Assembly: GCA_021292105.1 (NCBI GenBank)
Contig: CM037869.1
Location: forward strand, 50,093,234-50,157,233
Length of the DNA: 64,000 bases
Direction: 5' to 3'
From: Anadara kagoshimensis
Lineage: Eukaryota > Mollusca > Bivalvia > Arcoida > Arcidae
The notes under the pieces were generated by a model. That model worked only from the letters and a program-made list of their open reading frames with translations, did not search any database and was not told the origin of the DNA. Each line of letters starts with the position of its first letter. Position 1 is the first letter of the stretch. Position numbers and translations under genes: made by a program. Of the stretch, positions 1-64,000 are shown one piece after another.

Positions 1-59
1 CACCTTCTAAATGTTTGATGATAGTTGTCTGTGATGGACCGCATAGCTACTTGAAAGGT

Positions 60-365
60 GATTAATTGCCCCGGCTACTTTCATTTCTAAATGCTTTGCG
101 GCTTTTTCGAAAGAAGAATCATTACCTTTTTGAAGTCTTTGTCAGACCAGGTGGAGGTTCTGACTCCGACCTCCCACATACGAAGCTAACACTCTACCAA
201 GTATATATTAAGTTATTTGAATGAAATATTAAACATATATTATTTTTTTTGAATATGTCTTTCAGAAAATTCAAAGAGAGCAGAATAATGATTTAACGTC
301 CCAGTCAAGAATATTTCACTTATATCGAGACGTCGCCAGCTATAGACGGAGATGCAGAAATTAAA
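60..365 (-). mobile_element. SINE-1 fragments
   Basis: Positions 60-210 match the core and tRNA-like head of SINE-1 in reverse (GTCAGACCAGG.., CTCTACCA as the complement of box A). Positions 295-365 match the reversed tail (AAGAATATTTCACTTATATC). The order of the two pieces implies a rearranged copy or two copies. Confidence 0.6.
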
Positions 366-694
366 AAAGTTAATTTATATAATATGAAAACTTACTTTGA
401 TTAGACGACAGTGTTACTAAGGGGAGACTACATGTACTTCGTATTTGTAACTGATTAATTTCATTGATTTGATAGTCTCCCTTATGCTAGGCTCAATCCG
501 AATTTCTTAATCGCCAACATATTTTGCAGTTTAAAAAACTGATTTTACATGTGCATCATTGCATAATACGAAAGCTTACATTAAAAAGGGAGTAAAAAAG
601 AAAGCTTTTCGAAAAAAGAAAAAGAAAGCGGTTTTAAAACAATAATATAAAAATACATCGCTATGTCAGATAGCTATAGCTTGCCAAAGGGTTC

Positions 695-1020
695 TCATCG
701 TTTTCCTCCACCATATGTCGGAGGCAAGAGGTCTGAGCTCGTATCCTAGCCGAGTCTGACTAAGACTGGAAACAAGTCATTGACTGTAACTTTGCCAAGA
801 AATCTAGAAATGAAAGCAGTTGGGTCCCTTAGAAGAAATCTTAAAACCCGATGACCAGTGTCATGGTGGGCGTGACACGTGAAAGAACCCTCCCTGGACA
901 TTGTCCTAAACGCACTTCAAAGTAAAAATTCCTGCCCTTTCATATATAACCGGTGACGTTTTGATATAGGTGAGATATTCTTGACTGGCCAGTAAACACC
1001 ATTCAATAAATGAATCATCT
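695..1020 (+). mobile_element. SINE-1 copy
   Basis: A degraded tRNA-like head (GTATCCTAGCCGAGTCTGAC) is followed by the SINE-1 core (GTCATGGTGGGCGTGACACG, AAGAACCCTCCCTG) and tail (GATATAGGTGAGATATTC, TTGACTGG). It ends in a short CAATAAATGAATCA tract. The small reading frames here are not genes. Confidence 0.75.
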
Positions 1021-1289
1021 GTAACACAAGCTTTCTCGAAACTATTTGTGATCCAATATAATCTTAAACTAACAAGAAATGGTTGTAATTTATATAAATA
1101 GTATATAATATATATTCGAATTTCCAGTATGGCACGCCATCTCTACAGGCAGTGCCCGCTTTCCCACGACATCGAAAATTGACATTAAAGTCTACTCATT
1201 CCATTATACTACAGTTATCGCGCTAACCACCATGAAAAACCTTTTTGTCACCCAAAGACCGATCAAATCTATATCCCGACTTCTCCGAA

Positions 1290-1612
1290 GCTCGTTCTTG
1301 ACAGTAGTAGGTTGTGGGTTCGAATCCCGACCGGGTCTGACCAAGATTTGAAATAAGGTAGTGACTTTTCTTTCACCAAGCACTCGGAAATATGAAAATA
1401 AAGTCAGGGTTCTTTTGGATGGGAACGTTAAATAAACGAGGCCCCGTGTTACGGGTGGGCGTGACACAATAAAGAACTCTGATATATAATGCCATCAGCG
1501 CAACACGCAGTCAAAATTTCTTCACCTTCGTCTTTAGCTGGCGATGTATCGATATAAATGAAATATTCTTGACTGGGACGTTAATTGTCATCACTCAAAA
1601 CAGTTCTATCTT
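1290..1612 (+). mobile_element. SINE-1 copy, near full length
   Basis: A pol III box B-like GGGTTCGAATCCC lies at about 1316-1328, followed by GACCGGGTCTGACCAAG and the core with CCGTGTTACGGGTGGGCGTG. The tail is GATATAAATGAAATATTC..TTGACTGGGACG. The 87-codon minus-strand frame over 1204-1467 is a shadow of this repeat. Confidence 0.8.
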
Positions 1613-1652
1613 ACACTGCCGCCGATGTAGGAATATATTATTCTCAGTTATA

Positions 1653-1999
1653 CACTAGAATGGGATTTTAGCGGAATAATTTCGAAATTCCGGAATAGTT
1701 AGGCACTTTCCGTAATGTTAACGAAATTCCGGAATGTTTAGACCAAATCCGAAATTTTTAAACCAAATCCAAAATAATCAGACAACTCCGAAAAATCGGT
1801 CAAAATCCGGATAAACAAGAATATTTTTACGGTAAATTTTACGGAGTCTAAAAATTCCGGTAAAAGTTTGATTATTCCGGCAAATGTCCAATTATTACGG
1901 TAAATAATTTTTAAAAATATATTCCGGATTTAGCCGGATTATCTCCATAATTACAGAAAGTGTTTAACTATTCCAGAATTTCGCAATCTCCTTCTAGTG
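1653..1999. mobile_element. Foldback/MITE rich in ATTCCGG
   Basis: The left end CACTAGAATGGGATTTTAGC and inner CGAAATTCCGGAATAGTTA are answered in reverse complement by the right end (..TTCTAGTG) and inner TAACTATTCCAGAATTTCG at about 1964-1982. The interior carries many ATTCCGG/CCGGAAT words. TA lies at the left edge and ATA at the right, which fits a non-autonomous TA-targeting DNA element of about 347 bp. Confidence 0.65.
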
Positions 2000-2019
2000 A
2001 TATTCGACCGGAATCGAAC

Positions 2020-2480
2020 CAATAGCACCGTGGCTGCTCCCGACAAGGACATATATAAAACATTAAAAAAAATTCACGCAACACTGATAATTATTATACA
2101 ATATACAATTCTTTTTCAACACGAGTGAGGTGATGAAGGATTTTAGTTAAATAATACAATGGATTTCAGTTGATCAATATTACTCTACATTTGATAATTG
2201 TGGTATTAATTATTTAAGAAATATTAAAAGCATTTTAATGGGAAATACGGTGATAGAAAAGAAAATGGGCCTTTGTTGAAACAGGTTTTGTAATTAAATC
2301 ATAAATATTAAATTACAAAAATGATGATATACTTTTCAGATAGAAATATTAGGTAATACTATTTTTTCAAAAATAAGGCGTTGAGATTAAGTACTGTGAA
2401 AATAACACTGAAAGTGAAACGAACTTGCACAAAAAATTCCACTTCTTTTGTTTAATATGTGTTGAGCATGTTCAGTTGCA
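2020..2480. other. Unassigned AT-rich spacer
   Basis: No gene, RNA or repeat that I can name. It is AT-rich with short A/T runs only. Confidence 0.4.
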
Positions 2481-2486
2481 AGCAGT

Positions 2487-2704
2487 GCAGACCCAGGCCT
2501 GTCTATAGTTTAAGACATATCTGGAGAAAAAAAAAAAGGGAATCGATATGAATAGCTTGTGCTGAAAAAGGTGACAAGAGATAGATATAGCAGCTGCCAA
2601 TTATATAGCTGCCGATATAAAGCTAACAAAAGGGACCGAGTTGAGCTGCCGTTTGGTGCATAATTGTCATCTTAGTGTTAAACTTTCGACATGTCTGTAC
2701 TGAA
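2487..2704. mobile_element. Family A foldback MITE
   Basis: The left end CAGGCCTGTC is degraded. The interior carries GATAGATATAGCAGCTGCC and AAAGCTAACAAAAGGGACC, and the right end is good (TTAGTGTTAAACTTTCGACA, then TGTCTGTACTG). Confidence 0.75.
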
Positions 2705-2788
2705 ATTATAATAAAACAAACACGATGTAATAAGTTTTCTCATACCTAAACCTGTTAATAATAATAATTTATCATTACATTTTATTAA

Positions 2789-2978
2789 AATATACAGTCT
2801 AACCTGCCTTAAAGGACACTTCTATATAAGGACCACCTGCTTATAAAAGCCAGTAGAATTGTATCCTAATTGTTCTTAGTTCATGTAATTTAAACATGTA
2901 TATAAAGGCCACCTGCTCATAAAGGCCACTTTTACTGGTTCCATTAGGTAGCCTTTATAGACAGGATTGACTGTATAC
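2789..2978. mobile_element. Family B MITE
   Basis: The left end TACAGTCTAACCTGCCTTAA pairs with the right end AGACAGGATTGACTGTATA. The interior is a series of imperfect AAGGCCACCTGC words. The ends are TA-bounded, as expected for Tc1/mariner-type MITEs. Confidence 0.75.
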
Positions 2979-3000
2979 GGTACATGACGAATTTGCGCCG

Positions 3001-3480
3001 AATTGACACCACATCTCGGCTCCTCGTTAGCTATACAGAACAGACCTGTCGAAAGTTTAACACTATTAGTAGAAAAGAGTCGAAGCTCTGTTTTCGAGTG
3101 ACCGTGTTGTCGATCGTTAGAGACCGAAAAACTGTGAAGATACAGAGAAAAGGGATCGAATAGTTATCGAGATAAAGCGATCGAGGGATCGAGATGTGCA
3201 TGTGCTGCCGATTCGACACCACATCGGCTCCTCGTTAGCTATACAGAACAGAACCGTCAAAAGTTTAACTCTACTAGTAGAAAAGAGTCGAAGCTTGGTT
3301 TTCGAGTGACCGTGTTGTCGATAGCTAGAGACCGAAAAACTGTCGAGATACAGAGAAAAGGTGTCGAATAGTTATCGAGATAAAGCTAACGAGGGATCGA
3401 GATGTGCATGTGCTGCCGATGCGGCACTCATTCGTTGGCTTAGTGTCAAACTTTTAACATGCTTGTACTCCTGTATACCG
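3001..3480. repeat. Tandem duplication of a family A element
   Basis: Two units of about 210 bp (starting near 3001 and 3211) each carry GACACCACAT..CTCGTTAGC, a family A left end (CCTGTCGAAAGTTTAAC / CCGTCAAAAGTTTAAC) and GTCGAAGCT. Only the second unit is followed by a family A right end (TTGGCTTAGTGTCAAAC). The unit is therefore a direct duplication that includes flanking sequence. Confidence 0.7.
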
Positions 3481-3517
3481 ACAGCTTTCCATTAATCTCT
3501 CGGCAACTGTAAAGTCA

Positions 3518-3800
3518 CTCTCTTCTTCTTATCCTCTTCATCCCCACTGGGACATAAGGTACCAACAAGCGTTCTCCATTTGTCTCTGGCCTTTGCCATA
3601 TGTTGAGCTTGCCCCCATGTGTATCCCAGCTCCAATGGTTCTCATCCAGGTGGTACGAGGTCTACAAGGCTTTCTTTTTTCAGGTGGTGTCCAGTTCAAT
3701 GCTGTTTTTGGTAATCTCTCATTTGGCATTCTCATCACAAGGCCTAACCATCTAAAACATCGTTGTTTTATCTGTATGGTGATGTTGTTGCATCTATGAG
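3518..3800 (-). pseudogene. LINE reverse-transcriptase C-terminal fragment (5' truncated)
   Basis: The minus strand encodes a C-terminal tail typical of non-LTR retrotransposon polyproteins: RWLGLVMRMPNERLPKTAL, then WTPPEKRKPCRPRTTWMRT, then MENACW..MSQWG. Family knowledge: the signature [RK]W[LI]GH[VI]xRM..P..[AV]L.W.P..KR.RGRPR.TWRR lies at the C-terminus of many animal LINE ORF2 proteins. Here R-G-R-P-R has become K-P-C-R-P-R. No endonuclease or RT core is present within the window, so this is a dead 5'-truncated insertion. It sits directly after the duplicated family A unit. Its 3' region reads GTCCCAGTGGGGATGAAGAG on the minus strand. Confidence is high for LINE origin and low for the clade. 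Confidence 0.75.
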
Positions 3801-4089
3801 TGTAAAATTGACTTCGCACTAAACGGGCAAAAATAGTAATAAATGTTGTTCTAGGGGACAAAATTTCTATTCGCAATAAACAACTTCGTTATAACCTGTG
3901 AATTTAATATAGACTTGTATAGTGGAGTGGTCGGGACCAATATTTGACTTCGCACTACCCATGTATTCGGTGTAAGCGTGTTCGTTATATTCGTGTTTTA
4001 CTGTACTGATCTTGAACAGGTTTTCATTAGTTATCTTGTTTTAGTCACTAGCAATTCTTATCTCGGACACATGGAATCCTAACTTTGAC

Positions 4090-4140
4090 TCCTTTCCATT
4101 TGCTCAATGTTAAACTTTTGACAGGTCTGTACCGTACATG
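4090..4140. mobile_element. Family A right-end fragment
   Basis: Only the right terminus is visible: CAATGTTAAACTTTTGACAG followed by GTCTGTACCGTA. Confidence 0.55.
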
Positions 4141-4359
4141 ACGTTCTCGGACCTCAGAGTGCGGAAGCTGACATTCAACAAAATTTCGGCTACTCTTACC
4201 TTAGACCTGAAACTATTGACACAATGTAACCATACTTGTTACTTTTTATAAACATACCAAGAATTTAAATTAACAATCATAACCAAAGTTCGTCCAACTC
4301 CTACAATAACATAAGCTCTATTGAGCTTTTAAACTCGACTATAAAAAAAATAAAAGTAC

Positions 4360-4414
4360 TGACCCAACGAAAGTTTAACACAAGGAAACAAGGTGTCAAA
4401 GCTCGACTGCCAAG
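4360..4414. mobile_element. Family A left-end fragment
   Basis: CGAAAGTTTAACACAAGG..GTCAAAGCTCGACTGCCAAG is a family A left half. It runs straight into a SINE-2 head, which appears to truncate it. Confidence 0.55.
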
Positions 4415-4675
4415 TGACAGAGACTCACCGCTGTGAGTTCGAGTCCCGATCAGACCATGTGTGGGAAAGTGAATTTTCCTTGTCGTTGGCCTTTATCTAG
4501 CACATTAAAGTCGCCTTGATTGTGCGCTAGTACAAGACAAACCATACAACACGCTCGCATGCATACACGAAATTGTTCATCGATTAATCCATTTAGGTTA
4601 TTAAAATAGTTCTTGTTGCGAATACCTGAAAAAAATCTGATGCGACGTTAAGCAACATTCAACCAACTAAACATA
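4415..4675 (+). mobile_element. SINE-2 copy
   Basis: The tRNA-like 3' half of the head (GTGAGTTCGAGTCCCGATC, box B) is followed by GTGGGAAAGTGAATTTTCC and the SINE-2 body. It ends ..GACGTTAAGCAACATTCAAC and CAACT. Confidence 0.8.
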
Positions 4676-4834
4676 TTCGAAATATATCAATATAAAATGT
4701 ATATATTACGAACATCTTTACTCGATCTCGTTTTAGCAGAAGCAGATAGGCTGAGTTTTATGTCTATATGTGGCATGTCGCCCGATGTAGAAAGTGTTGA
4801 TAAAACTATGAAGTTCTCTAAGTGGCATGGTTAG

Positions 4835-5212
4835 GTTGTTGTTGCTGTTAAATGTTGCTTAGCGTAACACCAACAATTTTTCAGTTATTCGCAAAGAGAA
4901 CTAGTTTATTAATATCTATGGATTAATCTGTGAACAAGTCCGTGTATGTTTGTGAAGCGCGAGTGTGTTTTATGGTCTGCCTTGTACCAGTGCGCACTCA
5001 GGCGATTTTAAGGTGCTAACTCACGGATTTAGTACATCAGTACTCTTCAGTCACATTATCTTGACACCGATGGAACCAGTAAAGGCCAATGGCAAGGGAA
5101 ATTCACTTTCCAACATGTGGTCTGAGCTTGATTCGAACTCGCAGCGGTGAGAGACCCTGGATTTGTAGACTGATGTCTTATCCATTAGGCCACTGCGGTC
5201 TACGTGGTTAGG
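4835..5212 (-). mobile_element. SINE-2 copy with tRNA-like head
   Basis: Reverse orientation. The tail complement is at 4840-4870 (AAATGTTGCTTAGCG), the body contains GCGCACTCAGG, and the full tRNA-like head lies at about 5135-5212. Read on the minus strand the head has box A GGCCTAATGGATAAG and box B-like GCGAGTTCGAATC. The reading frames across it (about 4965-5323) are shadows. Confidence 0.8.
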
Positions 5213-5329
5213 ATGGAAAAGGGTGAAAAGGATAGACAAAATGCGAAAGGAAGGAACTACACCCGAGCGACAGCGTCCAAGGCCGCAAAAGGAGCCGTCC
5301 GTGGAGTTGTCAAAAGAGGTCATGGTAGT

Positions 5330-5700
5330 GGTACAAACCTCTTAAGTCAAGTAAGTAAGGGGCTTAATAATTTTGAAGAGTAAAGTGGCTTAGGATTATT
5401 TGATGTCTGTGTCGAATCGGCTTAATTGTTTTGAGAAGCCGAAAAGGAAGTGAAAAGGGGACCATGTATCGGTGTAAGTCACTGCTTTTTTTCAATAAAA
5501 TATGGGATCTGTTGCGTGCCCAAGTAGATTGCTAAGTACACAAATACTCGCTTTCTGCTATTTCTTTAACTCTGTGTTGGAACCGGATATAAACTTTGGA
5601 ATTTATTGAGATTGACCCAGCAACCCAGAAAGATTTGTAAGTGCTTAATAAAAAAATCCATATTGATCATTCAAATGTAGAAAATAAAAACTATTACGTT
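5330..5700. other. Unassigned spacer
   Basis: No supported gene or recognised repeat. Confidence 0.35.
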
Positions 5701-5712
5701 GTGAATATACGG

Positions 5713-5932
5713 CAAAGACATGTCGAAAATTTAACACTGAGCTAACGAAAAGGAACCGGAACTCAACTTCCGAGTGATCGAGGTACAGATAGCTAGTTTC
5801 CGAAAAAGCTTCCGAGAGACAGATAGTAGCTGCCGAAAGTTGTCGAGATTGAGATGACCTGGGGTCAAGATAAGCTGTCCAGCCAACACCAATTTCTTAG
5901 CTTGGGTTAAACTTTTGCCAGGCCTGTATTCC
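5713..5932. mobile_element. Family A foldback MITE
   Basis: Both ends are present: CATGTCGAAAATTTAACACT at left, GGGTTAAACTTTTGCCAGGC at right. The interior has AGATAGTAGCTGCCGAAAG. Confidence 0.8.
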
Positions 5933-5934
5933 AC

Positions 5935-6600
5935 ATTTACCTTCGCAGTTTTTAATATCCTGAGGTCTTTGTCATCAGATATTGACGTTTTAAATGTCCT
6001 CATCATCACTAAAACGATTTCATTATTGTCGATAAAATCGACATCTATATGATCGTTCTATACCGGAGACAAAAAAACCCTTTTCACTTTCACATCATGA
6101 CACCAAAGTATTGCGTTTTTTCCAATAAAGATAATTGAATCTAAACGTGTGCGTTTGTATCCAGGTATGCAATTAATCATGAAATGGACAAAATATCGCT
6201 AAATCATGACAAGATGTCAAGTGGGTGGTAAAATATGGCCTAAAAACCTTATTTCAACTTAAGCAATGTCATGTTTATATGTGACATAGTTCACTGTCGC
6301 ACCACGTGACCAATACCCCTAACCTTCTGTGCAGAGCATTTTGGAAAACGTTTACGTCACGAATTCCCTCTATAACGCAATTTTACGAGAAAACTGACAG
6401 TTTGAAAAGCTGAAGGTACTAAAAAATTTTTTTTCAGAAGAGACTAAAAAATCGAGGTCCCGTGTCTCAGTGCATGCTAAAGACACCTATGTAGAGTTCG
6501 AAAAAGAGTAGGCCCTGTGGCCGCTACAGGGGACACTTACAACTAAAAGTGATTGAAACAGACTGAGCAAGACAAGATTTTAACTAACATTATACAGGTC
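5935..6600. other. Unassigned spacer
   Basis: Mixed-composition DNA with no supported gene. The 92-codon minus-strand frame at 5731-6009 overlaps the preceding MITE and has no recognisable protein features. Confidence 0.35.
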
Positions 6601-6634
6601 AATACTTAAAAAGTCAAGATCAAAATGGATTGTA

Positions 6635-6945
6635 GGGACCGGTGTATTAGTACTGGTGGGAAAGTGAATTTTCCTTGCCGTTGGCCTTTACTGATTCACC
6701 TGGTATCAGTATAATGAACTTGGGGAGTGGTACGCCTGTTTGCGGTGTACTGACTCTGTGAGTTAGTACATTAAAGTCGTCTTGAGTGCGCACTAGTATA
6801 AGGCAGACCATGCAACACACTCGCACTTCACATACATACACAAAATTGTTCATAGATTAATCCATAGAGATTAATAAAATAGTTTTCGTCGCGAATTGCT
6901 GAACAATTGCTGATGCGACGTTAAGCAACATTCAACCAACATTAG
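6635..6945 (+). mobile_element. SINE-2 copy (headless)
   Basis: The body starts at GTGGGAAAGTGAATTTTCC, passes through GAGTGCGCACTAGTATAAGG and ends GACGTTAAGCAACATTCAAC. The tRNA-like head is missing or unrecognisable. Confidence 0.75.
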
Positions 6946-7387
6946 TTTATTGAAATTGCATACTAGACAGCAACTTTTGATTGCTGACAACGACGATTCG
7001 TTCTATACTACCATGGCAAATAACAGCCGGCAAGATGATTTTTTTGTGCAAAAAGTGCATTTTGTCATTGTCAGATCTCCATAAATCCGTTTCTTACCAT
7101 TTTAAAAAGTTGGCAACTTAATTGCCACTGTTTTCACTGTTACATTTTATTTTAAAATGCAATATCCAATTCATTTGACAAAATATACTTCTTTTCTGCA
7201 AGACTTTAAAGTTTACAGCTTCTATTGAACATCGTACTATACACACGATCCAAATTTCAATGCTTTTATAAAATCTGGAACAGAAAGAATAACGACGACA
7301 AAGTGATATTAATTTTGTTTTCGCATTTTTGGAAATTTCAAATGACAGACCAGACAATAACTTGTCTAGTAAACAATTGAACTTACA

Positions 7388-7480
7388 TCAGGGAAGTGAG
7401 ACCGGGTGCTCCGGTAGGTTATTTACCTCCTGTTTAGCTATCTAAATCCACCACGTCACGTGTGTAATCAAAATTGAGAA
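7388..7480 (-). repeat. Family C fragment
   Basis: CATCAGGGAAGTGAGACCGG, GTGCTCCGGTAGGTTA and CCTCCTGTTTAGCTATCTA form the reversed central part of family C. Confidence 0.6.
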
Positions 7481-7597
7481 AGAACACTGAGAGTTTCAGA
7501 CTAAAAATGACACATTTTTGGGGGGAAATGGCTAAAAAATTTATAAAACTAATGAAGTTATATTAAAAATAAAAATTAAACGTAACTACAGTACGTA

Positions 7598-8127
7598 CAG
7601 ATCTGTCGAAAGTATAACACGGAGCTAACTATAAGAAGCCGAAGCTCGTCTGTCGAGTAGCCGAGATATGGGTACCTAGTGACCGAAAAATAAAACATAG
7701 TACATGTCGAAAAAGCTGTCGACTTACACAAAGCTAACAAGGTTTGTTGGTTGGTTGAATGTTGCTTAACGTCGCATCAGCAATTTTTCAGCTATTCGCG
7801 ACGAGAACTATTTAATTAATCTCTATGGATTAATCTATGAACAATCTTGTGTATGCATGTGAAGTGCGAGTGTGTTGTATGGTCTGCCTTGTACTAGCGC
7901 GCACTCAGGTCGACTTTACCGTGCTAGCTCACAGAGTCAGTACGCCGCAGACAAGCGTACCGCTCCCCCAGTCCATTATACTGATACCAGGTGAATCAGT
8001 AAAGACCAACGGTAAGGAAAATTCACTTTCCCACATATGGTCCGAGCGCAAAGCTAACAAGGGGTCCAGTTGAGCGGTCGATTCGGCTCCAACTCGCTAG
8101 GGTTAGTGTAACACATTCGCCAGGCCT
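7598..8127. mobile_element. Family A MITE split by a SINE-2
   Basis: The left half (7598-7742) begins ATCTGTCGAAAGTATAACAC. The right half (8049-8127) resumes with CAAAGCTAACAAGGGGTCC and ends TAACACATTCGCCAGGCC. A SINE-2 interrupts it, and a TTAA-flanked MITE abuts the right end at 8128. Confidence 0.85.
7743..8048 (-). mobile_element. SINE-2 insertion with 14-bp target-site duplication
   Basis: A reversed SINE-2 (tail complement GGTTGGTTGAATGTTGC at left) is bracketed by CAAAGCTAACAAGG at 7729-7742 and again at 8049-8062. A perfect 14-bp direct duplication of host sequence is the mark of LINE-mediated insertion. The tail ends in a (CAAC)n-type run. The small frame MNNLVYACEVRVCC.. is translated SINE, not a gene. 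Confidence 0.9.
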
Positions 8128-8131
8128 TTAA

Positions 8132-8493
8132 GGGTCATCTAAATGTAAGTAGGAAAATTCAAATAAAAACAATTTGGTTGAAAAACGTAAGAGATGGGTA
8201 CAATTATGAAATTACCTGCACATGTGTGAAGATTTATAAATAAAAATAAAGCAGGAATTGATAATTTAAGAATTTTTCAAATATCTGTTGCATTTTTTTA
8301 TGGAAATTTTGCAAAAATACACGTGTTGGGGAAAGATGATTTTCACCTTGTGTAACAATGAAAAGATATTATTAATATATCTAACGTCATAGAGCAGTGC
8401 ATAGGGGCCAGGGTTTGTTAAAGAATTACGAGGTTTTTTGAAAACTCGACGATTAAAATGGGTTTTACTTGAATTTTCCTACTTAGATGACCC
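8132..8493. mobile_element. TTAA-flanked MITE (piggyBac-like)
   Basis: TTAA occurs at 8128-8131 and 8494-8497. Directly inside, GGGTCATCTAA(ATG)TAAGTAGG at left mirrors the right end, where CCTACTTAGATGACCC runs into TTAA. The inverted repeat extends through GAAAATTCAA. No ORF lies inside. TTAA duplication is diagnostic of piggyBac-type transposition (established knowledge); the family assignment is inferred. Confidence 0.75.
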
Positions 8494-8567
8494 TTAACGT
8501 ACGAGTGCAATATACTATCTTCTTTCATGATTGGATTGTCAACGTTGTTTTATTATCTAGACATTAT

Positions 8568-8635
8568 ACAATTATAGCATTTCAGTGAGTGCGATATAAA
8601 ACATCATATCGCACTCACTGAAATGCTATAATTGT
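8568..8635. repeat. Perfect 30-bp hairpin
   Basis: The left arm 8568-8597 ends ..AGTGAGTGCGATAT. The right arm 8606-8635 begins ATATCGCACTCACT... and is its exact reverse complement, with an 8-nt loop AAAACATC. No repeat family I noted explains it. Confidence 0.9.
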
Positions 8636-8639
8636 TTTA

Positions 8640-9440
8640 TTACATGTAAACTATGTAAAAATGAGAAGACAGGTGTTATATTTAACTAATAAATATACCT
8701 CGCCTCCTACACTGACCGCCATCACGGTACGAGAGCAGCATTGCGGCAACTAATGAGGTACTAGTGTCTGTGACGTCATTAAATGGTGCATTCATTCTTT
8801 TTGCGTTCAATTAAAGTTTCAAACGATGGAATTGATTGGCTAAGTGCAATATGGTGTTTTATCATGTTCCAGAGTGCAATATGATGAAAAACGGCTTTGC
8901 GCGTGCAAGTAGTTTAACCAATCAAAACAAAGGTCTCGGAGTGAAATCATATCATAATGTAATAATCTAACCTTTTGTCTTGAACTTGTTTCTAATGGCA
9001 CGGTAAAATGAAAATTATATCTAACGTGTGATCAAACACTGTGAAATGATTATGTTTCATCCATAGTTGCGCCTACCAAAGGAAACATCTGATGAGAAAA
9101 TGAATGTTGTAGAAATGAAAATTATATTTTTTTTTTGAAATATGAAAGAATTGGATTTTTCACTCAATGCATAAATCACATTTATGTTACGACTCCAAAA
9201 CGTGCAATTCTTTCATACTTCCACAACAAAAAGAAAAAAATATTTTTATTTCTTATAATTTTGTTTATGGAAATGTTTCAGTAATGATTTCATTGAGTTT
9301 TCAGGTTGTTGACCTTTGAAACACCCAGCTTGATAATAAATTTCTAATTAAAATGTTTAATTTTTCCCAACGGGATTTTGATAAAATAAAACAGTAGAGT
9401 GTAGTGAAGTTAAAGCGTTTTTCAAAATCCGTTCACATAC
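8640..9440. other. Unassigned AT-rich spacer
   Basis: No gene seen. GTGCAATAT(G/A) recurs at about 8507, 8849 and 8875, hinting at a decayed element. A/T homopolymer runs lie near 9125 and 9230. Confidence 0.35.
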
Positions 9441-9444
9441 ATGT

Positions 9445-9650
9445 AAAAGTGATCGATCCGTTAGTGGGGGGTCGTGGGTTCGAACTTTTAACCGGGATTG
9501 ACTTGAAAGTGAGTAGCGACTGTTCTTTCGTCACTCGGTAATTACTCGGTATAACGAAATAATAATCACGTTTCTTTCGGATGGGAACTTAAATAAACGA
9601 TTTTCCGTGTCACGGTAGACTTGGCACGATAAAGAACCCTTTATTCATAT
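9445..9650 (+). mobile_element. SINE-1 copy, head and core
   Basis: The tRNA-like box B GGGTTCGAACTTTTAACC, the core TGTTCTTTCGTCACTCGG and CGTGTCACGGTAGACTTGGC are visible. The tail is replaced at 9648-9741 by a partial family B MITE. Confidence 0.7.
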
Positions 9651-9741
9651 TATTTGAACCGGTATATAAAAGCCAACTGCCCGTAAAGGTCGTTGTACTG
9701 GTTCCCTTAGGTGTTTTTTATTGACAATTTTGGCTGCACTG
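9648..9741. mobile_element. Family B MITE fragment
   Basis: TTCATATTATTTGAACC, GGTATATAAAAGCCAACTGC and a degraded right end (GACAATTTTGGCTGCACTGT) match family B. Confidence 0.6.
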
Positions 9742-9789
9742 TAAAGCGGAAGCATGCGAACGAGGTTGTGTGACTTGAAAATTAATATT

Positions 9790-9968
9790 GACTATTATTT
9801 CGCCAAGCACTCGGGCGAGTCCTTCAAACCCGATGTCCTGTGTCAAGGTAGGCCTGACACGTCAGAGAACCATCCCTACAAATTGCCCTTAGGGCACTGC
9901 AAAGGTAAAAATTTCTGCCACTTCAACCAAAGATGGCGACGTCTCGATTGAGTGAAACATTCAATCAA
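9790..9968 (+). mobile_element. SINE-1 core and tail
   Basis: CGCCAAGCACTCGGGCGAG, GTCAAGGTAGGCCTGACACG, GGGCACTGCAAAGGTAAAAA and a degraded GCGACGTCTCGATTG tail. The 65-codon frame at 9754-9951 is translated SINE. Confidence 0.7.
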
Positions 9969-10299
9969 TTCGCCTTTTATGCAAAAATATGAGACAGCCC
10001 ATTATACTTTGCAAGTTCATAAAGACATGGGAAAATTGCCTTATTTCTTATATTTATAATATTTATAAAAACTAATTTATATCCGTCTCACATTTTCCAT
10101 GTTAATTTGTAAACAATTTTGAAATGCGCTGTTGTGCACCTTCTCAATAAAAATGGGTCGTCTTCGACGTTATCACGTCAGCGCGTGGGGCAATGTCTCT
10201 ATGAAGTTGCAAAGTATACTCGATGTCAAATACTTTATTGAAGGACAGATATTGCAATTATAAATATATGTAAACGAATAACATCTACAATAGCTGAAT

Positions 10300-10635
10300 T
10301 GTAGTAATTATGAGCTAAACATCACGTAGTTATAGCTCAACAATCTATTATAATATGCAGTTGAAACTGAATATACCACCTTTAGCTGCATATACGACTT
10401 TTAGTTGTATATACGGTTTTCAGCTGAATATCATGTAATTGTACATGTAGCTCAATATGTGTACTTGCTTCTGAATATCTTGTAGTTTCAGCTAAAAACC
10501 ATACAGCTGTAGCTGAATGTTATGTAGTTGCATATGTAGCTCTAGCTGAATATCATGTAATTGTAGCTGCTGAATGAAATGTAATTGTAGCTGAATGGTA
10601 TGCAGCTGTATCTGAGTACCACGCAATTGCTACGA
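10300..10635. repeat. Degenerate short tandem repeat (TAGCTGAATatcaTGTAattg)
   Basis: About ten imperfect copies of a 20-35 nt motif containing (T)AGCTGAAT and (A)TGTA(A/G)TTGTAGC lie in one orientation, densest at 10360-10625. Confidence 0.65.
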
Positions 10636-10639
10636 CATT

Positions 10640-12670
10640 TCCGATGCATGCGAGACGCGACATAAAATTAGAGAAAAAAGTGCCAAATTTATGAACACCC
10701 TACAATATAATACTAAAGACATTGTACTCATAGTTTCATAACTTATACAAACTTGTCAGTTCACGATCCGAATTGGTGTTTTTTTTTCATTTAAACACTT
10801 TTAAAAAGTTCCTTAAACTATATATTGTCAGCCCATGATCAGAATTGTTTGATTTTCCCTAGAACATTAGACAAAAATTCTTAGCTGTAAAATTCGCAAC
10901 TGAATTGTAAAATCAATTATTAGAGTGTATATCGATTTTATCTGAACTAGTTTTCTTTGATGTGATAACTTTTTAAAAATTTAAGTATTTCATACACAAG
11001 TCCTAATATAATTGAAATTTTCAGAACGCAATATATAAGTATTTCAAAATAATGATTTTCCGATTATGTGTTTATGTTGTCAAGGAAACCATATTTGTTT
11101 TATACAATTGTTCGGGTCTTTTACAAAATGTTTTAAGAAATGTTTGGGAATCTTCAAGGAAGGCAATTTCCTCTTAGAGCCAGATATAACATCAAGTGTT
11201 TATTCTGACACGTTTCTCTTAATGGTTTAAATAATGTCAACATCTTGAACATCTGTAGGACTTGTTATAGATTTCCAACATTGTCAGACCAGTTTCAATT
11301 AGATAAGCATTCACCATGCCGTGGAAGGTATTTTAATAACGATAGGACAAAAAAATTTCAGTGTGCGTGTACCGTTAACACACATTTTTTACTTTTCTGA
11401 AACAATTTATCAAATCTCAATAGAACTTGTTCAGAAATATATCATAGCCATTGCAATTCAGATTTGTTTGTTGCGTTGCCATAGCTACAACTAGGCCACG
11501 GTGAAGACGAAAGGAAAAATATATGTCACATTTGACCTATCTAGTAGTGTTGGGAATTGGTTGCAATTTTATGTTGATTATCGGTTGAGTGCAACCGATC
11601 AATCATCAGTTATAATCGATAAGCACTTTTTAATAAATAAATAAATAAATTAATAAATAAAAAATAAAAATATTACATCAGCTGTTTCATTACCAATAAC
11701 CCGTAATTTGATTAGCTGGGAAAATGAAAAACACCAATGGTAAGGAGGCTTTTAAACGAGTATCGGTTACTAGAAATGTTAATTTCTCTTGATTATGCTT
11801 TTCGGTATAGGCTATTTGCTGTAAGTTACGTACGTAAACTCGAATCAAAATTGTGTTCGGAGGACGAATGTGTTTTTCATAATCGTTTGTATTCGATTTT
11901 TCAATTCATGATCGATTGCCTAATTGGTTGAAGTAACCGACCAATCTTTGATTATTTCAATTCGATTAATTAGAACACCACTACTATTTAGGGTCTTGAG
12001 CAGCTATAGTTTTTTTTACATTTCTTGAAATCGGTTAGAAAATGGTTTGTGTGTTTTTGTTCTTAATTTTGCTTGAACAAATTTATTCTAGTTGTTATAA
12101 CTTGACTATTTGAGCAGATGATGTCATTTTTTAAGTTTTGACAATTTCTTGAAAGTATCCTCAAAATTAGGTCAATGCCATTTTTCAAGAAAATTAACTT
12201 ATTTTGTATCTTACTGGCTTTACTGCTATTTTAGCTATTTTTAATGTTTCAATTTAGAAATTATTTTTGATGTGTTTGAGAAAATATCATCAAAGATCAA
12301 AAGTCATGGGTTTATAAATGGACTTCGCTTAAAATTGCTAAAATTTTACCAGTTGTAAAGGTTTTATCATGAGTTTTCAAGTTTCGATATTTTCAAGCTT
12401 CAAAAATGTGGTCAATGTCATAAGCCTTGACTTGTTTTCCAACTTTTGCTACTATTTGAGCTACCTTGTTTTTTTTTCCAAAAAGTTAAATGTGGGCATT
12501 AATCTTTTCCTAAGTTTTTGAAACAATATTGTCTTTTATGAAGGCAACATTGCACATAAGTGTTGCAGAATAGTCAAGCACGGATACCAAATCACGGAAC
12601 AACCACTTAAACCAAAACATTGAGGTTTTTCCCATGAGCTCGACATTTCACATATTTGAAAGGAGAGAAT
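10640..12670. other. Long AT-rich spacer, no gene
   Basis: About 2 kb with no recognised gene or named repeat. A (TAAA)n-like microsatellite lies at about 11630-11672. The frame at 11737-11931 has no family features. Confidence 0.45.
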
Positions 12671-12675
12671 ATACA

Positions 12676-12878
12676 GTACTAATCTGTTTAACACTGGATT
12701 AACGAAAAGAACTCAAGGTTGTGTTGCCGAATGGGCGAGATATTGATAGCCGGTGACAGAAAGACTGGTCAGTGGTTAGAGATAGCCACCACACCCATGT
12801 GTTATTAACGATGGCGTGGTATGAGCTGCTGAATCGGCATAATTTATTAGCTTATTGTTAAACGTTAGAACATGTGAT
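12676..12878. mobile_element. Family A MITE, diverged
   Basis: Left CTGTTTAACACTGGATTAACG, right TTAGCTTATTGTTAAACGTT. The arms are more diverged than in other copies. Confidence 0.65.
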
Positions 12879-13014
12879 TAAGAAGCATAGTTTATCTTTT
12901 GTAGACTAATACAATTCTGTTTTCTCTCTGCAACTTGTTTGTATCCAATCCTGCCTTTGTAAGAAGGAAATTATTCTCTAATCAAACACATATAACTGGT
13001 CCATGTCTAAATCT

Positions 13015-13206
13015 TTATAGTCAAACCTGCATTAAAGGCCATCTCTACATAATGTTCACCTGCTTATAAAGGCCAGTGTGGTTGTATCCCAATTGTTCTT
13101 TATTCATATTGTTTGAACCTGTATATAAGGGTCACAAGTGCATAAAGGCCACTTTTACTGGTTCCCTTAGCTTGGGTGGCCTTTATAGACAGGTTTGACT
13201 GTATGC
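13015..13206. mobile_element. Family B MITE, full length
   Basis: Left TATAGTCAAACCTGCATTAA, right AGACAGGTTTGACTGTATG. Interior TATATAAGGGTCAC and CTTTTACTGGTTCCCTTAG match the other copies. Confidence 0.85.
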
Positions 13207-13224
13207 AAAAGGAAAGCAAGAACT

Positions 13225-13350
13225 TCATATTTTAAGAACATCAGGGAAAGTAAGCCGGTAGTCTGACAAGGTAAACAACTACTGCTTTTAACTACAGCGC
13301 CACGTATAAAACTATATTGAGAATGAAAGTAACTTGGAACAATGACACGT
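13225..13350 (-). repeat. Family C fragment
   Basis: CAGGGAAAGTAAGCCGG and the diverged GGTAAACAACTACTGC..GCCACGTATAAAAC are followed by TTGAGAATGAAAGTAACTTGG, the reversed outer part of family C. Confidence 0.45.
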
Positions 13351-13652
13351 TAAAGGTTGTCTGGATAGTTTAAATTATTTAGCAGATTTGGGAATTTGGA
13401 ACGCTGAGTGTGTTTTATCTCTGTTCCACCGACGCCGTTCTGTCGATATGTTTATTCTTATGCTACTTCTACCAGGTTAAATAAATAATGTATTTTGTTA
13501 ACAAAGACACAGTTTTAAAATTTTTGTTAATTTAGTCTTTTTTTTCTTGAAAAGATATTTCTTCCTGGTGGGTCATTTTATTTTTTTATTCATTCAATTT
13601 CGAACATACCATTTTTATTATCAACAGAATGTAAATTTCTATAACAATATAT

Positions 13653-13864
13653 ACAGAACAGGCCTGTCGAAAGTTTTACAATTAGCTAACGAATTAGTAT
13701 CGAATCGGCAGCTCAGGCAGCTCATACCGGCCCTTAGTTAGCTATATTTCCAAAGTAGCGGCCTTTAAGTCATTTGGCAGCTTTAAGCCACTAGCTATCC
13801 TTAACAGTCTAGCATCATCTCCTTTTCGTTAGCACAGTGTTAAATTTTCGACAGATCTGTATTG
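13653..13864. mobile_element. Family A MITE
   Basis: Left CAGGCCTGTCGAAAGTTTTA, right CACAGTGTTAAATTTTCGAC followed by AGATCTGTA. It lies 9 bp from the next copy. Confidence 0.85.
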
Positions 13865-13872
13865 CACGACTA

Positions 13873-14137
13873 CAGTACAGGCCTGTCGAAAGTTTAATAC
13901 TAAGCTTACGAATTGATGCCGAATGGGCAGCTAATCTTGGACCCTAGTTATCTACTAGAATAATTCACAGCTTTGCAGCAGCTGATATCAACTTTGGCCA
14001 GTAGCTGTAAATATTGTGGTTACTCGAGTTTTTCTGCCTGTTGGTAGCTCGGTGTAGCCTGTATATAGCCTGGTTACTCGAGCTCGACTGCCTATTGATA
14101 GCTCGGTGTTAAACTTTCAACAGGTCGGTAATGTAGT
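13873..14137. mobile_element. Family A MITE
   Basis: Left TACAGGCCTGTCGAAAGTTT, right CTCGGTGTTAAACTTTCAAC. An internal direct repeat of TGTAGCCTGTATATAGCC..GGTTACTCGAG makes it about 50 bp longer than its neighbour. Confidence 0.85.
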
Positions 14138-14317
14138 TGACATCCAAATTAAGCGTTTGTTGAAATTGCTTTTTCTCTGTATGATAGAACCTGTTCTATT
14201 ATAAATTCTACCCAATAAATCATAAAAAACGCCGTAGTCTACACAAACATCAATACCTAACTACAGGTATTTTGAAAGATAGTTCGTCTAATTGATAATT
14301 GGGTGTTGGATAAATAC

Positions 14318-14530
14318 AGTAGAGGCCTGTCGAACGTTTAACACTGTGCTATCGAAAAGGAGACGAAGCTCGAGTATAGATTGTCTGAGACATAGTTAGC
14401 CAGTTGACAAAATCTGCCGAATTATATAAGGATAGCTTAGTCGGGATATAGCCAACCAGAGGCCGGGGTGAGCTGTGGGTGTGACACTAAATCGTTAGCT
14501 GAATGTTAAACGTTTGACAGGCCTGTTTTA
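14318..14530. mobile_element. Family A MITE upstream of E1
   Basis: Left AGGCCTGTCGAACGTTTAAC, right GAATGTTAAACGTTTGACAG followed by GCCTGT. It ends about 205 bp upstream of the E1 start codon. Confidence 0.85.
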
Positions 14531-14734
14531 TATCCTAAAATCTATTGGTTGTTTGGCAGCAGAGAAGCGCTTAAAGACACGTGGATCGTTCCATTCAAGA
14601 TAATTAAAAAATCAAAGCAAAAGGGACTGTAACATCACAGTTCATTAGTTCGCACTTGGGAATATACGGCATCCACACCTGTCTTTACAGAAGGTTAAGA
14701 TTTAGAAGTTCTGTTTTGAAATTAAAACTTCAAG

Positions 14735-14817
14735 ATGTCAGTAATTTTCGGAGCTTACCATCGTATGGCAAAGAAGAAGGAAATAGAGAACAAATTAAAA
14801 AGAAAGGCACAACAACA
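14735..14817 (+). CDS. Alternative first coding exon E1 (basic helical N-terminus)
   Basis: ATG at 14735 opens 27 codons plus two bases. It encodes MSVIFGAYHRM.. followed by a Lys/Glu-rich stretch ending ..KLKRKAQQ, with CA left to start a Gln codon. An in-frame TAA at 14723-14725 shows that this ATG is the first available start. The exon ends at CA|GTAAGT, a canonical donor. Joined to the exon at 59911, the split codon becomes CAG (Gln) and the frame continues. E2 and E3 give related peptides (shared MS[VL][IL].. start, then [RK]-Q/K-K-x-[IV]-E-x-x-[LM]-K-[RK]-[RK]-A), the same phase and the same donor, so three chance ORFs are unlikely. The peptide is basic and probably helical, with no signal peptide. 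Function is not known. No clear TATA box is seen. The longer frame at 14656-15003 is in a different reading frame and is a shadow. Confidence 0.75.
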
Positions 14818-14869
14818 GTAAGTACAACAATTATAAATACCACGCTAAGTAGGAACTGTTTTACTAAAA

Positions 14870-16335
14870 TGACAAATTTTCTTTCAATTCTTTTCAGCAT
14901 TATAAACACCTGTTGTGGACTTGCACTGTGTTTTTTTTATTACAACTTGTTTTGTATTGCAGAAAGAACACTTGTTTTACAAGCAACATTAAGCAAGATC
15001 TAGCTTAAATTTGTTCGAACTTTTCATTTTATTAGGTGGGAACTATGTATATATATGTTACTAAAAATGTAAAAAAAAAAAAATAAAATAAATAAACTAA
15101 CCAAAAACCGTGTTTGTAGTTAGTGCAATTATTAGATAAGCAACATAACGTGGGATCTTCGATACCGAAATGTCAGAACTTTTTTCAACTCTTTTTAGCA
15201 TTTTAAATCTCTTATAAGTACATTTGCTTTTTTAACCAAATCGTTTTAATTTTCAGCTGATACACTACGTAAGATGGGATATAGGATACGAAAGTGTTAG
15301 AACTTTTCAACTCGTTAAGCAACATAGTCCCATTTGGCGATTTTGTGAACTATTTTTTTATTTTGTTGAAAAAACATCCCGTTTTTGCAGCAAGGAGAAT
15401 AATTTGACAAGCCATATCAAGTGGTATCTCGTTTACCAATTCTTTTAAACACCTTTTTATATAGCATTATAAGTCTTGTTTGGAGACATTTTGAAGCAAT
15501 CTGTTTTGTTTTGCAGCTAACCAATCGTTTTGTTTTGCAGTAATTACAATTATGTGGTAGACCACAGTGAAATCTAGAATCCCCAAAAATGTAAAAAAAA
15601 ACCAAAAAAAAAAAAAAAAAACCCAAAAAACAAAAAAACAAAAAACAAAAAACAAACCGTAAAGCAAAATTTAATAAAATTAGGTAGGATATAGGATACT
15701 AAAATGTCAAAATTCTTCAACTCTTTTCAGCATTATAAATGCCGTTTGCATTGTCGTTTTTATCAAACCGTATTGTTTTGCAGCAGGTTCAAGTATTTGA
15801 CAAAGAGAATTAAGTGAGATCTAGTTTACAATTTTGTTAGGAACTTTTTATCTCCTTTTAAGCATTATATTTTATTTAATACCTTTTTGAGACTGTACAT
15901 TGTTTTTCAAACCAAACCTTTTTATTTTGCAGTAAGTATAATTTTTTGACAAACCACATCAATAAAGAGGGATCTAAGATACCAATTGCAAAAATGGTTA
16001 AAGATTTCAAATCGTTTAAACATTGTAAATTCCTTTTGGCAAACTCTATAGATTGATTAGTTTGACTAAACCGTTTTATACAGCACTATACAGTTTCCTG
16101 TATTTGACATGCCACATTAAGTGGATTCAAATTTACAAAAAACATCATAACTTTTTCAACTCTTTTAGCATTCCTTTTGGTAATTCTGCGCATTGTGTTT
16201 TTAAACAAATAGTTTTAATTTGCAACAAGTACCACACAATTATTTATTTTTTGACAAGCCAAATTAACTAAGATCTAGATAAGTTACATTAAGTTAGATA
16301 TGACAAAGCATTTTAGCGTTAGGCACCCTTTTTGG
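14870..16335. repeat. Degenerate ~150-bp tandem array with acceptor-like motifs
   Basis: Roughly nine or ten diverged units follow E1. Each has a T-rich run ending in TTTTCAGCATTATAAA or GTTTTGCAG, then TTTGACAA(G/A)CCA.., then a (G)GATCTAG-type word (near 14985, 15148, 15275, 15420, 15680, 15815, 15970 and 16270). The T-tract plus CAG resembles a splice acceptor. No open frame is conserved between units. Poly-A and C-rich runs at 15590-15655 interrupt it; the phenylalanine-rich minus-strand frames there are shadows. Confidence 0.6.
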
Positions 16336-16339
16336 GAAC

Positions 16340-17290
16340 TTATGCATCGTTTTAAAAGCGATCTGTTTTGTTATACAACTACAGTTGAAACTCAATTAAT
16401 CTCCAAGTTTGTGCAGACAACGTTTAGCGTTATAAATGGGAGTTGTCAATACATTGAGTGAAGCTTAAAAAGAACAAAAACTGGTTTTGACACTTTGTGT
16501 TAATGAGCAAGGTGGCAAAGTTGTCGAGAGAAAATGTAACGAGATTTCGCAGTATTTATTAAAAGTAACGTAGCTTCCATCGCTATTGTCTGTTACACAG
16601 GATTTATGCATGCATTGTAACGCCACTTAGCCATATTGCATAAACGCGCACGACACGCCTATGTAAGGGATTTCACCGCATAAAGTTGTCGGCTACGTAT
16701 ATCCGGCGGCTCCATCGCACCGCTATGTGCATTACAGTGCATGACTCCGTGATATAAATAGAGAAACCGGAAAAAACGATTAGAATGAACCTTGTCTAAA
16801 TTAACAAACGATTAAATCTCTTTGTTTTAGATCAAAACGAAACTTCAGGAAGGTGCTTTTAACAAAGTATACAAAGTCCTTTGATCTCCTAAAAGAAAGT
16901 ATCCGGGTGAAACGCGTGGTCTTGTAATGGATTTGTTGGTTCAGTGGGTAAAACAAACAATACTAAACACACGTTTACAATTTAAGCATTACTCTCAATA
17001 TAAAATTTCTTTTCTCAGATTGACGTTATTTTTCGATGAACTGTAATTGTAAATAGTTCCGTAATGGTATATAAAAAGTTTTGATGCACTAACTTAACAA
17101 ATTGACCCAATTGATATTTCTTGTTTAATGCCTTGTCTTCAAACTGAAATTTTCAAAAAAAAAAAAAAAAAAAAAATAACAAAGAGGGAGTCGTTTGAGT
17201 TCTTAAATGTGAAAATGTCAAGATTTTTAGTTTTTCTATATAGACAAACATTTGCATGGTTGTAGATACTGAAACAGATGTTTGATTTTT
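16340..17290. other. Unassigned spacer
   Basis: No gene seen. A poly-A run of about 22 lies at 17155-17177. Moderate GC between 16560 and 16770 without a recognisable element. Confidence 0.35.
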
Positions 17291-17299
17291 AATTGTTCA

Positions 17300-17445
17300 T
17301 TATTTACCCTTTCGGAGCATCCAGCCTCACTTTCATGGCGGACGTTCACGTGTTCAACCTAACTTGTCAGTTTCAAATTTTAATTTGGCTTCTGGATAGT
17401 GATTCGAACATGGATTGGTATGTTAGTTTTTGATCACCAAGGTCT
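17300..17445 (+). repeat. Family C copy
   Basis: TTACCCTTTCGGAGCATCCA, CTCACTTTCATGGCGGACG, CTAACTTGTCAGTTTCAAA and GTGATTCGAACATGGATTGG match the family C order in plus orientation. Confidence 0.7.
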
Positions 17446-17774
17446 GAACGGCGACACTGTAAAATATTAAACATAAACCGCTTCTCGATTCAGAAGTCGT
17501 CGGAAAAATATCAGACAGCAAAAGCAAAGGCTTATATATAATTTAACATTTAGACTTAATTGATGACGGTTTGCAGTGATAAAACATGATTTCGGTAATA
17601 AATTGCAATAATATTAATATTGTTAATGCAATGTAACAATTTCAAAGAGAAATATTCATAGCACAAAAACGTACAAGTTTTAAAAATCGAGTTGAAATCA
17701 GATGAATGACATTTTATCGAGAATTTTGGTATCTCGTGAATAAACATAATCTTTTCTTAATCTTAAGTTAATTA

Positions 17775-18120
17775 AACCACTGCTGTAGATAAGTTGGTAG
17801 AGTGCTCGCTCCGTAAGTGAGAGGTCGTGGGTTTGATCCCCGGGCGGGCCTGACCCAAGAATTGATAGTGGGTAGTGACTGTTCTTTCGCCAAGCACTCG
17901 GCATTACGAAATGAAAACCACAGTTCTTTTGGATGGGTCCTAAAATAAACGAGGTCCCGTGTTACGGTGTGCTTGGCACGATGAAGAACGTTAACCCTGC
18001 TGTATAATGTCACCAGCGCAACGCACAGGCAAACTTTCTGCACTTTTGACTACAGCAGGCGACGTCTCGATATAAGTAAAATATTCTTGACTAGGGCGTT
18101 AAACACAATTACTCAACTCA
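17775..18120 (+). mobile_element. SINE-1 copy with best-preserved tRNA-like head
   Basis: Box A-like TAAGTTGGTAGAGTG (about 17790) and box B GGGTTTGATCCCC (about 17830) are spaced as in a tRNA, followed by GGGCCTGACCCAAG. The core reads TGTTCTTTCGCCAAGCACTC and CCGTGTTACGGTGTGCTTGG. The tail is CGATATAAGTAAAATATTC then TTGACTAGGGCG, ending in an AATTACTCAACTCAACT run. The overlapping minus-strand frames (17698-18043) are shadows. Confidence 0.85.
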
Positions 18121-18187
18121 ACTCTTTAGTTAATTACACATGTACTTATATCATATTTATACTTTTGAATCCCCATTTTAGTATATA

Positions 18188-18353
18188 ATAGTCAAATCGG
18201 TCTATAAAGGCCACCTAATGGAACCAGTAAAAGTGACCTTTATGGGCAGGTGGTCTTTATAAACAGGTTCAAATAATATGAACAAAGAACAATTGGAATA
18301 CAATCTACTGGCCTTATATAGGGGTGGCCTTTAAGGCAGGTTTGATTGTACAA
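18188..18353. mobile_element. Family B MITE
   Basis: Left AGTCAAATCGGTCTATAAAG, right TTTAAGGCAGGTTTGATTGT. The interior is reversed relative to the copies at 2.8 and 13 kb. Confidence 0.8.
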
Positions 18354-18355
18354 CT

Positions 18356-19025
18356 ATTTTGGATAATTTTTCAGTTTTGGACACTTAACAAAAAAAATCC
18401 GTTTCTTGGTCTCGGAAAGTTTCAAACTACAACACCGAACACAATTGGTCTCCAGTGTACATAAAATTCGCCCCTTGTACAATATGTTGACATTATTATA
18501 ACGTTTATCATAACGTGTTTATCATTATTTACTAATATTATTCCTCAGAAATATGTTTTTACTGAAAACCATTATAAACACCCCGGACAATATAATTGTA
18601 TTTAAGGCCAGAGCTCCGGGCCGATCGTTATATAAATTATCTCCCCTGATGAGACGTTGTTCCCGTGGGAGCCTCGGTCCCCATGTCATTTTTGGGCTGA
18701 CTGCCTAGTCCATAATCTGCCATATGGCCCCAAAGCCCCCTAAGAATTTGTTATGTATAGCTACTAATATAAAATCATCCACATTTGAGCATGAATCATT
18801 GATAGTAACATTCGTATGTTGTCAAAACAGAAGATTTTAAGAGACTAGAAAATTGATAGATCTAAAGACGAGTTTTTTTTATATTTAGTGTTCTGGTCGT
18901 AAATGCCAGCAATTTTGTACTTTGGATGCGTGCATTTGAAATCTTTTTTTAGTTTTTTTTGTAGTCATATAAGCTATTAAATATTGATTTACCAGAATTT
19001 GTGCCCTTGATAAAAAACATTTAAT
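18356..19025. other. Unassigned spacer
   Basis: A GC-richer block at 18590-18740 (AGAGCTCCGGGCCGATCG.., CCCGTGGGAGCCTCGGTCC) stands out from its AT-rich surroundings, but I cannot assign it to a gene or element. Confidence 0.35.
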
Positions 19026-19032
19026 AACATAT

Positions 19033-19383
19033 CAAGGGCGTAGCTGAGCATACGCACATACGACTATGCGTAAGTTAATTTTGTCAAATATCATATTTAA
19101 AAATGTTAAAAATTATTATTTGGCAGCTATATTTAAAAAAAACCTTGAAACTGAAACTATCATAATGAACAAGACGATTTATGCATATGAATCAATGTAC
19201 AATTCAGTGGTCGTTTGAATTTCGTTTTGAAGTTTAGTCGAAAAAATTTGCAGATAAGGGTCGAAATTCATGGAAAACGCATCATTTTTGATGTATTTTT
19301 TCATGCCCCAATACCCCTAGAAAAACGACACATTTTTAGTGTTTACAGTGCGTGATTTACCAACATGCTCAGCTACGCCCCTG
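19033..19383. mobile_element. Family G foldback element
   Basis: The left AAGGGCGTAGCTGAGCAT is mirrored at the right by ATGCTCAGCTACGCCCC. The interior is AT-rich with no ORF; the frame at 19365-19649 starts in the right arm and is probably not coding. Confidence 0.65.
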
Positions 19384-19661
19384 CATATGGTACATTACGT
19401 ATGGAGAACACAGGTATTAACACCGTCAACATTGTTATGTGGCAAACATGCAAAGTTTATGGTTTAACTGCAAATCCTAAAACTACCCGTGTATTGCGTG
19501 GATCCAACAATTCTTATTACATATCAATGTTGTTTGCATCTGATAATAAACATATAACAAAAAGTTGTTATGTATTTCGTTTTCCTGTGAGTACATACTG
19601 TTTACTTCTATCCGTCGTTCTTTCCAACCAATTTGTTTTCTTGTTTTAGTAAAAACTAAAC

Positions 19662-19910
19662 ACTTATTATACCCCCGCTTAAAAAGTGGGGGTATATAGT
19701 GATAGGGGTGTCCGTCCGTCCTTCCGTTACACCTTAGGGTACCTATCTCTTATCCGCAACTCCTCCTAAACCTTTCAATGGATTTTCATGAAACTTTCAC
19801 ACAATCTTTGTGATATAATGCACCTCCTATTTTAAAAAAAGCGGGGGGGGGGGGGTTGTTGGTATGTTTTATGAGCTTGTGGCTCACAGTTTTTCTAGTT
19901 TTATTTTCAA
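19662..19910 (+). repeat. Family H repeat
   Basis: ATACCCCCGCTTAAAAAGTG, ACTATATA complement, GTCCGTCCGTCC, CACCTTAGGGTACCTATCTC, TTTTCATGAAACTTTCACAC and GAGCTTGTGGCTCACAG occur in this order. The same sequence occurs reversed at 60590-60868. It contains a G homopolymer at about 19844. Confidence 0.8.
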
Positions 19911-20112
19911 ATGTTCTCTCATATAAATATGCATTGCATTAAAACGTATATCTCTTAACAAGACTGATGATAACAGTAACATACATATAAAAGATTTCTG
20001 AGTCATGTTTATGTTCCCTGGAGAACGACTTTGATCTTGTTTATATTCTTTCGAAAAGCAATTTATGTAATTTTGCAAACTATTTAAAATTAATGAAAAT
20101 GTTTGTATTGAT

Positions 20113-20365
20113 TTTAGCGATAGACAGGCAGACAACTTTGACCTGTCTGTTTTGATTTTTCATTAGGACTATTCATATACGATGATCAAACCAATACAAT
20201 GGTATTGTTAGAAGTAACAGTTATAACATACACAGCGCATGGTTCCCCATGATGTAGATAATCATCTGTGTTCCTTTTACACAATTGTTCTGGCCCCTGT
20301 TGGTCCGTAATAAATATTGAAATTTAAGATTTAGCGGACAGGTCAATGTTGTTTGCCTATACTTG
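20113..20365. mobile_element. Family F element
   Basis: Left GACAACTTTGACCTGTCTG and right GACAGGTCAATGTTGTTTGC are inverted. The interior shares ATTAGGA(C/A)TATTCATATA, GGTCCGTAATAAATATT and the ends with the copy at 44580. Confidence 0.65.
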
Positions 20366-20830
20366 AAAATTGTTTTAACTTTAAATTTGCTTATGAAATA
20401 ATGCATAGAAACGTCTTGTCAAAGAACAAATTAGCTTAATTAGCAAATTTTCAAAGTGTTTACTTTTCTTTTGGATTGTAATTTTGGCATAGACTGATAT
20501 ATTTGTTTTTATAAGCACTATTAGTGTGGATTTACATTAATGTCGTTGCACAATCCAATTTCTTTAAATAAGCGAGTAACATTTTTAAAAGAAAATCCAT
20601 GTCGCTTGATTTTAAAACTGTTTCAATACTTGCATTCTGTTCTTTCAAAAAGTTGTTATATTTCAATGAAATTGGTACAAATTTCAATTTTATGCATGTA
20701 CTAAAAGAAAAGATTATTGTCATCTATCCATCCATAAATAACTATACCAATTTATATGTGCCATAGGTTTGTATTGCAATCATCATGTCAAATTCCATCC
20801 AAAGAATTTATATATTGAAGTTTATGCAGC

Positions 20831-20888
20831 TGTCATGTGCTACTTTTGAATGTATTATTTCATAAAAATTCAAAAGTAGCACATGACA
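20831..20888. repeat. Perfect 21-bp hairpin with 16-nt loop
   Basis: TGTCATGTGCTACTTTTGAA plus T at 20831-20851 pairs exactly with 20868-20888. Stem and loop dimensions are similar to a small pre-miRNA or an MITE remnant; nothing else supports an RNA gene. Confidence 0.8.
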
Positions 20889-20914
20889 TAGCAGTTACGA
20901 GCTTAAATTACCTA

Positions 20915-21118
20915 TTATACCGGTTTTAATTTTACAGCACTAGACGGCCGTTTCAAAATACAATTCCTCATCAGTAGTGCTTGGACCAACATTATAAAAC
21001 CAAAATCATTTTGAAGATGTTGAAAAGCTACCCAAAGGACCAAAATATATTTTGCCAAATTAAGCTAAGGAAATACTTTGCATAAGGGAGTATACCTTAG
21101 TTTAGCTTAAACAAGTCT
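20915..21118 (-). repeat. Family D copy
   Basis: Reversed: TTTTACAGCACTAGACGGCC, CATCAGTAGTGCTTGGACCA, CCAAAGGACCAAAATATATT and GGGAGTATACCTTAGTTT appear in family D order. Confidence 0.8.
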
Positions 21119-21119
21119 T

Positions 21120-21540
21120 TTTTTTCTTGAAAAAGATTTTCTATTTTTTCTTGAAACTGATGGGTAAACTATAAAAGCCTTAGTTGAATGATGATGTTTG
21201 TTTTGGAGATTTTCTGTAATACATGTCGTATTGATGGCAGTTTAAACAACATGTATAGTTATTAATTTATGGATGACATTGTGTATATATGTGTATATTG
21301 GGTCATTAGAATCTCTTCAGATGTCAACATGTTATGAAGAGTAAACTGATGACCGTATTAGTATCATCATTCTTAATAATTAACCATTCATATGCTCCTC
21401 ATTAAGGGATAATTCATAAGTGTACAGTACCGCACTATTGCAAAATTAACAGTGAATGAATTTGTGCTGAATCTGTAGCCGTTCATCTTCATAATGAATA
21501 CATATCTCCACGGCTTTTCAGCAGTTGTTACAATTGATAG
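21120..21540. other. Unassigned spacer
   Basis: AT-rich with no supported feature. Confidence 0.3.
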
Positions 21541-21544
21541 ACCT

Positions 21545-21755
21545 ATCAGATGTTTCACACAGAGCTTACGGAAGGCACCGAAGCTCGGTTGCCAAGTGCC
21601 CGAGATATGGTTATCTAGTGGCCGAAAAGAGCTGTCGAAATAGACATAAAAATGCCGGTAAGATATAGCTAACGAGGGACCAAGATAAACTCTAGATTCG
21701 GCTTCAATTCGGAATTCGTAAGCCCAGTGTTAAACTTCCGTCAGGTCTGTACATG
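21545..21755. mobile_element. Family A MITE
   Basis: The left end is degraded (CAGATGTTTCACACAGAGC). The interior GCCGAAAAGAGCTGTCGAAA is present and the right end is AGTGTTAAACTTCCGTCAGG. Confidence 0.75.
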
Positions 21756-21787
21756 TTCTCTCTGATTTTGGTCACTAGAAATCCATA

Positions 21788-21853
21788 CTTCAGCCGCTCA
21801 TCAGCCGTTTTTCGATTCCTTTTGGTTAGTTCAGTGTTAAATTTTAAACAGGT
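21788..21853. mobile_element. Family A right-end fragment
   Basis: CAGTGTTAAATTTTAAACAG followed by GTCTTTACTGTA. Confidence 0.55.
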
Positions 21854-21967
21854 CTTTACTGTATTTAATCAACAGAGATAACAATCGTATTCTCCTCAGT
21901 AACGGGTAATTGATAATTGTGTGACAAGTTGACTTTGATTTATAGAATGTAATCATACCACACAGCA

Positions 21968-22196
21968 CAGGCATGTTGAAAGTCTAACACTTAGCTAAAT
22001 GTCCGTGAACGTGAAACGAATTAGAACAGAACTGGTTGCGTCATCTCGGAACTTGTTAGCTATTCTGGTGGCTGTTATCAATATCTTGACAGATTTTTGG
22101 ACACTACACATCCATATGTCTCGGTCAGTGGGCAGCTGAGCTTCAACCCATTTTTGTTAGCTCGTTTCTAAACTTTCGACAGGTCTGTACTGTATT
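21968..22196. mobile_element. Family A MITE
   Basis: Left CAGGCATGTTGAAAGTCTAA, right TTCTAAACTTTCGACAGGTC followed by TGTACTGTA. Confidence 0.8.
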
Positions 22197-22477
22197 TTTC
22201 AGATTTCTGATTGAAATAGAACAAATGACAATCAAATATGGTAAATATTACAATTCTTTTTGCATTTTATTCCGTTTCTTTAAAACTTATATACTTTTCA
22301 AAAAATATATATCCCTATACCGATCGATGCGAACGGTCGTCTAGTGCTGGAAGTTCATAATTAATACATTTGATAATTACTGTGCGACAAATTATACTTT
22401 TAATGATAAATATTTAAAAAAAATGCATGTTCATTATATGAAAATAACACTACGGTATTTCAGTTGGTATTTACCTG

Positions 22478-22548
22478 GTGGCGTTTTGATATAAGTGAAA
22501 TATTCTTGAATGGAGCACAAAACCCCATTCATTCAATCAAACCTTTGA
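22478..22548 (+). mobile_element. SINE-1 tail fragment
   Basis: GGCGTTTTGATATAAGTGAA then ATATTCTTGAATGGAGC, ending in CATTCATTCAATCAA. Confidence 0.65.
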
Positions 22549-22555
22549 TTTGATT

Positions 22556-22602
22556 GTTTTTTTATTTATTTATTTACAATGTATTTATTTATTTATTTTC
22601 AC
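22556..22602. repeat. TTTA microsatellite
   Basis: Imperfect TTTATTTATTTATTTA run directly after the SINE-1 tail fragment. Confidence 0.7.
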
Positions 22603-22879
22603 TGATTTCATGTTAGTCAAAATTTAACATTATTCATCGTAGTATTTTATTCCTAACCGCAGATACATAGCTTATACATGTAAATTACAAATTTTACCGA
22701 TTTTGTTAACAAATGAACGTGGCTGGTAAAATATTAAAATTCCCATTAATATGCATAACTTAATTTTGACTTATTCATAAATTATAAGCGTATTTAATTT
22801 TAAATACAAATAAAATGTAAAAATTCTACTCTGCTAAAGTTATACTTTTTATGTAGTTATATGTGTTATAACTTACTAT

Positions 22880-23065
22880 ACTATCGGGTGAAGCTAGTTA
22901 AACAGGAGGTGCTTACTTAACCGGAGCACCCGGCCTCCCTTCCCTGGTGGAAGTTCGCGTGTCTGGCCTGACTTGTCAGTTCCAAAGTTTTTGCTTTGCT
23001 TCTGAATTGTGATTCGGGTGTGGGGGCTAAAAGAAACCATTCCCACATCAAAACAAAACACGAGC
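22880..23065 (+). repeat. Family C copy
   Basis: GGGTGAAGCTAGTTAAACAG, CTTAACCGGAGCACCCGGCC, CTTCCCTGGTGGAAGTTCG and CTTGTCAGTTCCAAAGTTTT. The minus-strand frames here are shadows. Confidence 0.8.
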
Positions 23066-23269
23066 ACCGCTTGGTTGAGCATGCCACACCCGATTTACAT
23101 TTTTGCATTTTACACTGTTGGGAAAGATCGCAATGATGAAAAAGTGAAAAAGGGACATAATTAATCAAAACCATAAGTAGCATTATGTGAAAGGGAAATA
23201 AATACTAAGGATCTAGTCCATAAACTGTCCCATTCTGTTCAGGGATATGGTATTCAAAGGTGTAGGGTG

Positions 23270-23420
23270 GAAAAAAGAAAAACAAGGACAAACTCGAAGA
23301 CATCTGGTGAACACAATATCATATCCTGGTAATCATACACCTACCAAGTTTAGTAATACAGCTTCAACTGTGTTGGATGAGTGAGTAGGCGGAATAAACT
23401 ATTACTGACAACACCTTGCT
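23270..23420. repeat. Repeat shared with the insert at 24.33 kb
   Basis: GGACAAACTCGAAGAC, CATATCCTGGTAATCAT, ACAGCTTCAACTGTGTT and GGCGGAATAAACTATTACTG recur in the same order at 24325-24473 inside a SINE-2. Confidence 0.7.
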
Positions 23421-23437
23421 ATAATACAATAAAAATG

Positions 23438-23740
23438 GTTGCGTTGGTCGAGTGGGCAACTCCTTCAAACCCAATGCGTCTCATCGCTGAGGGTATGTGA
23501 TTCTGGTCGACCAAATGTTAAACAGGCGTTACCAGGTCGCATGTACATATCCCTTGAAAGAACTCGATGACCGAGTTACTAAATCGCTCGCTTACCGTAA
23601 AACACCTATCACTTCCTAGGGTCGAGTCGGGACAGATTCGAGTTTGTCAGTTCCCAATGTCGAAAGTCGATGGTTTTCTCCTGACACTCTGGTTTCCCTA
23701 CATTCCCTTGTGAGGAGAAAGTAAATCTTGACTAATTACT
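23438..23740 (+). mobile_element. SINE-3-like copy (Leu/Ser-type tRNA head)
   Basis: A tRNA-like start GGTTGCGTTGGTCGAGTGGG is followed further on by GTCGAGTCGGGACAGATTCG and a tail (GTCGATGGTTTTCTCCTGAC, ACTCTGGTTTCCC). The tail is shared with 26400-26455 and 55530-55605. Confidence 0.5.
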
Positions 23741-24231
23741 CGTAATTAAAACGTCAACACTGTATTTACATCCAAGCCCGATATATAAAAAAGAAATCGT
23801 ATACGAAACATAGTATATACATACAATGTACGTAAGGCAAAGCCAAAATAATTTGTAAGTTGGTACGATCCGCCCGCCTGTAAAATTTAGAATTAATAAA
23901 AAATTAAATAAAAAATATCCAGTTTCAAATGGTTTTCCGCCAGTCCTGAATTCTGCCAGTACTAAATTCTGGTAAAGTTCCGCATTACTATTTTTTGTCC
24001 ATTTTTCATGCCATGGTATGAAATAAAAAAAAAACAACAAACTTTAATTTTTAAACCGCTAGCTCCACTTTATCTTTTTCAAAATATCCAACGAACTAAA
24101 AATTAATTTAGTTCGGCCTAAAAATCTGTAATAAGTTTTTAGAGTTCTTATTTACTCTATTAACCGTCTCTTTATATACTACCAGTAAACGAAAAAATCT
24201 TGACTGGACTTAAAACCCAATTACTTCAGTA

Positions 24232-24735
24232 AGGCCCCGGTGGCCTAATGGATAATACGTTAGTCTACAAATCCAGGATCTCTCACTGCTGTGAGTTCGA
24301 GTCCCGCTCAAACTACATATTTCAAAAGGACAAACTCGAAGACTGAGCTAACTTCTCTTCTTATACACACAATGACACACTGTCATATCCTGGTAATCAT
24401 GTATACCAAATTTAGTTATATAGCTTCAGCTGTGTTTGACGACTGAGTAGGCCGAATAAACTATTACTGACAATATTCCTTGTCGTTGGCCTTTACTGGT
24501 TCCCCCGGGGTCAGTATAATGTGACTGCCGCGGGAATGGTACGCTTGTCTGCGGTGTACTGACTCTGTTGACAAGCACGTTAAAGTCGTCCTGAGTGCGC
24601 GATGTCACAAGGCAAACTATATAACACAGTTACACTTTACATGAATACACGAACTTTTTCATAGATTATTCATAGAGATTAATAAAGTAGTTAAAAAACT
24701 ACTGATGCGAGGTCAAGCAACATTCAACCAACCAA
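24232..24735 (+). mobile_element. SINE-2 copy interrupted by another repeat
   Basis: The head has box A GGCCTAATGGATAATACG and box B GTGAGTTCGAGTCCCGC. Positions 24325-24473 are foreign (the repeat also at 23270-23420). The SINE-2 body resumes at CCTTGTCGTTGGCCTTTACT and ends GGTCAAGCAACATTCAACC. Confidence 0.8.
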
Positions 24736-24869
24736 CCGTTTCTCTTCTTACCAGCTCTTTGACTTTGAAGCTTTTGAAGTTCTTTCAAAGTATTTGTAAC
24801 AGTTTTTATATCTCAATAAAACTGGAATTTCATTTCCATTCAATAATTTATATGCAAGTTCATACCAAT

Positions 24870-25665
24870 TGTTGGATAATAAAAGCAGTGCTTTTCTCCA
24901 GAGAGTGCGGTTTTTTCCCTTTTTAATGCGATATTTTTAAAAGTCCATCGTCTTAGTTCAAAATCAATATCAGTTGTTCATCAAAACAGATCTATAATTC
25001 ATTCAAATTCTAATCTGAAATGTTAAGAACTTAAGATTGTGAAAACTACTGTTCAGACCACTGAGCTCAGAAATAAGTGCGGATTCAGCTACTCATCTCC
25101 GTCACTCGTTAGCGAAAATTATTGGTTAATAAAAGCAGTGCTTTCTCCAGAGAGTGCGGTTTCTTCCCTTTTTAATGCGATATTTTTAAAAGTCCATCTT
25201 CTTAGTTCAAAATCAATATCAGTTGTTCATCAAAACAGATCTATAATTCATTCAAATTCTTATCTGAAATGTTAAAAACTTGAGATTGTGAAAACTACTG
25301 TTCAGACCACTGAGCTCAGAAATAAGTGCGGATTCAGCAACTCATCTCCGTCACTCGTTAGCGAAAATTATTGGTTAATAAAAGCAGTGCTTTCTCAAGA
25401 GTGTGTTTTTTCATTTTTTGACGAGATTTAAAAAACATCTTCGTAGTCCAAAATCGAAACAGGTCCTTATTAAAAACAGTTCTTTAATCCATCCAAATAC
25501 TCATCTCAAATGTTAAGAACTTAAGATGGTGAACAATTTCGTAAAGACTTATCCAAAGTTTAAATATTAAACTAAAAATTAAGTGCCGAATCGACATCTC
25601 ATCTTAACATTAATAAAAACAGTGTTTCCTCTAGACTGCTATTCTTGCGTTTTTGACTGTATTTG
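24870..25665. repeat. ~250-bp tandem array, about 3.5 units
   Basis: AAAAGCAGTGCTTT(T)CTC recurs at 24881, 25131 and 25380 with a decayed version near 25615. Units 1 and 2 are nearly identical through AAAGTCCAT, GATCTATAATTCATTCAAAT and CACTGAGCTCAGAAATAAG; later units are diverged. The frames at 24705-24926 and 25039-25275 are not conserved as protein. Confidence 0.85.

Positions 25666-25705
<40 letters not shown>
25666..25705. repeat. Poly-A tract (40 A)
   Basis: Uninterrupted A run directly after the 250-bp tandem array. Confidence 0.95.
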
Positions 25706-25707
<2 letters not shown>

Positions 25708-25734
25708 ATCTTCGTAGCTGTTCATTAAAAACAA

Positions 25735-25990
25735 GCCCCGGTTTCACAATCATTCCTTAGCTAAGATTTTCCTTAACTTAAATCTTGCAAATCTTCAAAT
25801 ATTTATAATTTTGTTAATTTTCAAAATATTGAGGAATTTAAAGTGTCATTTTTCAGATCACTTCTAGATTAAAATTTCTGCATTAGGTTTTGACAAAAAT
25901 ATTCACCAGTAGTTTCAAAAAGAGATAACAAAAATTTGCTAAACTTAAGTTAAGGAAAATCTTAGCTAGGGAAAGATTGTGAAATATGGA
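25735..25990. mobile_element. Small inverted-repeat element
   Basis: GGTTTCACAATCATTCCTTA then GCTAAGATTTTCCTTAAC at left is answered at 25943-25988 by GTTAAGGAAAATCTTAGC and ..GATTGTGAAATA. A foldback of about 250 bp with no ORF. Confidence 0.65.
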
Positions 25991-26049
25991 CCTGTTCTAC
26001 GATCCATTCAAATACTAATCTGTAATACAATGTATTAAGATGACGAAAA

Positions 26050-26270
26050 ACCACAGTTCAGTTCTGTCGACAGTCAAAACTGAGCTAAAGAATCGGCAGC
26101 TCTATATATCTCGGTCACTCGTGACCTACATGACAGTATTTCGACAGCTGCTATTTATCTCTCAGTATCAATTCGTCCACTCATAACTTGTATCCACACT
26201 TCAAACATTCACTTGACAACCATCGACTCCTTTTCGTTCATTGTTAGATTTTTAGTAGGCATCTATGTGT
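26050..26270. mobile_element. Family A MITE, diverged
   Basis: Left TTCTGTCGACAGTCAAAACT, central CGACAGCTGCTATTTATCTC, right CCTTTTCGTTCATTGTTAGA. Confidence 0.65.
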
Positions 26271-26544
26271 ATATTTTTTTTGATATGCGTTAAAATAAAA
26301 CGTATTAGCTAATTCGTGGTGTACAATTAAAAAATCGCTTACTATCAAAGCGTCTTTCGAACCCTACTCGTACAGATTCTAGTGTGAAAAAGTTTATCAC
26401 TTCGGAGGTCGTTGCTTTTTCGGAGAACTCCGGTTTCCTGAACCATCCTCGATAATAATTAACAACTCGTATGTTTTTGTTAATTTTTTTCAGCCGAGAT
26501 CTCCATAACGTAACAAACCACGTTTGTTCTGTTGATAAAGTGTT

Positions 26545-27092
26545 CGTTTTGTTTGTGGTGCAATGTATGTCGTGGGTTTGAACCCCGATCGGGTCTGATC
26601 AGGTCTTGAAAATAGGTAGTACTGTTCTTTCTCCAAGCACGCGCCATTTAGAAATGACAGTCGCACGGTACTTCGGAAATATTTTAAAAACCGATGCCCC
26701 GTGTCACATCAGACTAGGCACTTTAAACAAGAGGCCCACTGGGCCTGATACGCTCACCTGACAAAAATGGCTAGCTGATAGATTTCAAGAAAACATAAAT
26801 ACTGAATCCCTTAAGTCAAAACTTTCATAATAGTAACAATTTGAGGCCCTAATATTGAACACAAAAGTAGAAAAGTAAAAAACTAGGCCATTTTGTGGGT
26901 TTTTTTTTTTGGTATATGTGGCCTTGACCCTTGAACATATGACCTTTATTTCAGGTGAGCTAAAAACCCTCCCTGCTCATTGCCCTGAGCTCAATGCAAA
27001 GGTAAAATTTTCTGCCACCTCACCTACAGCTGATGACGTCTCGATATAGTAATTTTTTAGGACGTTAACCCCTCTCCCATTCGTTGAATTAA
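26545..27092 (+). mobile_element. SINE-1 copy split by a GGCCC element
   Basis: The head and core (GTGGGTTTGAACCCCGATCG, CCCCGTGTCACATCAGACTA, GGCACTTTAAA) stop at about 26727. The SINE resumes at about 26964 with AAAACCCTCCCTGCTCATTG, TAAAATTTTCTGCC and GATGACGTCTCGATATAG. Confidence 0.8.
26727..26964 (+). mobile_element. GAGGCCC..GGGCCT element inserted in SINE-1
   Basis: Starts ACAAGAGGCCCACTGGGCCT then GATACGCTCACCTGAC, and ends TTTCAGGTGAGCT, so the ends are inverted at CTCACCTGA / TCAGGTGAG. The interior has GTGGCCTTGACCCTTGAAC. I recall this start as a common bivalve/gastropod repeat; no ORF. Confidence 0.75.
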
Positions 27093-27473
27093 TTTATTGC
27101 AAGTATGTTAGACATAAACACGAAAACACATTTTTTAAAACTTTCATCTTGAAATATTGTCAGTCTATAGATCTCACAAACGTGGATCAGTTGCCTGATT
27201 TCCCAATCATTGTTAATTATCAGGCGATGACATCGATATTTCCACTGTTAACAAAGAACATAAAATTCAATTTTTAATAAACAAAAAACAAAATACGTAC
27301 TTAGCGAATTTTCATTTCACTTAATTTACATATTAATTAATAATTCATCATAGTAATCACATTCAATGGCAATGTACTTTCAAATCTTCAAACACCATGA
27401 CAATTACAACGATCTAGATTTTATTTCATAATTAATTTTTTATCTCATTTAAATTGCTTTTTCATTAGCTAAG

Positions 27474-27696
27474 TACAGACCTGTCGAAAGTTTAACACTA
27501 AGTAAATGAATAAAAACATAATTATCAGCTCACCTCGACCCCTTGTTACTAATAGTTACCACTGTTTCTATAGCAACATTGGGCAGCTAATAGATATCTC
27601 TCGTCACCTTTTCTGTCACACACTTTTCATACCTTGACCACACGACCATTTGTTTGCTAGCTCAGTGTTAAGCTTTCGACAGGTCTGTGCTGTTCT
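27474..27696. mobile_element. Family A MITE
   Basis: Left TACAGACCTGTCGAAAGTTT, right GTGTTAAGCTTTCGACAGGT. Bounded by GTACAG..CTGTGC. Confidence 0.85.
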
Positions 27697-27924
27697 TATC
27701 AGGATAATTGCTATATATTTTGAGTTTTTAAAGCAATTACAATTTTATCTTTGATGTTCTGGTTTTGGTCTTCTCTTATGAGATCAATGTTTCTACTGCT
27801 ATTATGTTTGATTTACACTTTAAAAAACCCATGATACGAAATGTACTATTCGATAATTCATGACACAAAATGTGTGAAATTTATTGAGGAGCGGTATAAA
27901 TCATCAAACACATACATATAGGTT

Positions 27925-28345
27925 CATGTCCGTCCCAAAAGCAACATAAAAAACGTAAAAAATACCAGCCCATATTCGAATCACGATCCAAAAGATAAAA
28001 GTAAAACTTAAAAACAAACATATCATATCAGTCCATGTTCAAATGTTCAAATCATGATCCGAAAAGCAAAGTAAAAATAGAAACAAAATAAAAAACAAAC
28101 ATTATAGTCCATGTTCAAATCACGATCCGAAAAGCAAAATAAAAATAAAAAATATACATACCAGTTCGTGTTCAAAAATTTCAATCACGTTAAAAAAAAA
28201 AAAAACCATACCAGTCCGTGTCAAAATCACAATCTGTAAAGTCAATTCAAAATAAAAAATGGACATACCAGTCTGTTTTCAAATCACAATCCTAAAACCA
28301 AAGTAAAGTCAGACAGCAAACTTACCAATCCATGCTCAATTCAGA
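27925..28345 (-). repeat. ~65-bp tandem array derived from family C
   Basis: About six units of (CAAACATAC)CAGTCCATGTTCAAATC, then ACGATCCGAAAAGCAAAGTA and A-rich spacer. The unit equals the reversed inner segment of family C found singly at 47510, 51430 and 62985. Confidence 0.75.
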
Positions 28346-28349
28346 CCTT

Positions 28350-28745
28350 CATGTTAATGTAGTTACTGAGTTAATGTAATGTTACACTCAAGTCAAGATG
28401 CCTTTACTTACACCAAGGCGTCAGTTCAAAAATGGTTAAGAAAAAGGGAATGTCAGTGAAAAGAAATCTACTGACCTTCTACGAGCGAACTGAAAAACGA
28501 ATCCAAATTTGTATATACTATGAGTACATACTGAAAAGTTTTTTTAGGACAATGACGCAATTGTTTCAATACATATGAAATAAACTTTATTCTAGGAATC
28601 CCTGTATTTTTTTAGTTCTTTAAATTGAAAATAGGCTCTAAGGGATCCATTGTCAAAACATATTATTTAATTTAGAGTCTTTACATCAGGTAAACATTGT
28701 GTTGTAATATTTTAAAATGAAATATTACAGAATCACACAATTACA
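28350..28745. other. Unassigned spacer
   Basis: No supported gene or repeat. Confidence 0.3.
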
Positions 28746-28749
28746 TAGG

Positions 28750-29010
28750 TATTGTTAGTTGATTGAACAGGGTTTTACTTCCCTGTCGATAGTATTTCAT
28801 TTGTATCGAGATGTCACCAGTTATAGATGCAGAAGCACACCTTTACAGAGCATTCAGAACGAAGTACAGGAAGGACTCGTTAACCTGTCACACCAACCGC
28901 ACATATCTAAATCCAGAGAGCTTGGCGAAAGAACAGTCATTTCTTATTTTTAGACCCCAGTCAGGATTCGACCTCCCACATGCGGAGCGAGCTAGCAGGG
29001 TACTCAATGT
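28750..29010 (-). mobile_element. SINE-1 copy
   Basis: The reversed tail (ATTTCATTTGTATCGAGATG) is at left, the core GAGAGCTTGGCGAAAGAACA follows, and the head complement is GATTCGACCTCCCACATGCG. The short plus-strand frames are shadows. Confidence 0.75.
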
Positions 29011-29044
29011 GTCAAGTTCTAGTCTCTTAGTTATAATGATACTT

Positions 29045-29128
29045 TGCATAAGAAACTAGTACCCCAGTCGGAGATTGAATTTCCAACACTGACCACCCAA
29101 ATGCAGAGCCGAGCACTCTACCTTAGTT
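29045..29128 (-). mobile_element. SINE-1 head fragment
   Basis: GTACCCCAGTCGGAGATTGA and GAGCCGAGCACTCTACC are a reversed tRNA-like head. Confidence 0.5.
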
Positions 29129-29276
29129 GTTTGTGATGGCTGGTGCCCCGATAATATCACAAACTCAGTGAGCAATAATTGTGTATTATTGTCAGAAATA
29201 TACTATTGTCTACATTTGCTGCAAGTTAAAATTTACAATTCCTCAAAAACTAAGGTATAATCTCTCCTGCACAGTA

Positions 29277-30550
29277 CGAGGGCCGTTCAAAAAGTCTTGT
29301 CCTTTATAATAAAAACACAAATTAAGACGTTTTATTTATGATATTTTATTTTCATTCCTTCAAAATAATCACTTTTAACGGCTACACACTTTTTAAGACG
29401 CTGGATCCATTTTCTAAATACATTTGCATATTCTTTTTTGGATATACCATTGAGAAACTGATGAATTGCTAAACCTAGCGATGAACGAGATCTGTATCGA
29501 CGACCAGAAAGGTGTTTCTTAAGTTTAGGAAAGATCAGGTGAATAAGGTGGATGAGGTAAAACAACAACACGTTCCTTGTACAAAAATTCAGTCACCAAC
29601 TTACATTTGTGTGCATGAGCATTGTCATGGAGTAACCGAATACCACGAAATTCTGACTTTGGTCTTTTCTTTTCATAATTTTTTTTTCATTTTCTTAAGA
29701 ATTTTATTTTTATAAATGTTCTCCGTGATACCCTGGCCTTTAAGGTTGGGAATTTGGGCAACTATGTCGTTACTATTGAAAAATATAGCATAAAGAACTT
29801 TCTTTGTGCGTTGAGTGCGCCGTGCAATTTCAGGTCGTTTTCCTTTTCTGGTTAGCCATATTTTATTATTTATCTTTCTATGTGGCTAAAAGTAATATAC
29901 CCATGTTTCGTCACCTGTAACTATATCAGCCAGACGCCTGCTGTTACAATTACCATATATTTTCAGCAGATTTTAGCCATTTTGACCCGTGTGAGCTTTT
30001 GCTCTTTTGACAACAAATGAGGGATCCATCTAGCACAAATCTTTCTCATGACTAGTTTTTTCTGAGAATGAAATGTACGGCCCCCATTGATAAACCAACG
30101 ACTTCAGCTATCTGGTTAACAGTCAACCTTCCATCCCTATTGACCAGTTTTTGAATTTCTGTAATGTTTTCTTTGGTGCGTGCTGTTTTTGGTCCTCCAG
30201 AACGGGCCTTATCAGAAATGTCGTTAACACCATTTTTAAATTTACGTATCTAGCATGAGATGGACCTATATGACAGCTTTCACTCACCAAAAACATCTTG
30301 CATTTCAATGAATGTTTGTTTGGGCGATTTAACGAGTTTTACCTGTCATGTCCGTCATTTTCCAAGCAGTGTAACGAGTGTTATGATGAAAATATGGCAA
30401 GAAAAAATTAATTCTTTTGCATATATAATCTAAAAATGTGCCACGTGTTTGGGAATGAACTCAGTCACCCGTGACAAGTGACAATATAATAAACTACGGT
30501 GTTTTATTTACGGTTTACAGGAAGGGACAAGACTTTTTGAACGACCCTCG
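29277..30550 (-). mobile_element. Mariner transposon, 1,274 bp, inactive
   Basis: Flanked by TA (29275-29276 and 30551-30552). The terminal inverted repeats CGAGG(G)CCGTTCAAAAAGTC and CGAGGGTCGTTCAAAAAGTC agree over at least 26 nt with one mismatch. Length and the encoded DD34D-type transposase fit mariner. It is inserted in a family D element, so it is younger than that copy. Confidence 0.93.
29327..30365 (-). pseudogene. Mariner transposase pseudogene
   Basis: Minus-strand remnants appear in family order. A helix-turn-helix segment includes GGPKTART and RLTVNQIAEVVGLSMGAVHF (about 30060-30200). The first catalytic block is LADIVTGDETWVYYF (about 29890-29940). The second is LLHDNAHAHK (about 29600-29640). 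The C-terminus is GRRYRSRSSLGLAIHQFLNG..YFEGMK (29332-29520). Stops and frameshifts separate the blocks. Just after PYSPDL (about 29535) the frame breaks and the sequence jumps to FPKLKKHL, so the usual segment with the third catalytic Asp (about 7 residues) is missing. The protein cannot be functional. Family knowledge: mariner transposases of about 345 residues use a DD34D triad. Confidence 0.9.
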
Positions 30551-30949
30551 TATTTCCTTAGCCAAATTTGGTAAAATGTATTTTGGTCCTTTTTGATATC
30601 TTTTTAACACCTTGAAAATAATTTTGGTTTCATAATTTTGATCCAAGCACTACTGATGAGAAATTGTATTTCGAAGCGGCCGTCTAGTGCTGTAAAATAT
30701 GTAATTGTTTAATGCTGGCATGTCACTGGATCACTGGTCGATTCTAGTTTTTATGACACCATGTATAAAATACCCCACACATGGACTTGATATTTATACC
30801 ATAGTACTAAATTTGTTAACTTGTAGTACACTAGTTTCTAAAATAGTATCTGTCTTTGAAATGTAAATAATAATTAAATAATTACTTTTTAAAAAACTAA
30901 ACAAATCGAAAAATGAAAAAGTCTTTAAATAGCCATTGCTTACTTGACT

Positions 30950-33900
30950 AACAATACATTTCAGAAACGTTCGATGTTGAACTTAGAAATAAGGCTAAAG
31001 AATTCCTACCCCATTAGTTCATTATTCAGACATTTCTTGCCGGTCTTTCTTCCTAGTTTTAGTCAATGTTTGAAAAACCTGTTTTAAAAATTACAAATAC
31101 ACGTGTGGATGGGTAAAGGCATTAGAAAGACAGGTTTAAAGGCAGCAAAACAAAATGGGGGGGGGATTAAATTTGTAGCTTAAGGTATTTTTTCCAGGTA
31201 GATATTATTTTCCTCATTTTTGTAAAAACATTTCTGGTTCACACTATGACAAATGTATACTGGAAAGGGGGGAATTTTCGGGTGGGTGAAATTTTGCTTA
31301 TTTCGCGCTGACGATTATACCGCGAAAATTTTACCCACGCGAAAATGTCTACCATACAGGTTACTCTATCACATATATAGTATATACACCCATTAATATT
31401 GGTTACGCGAAAATTACACCCACGCGAAATGCGAGATTTAAAAAATCGCGAAAGTTTTACTCCGCGAAAATAATCCCCTTTACAGTACTTGGTTGAATGA
31501 GGTTTTACGTCTTAGTCAAAACTATTTCACGTACATCGAGGCACCACCAGCTATAGATAAAATGACAGAATAGTATATAGTCAGGGCATTGTGGTTCCTT
31601 AGATTGCCATGCCTATCATGACAAAGGGAGCGGTTTTAAGGTGTCTTCCCAGGCAATCAGTGAATAATTACTAATATTCAAAAATAAAAAATAATAAAAG
31701 TACATATATATGTTTGGAAATAAACATTGCTTAATTGTCCAATAATAGAGTTTGAATAAGTGCGATTTTTGTACTTGGAAAAAGACCAAAGTATTCCTAC
31801 CTCATTATAACAGGATAAAATTCCACACAAACTATTTTTACATTTTTGACGGGCTTTCTTAATGGTTTTAGATGATGTTTGACTCGTTATACAAGTTACA
31901 CGTACATGGTGTATTACGGTAATGGGACAAACGTGTTTGTATTTACACGTGTGAATGGATAAACGCATTAAAAATGACCGGTTTAAAGTTAGCAAAACAA
32001 AAATGGCTAAAACTTATTTGCATTTGTAAAAGTACATATATATGTCTCGAAATAAACATTGCTTAATTATCAAACAATAGAGTTGGGCAAAGTTCAATTT
32101 GGGTACTTGGAAAAAAGGTCAAAGTATTTCCGGCATAAAAGTCCACACAATCACTCTACAGCTCATACAATTTTTGGCGGGTTTTTTTCCTGGTGTTATT
32201 AAATGTTTGAAATCTCGTTATACAAGTTACATATATACGGTGAATTACGGTAATGGAGAAAACTTGTTTGTATTTACACGTATGAATGGATAAATGCGTG
32301 CCATGCCTACCGTGACATGGGAAGCGGTTTTAAGGTCTCTTCCAAGGCAATAAGTGAATAATTACTCGTATTGATATATAAAACAAAACTAAAAGTACAC
32401 ATTTATGTTCTGAAATAAACATTGTATTCCTACCTCATTAAAACAGCATAAAAGTCCACACAAACACTCTACAATTTATACATTTCTTGTTGGGCTTTTT
32501 TCGTGGTCCTTGTCAATGGAATGGCAGACATTTTGACCTTTACAGGGCGATCAGGGCAAGGTCATGTAGGGTTCTTTCGCTTGCCATGCCCAGCGTGACT
32601 AGGAAAGCGGTTTTGAGGTCTCTTTCCAGACAATGAATAACTACTAATATTCAAATATAAAAGAAAACTAAAAGTACACATATATGCATGAAGAAAACAT
32701 TGCTTTATTTTGCAATAATAGAGGTTGGAAAAGTTCGATTTTGGTACTTGGAAAAAAGGTCAAATATTCCTATCCCATTAAAAACAGGCCAAAGTATTCC
32801 TGGGATAAAAGTTCCCACAAACACTCTACAGTTCATACAATTCTTGGCGGATTTTCTTCCTGGTGTTATTCAATGTTTAAAATCTCGTTATACAAGTTAC
32901 ACATATACGGTGTATTACGGTAATGGAGAAAACTTGTTTGTATTTTCACGTTTGAATGGATAAGCACATTGAAATAGAACCGGTCTGAAGTTAGCAAAAC
33001 AAAATGGGGAACATTGTTTACATTTGTAGCTAAGGGTATGTTTTAAAGGTAGATATTATTTTCCTCATTTTTGTTAAACATTACAGGTTCACACTATAAC
33101 AAATGTATAATTGGTTGAATGAGGTTTTACGTCCTAGTCAAAACTATGTCACTTACATCGAAGCATCACCAGCTATAGATAAAATGGCAGAATTTTTATC
33201 TTTGCAGTATAGTCAGGACATTGTGCAGGGAGGGTTCCTTAGATTGTCATGCCTATCATGACGAGGGAAGTAGTTCTAAGGTCTCTTCCCAGGCAATCAG
33301 TAAATAATTATTTATATTCAAATACAAAACAAAACTAAAAGGACTCATATATGTCTAGAAATAAACATTGCTCAATTGTCCAACAATAAAGTTTGGAAAA
33401 GTTCGACTTTGGTACTTGGAAATAAGGCCAAAGTATTCCTACCTCATTATAACAGGATAAAAGTCCACACAAACACTCTATAATTCTTACATTTTTGGCG
33501 GGCTTTCTTAATGATTTTAATCGATGTTTGAAATCTCATTATACAAGTTACACGTACACGGTGTATTACGGTAATGGGAAAAACTTGTTTTGTATTTTCA
33601 CGTGTGAATAGATAAACGCATTAGAAAGGACCGGTCTGAAGATAGAAAAACAAAATGGCTAAAATTTGTTTGCATTTGTAGCTAAGGGTATGTTTTCAAG
33701 GTAGACAATATTTTCCTCATTTTCGTGAAACATAACAGGTTCACACTATAATAAATGTATAATTGAATGAATGAGGTTTTACATCTTGGTCAAAACTATA
33801 TCACTTACACCAAAACATCGCTAGCTATAAATAAAATTGCAGAAAATTTTACCTCTGTAGTACGCTCAGGGTAGTGTGCAGGGAGGGTTTTTTAGATTGT

Positions 33901-34295
33901 CATGCCTATCATGACAAAGGAAGCGGTTTTAAGGTCTCTTCCCAGGCAATCAGTGAATAATTACTAATATTCAAATATAAAACAAAACTTAAAGTACATA
34001 CGACTATATATGTCTGGAAATAAACATCGCTTAATTGTCCAACAATAGAGTTTAAAAAAGTTCGCTTTTGATACTTAGGGAAACAAGGCCAAAATATTCC
34101 GAGGATAAAAGTACTCACAAACACTCTACAGTTCATGCAATTCTTGGCGGGTTTTCTTCCTGGTGTTAATAAATGTTTGAAATCTCGTTATACAAGTTAC
34201 ACATATACGGTGAATTACGGTAATGGAAAAAACTTGTTTGCATTTTCACGTGTGAATGGATAAACGCATTGAAAAGAACCGATCTGAAGACAGAA
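30950..34295. repeat. ~650-bp tandem array ending upstream of E2
   Basis: The word GCAAAACAAAATGG and its variants recurs at 31143, 31992, 32993, 33643 and 34292. The last two intervals are about 650 bp, while 849 holds an extra MITE and 1001 holds partial subunits. Each full unit contains AAATGTATAATTGGTTGAAT, a reversed SINE-1 tail (CACTTACATCGA.., CACCAGCTATAGATAAAAT), TTCCCAGGCAATCAGTGAAT, ATTGCTTAATTGTCCAACAA and CGTTATACAAGTTACAC, then GTGTATTACGGTAATGG. Small frames (31678-34136) are non-conserved shadows. Confidence 0.85.
31258..31488. mobile_element. CGCGAAAA-rich MITE inside the tandem array
   Basis: Left TACTGGAAAGGGGGGAATTT..CG and right CGAAAATAATCCCCTTTACA then GTA are inverted, with several CGCGAAAA/TTTTCGCG words inside. 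Only this unit of the array has it, so it inserted after the array formed. Confidence 0.75.
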
Positions 34296-34361
34296 GAACA
34301 AAACTGGTCGATTTCTTTTTACCTTTTTTACAGCACTAATGAGTATTTTCTAATTAAACCG

Positions 34362-34408
34362 ATGATGCTGTTATTACAAAGATTGCGATTTCGGAAAAAA
34401 CAACAAAG
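34362..34408 (+). CDS. Weak candidate first exon
   Basis: ATGATG opens 15 codons plus two bases (MMLLLQRLRFRKKQQ) before AG|GTTAAG. The phase equals that of E1-E3, so a join to 59911 would give Arg and keep the frame. The donor is poor (T at +3, A at +5) and the peptide lacks the E1-E3 pattern, although it is basic. It lies 232 bp upstream of E2 and could be 5' leader sequence or chance. Confidence 0.15.
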
Positions 34409-34640
34409 GTTAAGTGCTGCAGTCAGGCTTTTACTGATAACACGAGATTAGCTAGTTATCGAATAAAAACTACAATCGCTTTGAACTCATTAGTTTAATG
34501 AAATAATAGAAATTTACATTCTTTAAAAAAAGGGTTCAATGTCCTTCGAAATATTAAATCGATCTATGTTGGAATAAATAGGGGTTGTTTTGAAGTTTTT
34601 GAGCATTTTTAAAAACTTTGGTTGAAGGATATATTCTAAA

Positions 34641-34723
34641 ATGTCTCTTTTACTTGGGTCTTACTGCAAGCATTCGAGGCAGAAAGCTATAGAAAAAGCG
34701 ATGAAACGCAGAGCTGAAAAACA
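34641..34723 (+). CDS. Alternative first coding exon E2 (basic helical N-terminus)
   Basis: ATG at 34641 follows an in-frame TGA at 34623-34625. Twenty-seven codons plus CA encode MSLLLGSYCKHS.. then RQKAIEKAMKRRAEK, and the exon ends at CA|GTAAGT. Spliced to 59911 the split codon is CAG and the frame runs into REKRQKAMDAV.... It is the same length and phase as E1, and its basic half is almost the same as that of E3 ([RK]QKA[IV]EKA[ML]K[RK]RAEK). The shared exon itself opens with a similar RQKAM word, so the modules may share ancestry or form one continuous helix. No signal peptide or membrane segment. It lies about 350 bp beyond a 3.3-kb tandem array. Product unknown; see the shared exon. 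Confidence 0.8.
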
Positions 34724-35530
34724 GTAAGTTAATACAAAACTCTATTTTGTTCTTATATCTTTTTTGCGATCATCGGTTAGTATTAGTATTTCGTTAACTC
34801 TTGGTTCATGAAATTCAATTTGTTATTAAAACTAGTAATTTTGATTTAGGATATAAAATTTTGACTTAAATGACTTTTATAATTTTTTGATAATAATAAA
34901 TATTATTTTATTTTGAGCAAATATTAAAAAAGATATTACAAAATATACAAAATTCATTTTTGTTAATCAACTGGTTTAGTCAACGCAGTTTTTAATTAGC
35001 TTAGTCCATAAAGAGTTCAACAAATGCCGACTACTTGTAACCTTGTATCTAGAAAATAGTAGAATTTTACCAAAACGGATGAAACTCAATACTGAGAGTT
35101 TTTACTGTTTTTTAGAACTGTCAAATATTCTATAATTTCGTATTATTGCGATTTTACGACCAACAGTACATTTAACGTGTCGAACGGGAAAGTACCGATT
35201 TGCTAATTTAAATAATTTGGAACTTGTAAGTTCCAAAGTTTTTACTTTGCTCATGGATTGTGATTCGGACATGAATTAGTATATTTGTTTTTGATTAACT
35301 AATTATAAGCTTGTTATATAACGTTTTAGTCTAATGATATCAGATTGTAAACATTTTAGACAAAAAGCAATAACAAGAACAATTATAAAAAGTTTTCTAA
35401 AATAAAATGTCGTGTTGGTAATAAACTATTGTAAAAAATGAATTTCTTGGACATGAAAAATGTTTTTGAATTTCGTATACAGAAACTTTTTTTAAATGGT
35501 TTCATCTAAATATAAAACTGATTCAAATTA
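34724..35530. other. Intron sequence, AT-rich
   Basis: Follows the E2 donor. A family C fragment is at about 35225-35300 (AAGTTCCAAAGTTTTTACTT, GTGATTCGGACATGAATTAG); otherwise nothing named. Confidence 0.4.
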
Positions 35531-35533
35531 AAA

Positions 35534-35758
35534 TCACAGCAAAATGCTAGATTGATTGGTGGCATTATGAAATGTACATTGGTAAGGGACTGTACATCCA
35601 CAACTCTTACAATTACGCAATGGTGCAAATGCGAAAGGATAAGGTAGATCGCATTCTTCGCCGTTCATATAGTTTTTCTTTATCATATTCGGACATCGGT
35701 AAGTTTGTGCTCGATATATAATGGTCGTATAACAATTCTTGAATTCATGAAGAATCAT
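35534..35758 (-). CDS. Cysteine-rich small ORF, doubtful
   Basis: A minus-strand frame of 74 codons ends in a genuine stop. It carries seven cysteines in its middle and C-terminal part, including NCKSCGCTVPYQC and YRCP.., EECDLPYPF. A TAA lies in frame immediately before the first ATG. No signal peptide is encoded, so if real it would be the last exon of a secreted cysteine-rich protein with an acceptor near or after the first codons. I do not recognise the family. The upstream frame at 35815-36045 has no supporting features. Cys density is unusual for random AT-rich DNA, but one ORF of this size is weak evidence. Confidence 0.2.
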   Translation of the reverse strand: MILHEFKNCYTTIIYRAQTYRCPNMIKKNYMNGEECDLPYPFAFAPLRNCKSCGCTVPYQCTFHNATNQSSILL

Positions 35759-36162
35759 TTATTTCCAAAAGAGAATTATTTTTTTCATTGTTTCTATGTA
35801 CGTTTCCTTTTTCACTAGCGATAGGTTAAATAAAGGTTTAACTTCTCTAACTTCGTGTGAATATCCAAAGCATTAGACGTACCGATGTTTATATGTACTA
35901 GAGCAACAATTGCAATAGACTTCGCCACTGTATCACGTGATATCCTTAACGTTTGTGCGGAACTCTTATTTCCAACGGGTATGGAACGCGTTAGATTATG
36001 TTTCCTGTGATAAAGACGGAAATTTGCGACGTTAACTTTATCCAAAACGCTTTGTATTAACGGAAACAGGTATTACTAACCTTTGTACACATATTACCAT
36101 CGAAAGTGAAATCGCATAAGATTATGTTTTATCGTGAAAACGACGTTTCTTTGAGTATTTAA

Positions 36163-37586
36163 AGGCATTTTCGGGTTTTTTGATTGCGCACCGAATCCGC
36201 GCATCCAGGGGAGACTACTCTGTTTACGTTATTGAATGTGTAAGTGGTGCGACATTTGAAATGAAGGGATATACTAGCAGTATACGATGATCGACCGTAG
36301 CAACTGTAAACATCCGGCTTTCTTTTAATACGTATTCGGCAATATAAATCGTATAAATCGTAAAATTAGTGATCAAAATGGCTCTTAGAAGAAGAGGGTG
36401 GTTTATTAAAGTATGGAAGAAGAATAGGCGAGAAGATACTTTCTGCCCGCATGATTCAAACGAACAAATATGGTCAAACTTTTGACGAACCCGAACATAC
36501 TTCCCAACTACATCTTTGAAAAATGATTAAATGATGTCTATTACAGTAAACATAAACAATGGAAATCATACAACGGTGAATTGACCAAATTTCATCACAA
36601 CGTTGCAGCAACTAGGTTCTATCTATCTTATGTAATCCAAAACGAAAAACGGTACGGCCTATAATCCGAGTATTACAAGCACAGATGCACAAAATGTAAA
36701 CTTACCCTGGTATGGAGTTTTTTCTCTTTGTCTATACCACAAAGTAATGGAAATTCACGTAAGTTCCAAGAGATATTAGAATGTTGACATGGTTGAACAA
36801 AAGTGTTATATTTTTTTCTTTTCATTGGAGTTTTTGAATTCCTATAGATTCGCAGCTATTTTTACGATAATTAGGAATCTATTTTTAATATCCAGATTAT
36901 AAAACATCGATTAATATTGTAAATAATATGTAAAAATATACTTTGTTTTGTGTATTGTCAATAATCTGACGCTAATATTTGAATTAACTGAAAAGAGAAA
37001 ATCTTTTGGGGATTTTTTTTCAATTTCTTCAATGGAAAATTTAAAAAAATCGTGGGGGTAGGGGTAATTTTTTATTTTTAAATCCGAAAATACCCTGGTG
37101 ACCTATCAATTTTTCTTTGTTTTTGTGAAGTATATAGTCTGTTTAAACTTTTGGCAGATTTTGATAAGATTTTGAATGGTAGATTTTTTTTTGTACATGA
37201 AAATGTATGGATTGTTTGTGAAAAAGGCGGTAAAATGAGCACTTTCTCCAATGTATTTTTTACCAATTATTTTAATAAATGTGTATTGAAATGCCAACTT
37301 TGACATTTTTTAACATGTTAAATATGGGTATGATGTATTTTTGCTGTTTATAACATTTTAATGAATTTCTTGAGTTTGTTTGAGGTTGATTTTTAAAATT
37401 ATACCAATTTTTGGGTAAAAATGCAAAATCCTTGAAATACTGCATATATTGAACAAGAGTTGTTGAAAAATTACATGCGGTGACCTACCATTATTTTTGC
37501 ATATTTTTGTTTGCATGTTCATATAGAACAAACAGTGAAAAAATTAGCTTGTTTTAAATGGTGGTTCTATTTCATAGCATATGCCT
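36163..37586. mobile_element. Possible TTAA-bounded element (1.4 kb)
   Basis: TTAA|AGGCAT at 36159-36168 and ATGCCT|TTAA at 37581-37590 face each other. The inverted end is only about 6-7 bp, and no transposase is visible. A 36-codon basic ORF (MALRRRGWF..) starts at 36379 but has no family features. Confidence 0.3.
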
Positions 37587-37589
37587 TTA

Positions 37590-38490
37590 AGACGTAAACG
37601 GTTTCCAAAGCGCCCCGTTAAAATGTCAAGAAGTGTTCATTACGTGGTACAGTGTCGAACCTTATTATAGTACGTTTTACCTATGTCTTCAAATCTTTTT
37701 TAAACAAGTAATAATTGGCAGATAAAAATCGCGACATTGTCAGGTCAGTTAAATCAAAATCTTAATTGAACAACTAAAAGGTTAAATGTCGTTTTTTTCA
37801 AATCAATTAAAAACTGAAAACCTAAAATGTTTGTTAGAGAAACGGAAACTAATGTTAAAATGTTCGGTTATTGCGGAAAACGCTTGGCACTTAAAATCGT
37901 CATCCTGATTTGTAAAAAAACTATTTTGTAATAAATGGTTTTTATTATGTCATTGTTATGTCATAATTGAAAGGTTAGGACGCTTCAATTAGCTTTAAAC
38001 GAAATTTACAGTTTACACTTATTCGATCAATTATATCCTACCAATTATAAACACGAATTTCCTATACCTCTTACAAAAACGAAGAAATGAAATTACTATT
38101 AAATTAAGAATCAATGGAAAATAATTGCTTGTAACAGTGCCATTACGGAGCGTAATGTTCAAATCAATCTTCCTGGGAATTGATAATTTCAAAAATGAAA
38201 AACGATTTGTTTTAGTGTCAGCAGAAAAAAGGGTATGGTTTCGCTATCAAATTGCATTATCATTGAACGTGCCATTTCACGGCTCGACAAGCTCGAATAC
38301 ATTTCCGACAGGATGTAATAACGCTATCTCATTTAGAATTTATCATTCAGAAATATGAAATATGTCATTTCCTCGAATGTACATCAGGTTATGTAACCGG
38401 TTGTTTGTCAAGTAAAATTACAATAAAAATGAATCTACAATTCCAGTTGAAGTGTTTTTACTAATTAATTCAAATAGGTACATTTCACAC
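37590..38490. other. Unassigned AT-rich spacer
   Basis: No supported gene. The 77-codon frame at 38125-38358 shows no recognisable domain. Confidence 0.35.
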
Positions 38491-38494
38491 ATAT

Positions 38495-38545
38495 AGTAGA
38501 CAATTCAACACTGAGCTAACGAATAGAAATCGAGAAATCAATGAG
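38495..38545. mobile_element. Family A left-end fragment
   Basis: AATTCAACACTGAGCTAACG followed by AATAGAAATCGAG. A matching right end (GATGTTAAACTTTCGACAGA) is at 39150-39180, so the two may be halves of one copy spread apart by insertion. Confidence 0.5.
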
Positions 38546-38834
38546 TGGCTTTTATCCATCCGAAGATAGAAATTATATGTGGAAAAGCTGTTGTTATGGA
38601 GCGGTTAACATGAATTTTTCACCAAAATATTTCAAATGCGGATGAAAGCGTAAAATTTTTCCCAAATAATTATCAAATGACATAGTTTATAAAATCATAG
38701 TTTGCCATTCCGATTTTTTGCCTTTTTCAACGACATAACGACACATTTGTACTGCATGGTAAACTTATTCTGTATTTTATTCCATAAATTTCACTTGTTA
38801 ATAGTTTTATTGACTTACAGAGGTAATAATTTTT

Positions 38835-39078
38835 ATTTCTCACTCGGGTAGGCAGCATATGTACGTCTGTCTGTCTATTCCGTCCGTCCGTCCAAACACC
38901 ATACCCTTGTCCATATTTATGCATTGAACTTGATTAAACTTTTTCGCAAATGTAAACCGACTTGAGAGAATTTGTCGCATAACAAATTCCGGTGTAATGG
39001 TCAAGGTCATATTGTTATAATAACAACTTAGCAACATTGGGGCTAGGGGTGTGTCTCAAGATACTGCTCTAGTTTTAT
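38835..39078. repeat. GTCTGTCTGTC/CCGTCCGTCC-containing repeat
   Basis: GTACGTCTGTCTGTCTATTC, CGTCCGTCCGTCC, ATGGTCAAGGTCATATTG and GGGTGTGTCTCAAG are reminiscent of the repeat at 60280-60560. The minus-strand frames are shadows. Confidence 0.5.
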
Positions 39079-39384
39079 GATTCGGTGTTTTCATATGTCT
39101 AATGAACGGATATCCGAGATGAGGTACTGAATCAGTCGACACTAAAGCTTGATGTTAAACTTTCGACAGACCTTTAAAGTACATTACAAATAAGTGGGTT
39201 TCGCCGGAAAAACCTAAGCCAAATATCCCTAAATTTTCGTGTCGGTAGTTTTGGCAGATGTGAAAACAGCTAACAGATGCTGACGCAAATCTCGTACTTG
39301 TGTTTTCGGATTCGACTTTACTGTACCGCACACACGCTAGAGCTTATCCGTCGTTACGCTGACAAATCCGATTTAATAGTTGAA

Positions 39385-39705
39385 TTGAGTGATGGTTTTT
39401 GACGTCAGTCAAGAATATATCACTTATATCGAGACGTCGCCATCTATAGATTAAGGTTCAGAAACTTTGCCAATGCGTTGCACTGATGGTATTATACAGC
39501 AGGGTCTTTTATCGTGCGAGGCCCACCGTGATGCGGGACCTCGTTTATTTTAAGTTCCAAAATCAAAAGAACCGTGACTTTCTTATCGTAATGCCGAGTG
39601 CCTGGCGAAAAAACAGTCAATACCCACTTTAAAGTCCTGGGCCAGACCCGGTCGAACACACGATTTCCCACTTACGGAGAGAGCACTGAGCTACCGATTG
39701 AAAAG
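39385..39705 (-). mobile_element. SINE-1 copy
   Basis: The reversed tail GTCAAGAATATATCACTTAT is at left, the core complement TGCGGGACCTCGTTTATTTT follows, and the head complement contains GAGAGAGCACTGAGCTACC. Confidence 0.8.
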
Positions 39706-39784
39706 GAAATGAAAGAAAAAGTTTTATTGGCTGAGGATAATCGCAATTCTAGGATAACCACGGCCCTCACATGGCGGGTATAGC

Positions 39785-40000
39785 TAGACAGAAGATACTT
39801 GCCCTACCGGAGCACCTGGTGGAAAGTTTCAGTTCATGTTCAAACCATACTCCTTAAAGCTTTCAACACTTCAAAATTAAGTTAAACTCGCGGCCTTCCA
39901 CGAGGAAAGTAAGACCAGATGCTCCAGAAGGATAAGTATCTCCTGTTATACTAGCTAAACCCGCCACGTGTTAAACCAAAATTGTAAAAAAAAAGGACAT
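39785..40000. repeat. Two family C fragments, head to head
   Basis: 39800-39850 (GCCCTACCGGAGCACCTGG, plus) and 39890-39975 (CTTCCACGAGGAAAGTAAG, CTCCTGTTATACTAGCTAAA, minus) form an imperfect inverted pair. Confidence 0.55.
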
Positions 40001-40362
40001 TGAATTTTAGATCTTCAAATATATCTAGGTTAGTGTGGATAAGATAAGATAAGATAGTTCATCCAGAAAGCGATAGTTAATAATGAAATACGAATAGCGT
40101 TTCAACTCCGGTTCCGGTTACAAAATCGTAAAAAAATATCACATTTTTGATTAAATTAAAGTCATTCTTTGTCTGAAAAATGTGACCTAATGGCATATAA
40201 CTATTGTTTTGTCTTTAGTTAGTGTATGAACTACTAGCACTTGCTTATCATGGTTCAACATACATGAATATTTGTGTTCGTGACAAAGGATAAATTACCA
40301 GTACTTGCTAAAATCAGAAGAATCCATGTGAAGTGAAGTGTTTATTCATTATTATAGTTAAA

Positions 40363-40530
40363 GGACCGACTTGTCGAAAAGTTAACACTGAGCTAACGAA
40401 AAGTAGTCAAAGCTCGGCTGCCAAGGCAGAGATTTCGATAGCTAGCTTATCTAGTGATTGATAAGCTGCCAAGAGGTAGACAGCAGCTGCCGATAAATAA
40501 AGGTCGAGATGAGATGCTGAACCGGCACTG
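40363..40530. mobile_element. Family A MITE, right end missing
   Basis: Left CTTGTCGAAAAGTTAACACT, interior TAGACAGCAGCTGCCGATAA. It ends in ..GAACCGGCAC without the usual right terminus. Confidence 0.7.
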
Positions 40531-41250
40531 TTTCTAGATAGTTCGTGACAAAGTATGAACTACAAGCACTTGCTAACGACATTTCAGAAGCCGTGTGTTC
40601 GTGACAAGCGTTAATATATGTTTTAAGGTGTCATTAACTGATAAGCTGATATCCTTTGATACATAAATCAATAGTTTATTGATTCCATTCGTTTAAAATA
40701 TTTTACGATGGCGATCAATTAACCAATGAAACCCTTTGTCTCAGATAATTATTGACCAATGAAAAATAAAATAACATTGATCTTGGCCTTTATGTGTTAT
40801 TTAAACAGGAACTTTCCTTCTCTTCAAATCAATATACACAAATAAGGCTCTTCTCCGACCTACAATAGATTAATTATAATCAAGATTGTTATACACTTGG
40901 GGCTTTAATAGTTCACAATATGTCAATAATCCTTCTATCTTACGCTTCAGATTCAAGTACATCATCGATAAAGCCATCACTATGTTTTATGTCTATGTAA
41001 ATTTCATACGCTTAAAATTTAGGTATTTGTTACCATTCATAAATAAGGTCTTTATGAAGGTTTTGTTGTCTTATGTATATGTAAATTTTGACCATATAAG
41101 CTTTTGTTATTTTATCAAACATTAAAAACACCAACCCTCAGTCAACAAAAAAATCATAAATTTGTTTTGTTTTTTCGGGTCAAAAGGTCTCTCACAGCTC
41201 TGGGTAGAATACCACAATGGGAGATCATGGTGTGATATTGTTTGTCTGTT

Positions 41251-41601
41251 AAGGCCATTCCTATAAAGTTTTTTTTTTTTTTTTTTTTAAAAAATAAAAT
41301 CGGTATTCGATCGTAATATCCGGTCATTTTTTATGTCCGTTTCACAGACTGAATTATATATACTTGCAATTTGAAATGAATCTAGTCCATTTCAATTTTG
41401 TTCCAATAAATTTGTTTCATTGTTTTTTTTTTTTATTTCAATTAAACATTTAAACAGAATGTTGTTTTTTTATTTAATGAAAATGTAATGTACATATGAA
41501 AAGAATATTCATTAAAATTTGTTTGTTTGCCGTATACCGTCCTCCCTTTAAAAAAATTAAGTGACGAGTGACGTCAAACAGAATTTTATTGGAATGGCCT
41601 T
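41251..41601. mobile_element. AAGGCCATTCC MITE
   Basis: AAGGCCATTCCTATAAAG at left and TTTATTGGAATGGCCTT at right are inverted. The interior is AT-rich with T runs. TTA precedes and AC follows, fitting a TA-type insertion. Confidence 0.7.
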
Positions 41602-41604
41602 ACT

Positions 41605-42880
41605 TGAAAAATGTTTGTGGTTTCCAGTTTCATTCACTATCCTAAAATGACCGCCTTGGGTATGAAAGGATAACATTTGACTGGGGCGAAAAGCATATGT
41701 ACTCTATTTAATCATCAGGTAAAAAAGAAATTAACGAGACATGGCCTAATCTTGATCATTTCGTGTTTAATATTATTTGTACTGCGATATAATGCAAGTC
41801 AAATATTTTTTAGCAATTAATTTTAGGTCGATCTGAACTAAAACATAGCATTGCTTCTTAAGAAGAAAAGCAAATTTCAGACAAAATTTATAAAAATAAA
41901 AATAAGATGAATTAAATAAATAAATGAAAAAAAGTCTGATAAACAACAAATATAATTGTGACAGTCTAAAGTAGAAATACCATCAACGAAAGAAATGGAA
42001 TATTTTAAATTTTAATTGATAACAAAGGCGCTAGATCTGACATTTAATTTCAACTCGGAATTTGTCATAATTTATGTTTCTTAACATAAAAATCCAACGT
42101 AAAAGGTCCGTTATTTTAATCATTTACCTATACACAAATTATGTTTACGTACAGTAATGACGTCGTCAACATAGCGTAAATGACTTCTTATTTGAAAATT
42201 TAGGTATCGGCAAGTAATACCATGGCGTAAGGAAAATCAGGCGATGCAAAGTAACGATATATCGCAAACGGAGTTCGCCATACTAGCATTCAGATATCTT
42301 CAGTGAAAGGTGTTGTGCACAACATGACGTGACGTCATCATGACGTAATTTTACTGTCTTAATCAATTGGATTGTCAGTTTGTTCTGTAGATGGGATTTC
42401 TACAATTATGGTTTTTCAATTAGATCAAATGATATTGTCGATACCAAGTTAACTTTGTGATTTTTGTACTATATTTTATATTATTTAAAATATATTTCAT
42501 GCAGGTTGTAAGTTTCGATGTGTTATAACATATAGCAAAGGTCAAACTTCGGGATCCATAGTACCAGTTGTTTTTTGATTTTTCTAAACCACATTCATAA
42601 TTACTGAAACCGCATTTGTTTTAAACAAATTAAAATCTTTGTTCATTGAATGGGATTGTTTCATGTGCTATGCGAGCAAATGATTTAGTGACTTGTTTTA
42701 CATTTATTTCGTCGGCAATGGCACATTCACTGCTTGAGAAAAGATGTCTAAACTCCCTTTGATTTCATTATATTAAAAAAAATCGTATCAAAATAAAAAA
42801 GAACTATAAAATCTAAATCCCAAAAGACAAATCGAAATTGTAAAACCAAAATTAATTTTCCAAGATGTTGGAAAGATACC
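41605..42880. other. Unassigned AT-rich spacer
   Basis: No gene. A weak inverted pair (ACAGTAATGACGTC at about 42153, GACGTCATCATGACG..TTTTACTGT at about 42331) may be another decayed MITE. Confidence 0.3.
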
Positions 42881-42884
42881 CAAA

Positions 42885-43070
42885 GAACCATACTATACTT
42901 TATCAAATATAAAACACTTTGTATGAGGGAGTTTACCTTAGTTTTTGAAGAATTTATGATTTTAACTAGCAGTAAATTTAGACAATAGTATATTTCTGAC
43001 AATAATACACAGTTATTGTCAATTAAATTTGTGTAGTCATCGGGAAAATGTCCACCAGCAGAGATACATG
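42885..43070 (-). repeat. Family D copy
   Basis: CAAGATGTTGGAAAGATACC, GGGAGTTTACCTTAGTTTTT and ATTTCTGACAATAATACAC in reverse order. The 113-codon frame at 42748-43089 is translated repeat. Confidence 0.75.
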
Positions 43071-43429
43071 CTTGGGGGTTTAAAACCATGGCAGATTTAG
43101 TTAAACGCGTGGCCTTCCACTGGAGAACGACACGGTATAGTGTACATACCTAAAGTAAATGTTTTCAGCACCTCAGCAGTGTTTGATAGAATTTGAACAT
43201 TTCCACTTGGCATTGATTACCAAGTAAGAATTCGACGCCAATTTGTCCTCTTGGTAAGTCAATACGGGTATAATCAGCAATCATATTTTATATAGAGCTT
43301 ACATGTTGTAATATATAATATGTGACCTTTTAGAAAACGTATAATGAATAATACATTATGTGATGTCAGCTGTCATCAGTTCTATTCATTTTCACCTTTT
43401 AACAAAAAACATGGAAAAATGCAATACAG

Positions 43430-43640
43430 AAGTACAGACATGTCAAAAACTTAAACTAAGCGAACTAATTGGTGCCGAATAAGCAGTTCCTTTTAACCTT
43501 AATCTCGGCATTTGTTGTCTATTTTTCTGCAAAATTTTGTCTATAAACTATCAATATTTTGACCATTCGGTAGACCAACTCCATTTTTTTTTTTTAAAAT
43601 TCGAAGTTAGACTTCTGACTGGTCTGTATTATAGGTTACT
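43430..43640. mobile_element. Family A MITE, diverged
   Basis: Left GTACAGACATGTCAAAAACT, right GAAGTTAGACTTCTGACTGG then TCTGTATTATA. Confidence 0.6.
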
Positions 43641-43794
43641 AGGTTTACACTGCGTGGGCCTAAAGTTGTGTAATCAAGAAGTTATTGTTCAGATTGTTAT
43701 GTATTCGCTTTAATATACCGACCTAAAATTGTTACCTTTTCAATACGAACTATTTCCTAGAATAAATGTCTCAAACAAGATCGATTTAATTTCA

Positions 43795-44215
43795 GTTTTC
43801 AACTTAACACATTATATTGACATGTTTGTGAGAGTAGGTTATATATTTTTGTTTTTGTTCGTTTGTTTAAAAAATAAATGAACGGGTTTTAATTGTTTGT
43901 TTTGTTCTTGGTAAAATTTATTGAAATGCTTGCTAGAGAAGGTTATCTATTTGTTTTAATTTTAGGAAATAAAAAATGTAAGCGGGATTTTATTGTTGGC
44001 TTGTTTTGCTCTTGGTAAACTTTATTGAAATGTTTGTTACGGAATGTTATCTTTTTGTTTTTTAAGAAATAGAAAAAGGTAAGCGGGATTTTATTGTTGG
44101 CTTGTTTTGCTCTTGGTAAACTATATTGAAATGTTTGCTACAGAAGGTGATCTATTTGTTTTAATTTTAAGAAATAAAAAAGGTAAGCGGGATTTTATTG
44201 TTTTTTGTTTTGTTC
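43795..44215. repeat. ~102-bp tandem array, four units, with donor-like motifs
   Basis: A(G/A)CGGG(A/T)TTT recurs at 43881, 43981, 44082 and 44186 with TTGTTTTG(C/T)TCTTGGTAAA and GAAATG(T/C)TTGCTA.. between. The last two units carry AAAAAGGTAAGCGGG, a good match to a splice donor. Confidence 0.8.
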
Positions 44216-44302
44216 GGTAAGTGCTACAAGTTCTTGGTTGTATAATTACCAAGTACATGTTTTAAGCAATTTAATTTAATTTAAACCATATTTTATTCAA
44301 AA

Positions 44303-44340
44303 ATGTTGAGAAGGATTGGACAGCAGCAGGTATTGCCTAT
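44303..44340 (+). CDS. Candidate alternative first exon
   Basis: ATG at 44303 with an in-frame TAA at 44282-44284 opens 12 codons plus two bases (MLRRIGQQQVLP, then AT) before the canonical donor AT|GTAAGT. The phase equals that of E1-E3, so joining to 59911 would give Met-Arg-Glu-Lys and keep the frame. The peptide is short and not homologous to E1-E3. It follows directly on the 102-bp array. Phase agreement alone has a one-in-three chance of being coincidental. Confidence 0.25.
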
Positions 44341-44579
44341 GTAAGTCCTCTCCTTAATAAGAAATACATACTAATCCATGTCCGAATCAGAATGTAACAG
44401 CAAATAAAAAGAAATTAAGATGCGACTTGGATAGTGATATTTATTAGAAGGAAGTTAAATTCAAATAATACATATTTTCATATATGCAACTTAAAATGTA
44501 AAACAATCAATGTTTATTAACGATCGAACACATACTTTGACTACTAAGTATAAAAAGTTGGACAACAAAATGATGTAAA

Positions 44580-44918
44580 CCATAGGTAAACACCATTGAC
44601 CTGTCCGTTTGACCTTTTATTAGGAATATTCATATAGGTGGGTCCAACCAATAAATGGGTAGCGTAAGATCCAAGTTAATACATACACAAAGCACAGGTG
44701 TACTTATGAGGTGAGTATATCTCATGATGTATACAAAATAAACACCTGTGTTTCCTATACATATACAGTACACAGGTGTACTCATGAGGTGAGTATATCT
44801 CATAATGTATACAAAATAAACACCAGTCCTGTGCTCCCTATACATAGCTATACTTGGTCCGTGATAAATATTTAAATGAAAGGTCAAGCTGACAGGTCAA
44901 AGTTGTTTACCTATAGTG
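44580..44918. mobile_element. Family F element with internal 78-bp duplication
   Basis: Left ATAGGTAAACACCATTGACC then TGTCCGTTTGACC, right GGTCAAGCTGACAGGTCAAA then GTTGTTTACCTAT: an inverted repeat of about 36 bp. GAGGTGAGTATATCTCAT occurs at 44708 and 44786. The 85-codon minus-strand frame is translated repeat. Confidence 0.8.
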
Positions 44919-45089
44919 TTTAATCGTTATTATTACCAGTAACTAATAAACTATTAAAAAGATTATACATTTGAATACTATAATGTTTACTTCTCCGTTT
45001 AATTTAGAATAATGACCATAGTAATAACCCTGTGTACAAACTGCTGATACCGTAGTACATAAACCCGCCGCCAACTGAGAAGGAAAAGT

Positions 45090-45355
45090 ATATGGAACTT
45101 TGTCACCCTTCAAAGAAATTTCTCGCATAGCGATTGGTTATCTTGCCGGGGTACATAGAACTATGTTCGGAAATCTGCCAGGGAACATGAACGCACGAGC
45201 CATTTAGCGGTAAAAGGGAAGTAACTTGTACATCGCTGACGTCTAGTTACAGTAAACAAACATGGCGACAACGTACGCAAGTCACACAAAATACGAAATG
45301 GAAGTTAGTAAGATCCACCTGGTAACGCTTTGAAGGGTGACAAAATCGTTATACA
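45090..45355. mobile_element. Small inverted-repeat element
   Basis: ACTTTGTCACCCTTCAAAG at about 45098 is mirrored by CTTTGAAGGGTGACAAAAT at about 45329. No protein features. Confidence 0.5.
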
Positions 45356-45559
45356 GGGCTTTAGCAGCTTACACGGTCACATATACCTCGTCCAAGATAA
45401 ATATACATAAATCTTTGACGGGTACATGGGGCCATGTAATCTGTCAAAGCCCTGTAACACATAGTATTACATCAAATATACTCCAAATAACTTTGGAACG
45501 GAGACATTATTCCTTTCAACTGTATGGCGAGATCCATACAACTTTGTGATGACCTAGAT

Positions 45560-46370
45560 AAACCTAGACTATCGATATTCCTTTACTGCGAATTTATTTT
45601 CATTGGCTTTATAGCATGTATATTATATGTTATTAGATATCTCGTGTTAAGTTTTAACTCCTGGTTTAATTGAAAAAATGTTCATTAACTCGTTCTATCA
45701 ATAAAACTTAATCTTACACATTTTATTCACATATTTATAAATTTTGAATGTTTCAAACAAGGCTCTAGAATACAAGCTGATGACATAAAAACAGTTGCCT
45801 ACGTTTCAACTTTGTGTTTACGATTTAAATTGAACCTGGACTGGAATATTCGGTTTTGGTTATCAAATAAGTTCCACTGGAGTCATTTTGGGAAACATTG
45901 TAACATATGAACTAAATACATAAATATATAAATTCAAAAATATTGATCTCTGAATAACTGCCAAGTCAGTTACAAACATTGTAAACAACAAGTTTTAAAT
46001 TAGACAATGGCCGCATGTTTACCGATTTTTACCACGATAACACACAATGTATTTCACCAAGATCATGTTTTGTTATAAAATGCTGACAGATGAAATAGAA
46101 ATTTCCCTTAAATAAACAATTACACTGCTGTTAATATAAACATGATTTCATACATCGATCATGTTAGTTTGGCTAGAATTGTTATATCGATACATAATAA
46201 CAATAGTAAATAAATAATAAAATACTTTATTGTAATGACTTGAAAACGATTCGTGATCTGTTCTAGGAAGTCATCATGAACAAATTTTATATTTCATTCA
46301 ATGCTGAGCTATACTATTGTTCAAAATATTGCCTCAGATTGCTTTGCTGAAATAAATTTTGGCCTAATAT
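45560..46370. other. Unassigned AT-rich spacer
   Basis: No supported gene or named repeat. Confidence 0.35.
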
Positions 46371-46377
46371 TTTCTTA

Positions 46378-46440
46378 TTTGATGAGGAATTGTACTCCGA
46401 AACGGCCGTCTAGTGCTGTAAATATAAAACTGGTATAATA
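46378..46440 (+). repeat. Family D right-end fragment
   Basis: GATGAGGAATTGTACTCCGA then AACGGCCGTCTAGTGCTGTA. Confidence 0.7.
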
Positions 46441-46788
46441 TGTAATTTAAATATATTTTGTATCCAAAATTTTTATCCGAGTGCTATTGATTTGGAATTT
46501 TATTCTAAAACAGACGTTTAAACCTGCAAAATTATAACAATATTGGTAATAATTATAACGTTACAAGATTTTAAATAGAGTCACGTCTGCATATATATCG
46601 AATTATGTATATATAGTTTTAATTTTGACCGTACTTTATCCGCTCATTACTATATACTTCAGAGCTAACCTACATGTTACAAACATATTCGAATATATCT
46701 GCATTCATTTTTTTATTTTACAAAACGTAATGATAATCTGATTGTCGTATAAGCGTTTGTAAGATTGTGGCCGTCATCACAGTATTGA

Positions 46789-47035
46789 TGATAAGTTTGA
46801 TGTCTCTGTGTCCAGGATTGCCCTGGATATTTTTTACGTCTCATAGTTCCATGTTCCTTTCACACAATTTTGATTACACACGTGACGGGTGTAACTAGCT
46901 AAACAGGAGGTACTTGCCCTTCCGGAGCACCCGGCCTCACTTTCCTAGTGGATGTTCACGTAACTTGTCAGTTCCAATGTTTTTACTTTGCTTCTGGATT
47001 GTGATTCGGACATAGATGAGTATGTTTGTTTTTTA
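46789..47035 (+). repeat. Family C copy, long form
   Basis: Starts GATAAGTTTGATGTCTCTGT then GTCCAGGATTGCCCTGG, central GCCCTTCCGGAGCACCCGGC, ends GTTTGTTTTTTATTG. It pairs with the reversed copy at 47505-47772. Confidence 0.85.
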
Positions 47036-47399
47036 TTGTTTGATAAACTCTTGTTTAGAAACCTAAAGCCAAGGTAGGAAACTCCGGATACGACAAAAAT
47101 TTGAAAGAAAACATTCTGCATCCGTATAGTTGTAAGATTATGTCATTTCAGACAATTTGCGTGAGAACTTCATGTCTGGAAAAATTTGTAAGTGTTGGCA
47201 GGTCCGTTTAGAAATAATTGGCGGCAATGTCTACTTATCATTTAATCAATACAGAATGAAGATGGAAATATGCTATTAAATAATTTTCAATTTTTCGCAG
47301 ATCCTCTAGGATAAAATGAGTTTCGACTATTAATATATTTGCACAAGTTATTGTCTTTATGATTAACTCTTAATACATTATATATCCCCTTAAACTTCA

Positions 47400-47915
47400 A
47401 ATGGTAAAAACTATTGTCTAAATGTGGTAGTTAAAATTCAAAATTCCTCAAAAACCAAGGTATAATTCCTTCAGGCAAAGTTTTTTCTTTGCTGATATTG
47501 GTAAGTAAAAACAAACATACTTATCCATGTCCGAATCACAATCCAGAAGCAAAGTAAAAACTCCGGAACTAAGAAGTTAGGTTAGACACGTGAACTTCCA
47601 CCAGGGAAGTTAGGCCGGGTGCTCCGCAAGGTTAAGCACCTCCTGTTTAGCTAGCTACACCCGCCACGTGTGTAATCAAAATTGTGTGAAAGGAACATGC
47701 AACTATGAGACGTCAAATATATCAAGGGCAATCCTGGACACAGAGACATTAAACTTATCAAACCTATATATTTGATCCTTTTTGTTTCTTTTCAACATCT
47801 TGAGTAAAAAAGTTCTGGTTTCATAATTTTTGTCCAAGCACTACTGATACAGAATTGTATTCGGAAACGGCCGACTAGTGCTGTAAAATTAAAACGGTTA
47901 TTATATGTTATTTCG
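47400..47915 (+). repeat. Family D copy split by a family C copy
   Basis: Left part 47400-47484 (CTCAAAAACCAAGGTATAAT..TTCAGGCAAAG) and right part 47773-47915 (TTGATCCTTTTTG..GGCCGACTAGTGCTGTAAA) flank a reversed family C insertion. Confidence 0.75.
47505..47772 (-). repeat. Family C copy, long form, inserted in family D
   Basis: CCATGTCCGAATCACAATCC, GTTAGGTTAGACACGTGAAC, CTCCTGTTTAGCTAGCTACA and ATCCTGGACACAGAGACATT. With 46789-47035 it forms an inverted repeat of about 250-bp arms and about 470-bp spacer. Confidence 0.8.
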
Positions 47916-47919
47916 AATT

Positions 47920-48340
47920 CTTCACCAGACACTCAGTAATGCTAACAAACGAATGACATAGATCTATAGGACTTTTAATACGATAATAAATAAAAAAAAT
48001 AAAGATCAAGATAGAAAGTTCAGAATCAAAGCAAAACACAGGTTAAAAATCTGTTTAATAAAACACTTATTTCAATTTCAAACATACACACAGTAAATCC
48101 AAATGCAACGTGCATTGGAAGACAAAATGAATTACATATACATTAATGTAAATCTTCAGATCTTACATAATCTGAAAATTAAAACGTGGCTTACTGAATA
48201 ACTTCAAAGTAAAAAGCGTTACACTCAACAACGCTTTTAATGTTTTTAAATTTTCAACACGTTTATGGAAAAGTCACTTTCCATTACTGTTCGATAAAAC
48301 ATTAATACTAAAATCACATTTTATCAAAATTCCGGCAGAT
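47920..48340. other. Unassigned AT-rich spacer
   Basis: Nothing supported. Confidence 0.3.
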
Positions 48341-48344
48341 ATGT

Positions 48345-48605
48345 TTGTTTCTTATTCATCAAAAACAAAGGTATACTCCCTCCTGCAAATTATTTCCTAA
48401 GCCAAATTTGGTAATTCATATTTTGGCCTTTGGGTATCTTTTCAACATCTTTTTTATTTAGATTTGTTAACATTTTTACAACAAATATGAGATAGACAAA
48501 GTCAACATTCATGCAACATCTTGGGAACGAATCAGTTTCATAATTACGGTCCAAGCACTTCTGTAATAAACTACTCACTGGTATAATATGAAATTTATTC
48601 AAATT
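48345..48605 (+). repeat. Family D copy with short insertion
   Basis: ACAAAGGTATACTCCCTCCT, GCCTTTGGGTATCTTTTCAA, about 85 foreign bases (48450-48535), then AATTACGGTCCAAGCACTTC. The terminal GGCCGTCTAG is lost. Confidence 0.7.
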
Positions 48606-48849
48606 TTAAATCACAAGATATGTTTACACATTTATGTCACAGTTATTTAGACCGATTGTGTCCTTTAAGAAATTGATTAACATGTATAGATTATCTAAGA
48701 ATAATGGACTTGATTATAGCTCTTCAATATTAAAAGTTTAATTGACCTTTCTTCCTAATGTACAATGACAATCTAGATCATGACACCCAAATGAGCATTA
48801 ATTATATTCAATCCACGAACAATTGCATACAGCAATGGATTTTATATTA

Positions 48850-49150
48850 CATATTATACCAGTTTTATATTTACAGCACTAGACGGCCGTTTCGGAATAC
48901 AATACCTCATCAGTAATGCTTGGACCAAAATTATGAAACCAAAATTATTTTGAAGATGTTGAAAAGTTACCCAAAGGACCAAAATATATTTTACCAAATT
49001 AAGCTAAGGGAATACTTTGCATGAGGAAGTATACCTTAGTTTTTGAGAAATTTCAAATTTTAACTTGCAGGAAATTTAGATCATTATATTATTTTTCTGA
49101 CAATAACACGAAATTATTGCCTACTGAGTTTGTGATATCCTCGGGGCACT
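48850..49150 (-). repeat. Family D copy, near full length
   Basis: From ATTTACAGCACTAGACGGCC through ACCCAAAGGACCAAAATATA to GCAGGAAATTTAGATCATTA and GTTTGTGATATCCTCGGGGC. This is one of the most complete copies in the window. Confidence 0.85.
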
Positions 49151-49174
49151 AGCCTATCATACGTTCTTATGTTG

Positions 49175-49290
49175 TAAAAAGATAATTACATATTACCAGA
49201 GCTATTTTTACAGCAGTAACAGCTGTAGACGACCGTTTCGGAATACAATTTCCCATAAGTATTGCTTGGACAAAAAATTGGAGATTTTTT
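49175..49290 (-). repeat. Family D fragment
   Basis: TATTACCAGAGCTATTTTTA, GACGACCGTTTCGGAATACA and ATAAGTATTGCTTGGAC. Confidence 0.65.
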
Positions 49291-49294
49291 AAAT

Positions 49295-50390
49295 TATGAT
49301 GAGAAAACAAATATATAGAAATGATAATAGTTTTCTTTAAAAAATCTGTATTTTTAAAATTCCACTTTATTTACAATTTAGTGAAAATAAAAGTACTTTT
49401 TAGAACATGATTTCTATTTTTTTTATAGATTACATAAGTTGCAGTTTGTTTAGAATGTTTCAATGAATATAAATCTTAAAATAATGACGTGATTATGTAA
49501 AAGTAAACTGGCTCTATTTGTTGTGTGCCAAAAGACAAATCTAAATTGCTTTATTTGCTTTTAAACTTTTAAAAGTTCACCTTTTTAGAAATCTTTACAA
49601 GATTTCGTATTGATTCCGAGATGGCATACATTGTACTCCAGCAAGAGGATTAATTACAAGATATATAAAAGTAATGGACTGAAAATATGTTTTTAATTCA
49701 TTATTTTTTTAGTAAAAAGAAATGTTTAGAAACATGACTTCTGATCGATTCCAAGAGTACATACATTTATTGTATTTCACAATTACCAGTCTCCGTTATG
49801 ACATGGTGACTGATGAAATAGAATTTTCCATTAAATAAACAAATAAACTTGTTCAGTTAAATATAAATATGATTTCATACACCGTAAACTAGACCGACCA
49901 TGTTACTTACACTGGAATTAATCTATAGATTGTGAATAATGAACGTAATTAAGGTACTTGTATATTAACCGCTGACACATTGGATATTTTGTCAGCAAGG
50001 CCAGTATTGAACAAATAATGAACTTAATTTTACATTTTCTAGGTAGATTTTAATGCGTACTATACACAAGGCACACAATAAAAGTAGCTAGCTAGAATCC
50101 ACGCTTGAGGAACACATTCTAAAGACTCCTCTGTTTTACAACATTCTGTGCAAACATACATCCTATACATTTATTTGCAATATAAGGTATATAGTGTATA
50201 AGTTATACAGGTAGACTGTTATATGTACCTGACATTGATTATATCGATCAGGTAGTTAAGGTTGCTATGCGACATTCTCTCCTCCAGCTATAGTGAGTAA
50301 TAAGGAACCACCGGCAGGTAATCATATGACTAGTGAGATTTAAGTAAGGAAGGGATTAAATATTTCTGATTGTGCCAAATTATACCTTCA
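49295..50390. other. AT-rich sequence upstream of E3
   Basis: No named repeat. The 300 bp before E3 are the presumed promoter region if E3 is a first exon; I see no convincing TATA box. Confidence 0.3.
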
Positions 50391-50393
50391 AAA

Positions 50394-50473
50394 ATGTCCG
50401 TAATCCTGACAGCATGCCGACATTCGAAACAAAAAGCTGTAGAAAAAGCGTTAAAGAAGAGAGCAGAAAAACA
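50394..50473 (+). CDS. Alternative first coding exon E3 (basic helical N-terminus)
   Basis: ATG at 50394 follows an in-frame TGA at 50367-50369. Twenty-six codons plus CA encode MSVILTACRHSK.. then QKAVEKALKKRAEK, ending at CA|GTGAGT. It is one residue shorter than E1 and E2, with the gap best placed near His-Ser-Lys. The basic half differs from E2 only by conservative changes, mostly Lys/Arg or Ile/Val, which suggests selection on the protein rather than chance. Spliced to 59911 (9.4 kb downstream) the codon CAG is restored. If it is a first exon, transcription starts within the preceding few hundred bases. Without splicing, translation stops at once (CAG TGA). Function unknown. Confidence 0.8.
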
Positions 50474-51410
50474 GTGAGTAATCTGACAATCTTCAACTTT
50501 ATCAATTAATTAAGGGATATTGGCTGATCTTGACGTTTTTATGAAATCTATAAAACATTAATTCCATATATGGTGATAGTTGATATTTGTAATCGTTCCT
50601 TAATTGTGAATGAATGTAGGTGTCATTTTGACTCTATTCAAATGTCGCGAATTTAAAAGCTTAGTTTAGTTTCAGATAATTGAAAAAAGATAAAATATTT
50701 ATTTTAATGGCCGTCTTATGCTGAAAAATTAAGAAGGGTTTACTATAAATACCAAAAATAATATACAAATTATGACAAAATTATAATTCAAGCGATACAA
50801 GTAAGAACTCAACTTGGTAAGATGACCATTTCAAAGAAAATTTATTTATTTACACAAGTCACAATTTTACACGTGGCCGATGGAGCTATTTCAACAAAAG
50901 GTGCTTACCACGAAACACCCGGCCTCACTTCTTTGGTTAATTTCATGTGTAAAACTTTGTAAAATTAAAACTGCTTTAAAGCTTGTAATGGTTAGCTTAC
51001 CACTTTGAGTTCGTATTTGCATCGTTGTGACATAATTTGTATTTGTATATTATTGTTGTTATTAATGGTCTAGGCCATTAAAATAATTTGCGAGCATTCT
51101 CGATTTATGCTTAGCTTTTCGGATTGCGCTTTTTAAAAGAACAGATGTTTGTAAATTTACCAGTTTATATTTAACAGTATTTAGAGTTCTTATAAGAGTG
51201 AAGAAGGAAAAGTTGACATATCTGTAAAACATTAGAGGTACACATTAAATAAGTTTGAATTACAGAAAGTATATGTTTTATTTACTTATAGATTGACATT
51301 CTATCTACCTGTTTCGACAGGTAATTTGTGATATGTAATTATAATTAAAACCTTTTTGGGTTACTGGAACGTCACATCCGGTTCTGTAAAATCTGATCTA
51401 GTAGTCTTTG
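50474..51410. other. Intron sequence
   Basis: Follows the E3 donor. A family C fragment at 50880-50945 (GGTGCTTACCACGAAACACC, GGCCTCACTTCTTTGG); nothing else named. Confidence 0.4.
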
Positions 51411-51414
51411 TGTT

Positions 51415-51565
51415 AAGTTTTAAACAAATCAAAAACAAACATACCAATCCATCGATGTTCAATCCATGTTCAGAAACTCAATTCTATGTACAATCCATGT
51501 TCAAATCACAATCCTGCAGCAAAGTGAAAAGCAAATAAAACTTTGAAAACTAGGAAATTAGCGGT
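51415..51565 (-). repeat. Family C fragment
   Basis: CAAAAACAAACATACCAATC, CCATGTTCAAATCACAATCC and GCAAAGTGAAAAGC in reversed order, with a partial internal duplication. Confidence 0.65.
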
Positions 51566-51904
51566 AAACGGAAGTTGCACATAATATCTATTGAAGAAAC
51601 TTTTGTAATGTGAGGCATAAATTATAACGTTTTGAGGTCGAACATTCATATTTAATTTAAAATAATGCTATGACATACCCGATTGACAAAAAAAAAACCC
51701 CAACCCCCCCCCCCAAAAAAAAACCCGATTTTTTATTTTAGTTTTCGACATTCGTTCTTTAGCGTTAATTCCTATTTGAAAGTAATAGCGTACTATCATT
51801 TTTGTGTTGTGGAATAATGATCATTGCAAATACAAAATAATTTTATCAAACGTTTCATTTCCACGTTTTGTTACTGTGCATTTACGCCAAAATAAAGTGA
51901 ACAT

Positions 51905-52065
51905 TTCCCGATTTACAAACAGGAGGTGCTTATCATTCCGTATCACCTGGCCTCACTTTGTTCTTATGGAAGTTTACGTGTCAACCTAACTTGTCAGTTT
52001 CAAAATTTTAAATGCGTTTCTGGATTACGATTTGGACATGGATTGGCATGTTTGTTTTTGATTAC
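51905..52065 (+). repeat. Family C copy
   Basis: AACAGGAGGTGCTTATCATT, ACCTGGCCTCACTTTG, CCTAACTTGTCAGTTTCAAA and GGACATGGATTGGCATGTTT. Confidence 0.75.
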
Positions 52066-52171
52066 AGTATAAAAATGCATGTTAACAATTCATGTGTTCT
52101 TATTAAATGTAAACAATACATCTGTTTTTATTTCAAAAGGAAATTAAGGACATAATTGAAAATAATAAATA

Positions 52172-52320
52172 ACTTTCGTTTTTAATCGTTCATCAATGTA
52201 TGAATTGTTAAAGCAGGCTGGGACGAATCACACATAAATCGTAAAGTGGTTGATGGATGATTTACCCCAGCCTGCTTTAACACTGAGTTCATACCATGAT
52301 GAACGATGAAAAACTAACGT
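52172..52320. mobile_element. Foldback element
   Basis: GTTAAAGCAGGCTGGG (52207-52222) and CCCAGCCTGCTTTAAC (52266-52281) are perfect complements. The pairing continues outward through TCGTTCATCA.. and ..TGATGAACGA to CGTTTTTAAT/AAAACTAACG with mismatches. Confidence 0.75.
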
Positions 52321-52485
52321 CAATCCTTATATTTACAATCCGACATCATAGTGAACAAGAGACAAAGAATTAGAAATATCAATTGGGAATGTTGTGGAGC
52401 CAGCGCATTATTAAGTTTTATAAGCCATTACGTATCTATTCACACTTTCACTGTTCATCCAGAAATAAAGTCAGTTGGAAATACA

Positions 52486-52512
52486 AGAGAGAGAGAGAGA
52501 GAGAGAGAGAGG
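52486..52512. repeat. GA microsatellite
   Basis: About 13 GA dinucleotides; the frame MNKRQRIRN.. across it is not supported. Confidence 0.9.
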
Positions 52513-52719
52513 CTTAGTGTTCATCGAGAAATAAGGTCAGTTGAAAAAATACATGTACAAGGTTTATAGAGGGTTGTGCTTAGATTGTAAATATGTTTGG
52601 GATTATTTTTTCTAAACATTAAGAGAATACATACATGACATAGATAATGCTTCAATAATATTGTAAACATCAAACCTAGTTTTACAAAATCTTATCTATA
52701 ATGCATAATATACCTACAG

Positions 52720-52958
52720 TACACGTCTGTCGAAAGTTTAACTCTTAGTTAACTAATGAGTGCCAAATCGGCTACTCTTCTCCGCCCCTCTTTAGTTGGA
52801 TATATCTTAACAGCATGTAGGGAAATTGGTTTTTACCTCTTGGCAGTTTTTCTGCCATTAGTTACCCATAACTGGACTAGATTAGGTTCCTTTCGTTTAC
52901 TGAGTGCTATTCTTATGAAAGGTCTTAACTGTATGGAACAGGTCTGTAAACGCTAATT
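52720..52958. mobile_element. Family A MITE
   Basis: Left ACGTCTGTCGAAAGTTTAAC; the right end is degraded (GAAAGGTCTTAACTGTA). Confidence 0.65.
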
Positions 52959-52984
52959 AAGATGTCGAAGCATTTGGCTTCCTA

Positions 52985-53228
52985 GATTGCTAAAAATCGT
53001 AAAAACTTTCAAGTTAAAATTTGAAATTCCTCAAAAACTAAGGTATACTCCCTCGTGCAAAGCATTTCCTTAGCTTAATTTGGTAATATATATTTTGGTC
53101 CTTTGGGTAGCATTTCAAAATCTTCTAAATAATTTCGGTTTCATAATTTTGGTCCAAGCACTACTGATGAGGAATTGTATTCCGAAACGGCCGTCTAGTG
53201 ATGTGAATATAAAACTGGTATAATATAT
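52985..53228 (+). repeat. Family D copy
   Basis: CTCAAAAACTAAGGTATACT, CCTTTGGGTAGCATTTCAAA and ACGGCCGTCTAGTGATGTG. Confidence 0.85.
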
Positions 53229-53394
53229 AATTTCAAGAGATAGCAGCTGCCTTAATGCTGTCAAGATCGAGATAAATCTAACGCGGACCGCGAATGAGGT
53301 GTCCACTTGGTACATATTTGTTAGCTTAATGTTTTGTTAGCTTAATATTAAACTTAAACTTTCGACAGGCCTGTACTGTACCTGAAAAATGCAA
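53229..53394. mobile_element. Family A right half abutting family D
   Basis: AGATAGCAGCTGCC.., then ATTAAACTTAAACTTTCGAC and AGGCCTGTACTGTA. It begins exactly where family D ends. Confidence 0.7.
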
Positions 53395-53654
53395 TGATGC
53401 CAGTCCTAGTTATACATAACGGTGTAGAATAAGCCGTTAAGTGTCTATAAAATATTCATGACATGAACTATAGTATTGAGTGTCATGGTTTATTAACCCT
53501 TGTCATTTGTCGAAGATGGATGCGCCGAACTCATTTTAAAACGCCGAAGAATTAGGTTCAATCTAAATTACAAAATTGTAAATATTAATATTAAATATAT
53601 TGAGCTTATATACAATGGACTGGATAAGTAAGAATGAAATTTTGTGATTAGGTT

Positions 53655-53825
53655 TGTTCCGTGACGAAACATTCCTCAAAATTCTCATGCAAAGTATTCC
53701 AAAAGTCCTTTGGGCATCTTTTCAACATCTTGAAAAACATTTTAATCCAAGCACTACTGATTGGGAATTGTATTCCGAAACGACCGTCTAGTGCTGTTGC
53801 ATTAAAACTGGTATAATATGAAACA
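53655..53825 (+). repeat. Family D fragment
   Basis: GTCCTTTGGGCATCTTTTCA, CCAAGCACTACTGATTGGGA and AACGACCGTCTAGTGCTGTT. Confidence 0.75.
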
Positions 53826-54025
53826 AAACACAAACATACTGGTCTATGTCGAAATTAAAATCCAAAAACCAAAACAAATACTTTACGAACAGTCATGATG
53901 AATTAAACGAGAGAGAGAGAGAGAGAGAGAGGGGGGTCCAGTGTCCATGAAGAGCAAGCATAACCTGTTTAGCTAGCTATAAACATCGCGCAGGCAATCA
54001 AAATTGAGAATGAAAGGAACATGGA
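53826..54025 (-). repeat. Family C fragment with GA microsatellite
   Basis: AACACAAACATACTGGTCTA..CAAAACC and ACCTGTTTAGCTAGCTATAA flank a (GA)n run at 53909-53932. Confidence 0.65.
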
Positions 54026-54059
54026 ATAATTGTTGTACTGTTGTTGTTGTTGGTGGGGT

Positions 54060-54425
54060 GGTGGTGTTAGGGAATGATGCTTAACGACGCATCAGCAAGT
54101 TTTCAGCTATTCGCGAAGAGAACAACTTTATTAATCTCTATGGATTAATGTATGAACAAGTTCCTGTATGCAAGTGAAGTAAGAGTGTGTTTTATGGTCT
54201 ACCTTGTACCAGCGCACACTCAGGACGACTTTAAAGTGCTAGATCATAAAATCATTATCAGTACGCAGCAGACAAGCGTACCACTAACCAAGTCACATTA
54301 AACTGACACCAGTTAAATCAATAAAGGCCAATGGCGTGGAAAATTCACTTTCCAACGTGTTGTTTGAGCGGGACTCCAATTCGCAGGGCTGAGAGACCCC
54401 GGATTTGTAGTATTAGGGTCAATAG
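54060..54425 (-). mobile_element. SINE-2 copy
   Basis: ATGCTTAACGACGCATCAGC at left (tail complement), TTATGGTCTACCTTGTACC and GCGCACACTCAGGACGAC in the body, and the head complement GAGCGGGACTCCAATTCGCA. Confidence 0.8.
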
Positions 54426-54900
54426 TGTGACGACGGTCATAAATAAATGCTTTGATTTGCCCAGGCTTGCAATATCACCGAGTCAGCAGTAGTTATTTAA
54501 TGGTAAATTAGCATTTCAATTGAAAGTGAAACTGACGAGCTGATTCATCATAGCTTCAGTATGCGATTTGAATATTTTAATCAATACAAGATCTAACATT
54601 GGTTATATTATTGAAGATATTTTCGCATTTTGTCGAATTACGTGAACGGACTTAGTTCTGGTAAGAAAGCGACAGAATGTTATTCGATGAGAAAAGTTGT
54701 CTCCACTTCGATTCAGGGGTTCCCCCGTCGCTTACATCACAAACGGACTAAAAACGTAAAAAAATTATTCGATGAGGGAAGTCGTCCCTACTGCTTATTA
54801 GGGATCTAGCGAATAGTGTGTGGAACAGAATGACCATATGATGATCGGAAATGAACTGGAAAATCAACGACTTAACAGGTAACATCCTGCTACTACCGGG
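54426..54900. other. Unassigned spacer
   Basis: No supported gene; contains a short repeat of AAAGCGACAG../TTATTCGATGAG (about 54665 and 54765). Confidence 0.3.

Positions 54901-54945
<45 letters not shown>
54901..54945. repeat. Poly-A tract (45 A)
   Basis: Uninterrupted run; the minus-strand frame with a long Phe run at 54748-55074 is an artefact of it. Confidence 0.95.
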
Positions 54946-54946
<1 letters not shown>

Positions 54947-55432
54947 GCATTCGAAACTAACATAACGTAATTCAAATGAGAGATAATGAACATATTCGGA
55001 TGCGAAATTTGCAAGTTTGTGAAGAAAAATGGAGTTTCTAACGCTTTACATGCCGTATAAATACCATTTATCAAAAGAGAGTGTTTATCCCGTGAAATCC
55101 GGGTCTAATTATATATAATCTTAAGTTTTGTGCATGAACAGAACATTACACCGTCCTGTACAGACCTTGTCGGAGAAGCGAATTAGTCAAACGAAACTCG
55201 GAAAAGAAACGCAAACGGGTGAAGAAGAACGGAATTTAAAAAATCACAATTTTTGGTAGAATTTCCGTTTACGTAGGCTGTCTGGCAAAGAACAAAAACT
55301 CCATTAACGTAAAACTACTGTATTGGAATATTGAATTCCGATAACATTAATCATACATGTATGTCTTCTCATAAATTTTCAGAGAATAATTTCAAAATGA
55401 TGATTGCATTTAGCCTTACAGAGAACCTTGTC

Positions 55433-55610
55433 GGGGCCTCTGTGACCGCGTGGTCTAAAGCGCACGCTTACGGATCACTGCGCCTCTCACTGCCTAGGTT
55501 CGAATCCAGTCGGGACAGAGCCTAGTGTCGGAAAGTCTTTTAGTAAAACGTTGACCGAAGGTTCGCGAATTTCTCCCAAGACTACAGTTTTCTCCACCTT
55601 TCCCAAATTG
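55433..55610 (+). mobile_element. SINE-3 copy (Leu/Ser-type tRNA head)
   Basis: CTGTGACCGCGTGGTCTAAA then GCGC is a box A region of a long-variable-arm tRNA, followed by GCCTAGGTTCGAATCCAGTC (box B). The tail is TTCTCCCAAGACTACAGTTT then TCTCCACC. About 80 nt of head is tRNA-like but has lost clean stem pairing. Confidence 0.65.
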
Positions 55611-56445
55611 ACCGCCTAGACATAAGTGAAAAAAATCATGTATAAATATTTCAGCGATAGTCATTGATGATGAAGTCTTAGAAAATTCCTCCACCATTAA
55701 TAAACTGACAGCCTCGAAATGAGTGACAAAATCATGTATTAATATTTCAACGATTGTCATAGATGATGAAACCCGACAAAATCAAAATCTTCAGATTCCT
55801 CCGCCATTAATAAACTGACAGCCTCGAAATGAGTGACAAAATCATGTATTAATATTTCAACGATTGTCATAGATGATGAAACCCGACAAAATCAAAATCT
55901 TCAGATTCCTCCGCCATTAATAAACTGACAGCCTCGAAATGAGTGACAAATTCATGTATTAATATTTCAACGATTGTCATAGATGATGAAAACCGAAAAA
56001 TAAAAATCTTCGGATTCCTCCACCATTAATAAACTGACAGCCTCGAAATATTTGACAAAATCATGTATAAATATTTCAGCGATAGGCATAGATGATGGAA
56101 CCCGACAAAATCAAAATCTTCAGATTCCTCCGCCATTGATAAACTTACAGCCTCGAAATGAGTGACAAATTCATGTATAAATATTTCAGTGATAGGCATA
56201 GATAAGATGCAAATCGAGAAAATCAAAATCTTCAGATTCCTCCGCCATTTATAAACTGACAGCCTCGAAATGAGTGACAAATTCATGTATAAATATTTCA
56301 GCGATAGGCATAGATGATGAAACCCGACAAAATCAAAATCTTCAGATTCCTCCACCATTAATAAACTGACAGCCTCGAAATATGTGATAAATTCATGTAT
56401 AAATATTTCAGCGATTGTCATCAATGATGAAAACCGAGAAAATCT
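55611..56445. repeat. 110-bp minisatellite, about eight units
   Basis: ACAGCCTCGAAAT recurs at 55708, 55818, 55928, 56037, 56147, 56259 and 56369 (spacing 109-112), preceded by a partial unit near 55612. Units at 55707-55927 are almost identical. Shared words: TCATGTATTAATATTTCAAC / TATAAATATTTCAGCGAT, CATAGATGATGAAACCCGAC and AAATCTTCAGATTCCTCC. The frames on the minus strand (up to 132 codons) come from the absence of stops in the unit and are not supported as a gene. Confidence 0.92.
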
Positions 56446-56481
56446 TTATGTATACAATATAATATATATTATATAAATACA

Positions 56482-56714
56482 CGGTACTGACCTGTCGAAA
56501 GTTTGACATCCAGCTAACAAAAATGGAGTCGCAGCTCGTGTGCCGAGTGTCCAAGATATGAACAGCTACTAGCTAAAAAGCTGCCAGGAGATAGATAGCA
56601 GCTACCAAAAAGCTGTCAATGTATAGATATCGAGGGGCAGATACAGATATAAGCAGCAGATTTGGTATTAATTCGTTAGCTAAGTGTTAAACTTTCGACA
56701 GGCCTGTACCGTAC
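56482..56714. mobile_element. Family A MITE, well preserved
   Basis: Left TGACCTGTCGAAAGTTTGAC, interior AGATAGATAGCAGCTACC, right AAGTGTTAAACTTTCGACAG then GCCTGTACCGTA. Confidence 0.88.
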
Positions 56715-56715
56715 A

Positions 56716-57235
56716 CTCCTGACGAGGAAATCAATTTTTAGTGTTATTGTATATTATACTGACGATATATACTTGATATTGTGTTGTTATAGATTTTTAT
56801 TATCAGTAAACATTGTTTTATTTTACTTCTCTAATCGCTCAATACACCTTTATAAAATCAAGTATCTTTAGAAATATGAAATCAATTTTTCACATAGAAT
56901 TTTAAACCTTCTCTATAGTGTCAAGTCGACTAATTCAAACAATTATTTGTCGATTAGGTGTTTTACCTAGGTGAGTCGCCAAATGTTAACATGTTTAAAA
57001 CTGTTAATCGAACGGCAGAGAAAAAAAGCTTGCGAAATGTTTCTAAAGTGAGAAAAAATGTCTTAGTTTTCTAGGCATTGTATCCAAAAATTTAAAGTAG
57101 TTGAAAATCTACTAGCTTAATGCTCAATTGAGCTGGGCGCTCTAGAGCGCTTCGCCTTATTTCAATTCGTTTTCTCACAGTCGTTGGTTATATGGTTATA
57201 TCTTGGGCACTCCGATATCTTCCATCATTCACGTG
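56716..57235. other. Unassigned spacer
   Basis: No supported gene or repeat. A short GC-rich palindrome-like GCGCTCTAGAGCGC is at about 57138. Confidence 0.3.
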
Positions 57236-57239
57236 ATCA

Positions 57240-57605
57240 CTGCTATAGCTTAATTAGTTAAGCGTTCGTACTGTATGTGAGAGGTTGATGGGCTCAAGCC
57301 ACGGTCGGGTCTGACCAAGACTAGAAAACAGGTAGTGTCTGTTCAAATCAAAGCACTCGGCAATAATTTGAAATGAAAGTAACAAGGGTCCTTTGGAAGA
57401 AACATTACAAACCGATGCCCCATGCATATGTCACGGCTGGCGTGTTATGTTAAAGAAACCTTCTTGCACATTGCCCTAAGCACACTGCCATGGTTAAAGT
57501 TTCATTTACTTCACCATTAGCTGGTGATGTCTCGATATAAGTTAAATATTCTTGACTGGGACGGGAAAACCGCATTTAATCAATCAATCAATCAATAAAT
57601 CAATC
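57240..57605 (+). mobile_element. SINE-1 copy
   Basis: Head ATAGCTTAATTAGTTAAGCG..GGTTGATGGGCTCAAGCC, GGTCGGGTCTGACCAAGAC, tail GATGTCTCGATATAAGTTAA then ATATTCTTGACTGGGACG. It ends in (AATC)n: AATCAATCAATCAATAAATC. Confidence 0.85.
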
Positions 57606-57629
57606 ATCTCTGAACTGACAGACTGAATT

Positions 57630-57885
57630 AGCAGCAACCTTTGAAGCGCGCTTAGAGCAATTTGCAGGGAGTTCTTTAGCGTGACACGCTTACTATGACA
57701 CTGGCCATCGGTTTATAAGGTTTCTCACGAAAGACCCATTGACTTTCATTTTTAAATGCCAAATAATTCGCGACAGATCAATAACAACTTTTTATACTGC
57801 GATTTTAACCTTTAGCTGGTGACGTCGCGATATAAGGACATATTTTTGACGGGGGAAACGTAAAACCCTCCACTCAACGACATTT
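57630..57885 (+). mobile_element. SINE-1 fragments, rearranged
   Basis: Core complement pieces (GCAGGGAGTTCTTTAGCGTG) and a forward tail (GCTGGTGACGTCGCGATATA) lie close together. Confidence 0.6.
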
Positions 57886-57984
57886 TTTAATTGTCAAATA
57901 TTACATATTCACTCCACATATTTCATTTCCTTCGCTTCTTTACAACTATTTGTAAGCTTTTAATTGTTCTAGCTATTGTGTAGC

Positions 57985-58047
57985 GGTCTGGGTAGCTTAG
58001 TGGTAGAGCAGTCGCCTATAGTGCGGGTTCGATCCCTAATCCGACCC
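57985..58047 (+). pseudogene. Truncated tRNA-like sequence
   Basis: GGTCTGGGTAGCTTAGTGGT then AGAGCA and GGGTTCGATCCC form an intact D arm (box A) and T arm (box B). The ends GGTCTGG and TCCGACC can pair at six of seven positions, counting one G-T pair. The anticodon arm is mostly missing (about 63 nt instead of 72), so it cannot be a working tRNA. It is probably a SINE head or tRNA pseudogene. Confidence 0.65.
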
Positions 58048-58049
58048 TG

Positions 58050-58765
58050 CATTTTCTTCTTTATGTTGCAATTGTCAAGTGCGTTGTTTTGTTCAACATG
58101 TGCAACATTCAATTAACTTCGATATAGTTAAGAACGAAAAAACCTCAGTATTTTAAAAAATGTAATCGATGGAAGCACAGACCAAACGCCTGATCATGAG
58201 GACTGAGAATATCTGAGAATCCAAATTCTAATTAGGAATGTTTCAATGCTAGATCGATCTTTACCCTACTTATTTTTGTTAAATAGTTTTAAGAATGGTT
58301 TTACTGCACCAAGGAAATAATCATAAAATTATGTTGTAAATTGGAAAATTTTGCGTCAGTTAATTCGCGCGAATCTAATTTCAAAGTTTCGTGTAGTTGT
58401 AATTTCACGTTGTTAAATGGTGGACAAGCGCACATGCAAGTGGATTTAATCTGAATTAAATTTTAGCAAGGACTTTATTTTCGGGTCTTGAAAATAAAAT
58501 CACAGCAAGACTTTTCCTTTACACAGTTGTAATTTGAGTTTCATATCTTAAGACTTTCTCAGTTGCCCACATGTTTATTAACACCAGTTTATGAATTGTT
58601 TAATTTGTGTTTTTTGATTTTTATTTTCTTTTATTTATTCATAAATATAGGTTTTTTGGCATTTTTAATTTTTTTTATCCCCTGTCTTTTAGAGAAAGAG
58701 GGGGGGGGGGGGGGGTCTTAAAATAGAGTTTTCGTTAGTCCGTCCGTCAGAAATTGCTGTCTGCT
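58050..58765. other. Unassigned spacer
   Basis: No supported feature except a G homopolymer of about 17 at 58700-58717, next to a TCCGTCCGTC word that recalls family H. Confidence 0.35.
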
Positions 58766-58774
58766 TTAATTTTC

Positions 58775-58908
58775 CAAAACCACGGGCACTCGCCCTCACT
58801 TCCCCGATGGAAGTTCACGTGTATAACCTAACTTGTCAGTTCCAAAGTTTTTACTTTGCTTCTGGATTGTGATTCGGACATGGATTAGTATGTTTGTTTT
58901 TTATTGCA
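58775..58908 (+). repeat. Family C copy
   Basis: CTCACTTCCCCGATGGAAGT, CTAACTTGTCAGTTCCAAAG and GTGATTCGGACATGGATTAG. Confidence 0.8.
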
Positions 58909-59199
58909 AAGTAACGACATAGATATGAGATGTACATATCGTTAATCCGAGTTGTATTGCTCATTTTCTTTGGAGTTATGACCCTTTAAACATAAGTGCA
59001 AATCAAAAAAAAAAAAAAAAAACATACTAGCGCAGGGTCCTAATTCACTGATTTGGACTGTTGATAATTGCAAATGTCCGCATTAGTAAATCATTATTGA
59101 CAGTGTGCCAAACTCAGAATCGCACATCGAGTTTAAAAAAAAAATAATTAAAAAATTAAATTAGTAAAATTTACCTTCATTTGCTTTGAACTTACAGAA

Positions 59200-59467
59200 G
59201 AGAATCAAAAGTTTAATATTGAGGTAACGAAATTGGTCGAAGCTTGGCGACCTGCCGAAGGTTTAATGTTGAGCTAACGACATAATACTAATCTTGACTG
59301 CCAAGTGGCCAAGCTATGGATAGCCGCTGGCCCAAATTCTCTCAAGAGGTAGAGGAAAATTGCGGAGATCTTGCTAACGAGGGGTCGGGTCGGGTCGAGA
59401 TGAGCTTCCGATCCGGAACTAATTCGTTAGCTTAGTATTAAACTTTCGAGAAGTCTGTACTGTGTAT
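59200..59467. mobile_element. Family A MITE with duplicated left end
   Basis: Two left-end-like words (AAAGTTTAATATTGAGGTAA at 59208, GAAGGTTTAATGTTGAGCTA at 59257) and one right end (TTAGTATTAAACTTTCGAGA). GGGTCGGGTCGGGTCGAG is a short internal expansion. Confidence 0.8.
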
Positions 59468-59478
59468 TGGTACGCAAC

Positions 59479-59479
<1 letters not shown>

Positions 59480-59509
<30 letters not shown>
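59480..59509. repeat. Poly-A tract (30 A)
   Basis: Uninterrupted A run about 400 bp upstream of the shared exon. Confidence 0.95.
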
Positions 59510-59510
<1 letters not shown>

Positions 59511-59679
59511 AAGGGGATTCTGCCAATGACTAGTGTTTGGTGCACAACGCCACAGATTGGTTGTTTTTAATCACAAGGGCCCAAAATACCAGAGTATTTA
59601 TCTTGCACTTTCCAATATATTCCAACAAAATTTCGACCTGAGATAAAAACCTTGGGATATTAAAAATAGAAATTTTGAT

Positions 59680-59866
59680 TAACAGTCAAACCAGTTTATA
59701 AAGGTCACCCAAGTAAACCAGCAAAAGTGGCTTTTTATGAACAAGTTACCCTTATATACAGGTTCAAAGAACATGAACAAAGAGCAATGGGGATAATATT
59801 TTGCTGGCCTTTAAAATCATATTGCCTTAAATAGAGGTGGTCTTTAAGACAAGTTCGACTGTATCT
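59680..59866. mobile_element. Family B MITE
   Basis: Left CAGTCAAACCAGTTTATAAA, right TTTAAGACAAGTTCGACTGT. It ends only about 45 bp before the acceptor of the shared exon. Confidence 0.8.
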
Positions 59867-59910
59867 GATTTCTACTATTGTTGATTAACGATTTATTTTT
59901 TCTGTTTCAG

Positions 59911-60035
59911 GAGAGAAAAGAGACAGAAAGCTATGGATGCCGTACATGAACAGATAGGTCCACTCCCAACAGAATCTCCGGCAACAAGAATCTGGACTTT
60001 TCTTCTAGACGGAAATCCATACAGTATTGTCTTTT
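59911..60035 (+). CDS. Shared internal exon, possible voltage-gated K+ channel pre-S1 region
   Basis: TTTTTTCTGTTTCAG at 59896-59910 is a strong acceptor. The 125-nt exon gives one base to the split codon, then 41 codons and one base, and ends at TTTT|GTGAGT. The peptide starts REKRQKAMDAV and continues ..GPLPTESPATRIWTFLLDG, then NPYSIVF. It accepts E1, E2 or E3 in frame. The R-I-W-x-[FL]-[LF]..[DN]-P-Y-S pattern, preceded by PLP nine residues before Trp, resembles the linker immediately before the first membrane helix of Shaker/Shaw-type Kv channels as I remember them. In those proteins a T1 domain of about 100 residues precedes it; nothing like T1 is encoded in this window. The match is short with a two-residue insertion, so another membrane protein is possible. 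Coding exon 0.8; Kv identity about 0.3. Confidence 0.78.
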
Positions 60036-60585
60036 GTGAGTATCCGATATTTTAAGCATTGTCCATTCAACGATATTTTCTCCTTTTTATAAAGCAGCAG
60101 AATAAATTTTAGATTAAACATTGTCGATTTTACGATATTTCCTGCTTTTTAAAATACACCAGAATCAATTTTGTAGAACTGACAAAATGTGGAATGACCA
60201 GTGTTATACAACATACATATTGCAGTAAAAAATAAGGCTATCCGTGCCGTGAAAAAAAGCAAATTCAAATTAGAACTGTCTCTTGAGAGTCAAATACTCG
60301 AACCCCAAAATTTACACATAACATCGAGGGTTTAATGTTTTCCTGCGACCTTGACCATTCCTGTATTACATTGGTTCAAGGTCAGGACAAACCTTTGGAC
60401 CATAACAATTATTTATCTGAAGTTTTATAACAGTCGTCTAAAGCAATCATGAGATATGGTCCGGGCACGATTTTACACGAATGGACAGACAGACAGACGG
60501 TCAGACAGACATGGTGATTCCAAGATACCCTCGTTCAAACTAGTTTACTGGGTATTCTAAAGATAAATCAAGTACAAACGCACAG
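60036..60585. repeat. Intron start and CAGACAGACAGAC-containing repeat
   Basis: 60036-60280 is plain intron with a short internal repeat (TTGTC(C/G)ATT..ACGATATTT). 60280-60560 carries GACCTTGACCATTCCTG, GAGATATGGTCCGGGCACGA, GACAGACAGACAGACGG and ACATGGTGATTCCAAGATAC, a repeat probably related to that at 38.84 kb. Confidence 0.55.
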
Positions 60586-60589
60586 TCCC

Positions 60590-60870
60590 AGTTGAAACTA
60601 GAAAAACTGTGAGCCACAAGCTCACAAAAAATACCTCCGCTCCCCATCATAAAAAAATCCATTGGATCAAATTTTTAAATAGAAAGTACACATCTACATT
60701 ATATCACAAAGATTGTGTGAAAGTTTCATGAAAATCCATGGAAGGGTTTAGGAGGATTTGCGGATAAGAGATAGGTACCCTAAGGTGTAACGGAAGGACG
60801 GACGGACACACGGACGGACACCCCTATCACTATATACCCCCCCACTTTTTAATCGGGGGTATAATTACAT
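60590..60870 (-). repeat. Family H repeat
   Basis: CTGTGAGCCACAAGCTCAC, GTGTGAAAGTTTCATGAAAA, GATAGGTACCCTAAGGTGTA, GGACGGACACCCCTATCACT and TATATACCCCCCCAC: the reverse of the copy at 19.66 kb. Confidence 0.85.
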
Positions 60871-60884
60871 AAAGGTAAAAACTT

Positions 60885-60970
60885 TTCAAGTGGCAAATTG
60901 AGGGAGGTGAGACCGGTTGCTTTGGAATAGTAAGTGCATCCTGTCTAGCTAACTACACCCGTTAGATCAT
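60885..60970 (-). repeat. Family C fragment
   Basis: GGGAGGTGAGACCGGTTGCT, CATCCTGTCTAGCTAACTAC and ACCCGTTAGATC. Confidence 0.6.
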
Positions 60971-60974
60971 GTTT

Positions 60975-61790
60975 CCTAGATAATTTAGTAAACTGTAAAC
61001 CTATTTCAAAAAGGTCAATCATTTTCAATGTTAAAATATTTTGAAAAGAAAGTTTTGAGGTTCAAGCAATATCATTATTAGATAAATGACGAACTAGTTT
61101 TATGAATAGGATTAGATAGTCTTAAATATATTTAATATACAAACAAATACTACGAAAAATCTTCAATTGAATTGAATTGAATTTAATAGATACAATTTTG
61201 ATTTTTTCATGCGATAGTTCAAACTGTCATGTACAACATTTGAACGTTGTGACATAATGTATTTGAAAGTAGCATATGGTAATTGTATTAGGAGACTGAC
61301 CTGCGCTACATTTGCATTTTAATGAAGTAATGCTTTCATAAATAACACATATAACTTCCACAATACTTTATAAATTATATATTACCAAAGCCCCAATGCT
61401 GCTATTTTTCACAAAAAAACAATTCCACTAAATTTAAAATTGAAAATCACATATTAGCCCACGAATATTTATTATTATTCTATAAGTCCTCATAAATATA
61501 TAACAGCCTAATTGATTGCACTTTGAAAATGCCGACAAGGTCACATGTTGGTAAGAGTATAAAAGACTATCATCTAACATTTAATATTTACTTTTATCCT
61601 GTCTGATCGTAATTATGCAGACCTCTCCTAACCATCAGGAAGTGAATGCTCCGTGGTAATGGATTACATAAGTTCCACTTATCCAATTCTTGTTTTTTTA
61701 CGGATTTCATTTCGTCGCTATTTCGTTATCACGTGACTGTTGGAATCGCAGTCATGTGATAAGCGGCAAGCGAACACACCTTAATCTTAA
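60975..61790. other. Unassigned intron sequence
   Basis: Nothing named. A near-palindrome TTATCACGTGACTG / CAGTCATGTGATAA lies at about 61727-61763. Confidence 0.35.
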
Positions 61791-61794
61791 CTAA

Positions 61795-62015
61795 ATTTGA
61801 TGCTAGTTAAAATTTAAATATCTAAAAAACTAAGGAATGCTCCTCATACGAAATACTTCCTTAACTAAATTTGGTAAAATATATTTTGGTCTTTTGGGTA
61901 TCTTTTTAACATCTTGGAAGAAATTCTAATTTCACAATTTTGGTCCAAGTACTGCTGATGAAGAATTGTATTTCAAAACGGCGGTCGAGTGCTGTAAAAT
62001 TAAAACTGTAAAATT
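61795..62015 (+). repeat. Family D copy
   Basis: CTAAAAAACTAAGGAATGCT, TTGGTCTTTTGGGTATCTTT, TTGGTCCAAGTACTGCTGAT and CGGTCGAGTGCTGTAAA. Confidence 0.8.
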
Positions 62016-62019
62016 AATA

Positions 62020-62635
62020 AAAAATTAATATATAATTATGTATAGTAAAGGTGCATTGAACGATGCCTTTTGAAAATTTTGACACCTTGTTAAGCGCCAT
62101 ACTATTTTGAAGTACTAAAACTATTCCCTGTATCAAATGCTCCCTCGGTTTATAAATTCATAATTATTGTCAACAATCTTGCAAAAACCCAGAGAACAAA
62201 TGGTGGCGATGAATCGAGGTTTTGTTGTATACTTACAAAGATTGCGCGGTAATTTTCACAAGCAACTAGAACTTTTTTGTAAAACTAAATCATATATTTA
62301 AGAAACAGAAAAAGTTATGGCTTGCCCAAATGATGTCATAATGCAAGAAAATGATAAACACAATTTTGACAAACGTCATAATTTCTAGCGTGCCTGGATG
62401 TCATTTTCAATACATTTTATCTTCAGTATCTATCAAGAATGTTACCCTAATATACAGTAAGTTTAGAATCTTTGAACAAAGTATACCTTGATCAAGACAT
62501 TTTATCAAAGGTTGTCAAAATGTAAACCTATTTAGTATCGAATCATTTTTGTTCCCGGTGTCTAATTTCGTTATTATAAGAAAATATATATCATTTTGTT
62601 GGTCGATTAATTCGTGACTTAATCAAAATGTAATT
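62020..62635. other. Unassigned intron sequence
   Basis: No supported feature. Confidence 0.3.
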
Positions 62636-62639
62636 TACT

Positions 62640-63225
62640 AATTATTATCAAAAACAAAAAACCCAATCCATGTCAAAATCGCAATCCCAAAGCAAAGTAA
62701 AATAAATGAAGTTGGGCGAATTAAGACAAGCATGTTATACATAAGTAAATGTTTAAACGGTAAAAACGTATAATCAAAAACAGACACACTATTCCATGCC
62801 CAAATCCAAAGCAGAGTGAAACTGAAAAACATGGAAGTGAGGGAAGTAAGTCGGATGTTTCAGAAGAGTAAGCGCCCCCTATTTAGCTAGTAGGTACACC
62901 CGCCACGTTTGTAATAAAATTGAGAATGAAAGGAACATGGTACTCTTGGTTGTAAAATGTAACATGTCAAAAACAAACATACTAACCCATGTCCGAATCA
63001 CAATCCATAAGCAAAGTAAAATCTTTGGACCTGACAAGTTAGGTTAGACACGTGAACTTCCACCAGGGAAGTGAGGCCGAATGCTCCGGAAGGGTAAGCA
63101 CCTCCTGTTTAGCTAGCTACACCCGCCACTTGTGTAATCAAAATTGTGTGAAAGGAACATGGATTTATGAGACGTCAAATATACCCAGGGCAATCCTGGA
63201 CACAGAGACATCATACTTATCTTAT
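62640..63225 (-). repeat. Two family C copies in direct tandem
   Basis: The first (62640-62960) contains a doubled CCATG(T/C)C..AAATC(C/G) unit and CGCCCCCTATTTAGCTAG. The second (62965-63225) is complete: ACTAACCCATGTCCGAATCA, GACACGTGAACTTCCACCAG, CACCTCCTGTTTAGCTAGCT and GGCAATCCTGGACACAGAGA. The frames here (62638-63336) are translated repeat. Confidence 0.8.
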
Positions 63226-63494
63226 AAAGGACTTTTATCAAAGCTTTTCGTAATGTCAATAAATGTCGCATGGCCAGTAAAAGATAAAAAGGAAAGTAGA
63301 ATATACCTTCCATACAGAAATAAACACTACATTTAATATTTCATAATACTGTAGTGAAATAATCCATCAAAATTAAGTGTTTAAATCCTTATAGGAAATT
63401 ACATTAAATTGACGTCAGAATGACAGGATATTGCTTACGGATATAGGTATGTGGATTACCTGATATAGAAGACACACAAAAGGGACATTAAAAT

Positions 63495-63595
63495 AATTAT
63501 AATCAAATTATTTTTACGTTTATTTTCACTACAACTAATATAATCAAATTATCCTTACGTTTATTTTCACTACAACTAAGATTTTATTACCATTA
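63495..63595. repeat. Direct duplication of about 50 bp
   Basis: ATATAATCAAATTATCCTTA then CGTTTATTTTCACTACAACT repeats AATTATAATCAAATTATTTT then ACGTTTATTTTCACTACAAC. Confidence 0.8.
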
Positions 63596-63599
63596 CTAC

Positions 63600-64000
63600 A
63601 GCAGTGTTGACAAGTATGAAATCTCTGTGTCCAAGGTTGTCCTGGTTATATTTGATTACACGTTATTCAATCTTTCTGCCTGAATAAATAATGGATTGTT
63701 TTGGTTTCTACAAGTGTATGTTGGATATTTAAAATAAAAAACAACCATACAAATCTATGTACAAATCAAAATCTTAAACCAAAGCAAACATTTGAGTACT
63801 TGCAAATCGAAAGGAATAATACCAATAAGTGCCCGAATCAAATTCCCAAAGCAAAAACTGGGTTGAAAATTGAGTTAAACAGAAACATCCCCGCGTGTGG
63901 TTGAGTGATCCGAAATGGTAAGTACCCCAGATTAGCTTGCTGCAATGGCCACGTGTTACTTCTCTGGTGGAAGTTGAAGAGCTTAACCTAACTTGTCAGT
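63600..64000. repeat. Family C pieces in both orientations
   Basis: AAATCTCTGTGTCCAAGGTT (plus), then CAAATCTATGTACAAATCAA and CAAATCGAAAGG.. units (minus, 63720-63870), then CTTCTCTGGTGGAAGTTG and CCTAACTTGTCAGT (plus) at the window edge. Confidence 0.6.

What the first reader, a model, noticed from the sequence alone, without database searches (positions are those of the whole stretch)
14735..60035. Three homologous alternative first exons feeding one shared exon
E1, E2 and E3 each start with an ATG behind an in-frame stop, encode related basic 26-27-residue N-termini, and end at consensus donors in phase 2. All restore a Gln codon when joined to the acceptor at 59911. Similar peptide, length, phase, donor and strand over 36 kb point to duplicated first exons with separate promoters, letting one gene swap its N-terminus. 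E2 and E3 differ mainly by conservative changes.
Basis: partly seen in the sequence, partly recalled or inferred. Interest (0 to 1): 0.85.

Follow-up and report, generated by a model that had tools for sequence, protein, structure and literature searches.

The report
Three swappable starts for FAIM-like gene
An unnamed animal genome carries a small gene related to the apoptosis inhibitor FAIM that can probably begin with any of three old, duplicated start segments, so that one protein core may be made with three different basic heads.

Summary
E1 (14735-14817), E2 (34641-34723) and E3 (50394-50473) are related ATG exons with phase-2 donors that fit the acceptor at 59911. Read in the host genome, the shared exon continues into two exons beyond the window (window-frame 70451-70500, 75563-75709). 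The product, 133-134 aa, is a basic head plus the C-terminal half of FAIM1 (Pfam PF06905, about 1e-16). Its last two introns match, read by eye, those of a separate FAIM1 locus.

An inverted paralogous copy of the gene lies about 0.85 Mb away. Over 568 coding bases the copies differ at 7, all synonymous. A decayed extra copy of the exon (35334) drifts freely. E2 and E3 show dN 0.25, dS 1.9. So the exons look real, old and constrained as protein.

Separate promoters are unproven: E1 and E3 have acceptor-like sites upstream, so a noncoding leader exon is possible. No RNA could be examined. E1's kinship with E2 and E3 is weaker than theirs with each other. I file it as a Pcdh/UGT1-like bank of variable first exons on a FAIM-C-domain gene: a new variant of a known kind.

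The parts
14735..14817 (+). E1: alternative N-terminal coding exon, 27 codons + 2 nt, donor GTAAGT
   Evidence: copy B differs by 4 substitutions, all synonymous
34641..34723 (+). E2: alternative N-terminal coding exon, 27 codons + 2 nt, donor GTAAGT
   Evidence: copy B differs by 1 synonymous substitution
50394..50473 (+). E3: alternative N-terminal coding exon, 26 codons + 2 nt, donor GTGAGT
   Evidence: identical in copy B, 80/80
59911..60035 (+). Shared exon: basic stretch QREKRQKAMDAVHEQ, linker and the start of the FAIM C-terminal domain; ends in phase 1
   Evidence: acceptor rank 2 of 3231; identical in copy B, 125/125; FAIM1 match when joined to the two downstream exons
35334..35405 (+). 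Decayed copy of the N-terminal exon (MISDCKHFRQKAI..., 23 codons then stop, no donor); frame differs in copy B
   Evidence: tblastn with E2, E=0.006; 35320-35410: 83/93 with indels
14691..14734 (+). Possible 5'UTR part of E1 behind an acceptor-like site; leader resembles that of E3
   Evidence: acceptor rank 23 of 3231; E1/E3 leaders alike at 40, 60 and 100 nt, not at 300 nt
50288..50393 (+). Possible 5'UTR part of E3 behind a strong acceptor-like site
   Evidence: acceptor rank 3 of 3231; 50260-50485 is 225/226 identical in copy B

Best explanation
This is one gene with three interchangeable N-terminal coding exons. A transcript that starts near, or is spliced into, E1, E2 or E3 takes its start codon from that exon and splices from its phase-2 donor over 9.4-45 kb to the common acceptor at 59911, then through two more exons beyond the window. 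Each product is a basic 27-28-residue head running into a shared basic stretch (QREKRQKAMDAVHEQ), followed by a single FAIM C-terminal domain. The exons arose by old duplication and are kept by purifying selection, with loss of at least one copy. The heads most likely choose partner, place or expression domain for an unchanged FAIM domain, as the extra N-terminus of vertebrate FAIM-L does. Shown: homology, frame, phase, synonymous-only divergence, FAIM domain. Inferred: the splicing itself, separate promoters, the role of the heads.
For: Frame: E2+59911-60035+70451-70500+75563-75709 is open to a stop, and so are the E1 and E3 forms. PF06905 FAIM1 at 9.5e-17 (E1 form), 1.1e-16 (E2), 9.6e-17 (E3), 61.5-61.7 bits against a cut-off of 22; PDB 2kd2 5.6e-16 and 2kw1 7.4e-15 (E2 form). 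Paralogue: 7 differences in 568 coding nt, 7 of 7 synonymous, P 8e-6 to 6e-5; E exons alone 5 of 5, P 2e-4 to 8e-4. E2/E3 dN 0.25, dS 1.9, while their flanks are no more alike than random pairs in the spans tested. One shared exon in the window, and in the genome only it and its copy in B. The extra copy decays. Pooled upstream flanks better conserved than downstream. FAIM1 elsewhere with the same last two intron positions and phases (splice sites read by eye). FAIM-L: 22 extra N-terminal residues, which the authors suggest may be essential for XIAP binding (PMC5628826, passages).
Against: No RNA evidence. The substitution rate in E1-E3 is not significantly below the flanks (5/246 vs 115/2925, P=0.085), and E1 alone shows no reduction (4/83 vs 50/964); the case for constraint is the synonymous pattern. 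Gene conversion patches make local divergence uneven. E1 is only weakly like E2 and E3. E1/E2 and E2/E3 leaders are not detectably alike. Acceptor-like sites before E1 and E3 speak against both being transcription-start exons. Exon 3's bounds were chosen among 7 combinations that keep the frame, by splice-site look and FAIM fit. Splice scores use recalled generic weights.
Confidence: 0.85

Rival explanations
1. One promoter upstream; E1, E2 and E3 are mutually exclusive second exons, each bringing its own ATG, chosen by splicing from a shared noncoding exon.
For: Strong acceptor-like site before E3 (rank 3 of 3231) and a fair one before E1 (rank 23), the E3 one inside a 225/226 conserved stretch. 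Splicing E1 or E2 into 50288 meets a stop within a few codons, so joint inclusion would be unproductive.
Against: No acceptor scoring above 0 within 200 nt before E2. The copies lie 16-20 kb apart, unlike tight mutually exclusive clusters (recalled). No common leader exon was identified.
Confidence: 0.22
2. Tandem whole-gene copies: each E exon once had its own downstream exons, of which only one set survives.
For: The region has been duplicated at least once (inverted copy B).
Against: No second copy of the shared exon in the window; in the genome only the copy in B. All five differences in the E exons are synonymous, which suggests a present use for each.
Confidence: 0.03
3. Only one or two of the exons are used today; the others are recently dead copies.
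For: A dead copy exists (35334), so death happens in this cluster. E1 carries the most substitutions (4/83) and shows no lower rate than its flanks.
Against: All 5 substitutions in the three exons are synonymous, and ATGs and donors are intact in both copies.
Confidence: 0.1
4. Chance resemblance of lysine-rich open frames in an AT-rich window.
For: The E1 core match alone is near the chance level, and E1/E3 is not found by tblastn.
Against: the joined frame leads into a FAIM domain; synonymous-only divergence.
Confidence: 0.01

Closest known systems
Multiple variable first exon clusters (protocadherin, UGT1, GCNT2)
   Same: Homologous first coding exons in a row on one strand, upstream of one common exon set, with a dead copy among them; birth-and-death history (PMC1885805, passages; its Fig. 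1 legend lists a pseudogene).
   Different: There each variable exon encodes a large part of the protein (UGT1: signal peptide and aglycone-recognition domain); here each encodes only a 27-28-residue basic head, in 3 seemingly live copies over 36 kb. Splicing and promoter use not shown here.
FAIM1 isoforms FAIM-S / FAIM-L
   Same: FAIM proteins that differ at the N-terminus through alternative splicing; FAIM-L has 22 extra residues (PMC5628826, passages).
   Different: Human FAIM-S has 179 residues, room for both FAIM halves; here the N-terminal half is missing and the heads are homologous duplicates. The passages seen do not say that the human N-terminal exons are duplicates of one another.
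FAIM1 locus of the same genome (C11:32597705-32603523)
   Same: Last two introns at the same position and phase (1, then 0), read by eye.
   Different: Has the N-terminal FAIM half (profile 1-113 in two overlapping matches; the last two exons matched our protein only at E=0.011 and 0.25 in the 30 kb searched). No E-like exon found there (best E=0.42). As assembled it shows a frame break.
Chelicerate sDscam 5' cassettes
   Same: An invertebrate case of duplicated 5' cassettes used through alternative promoters (PMC5775551, passages).
   Different: Cassettes of Ig-superfamily adhesion molecules, not of a FAIM-like protein.

Membership tests
Multiple variable first exons (Pcdh/UGT1 type) | Several homologous first coding exons on one strand, each with an ATG and one donor phase | tested here: met
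   weakest for E1
Multiple variable first exons (Pcdh/UGT1 type) | One common downstream exon set to which each can join in frame | tested here: met
   single shared exon in the window; open joined frame for all three
[quoted passage not shown]
   no RNA data on hand
Multiple variable first exons (Pcdh/UGT1 type) | A promoter before each variable exon | tested here: inconclusive
   pooled upstream flanks conserved, E2 not by substitutions; acceptor-like sites before E1 and E3
FAIM1 (PF06905) | Match above the curated cut-off | tested here: met
   61.5-61.7 bits vs 22 for all three forms
FAIM1 (PF06905) | Full two-half FAIM architecture | tested here: not met
   only profile positions 89-171 of 172 matched; none of the 5 genome-wide family matches puts the N-terminal half on C13 (a lower bound). 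Hence FAIM-C-domain relative, not canonical FAIM1
FAIM1 (PF06905) | Anti-apoptotic activity | not testable with these tools
   would need a bench test
Mutually exclusive cassette exons | A shared upstream exon and an acceptor on every alternative exon | tested here: inconclusive
   acceptor-like sites before E1 and E3, none scoring above 0 within 200 nt before E2

The most novel reading that the evidence does not exclude
In this lineage a FAIM gene lost its N-terminal half and turned its start into a protocadherin-style bank of old, interchangeable basic heads, each steering the same FAIM domain to a different partner, for instance different members of the inhibitor-of-apoptosis family that molluscs have expanded. 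That would be a modular apoptosis adaptor made by choice of first exon.
Probability: 0.12. Interest if true: 0.75.

Novelty: new variant of a known kind. Interest (0 to 1): 0.55.

Why it matters
Banks of homologous first exons are best known for large receptor or enzyme domains. Here the arrangement would swap a very short N-terminus on a single-domain, apoptosis-related protein, and three versions seem to have been kept since before a segmental duplication with about 6% divergence. It would let one ask why a short head is worth keeping in triplicate, and whether N-terminal choice steers FAIM outside vertebrates as in FAIM-L. The listings of my 10 paper searches showed no title or abstract start describing such a FAIM gene. 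Only asked for FAIM, one search listed 10 of 689 papers, and the library is open-access only.

Tried and rejected
Peptides of the first two exons alone found nothing meaningful in Pfam or PDB; the gene was named only after the host genome gave exons 3 and 4. Before that I considered ion-channel N-termini from recall; the FAIM match disposed of that. FAIM was recognised from recall in the output and then tested. More E-like exons: in 40 kb upstream, 60 kb downstream and 20 kb upstream of copy B the best tblastn hits were E=0.029 and 0.10 (both minus strand) and 0.22. I first took all of these as noise; on re-checking, the 0.10 hit is an exon-shaped candidate (see Noticed in passing). Genome-wide, E3+shared exon gave 7 matches: E2, E3 and the shared exon twice each, plus one on C8 at E=8.8. 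E1 DNA, E1 peptide and E2 DNA gave only copies A and B, apart from a C6 hit at E=4.3 for the peptide. tRNA and Rfam scans of the window: nothing. dS undefined for the E1 pairs. My first exon-candidate script used too high a donor threshold and gave 0 candidates; redone. The clam paper that names FAIM means FAIM2 (PMC3334963, passage). The Aplysia paper lists two FAIM genes (PMC9334734, passages); not followed up.
Full report
CHECK OF THE OBSERVATION. E1 is 14735-14817, E2 34641-34723, E3 50394-50473; each has an in-frame stop 12-27 nt before its ATG, ends in phase 2 at GTAAGT, GTAAGT or GTGAGT, and forms a Gln codon with the acceptor at 59911. With the junction Gln they encode 28, 28 and 27 residues. 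With one codon left out of E1 or E2 against E3, E2 and E3 share 18 of 27 residues, E1 and E3 12 of 27, E1 and E2 11 of 28. No shuffled peptide of 5000 reached any of the three pair scores. Within the window tblastn gives 6e-9 for E2/E3 and 3e-5 for E1/E2, but does not report E1/E3 at E<=10. ATG exons of this size and donor type occur three times on the plus strand, never on the minus strand, and 0.12 times per Markov-1 sequence, 1 of 200 having three. On the 20-residue core alone E1's resemblance is close to chance, and the E1 peptide does not retrieve E2 or E3 genome-wide; E1 therefore rests on the whole pattern and on the paralogue test below.

THE SHARED EXON. The acceptor at 59911 ranks 2 of 3231 AG sites on the plus strand with a generic, recalled weight matrix; the donor at 60035 is weak, rank 350 of 3700. 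The exon ranks 7 of 37 open candidates, 2 of 13 in phase 2. No second copy lies in the window. Its first residues (QREKRQKAMDAV) carry on the basic pattern of the heads.

THE GENE. The window is C13:50093234-50157233 of a 1.115-Gb genome in 36 contigs, unnamed. Downstream stretches show two further exons at window-frame 70451-70500 and 75563-75709, the latter ending at a stop. The E2 frame through them is open; 7 combinations of exon-3 bounds keep it open, and I chose the one with the best-looking splice sites and FAIM fit. All three forms read to the same stop. They match Pfam FAIM1 at 9.5e-17, 1.1e-16 and 9.6e-17, on profile positions 89-171 of 172, and the E2 form matches FAIM entries 2kd2 and 2kw1, chains of 94 and 89 residues, so a FAIM C-terminal domain has been solved on its own. 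The N-terminal FAIM half is absent. The family search lists 5 matches in the genome, with the N-terminal half only on C11. There the last exons have introns after the corresponding residues with the same phases, 1 and then 0, read by eye; those exons matched our protein only at E=0.011 and 0.25 in 30 kb. The C13 gene thus looks like a paralogue of the last part of FAIM1 with a new start.

THE PARALOGUE TEST. A second copy of the region lies inverted about 0.85 Mb away on C13. Aligned columns of the window, coding included, differ at 2517 of 42002 (6.0%; 23 chained pieces covering 43018 of 64000 bases). Coding differences: E1 4/83, E2 1/83, E3 0/80, shared exon 0/125, exon 3 0/50, exon 4 2/147; all 7 are synonymous and the proteins are identical in both copies. 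The chance of 7 of 7 is 8e-6 to 6e-5, and of 5 of 5 in the E exons 2e-4 to 8e-4, depending on transition weight. Against this, the rate in E1-E3 is about half that of their flanks but not significantly lower (5/246 vs 115/2925, P=0.085), and E1 alone is not lower (4/83 vs 50/964). Gene conversion patches exist: exon 3 sits in a stretch of 11.4 kb at 98.4%.

AGE. E2 and E3 differ by dN 0.25 and dS 1.9, far more than copies A and B differ from each other, and their flanks (40-300 nt upstream, 40 and 100 nt downstream) are no more alike than random pairs; the exon duplication therefore seems to predate the segmental one. A further copy, MISDCKHFRQKAI..., at 35334 lies about 0.6 kb after E2 (tblastn E=0.006; with E2, E3 or a 12-residue piece of E2 as query, 0 of 60 Markov windows reached its scores). 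It has no donor; in copy B it has indels and an earlier stop.

PROMOTERS. Pooled, the 600 nt upstream of the three exons differ between copies at 44/1800 with 0 gap columns, the 600 nt downstream at 89/1600 with 93 gap columns and 107 unaligned (P 2e-6). This comes from E1 and E3; for E2 substitutions are 26/600 upstream and 20/546 downstream. E1 and E3 share a leader of about 50 nt (P against random pairs 0.002 at 40 nt, 0 of at most 1000 at 60 nt, 0.008 at 100 nt, 0.17 at 300 nt); the other two pairs are not significant. But 50288, 106 nt before the E3 ATG, ranks 3 of 3231 as an acceptor and 14691, before E1, ranks 23, whereas nothing scores above 0 within 200 nt before E2. E1 and E3 may thus have an upstream noncoding exon. 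Splicing E1 or E2 into 50288 would meet a stop within a few codons, so joint use looks unproductive.

AN OPPOSITE-STRAND CANDIDATE. About 27.8 kb before E1, outside the window, C13:50080163-50080078 on the minus strand reads MSVILMAGRKKKSEEIKKRDMSCRKKIIR in an 86-nt ATG exon with a phase-2 GTAAGT donor. It resembles E3 (19 of 5000 shuffles as good), hardly E1 (674 of 5000) and not E2 (2276 of 5000); its leader resembles those of E1 (6 of 1000 random pairs as good) and E2 (11 of 1000), not E3 (469 of 1000). No relative of the shared exon or of exons 3-4 was found at E<=1 in the 40 kb around it, and no copy in the copy-B stretches held. The whole-genome search for it did not complete. It may be a further, inverted family member or an unrelated exon.

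MECHANISM. Most likely, transcripts begin at or are spliced into one of the three exons, and the resulting head stands where the FAIM N-terminal half is missing. In humans FAIM-L carries 22 extra N-terminal residues that the authors suggest may be essential for XIAP interaction (PMC5628826, passages), so N-terminal choice as a selector of partners has a precedent in this family. Which partner or place each head selects is inference. IAP genes are expanded in molluscs (PMC8917759, start of abstract in the listing), which motivates the novel reading but does not test it; that this genome is molluscan is itself unverified.

CLASSIFICATION. In layout it works like the variable-first-exon banks of protocadherin and UGT1 (PMC1885805, passages). 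Splicing could not be tested and promoters are inconclusive, so I call it a new variant of that kind. It is a FAIM-C-domain relative, not canonical FAIM1.

Noticed in passing
C13:50080163-50080078, minus strand (L010:6845-6930; about 13 kb before window base 1): An E-like exon on the opposite strand: ATG, MSVILMAGRKKKSEEIKK..., 86 nt, phase-2 GTAAGT donor. Resembles E3 (19 of 5000 shuffles as good) but hardly E1 or E2; no shared-exon relative found in the 40 kb around it. The genome search for it stayed unanswered.
   Followed up: partly
window 6764-64000 and beyond; C13:50962000-51051725: The gene region is present twice as an inverted segmental duplication about 0.85 Mb apart, 81-98% identical in the aligned pieces over 600 nt; its upstream end was not sought. 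A misplaced haplotype is not excluded.
   Followed up: partly
window-frame 63536-74892: An 11.4-kb stretch 98.4% identical between the two copies, and several 250-nt windows without difference (e.g. 8675, 37775, 48575, 62075), suggest patchy gene conversion.
   Followed up: no
C11:32598842-32599045: The FAIM1 locus shows a change of reading frame inside one stretch as assembled: sequencing error, an unrecognised intron or decay.
   Followed up: no
e.g. 47507-47759 / 62969-63221, 48846-49067 / 53010-53231, 46789-47033: Short interspersed repeats in both orientations, SINE-like by look only.
   Followed up: no
31486-34307; 55685-56444: Overlapping direct repeats of several hundred bases just upstream of E2, and a 110-nt tandem array of about 7 copies between E3 and the shared exon.
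   Followed up: no
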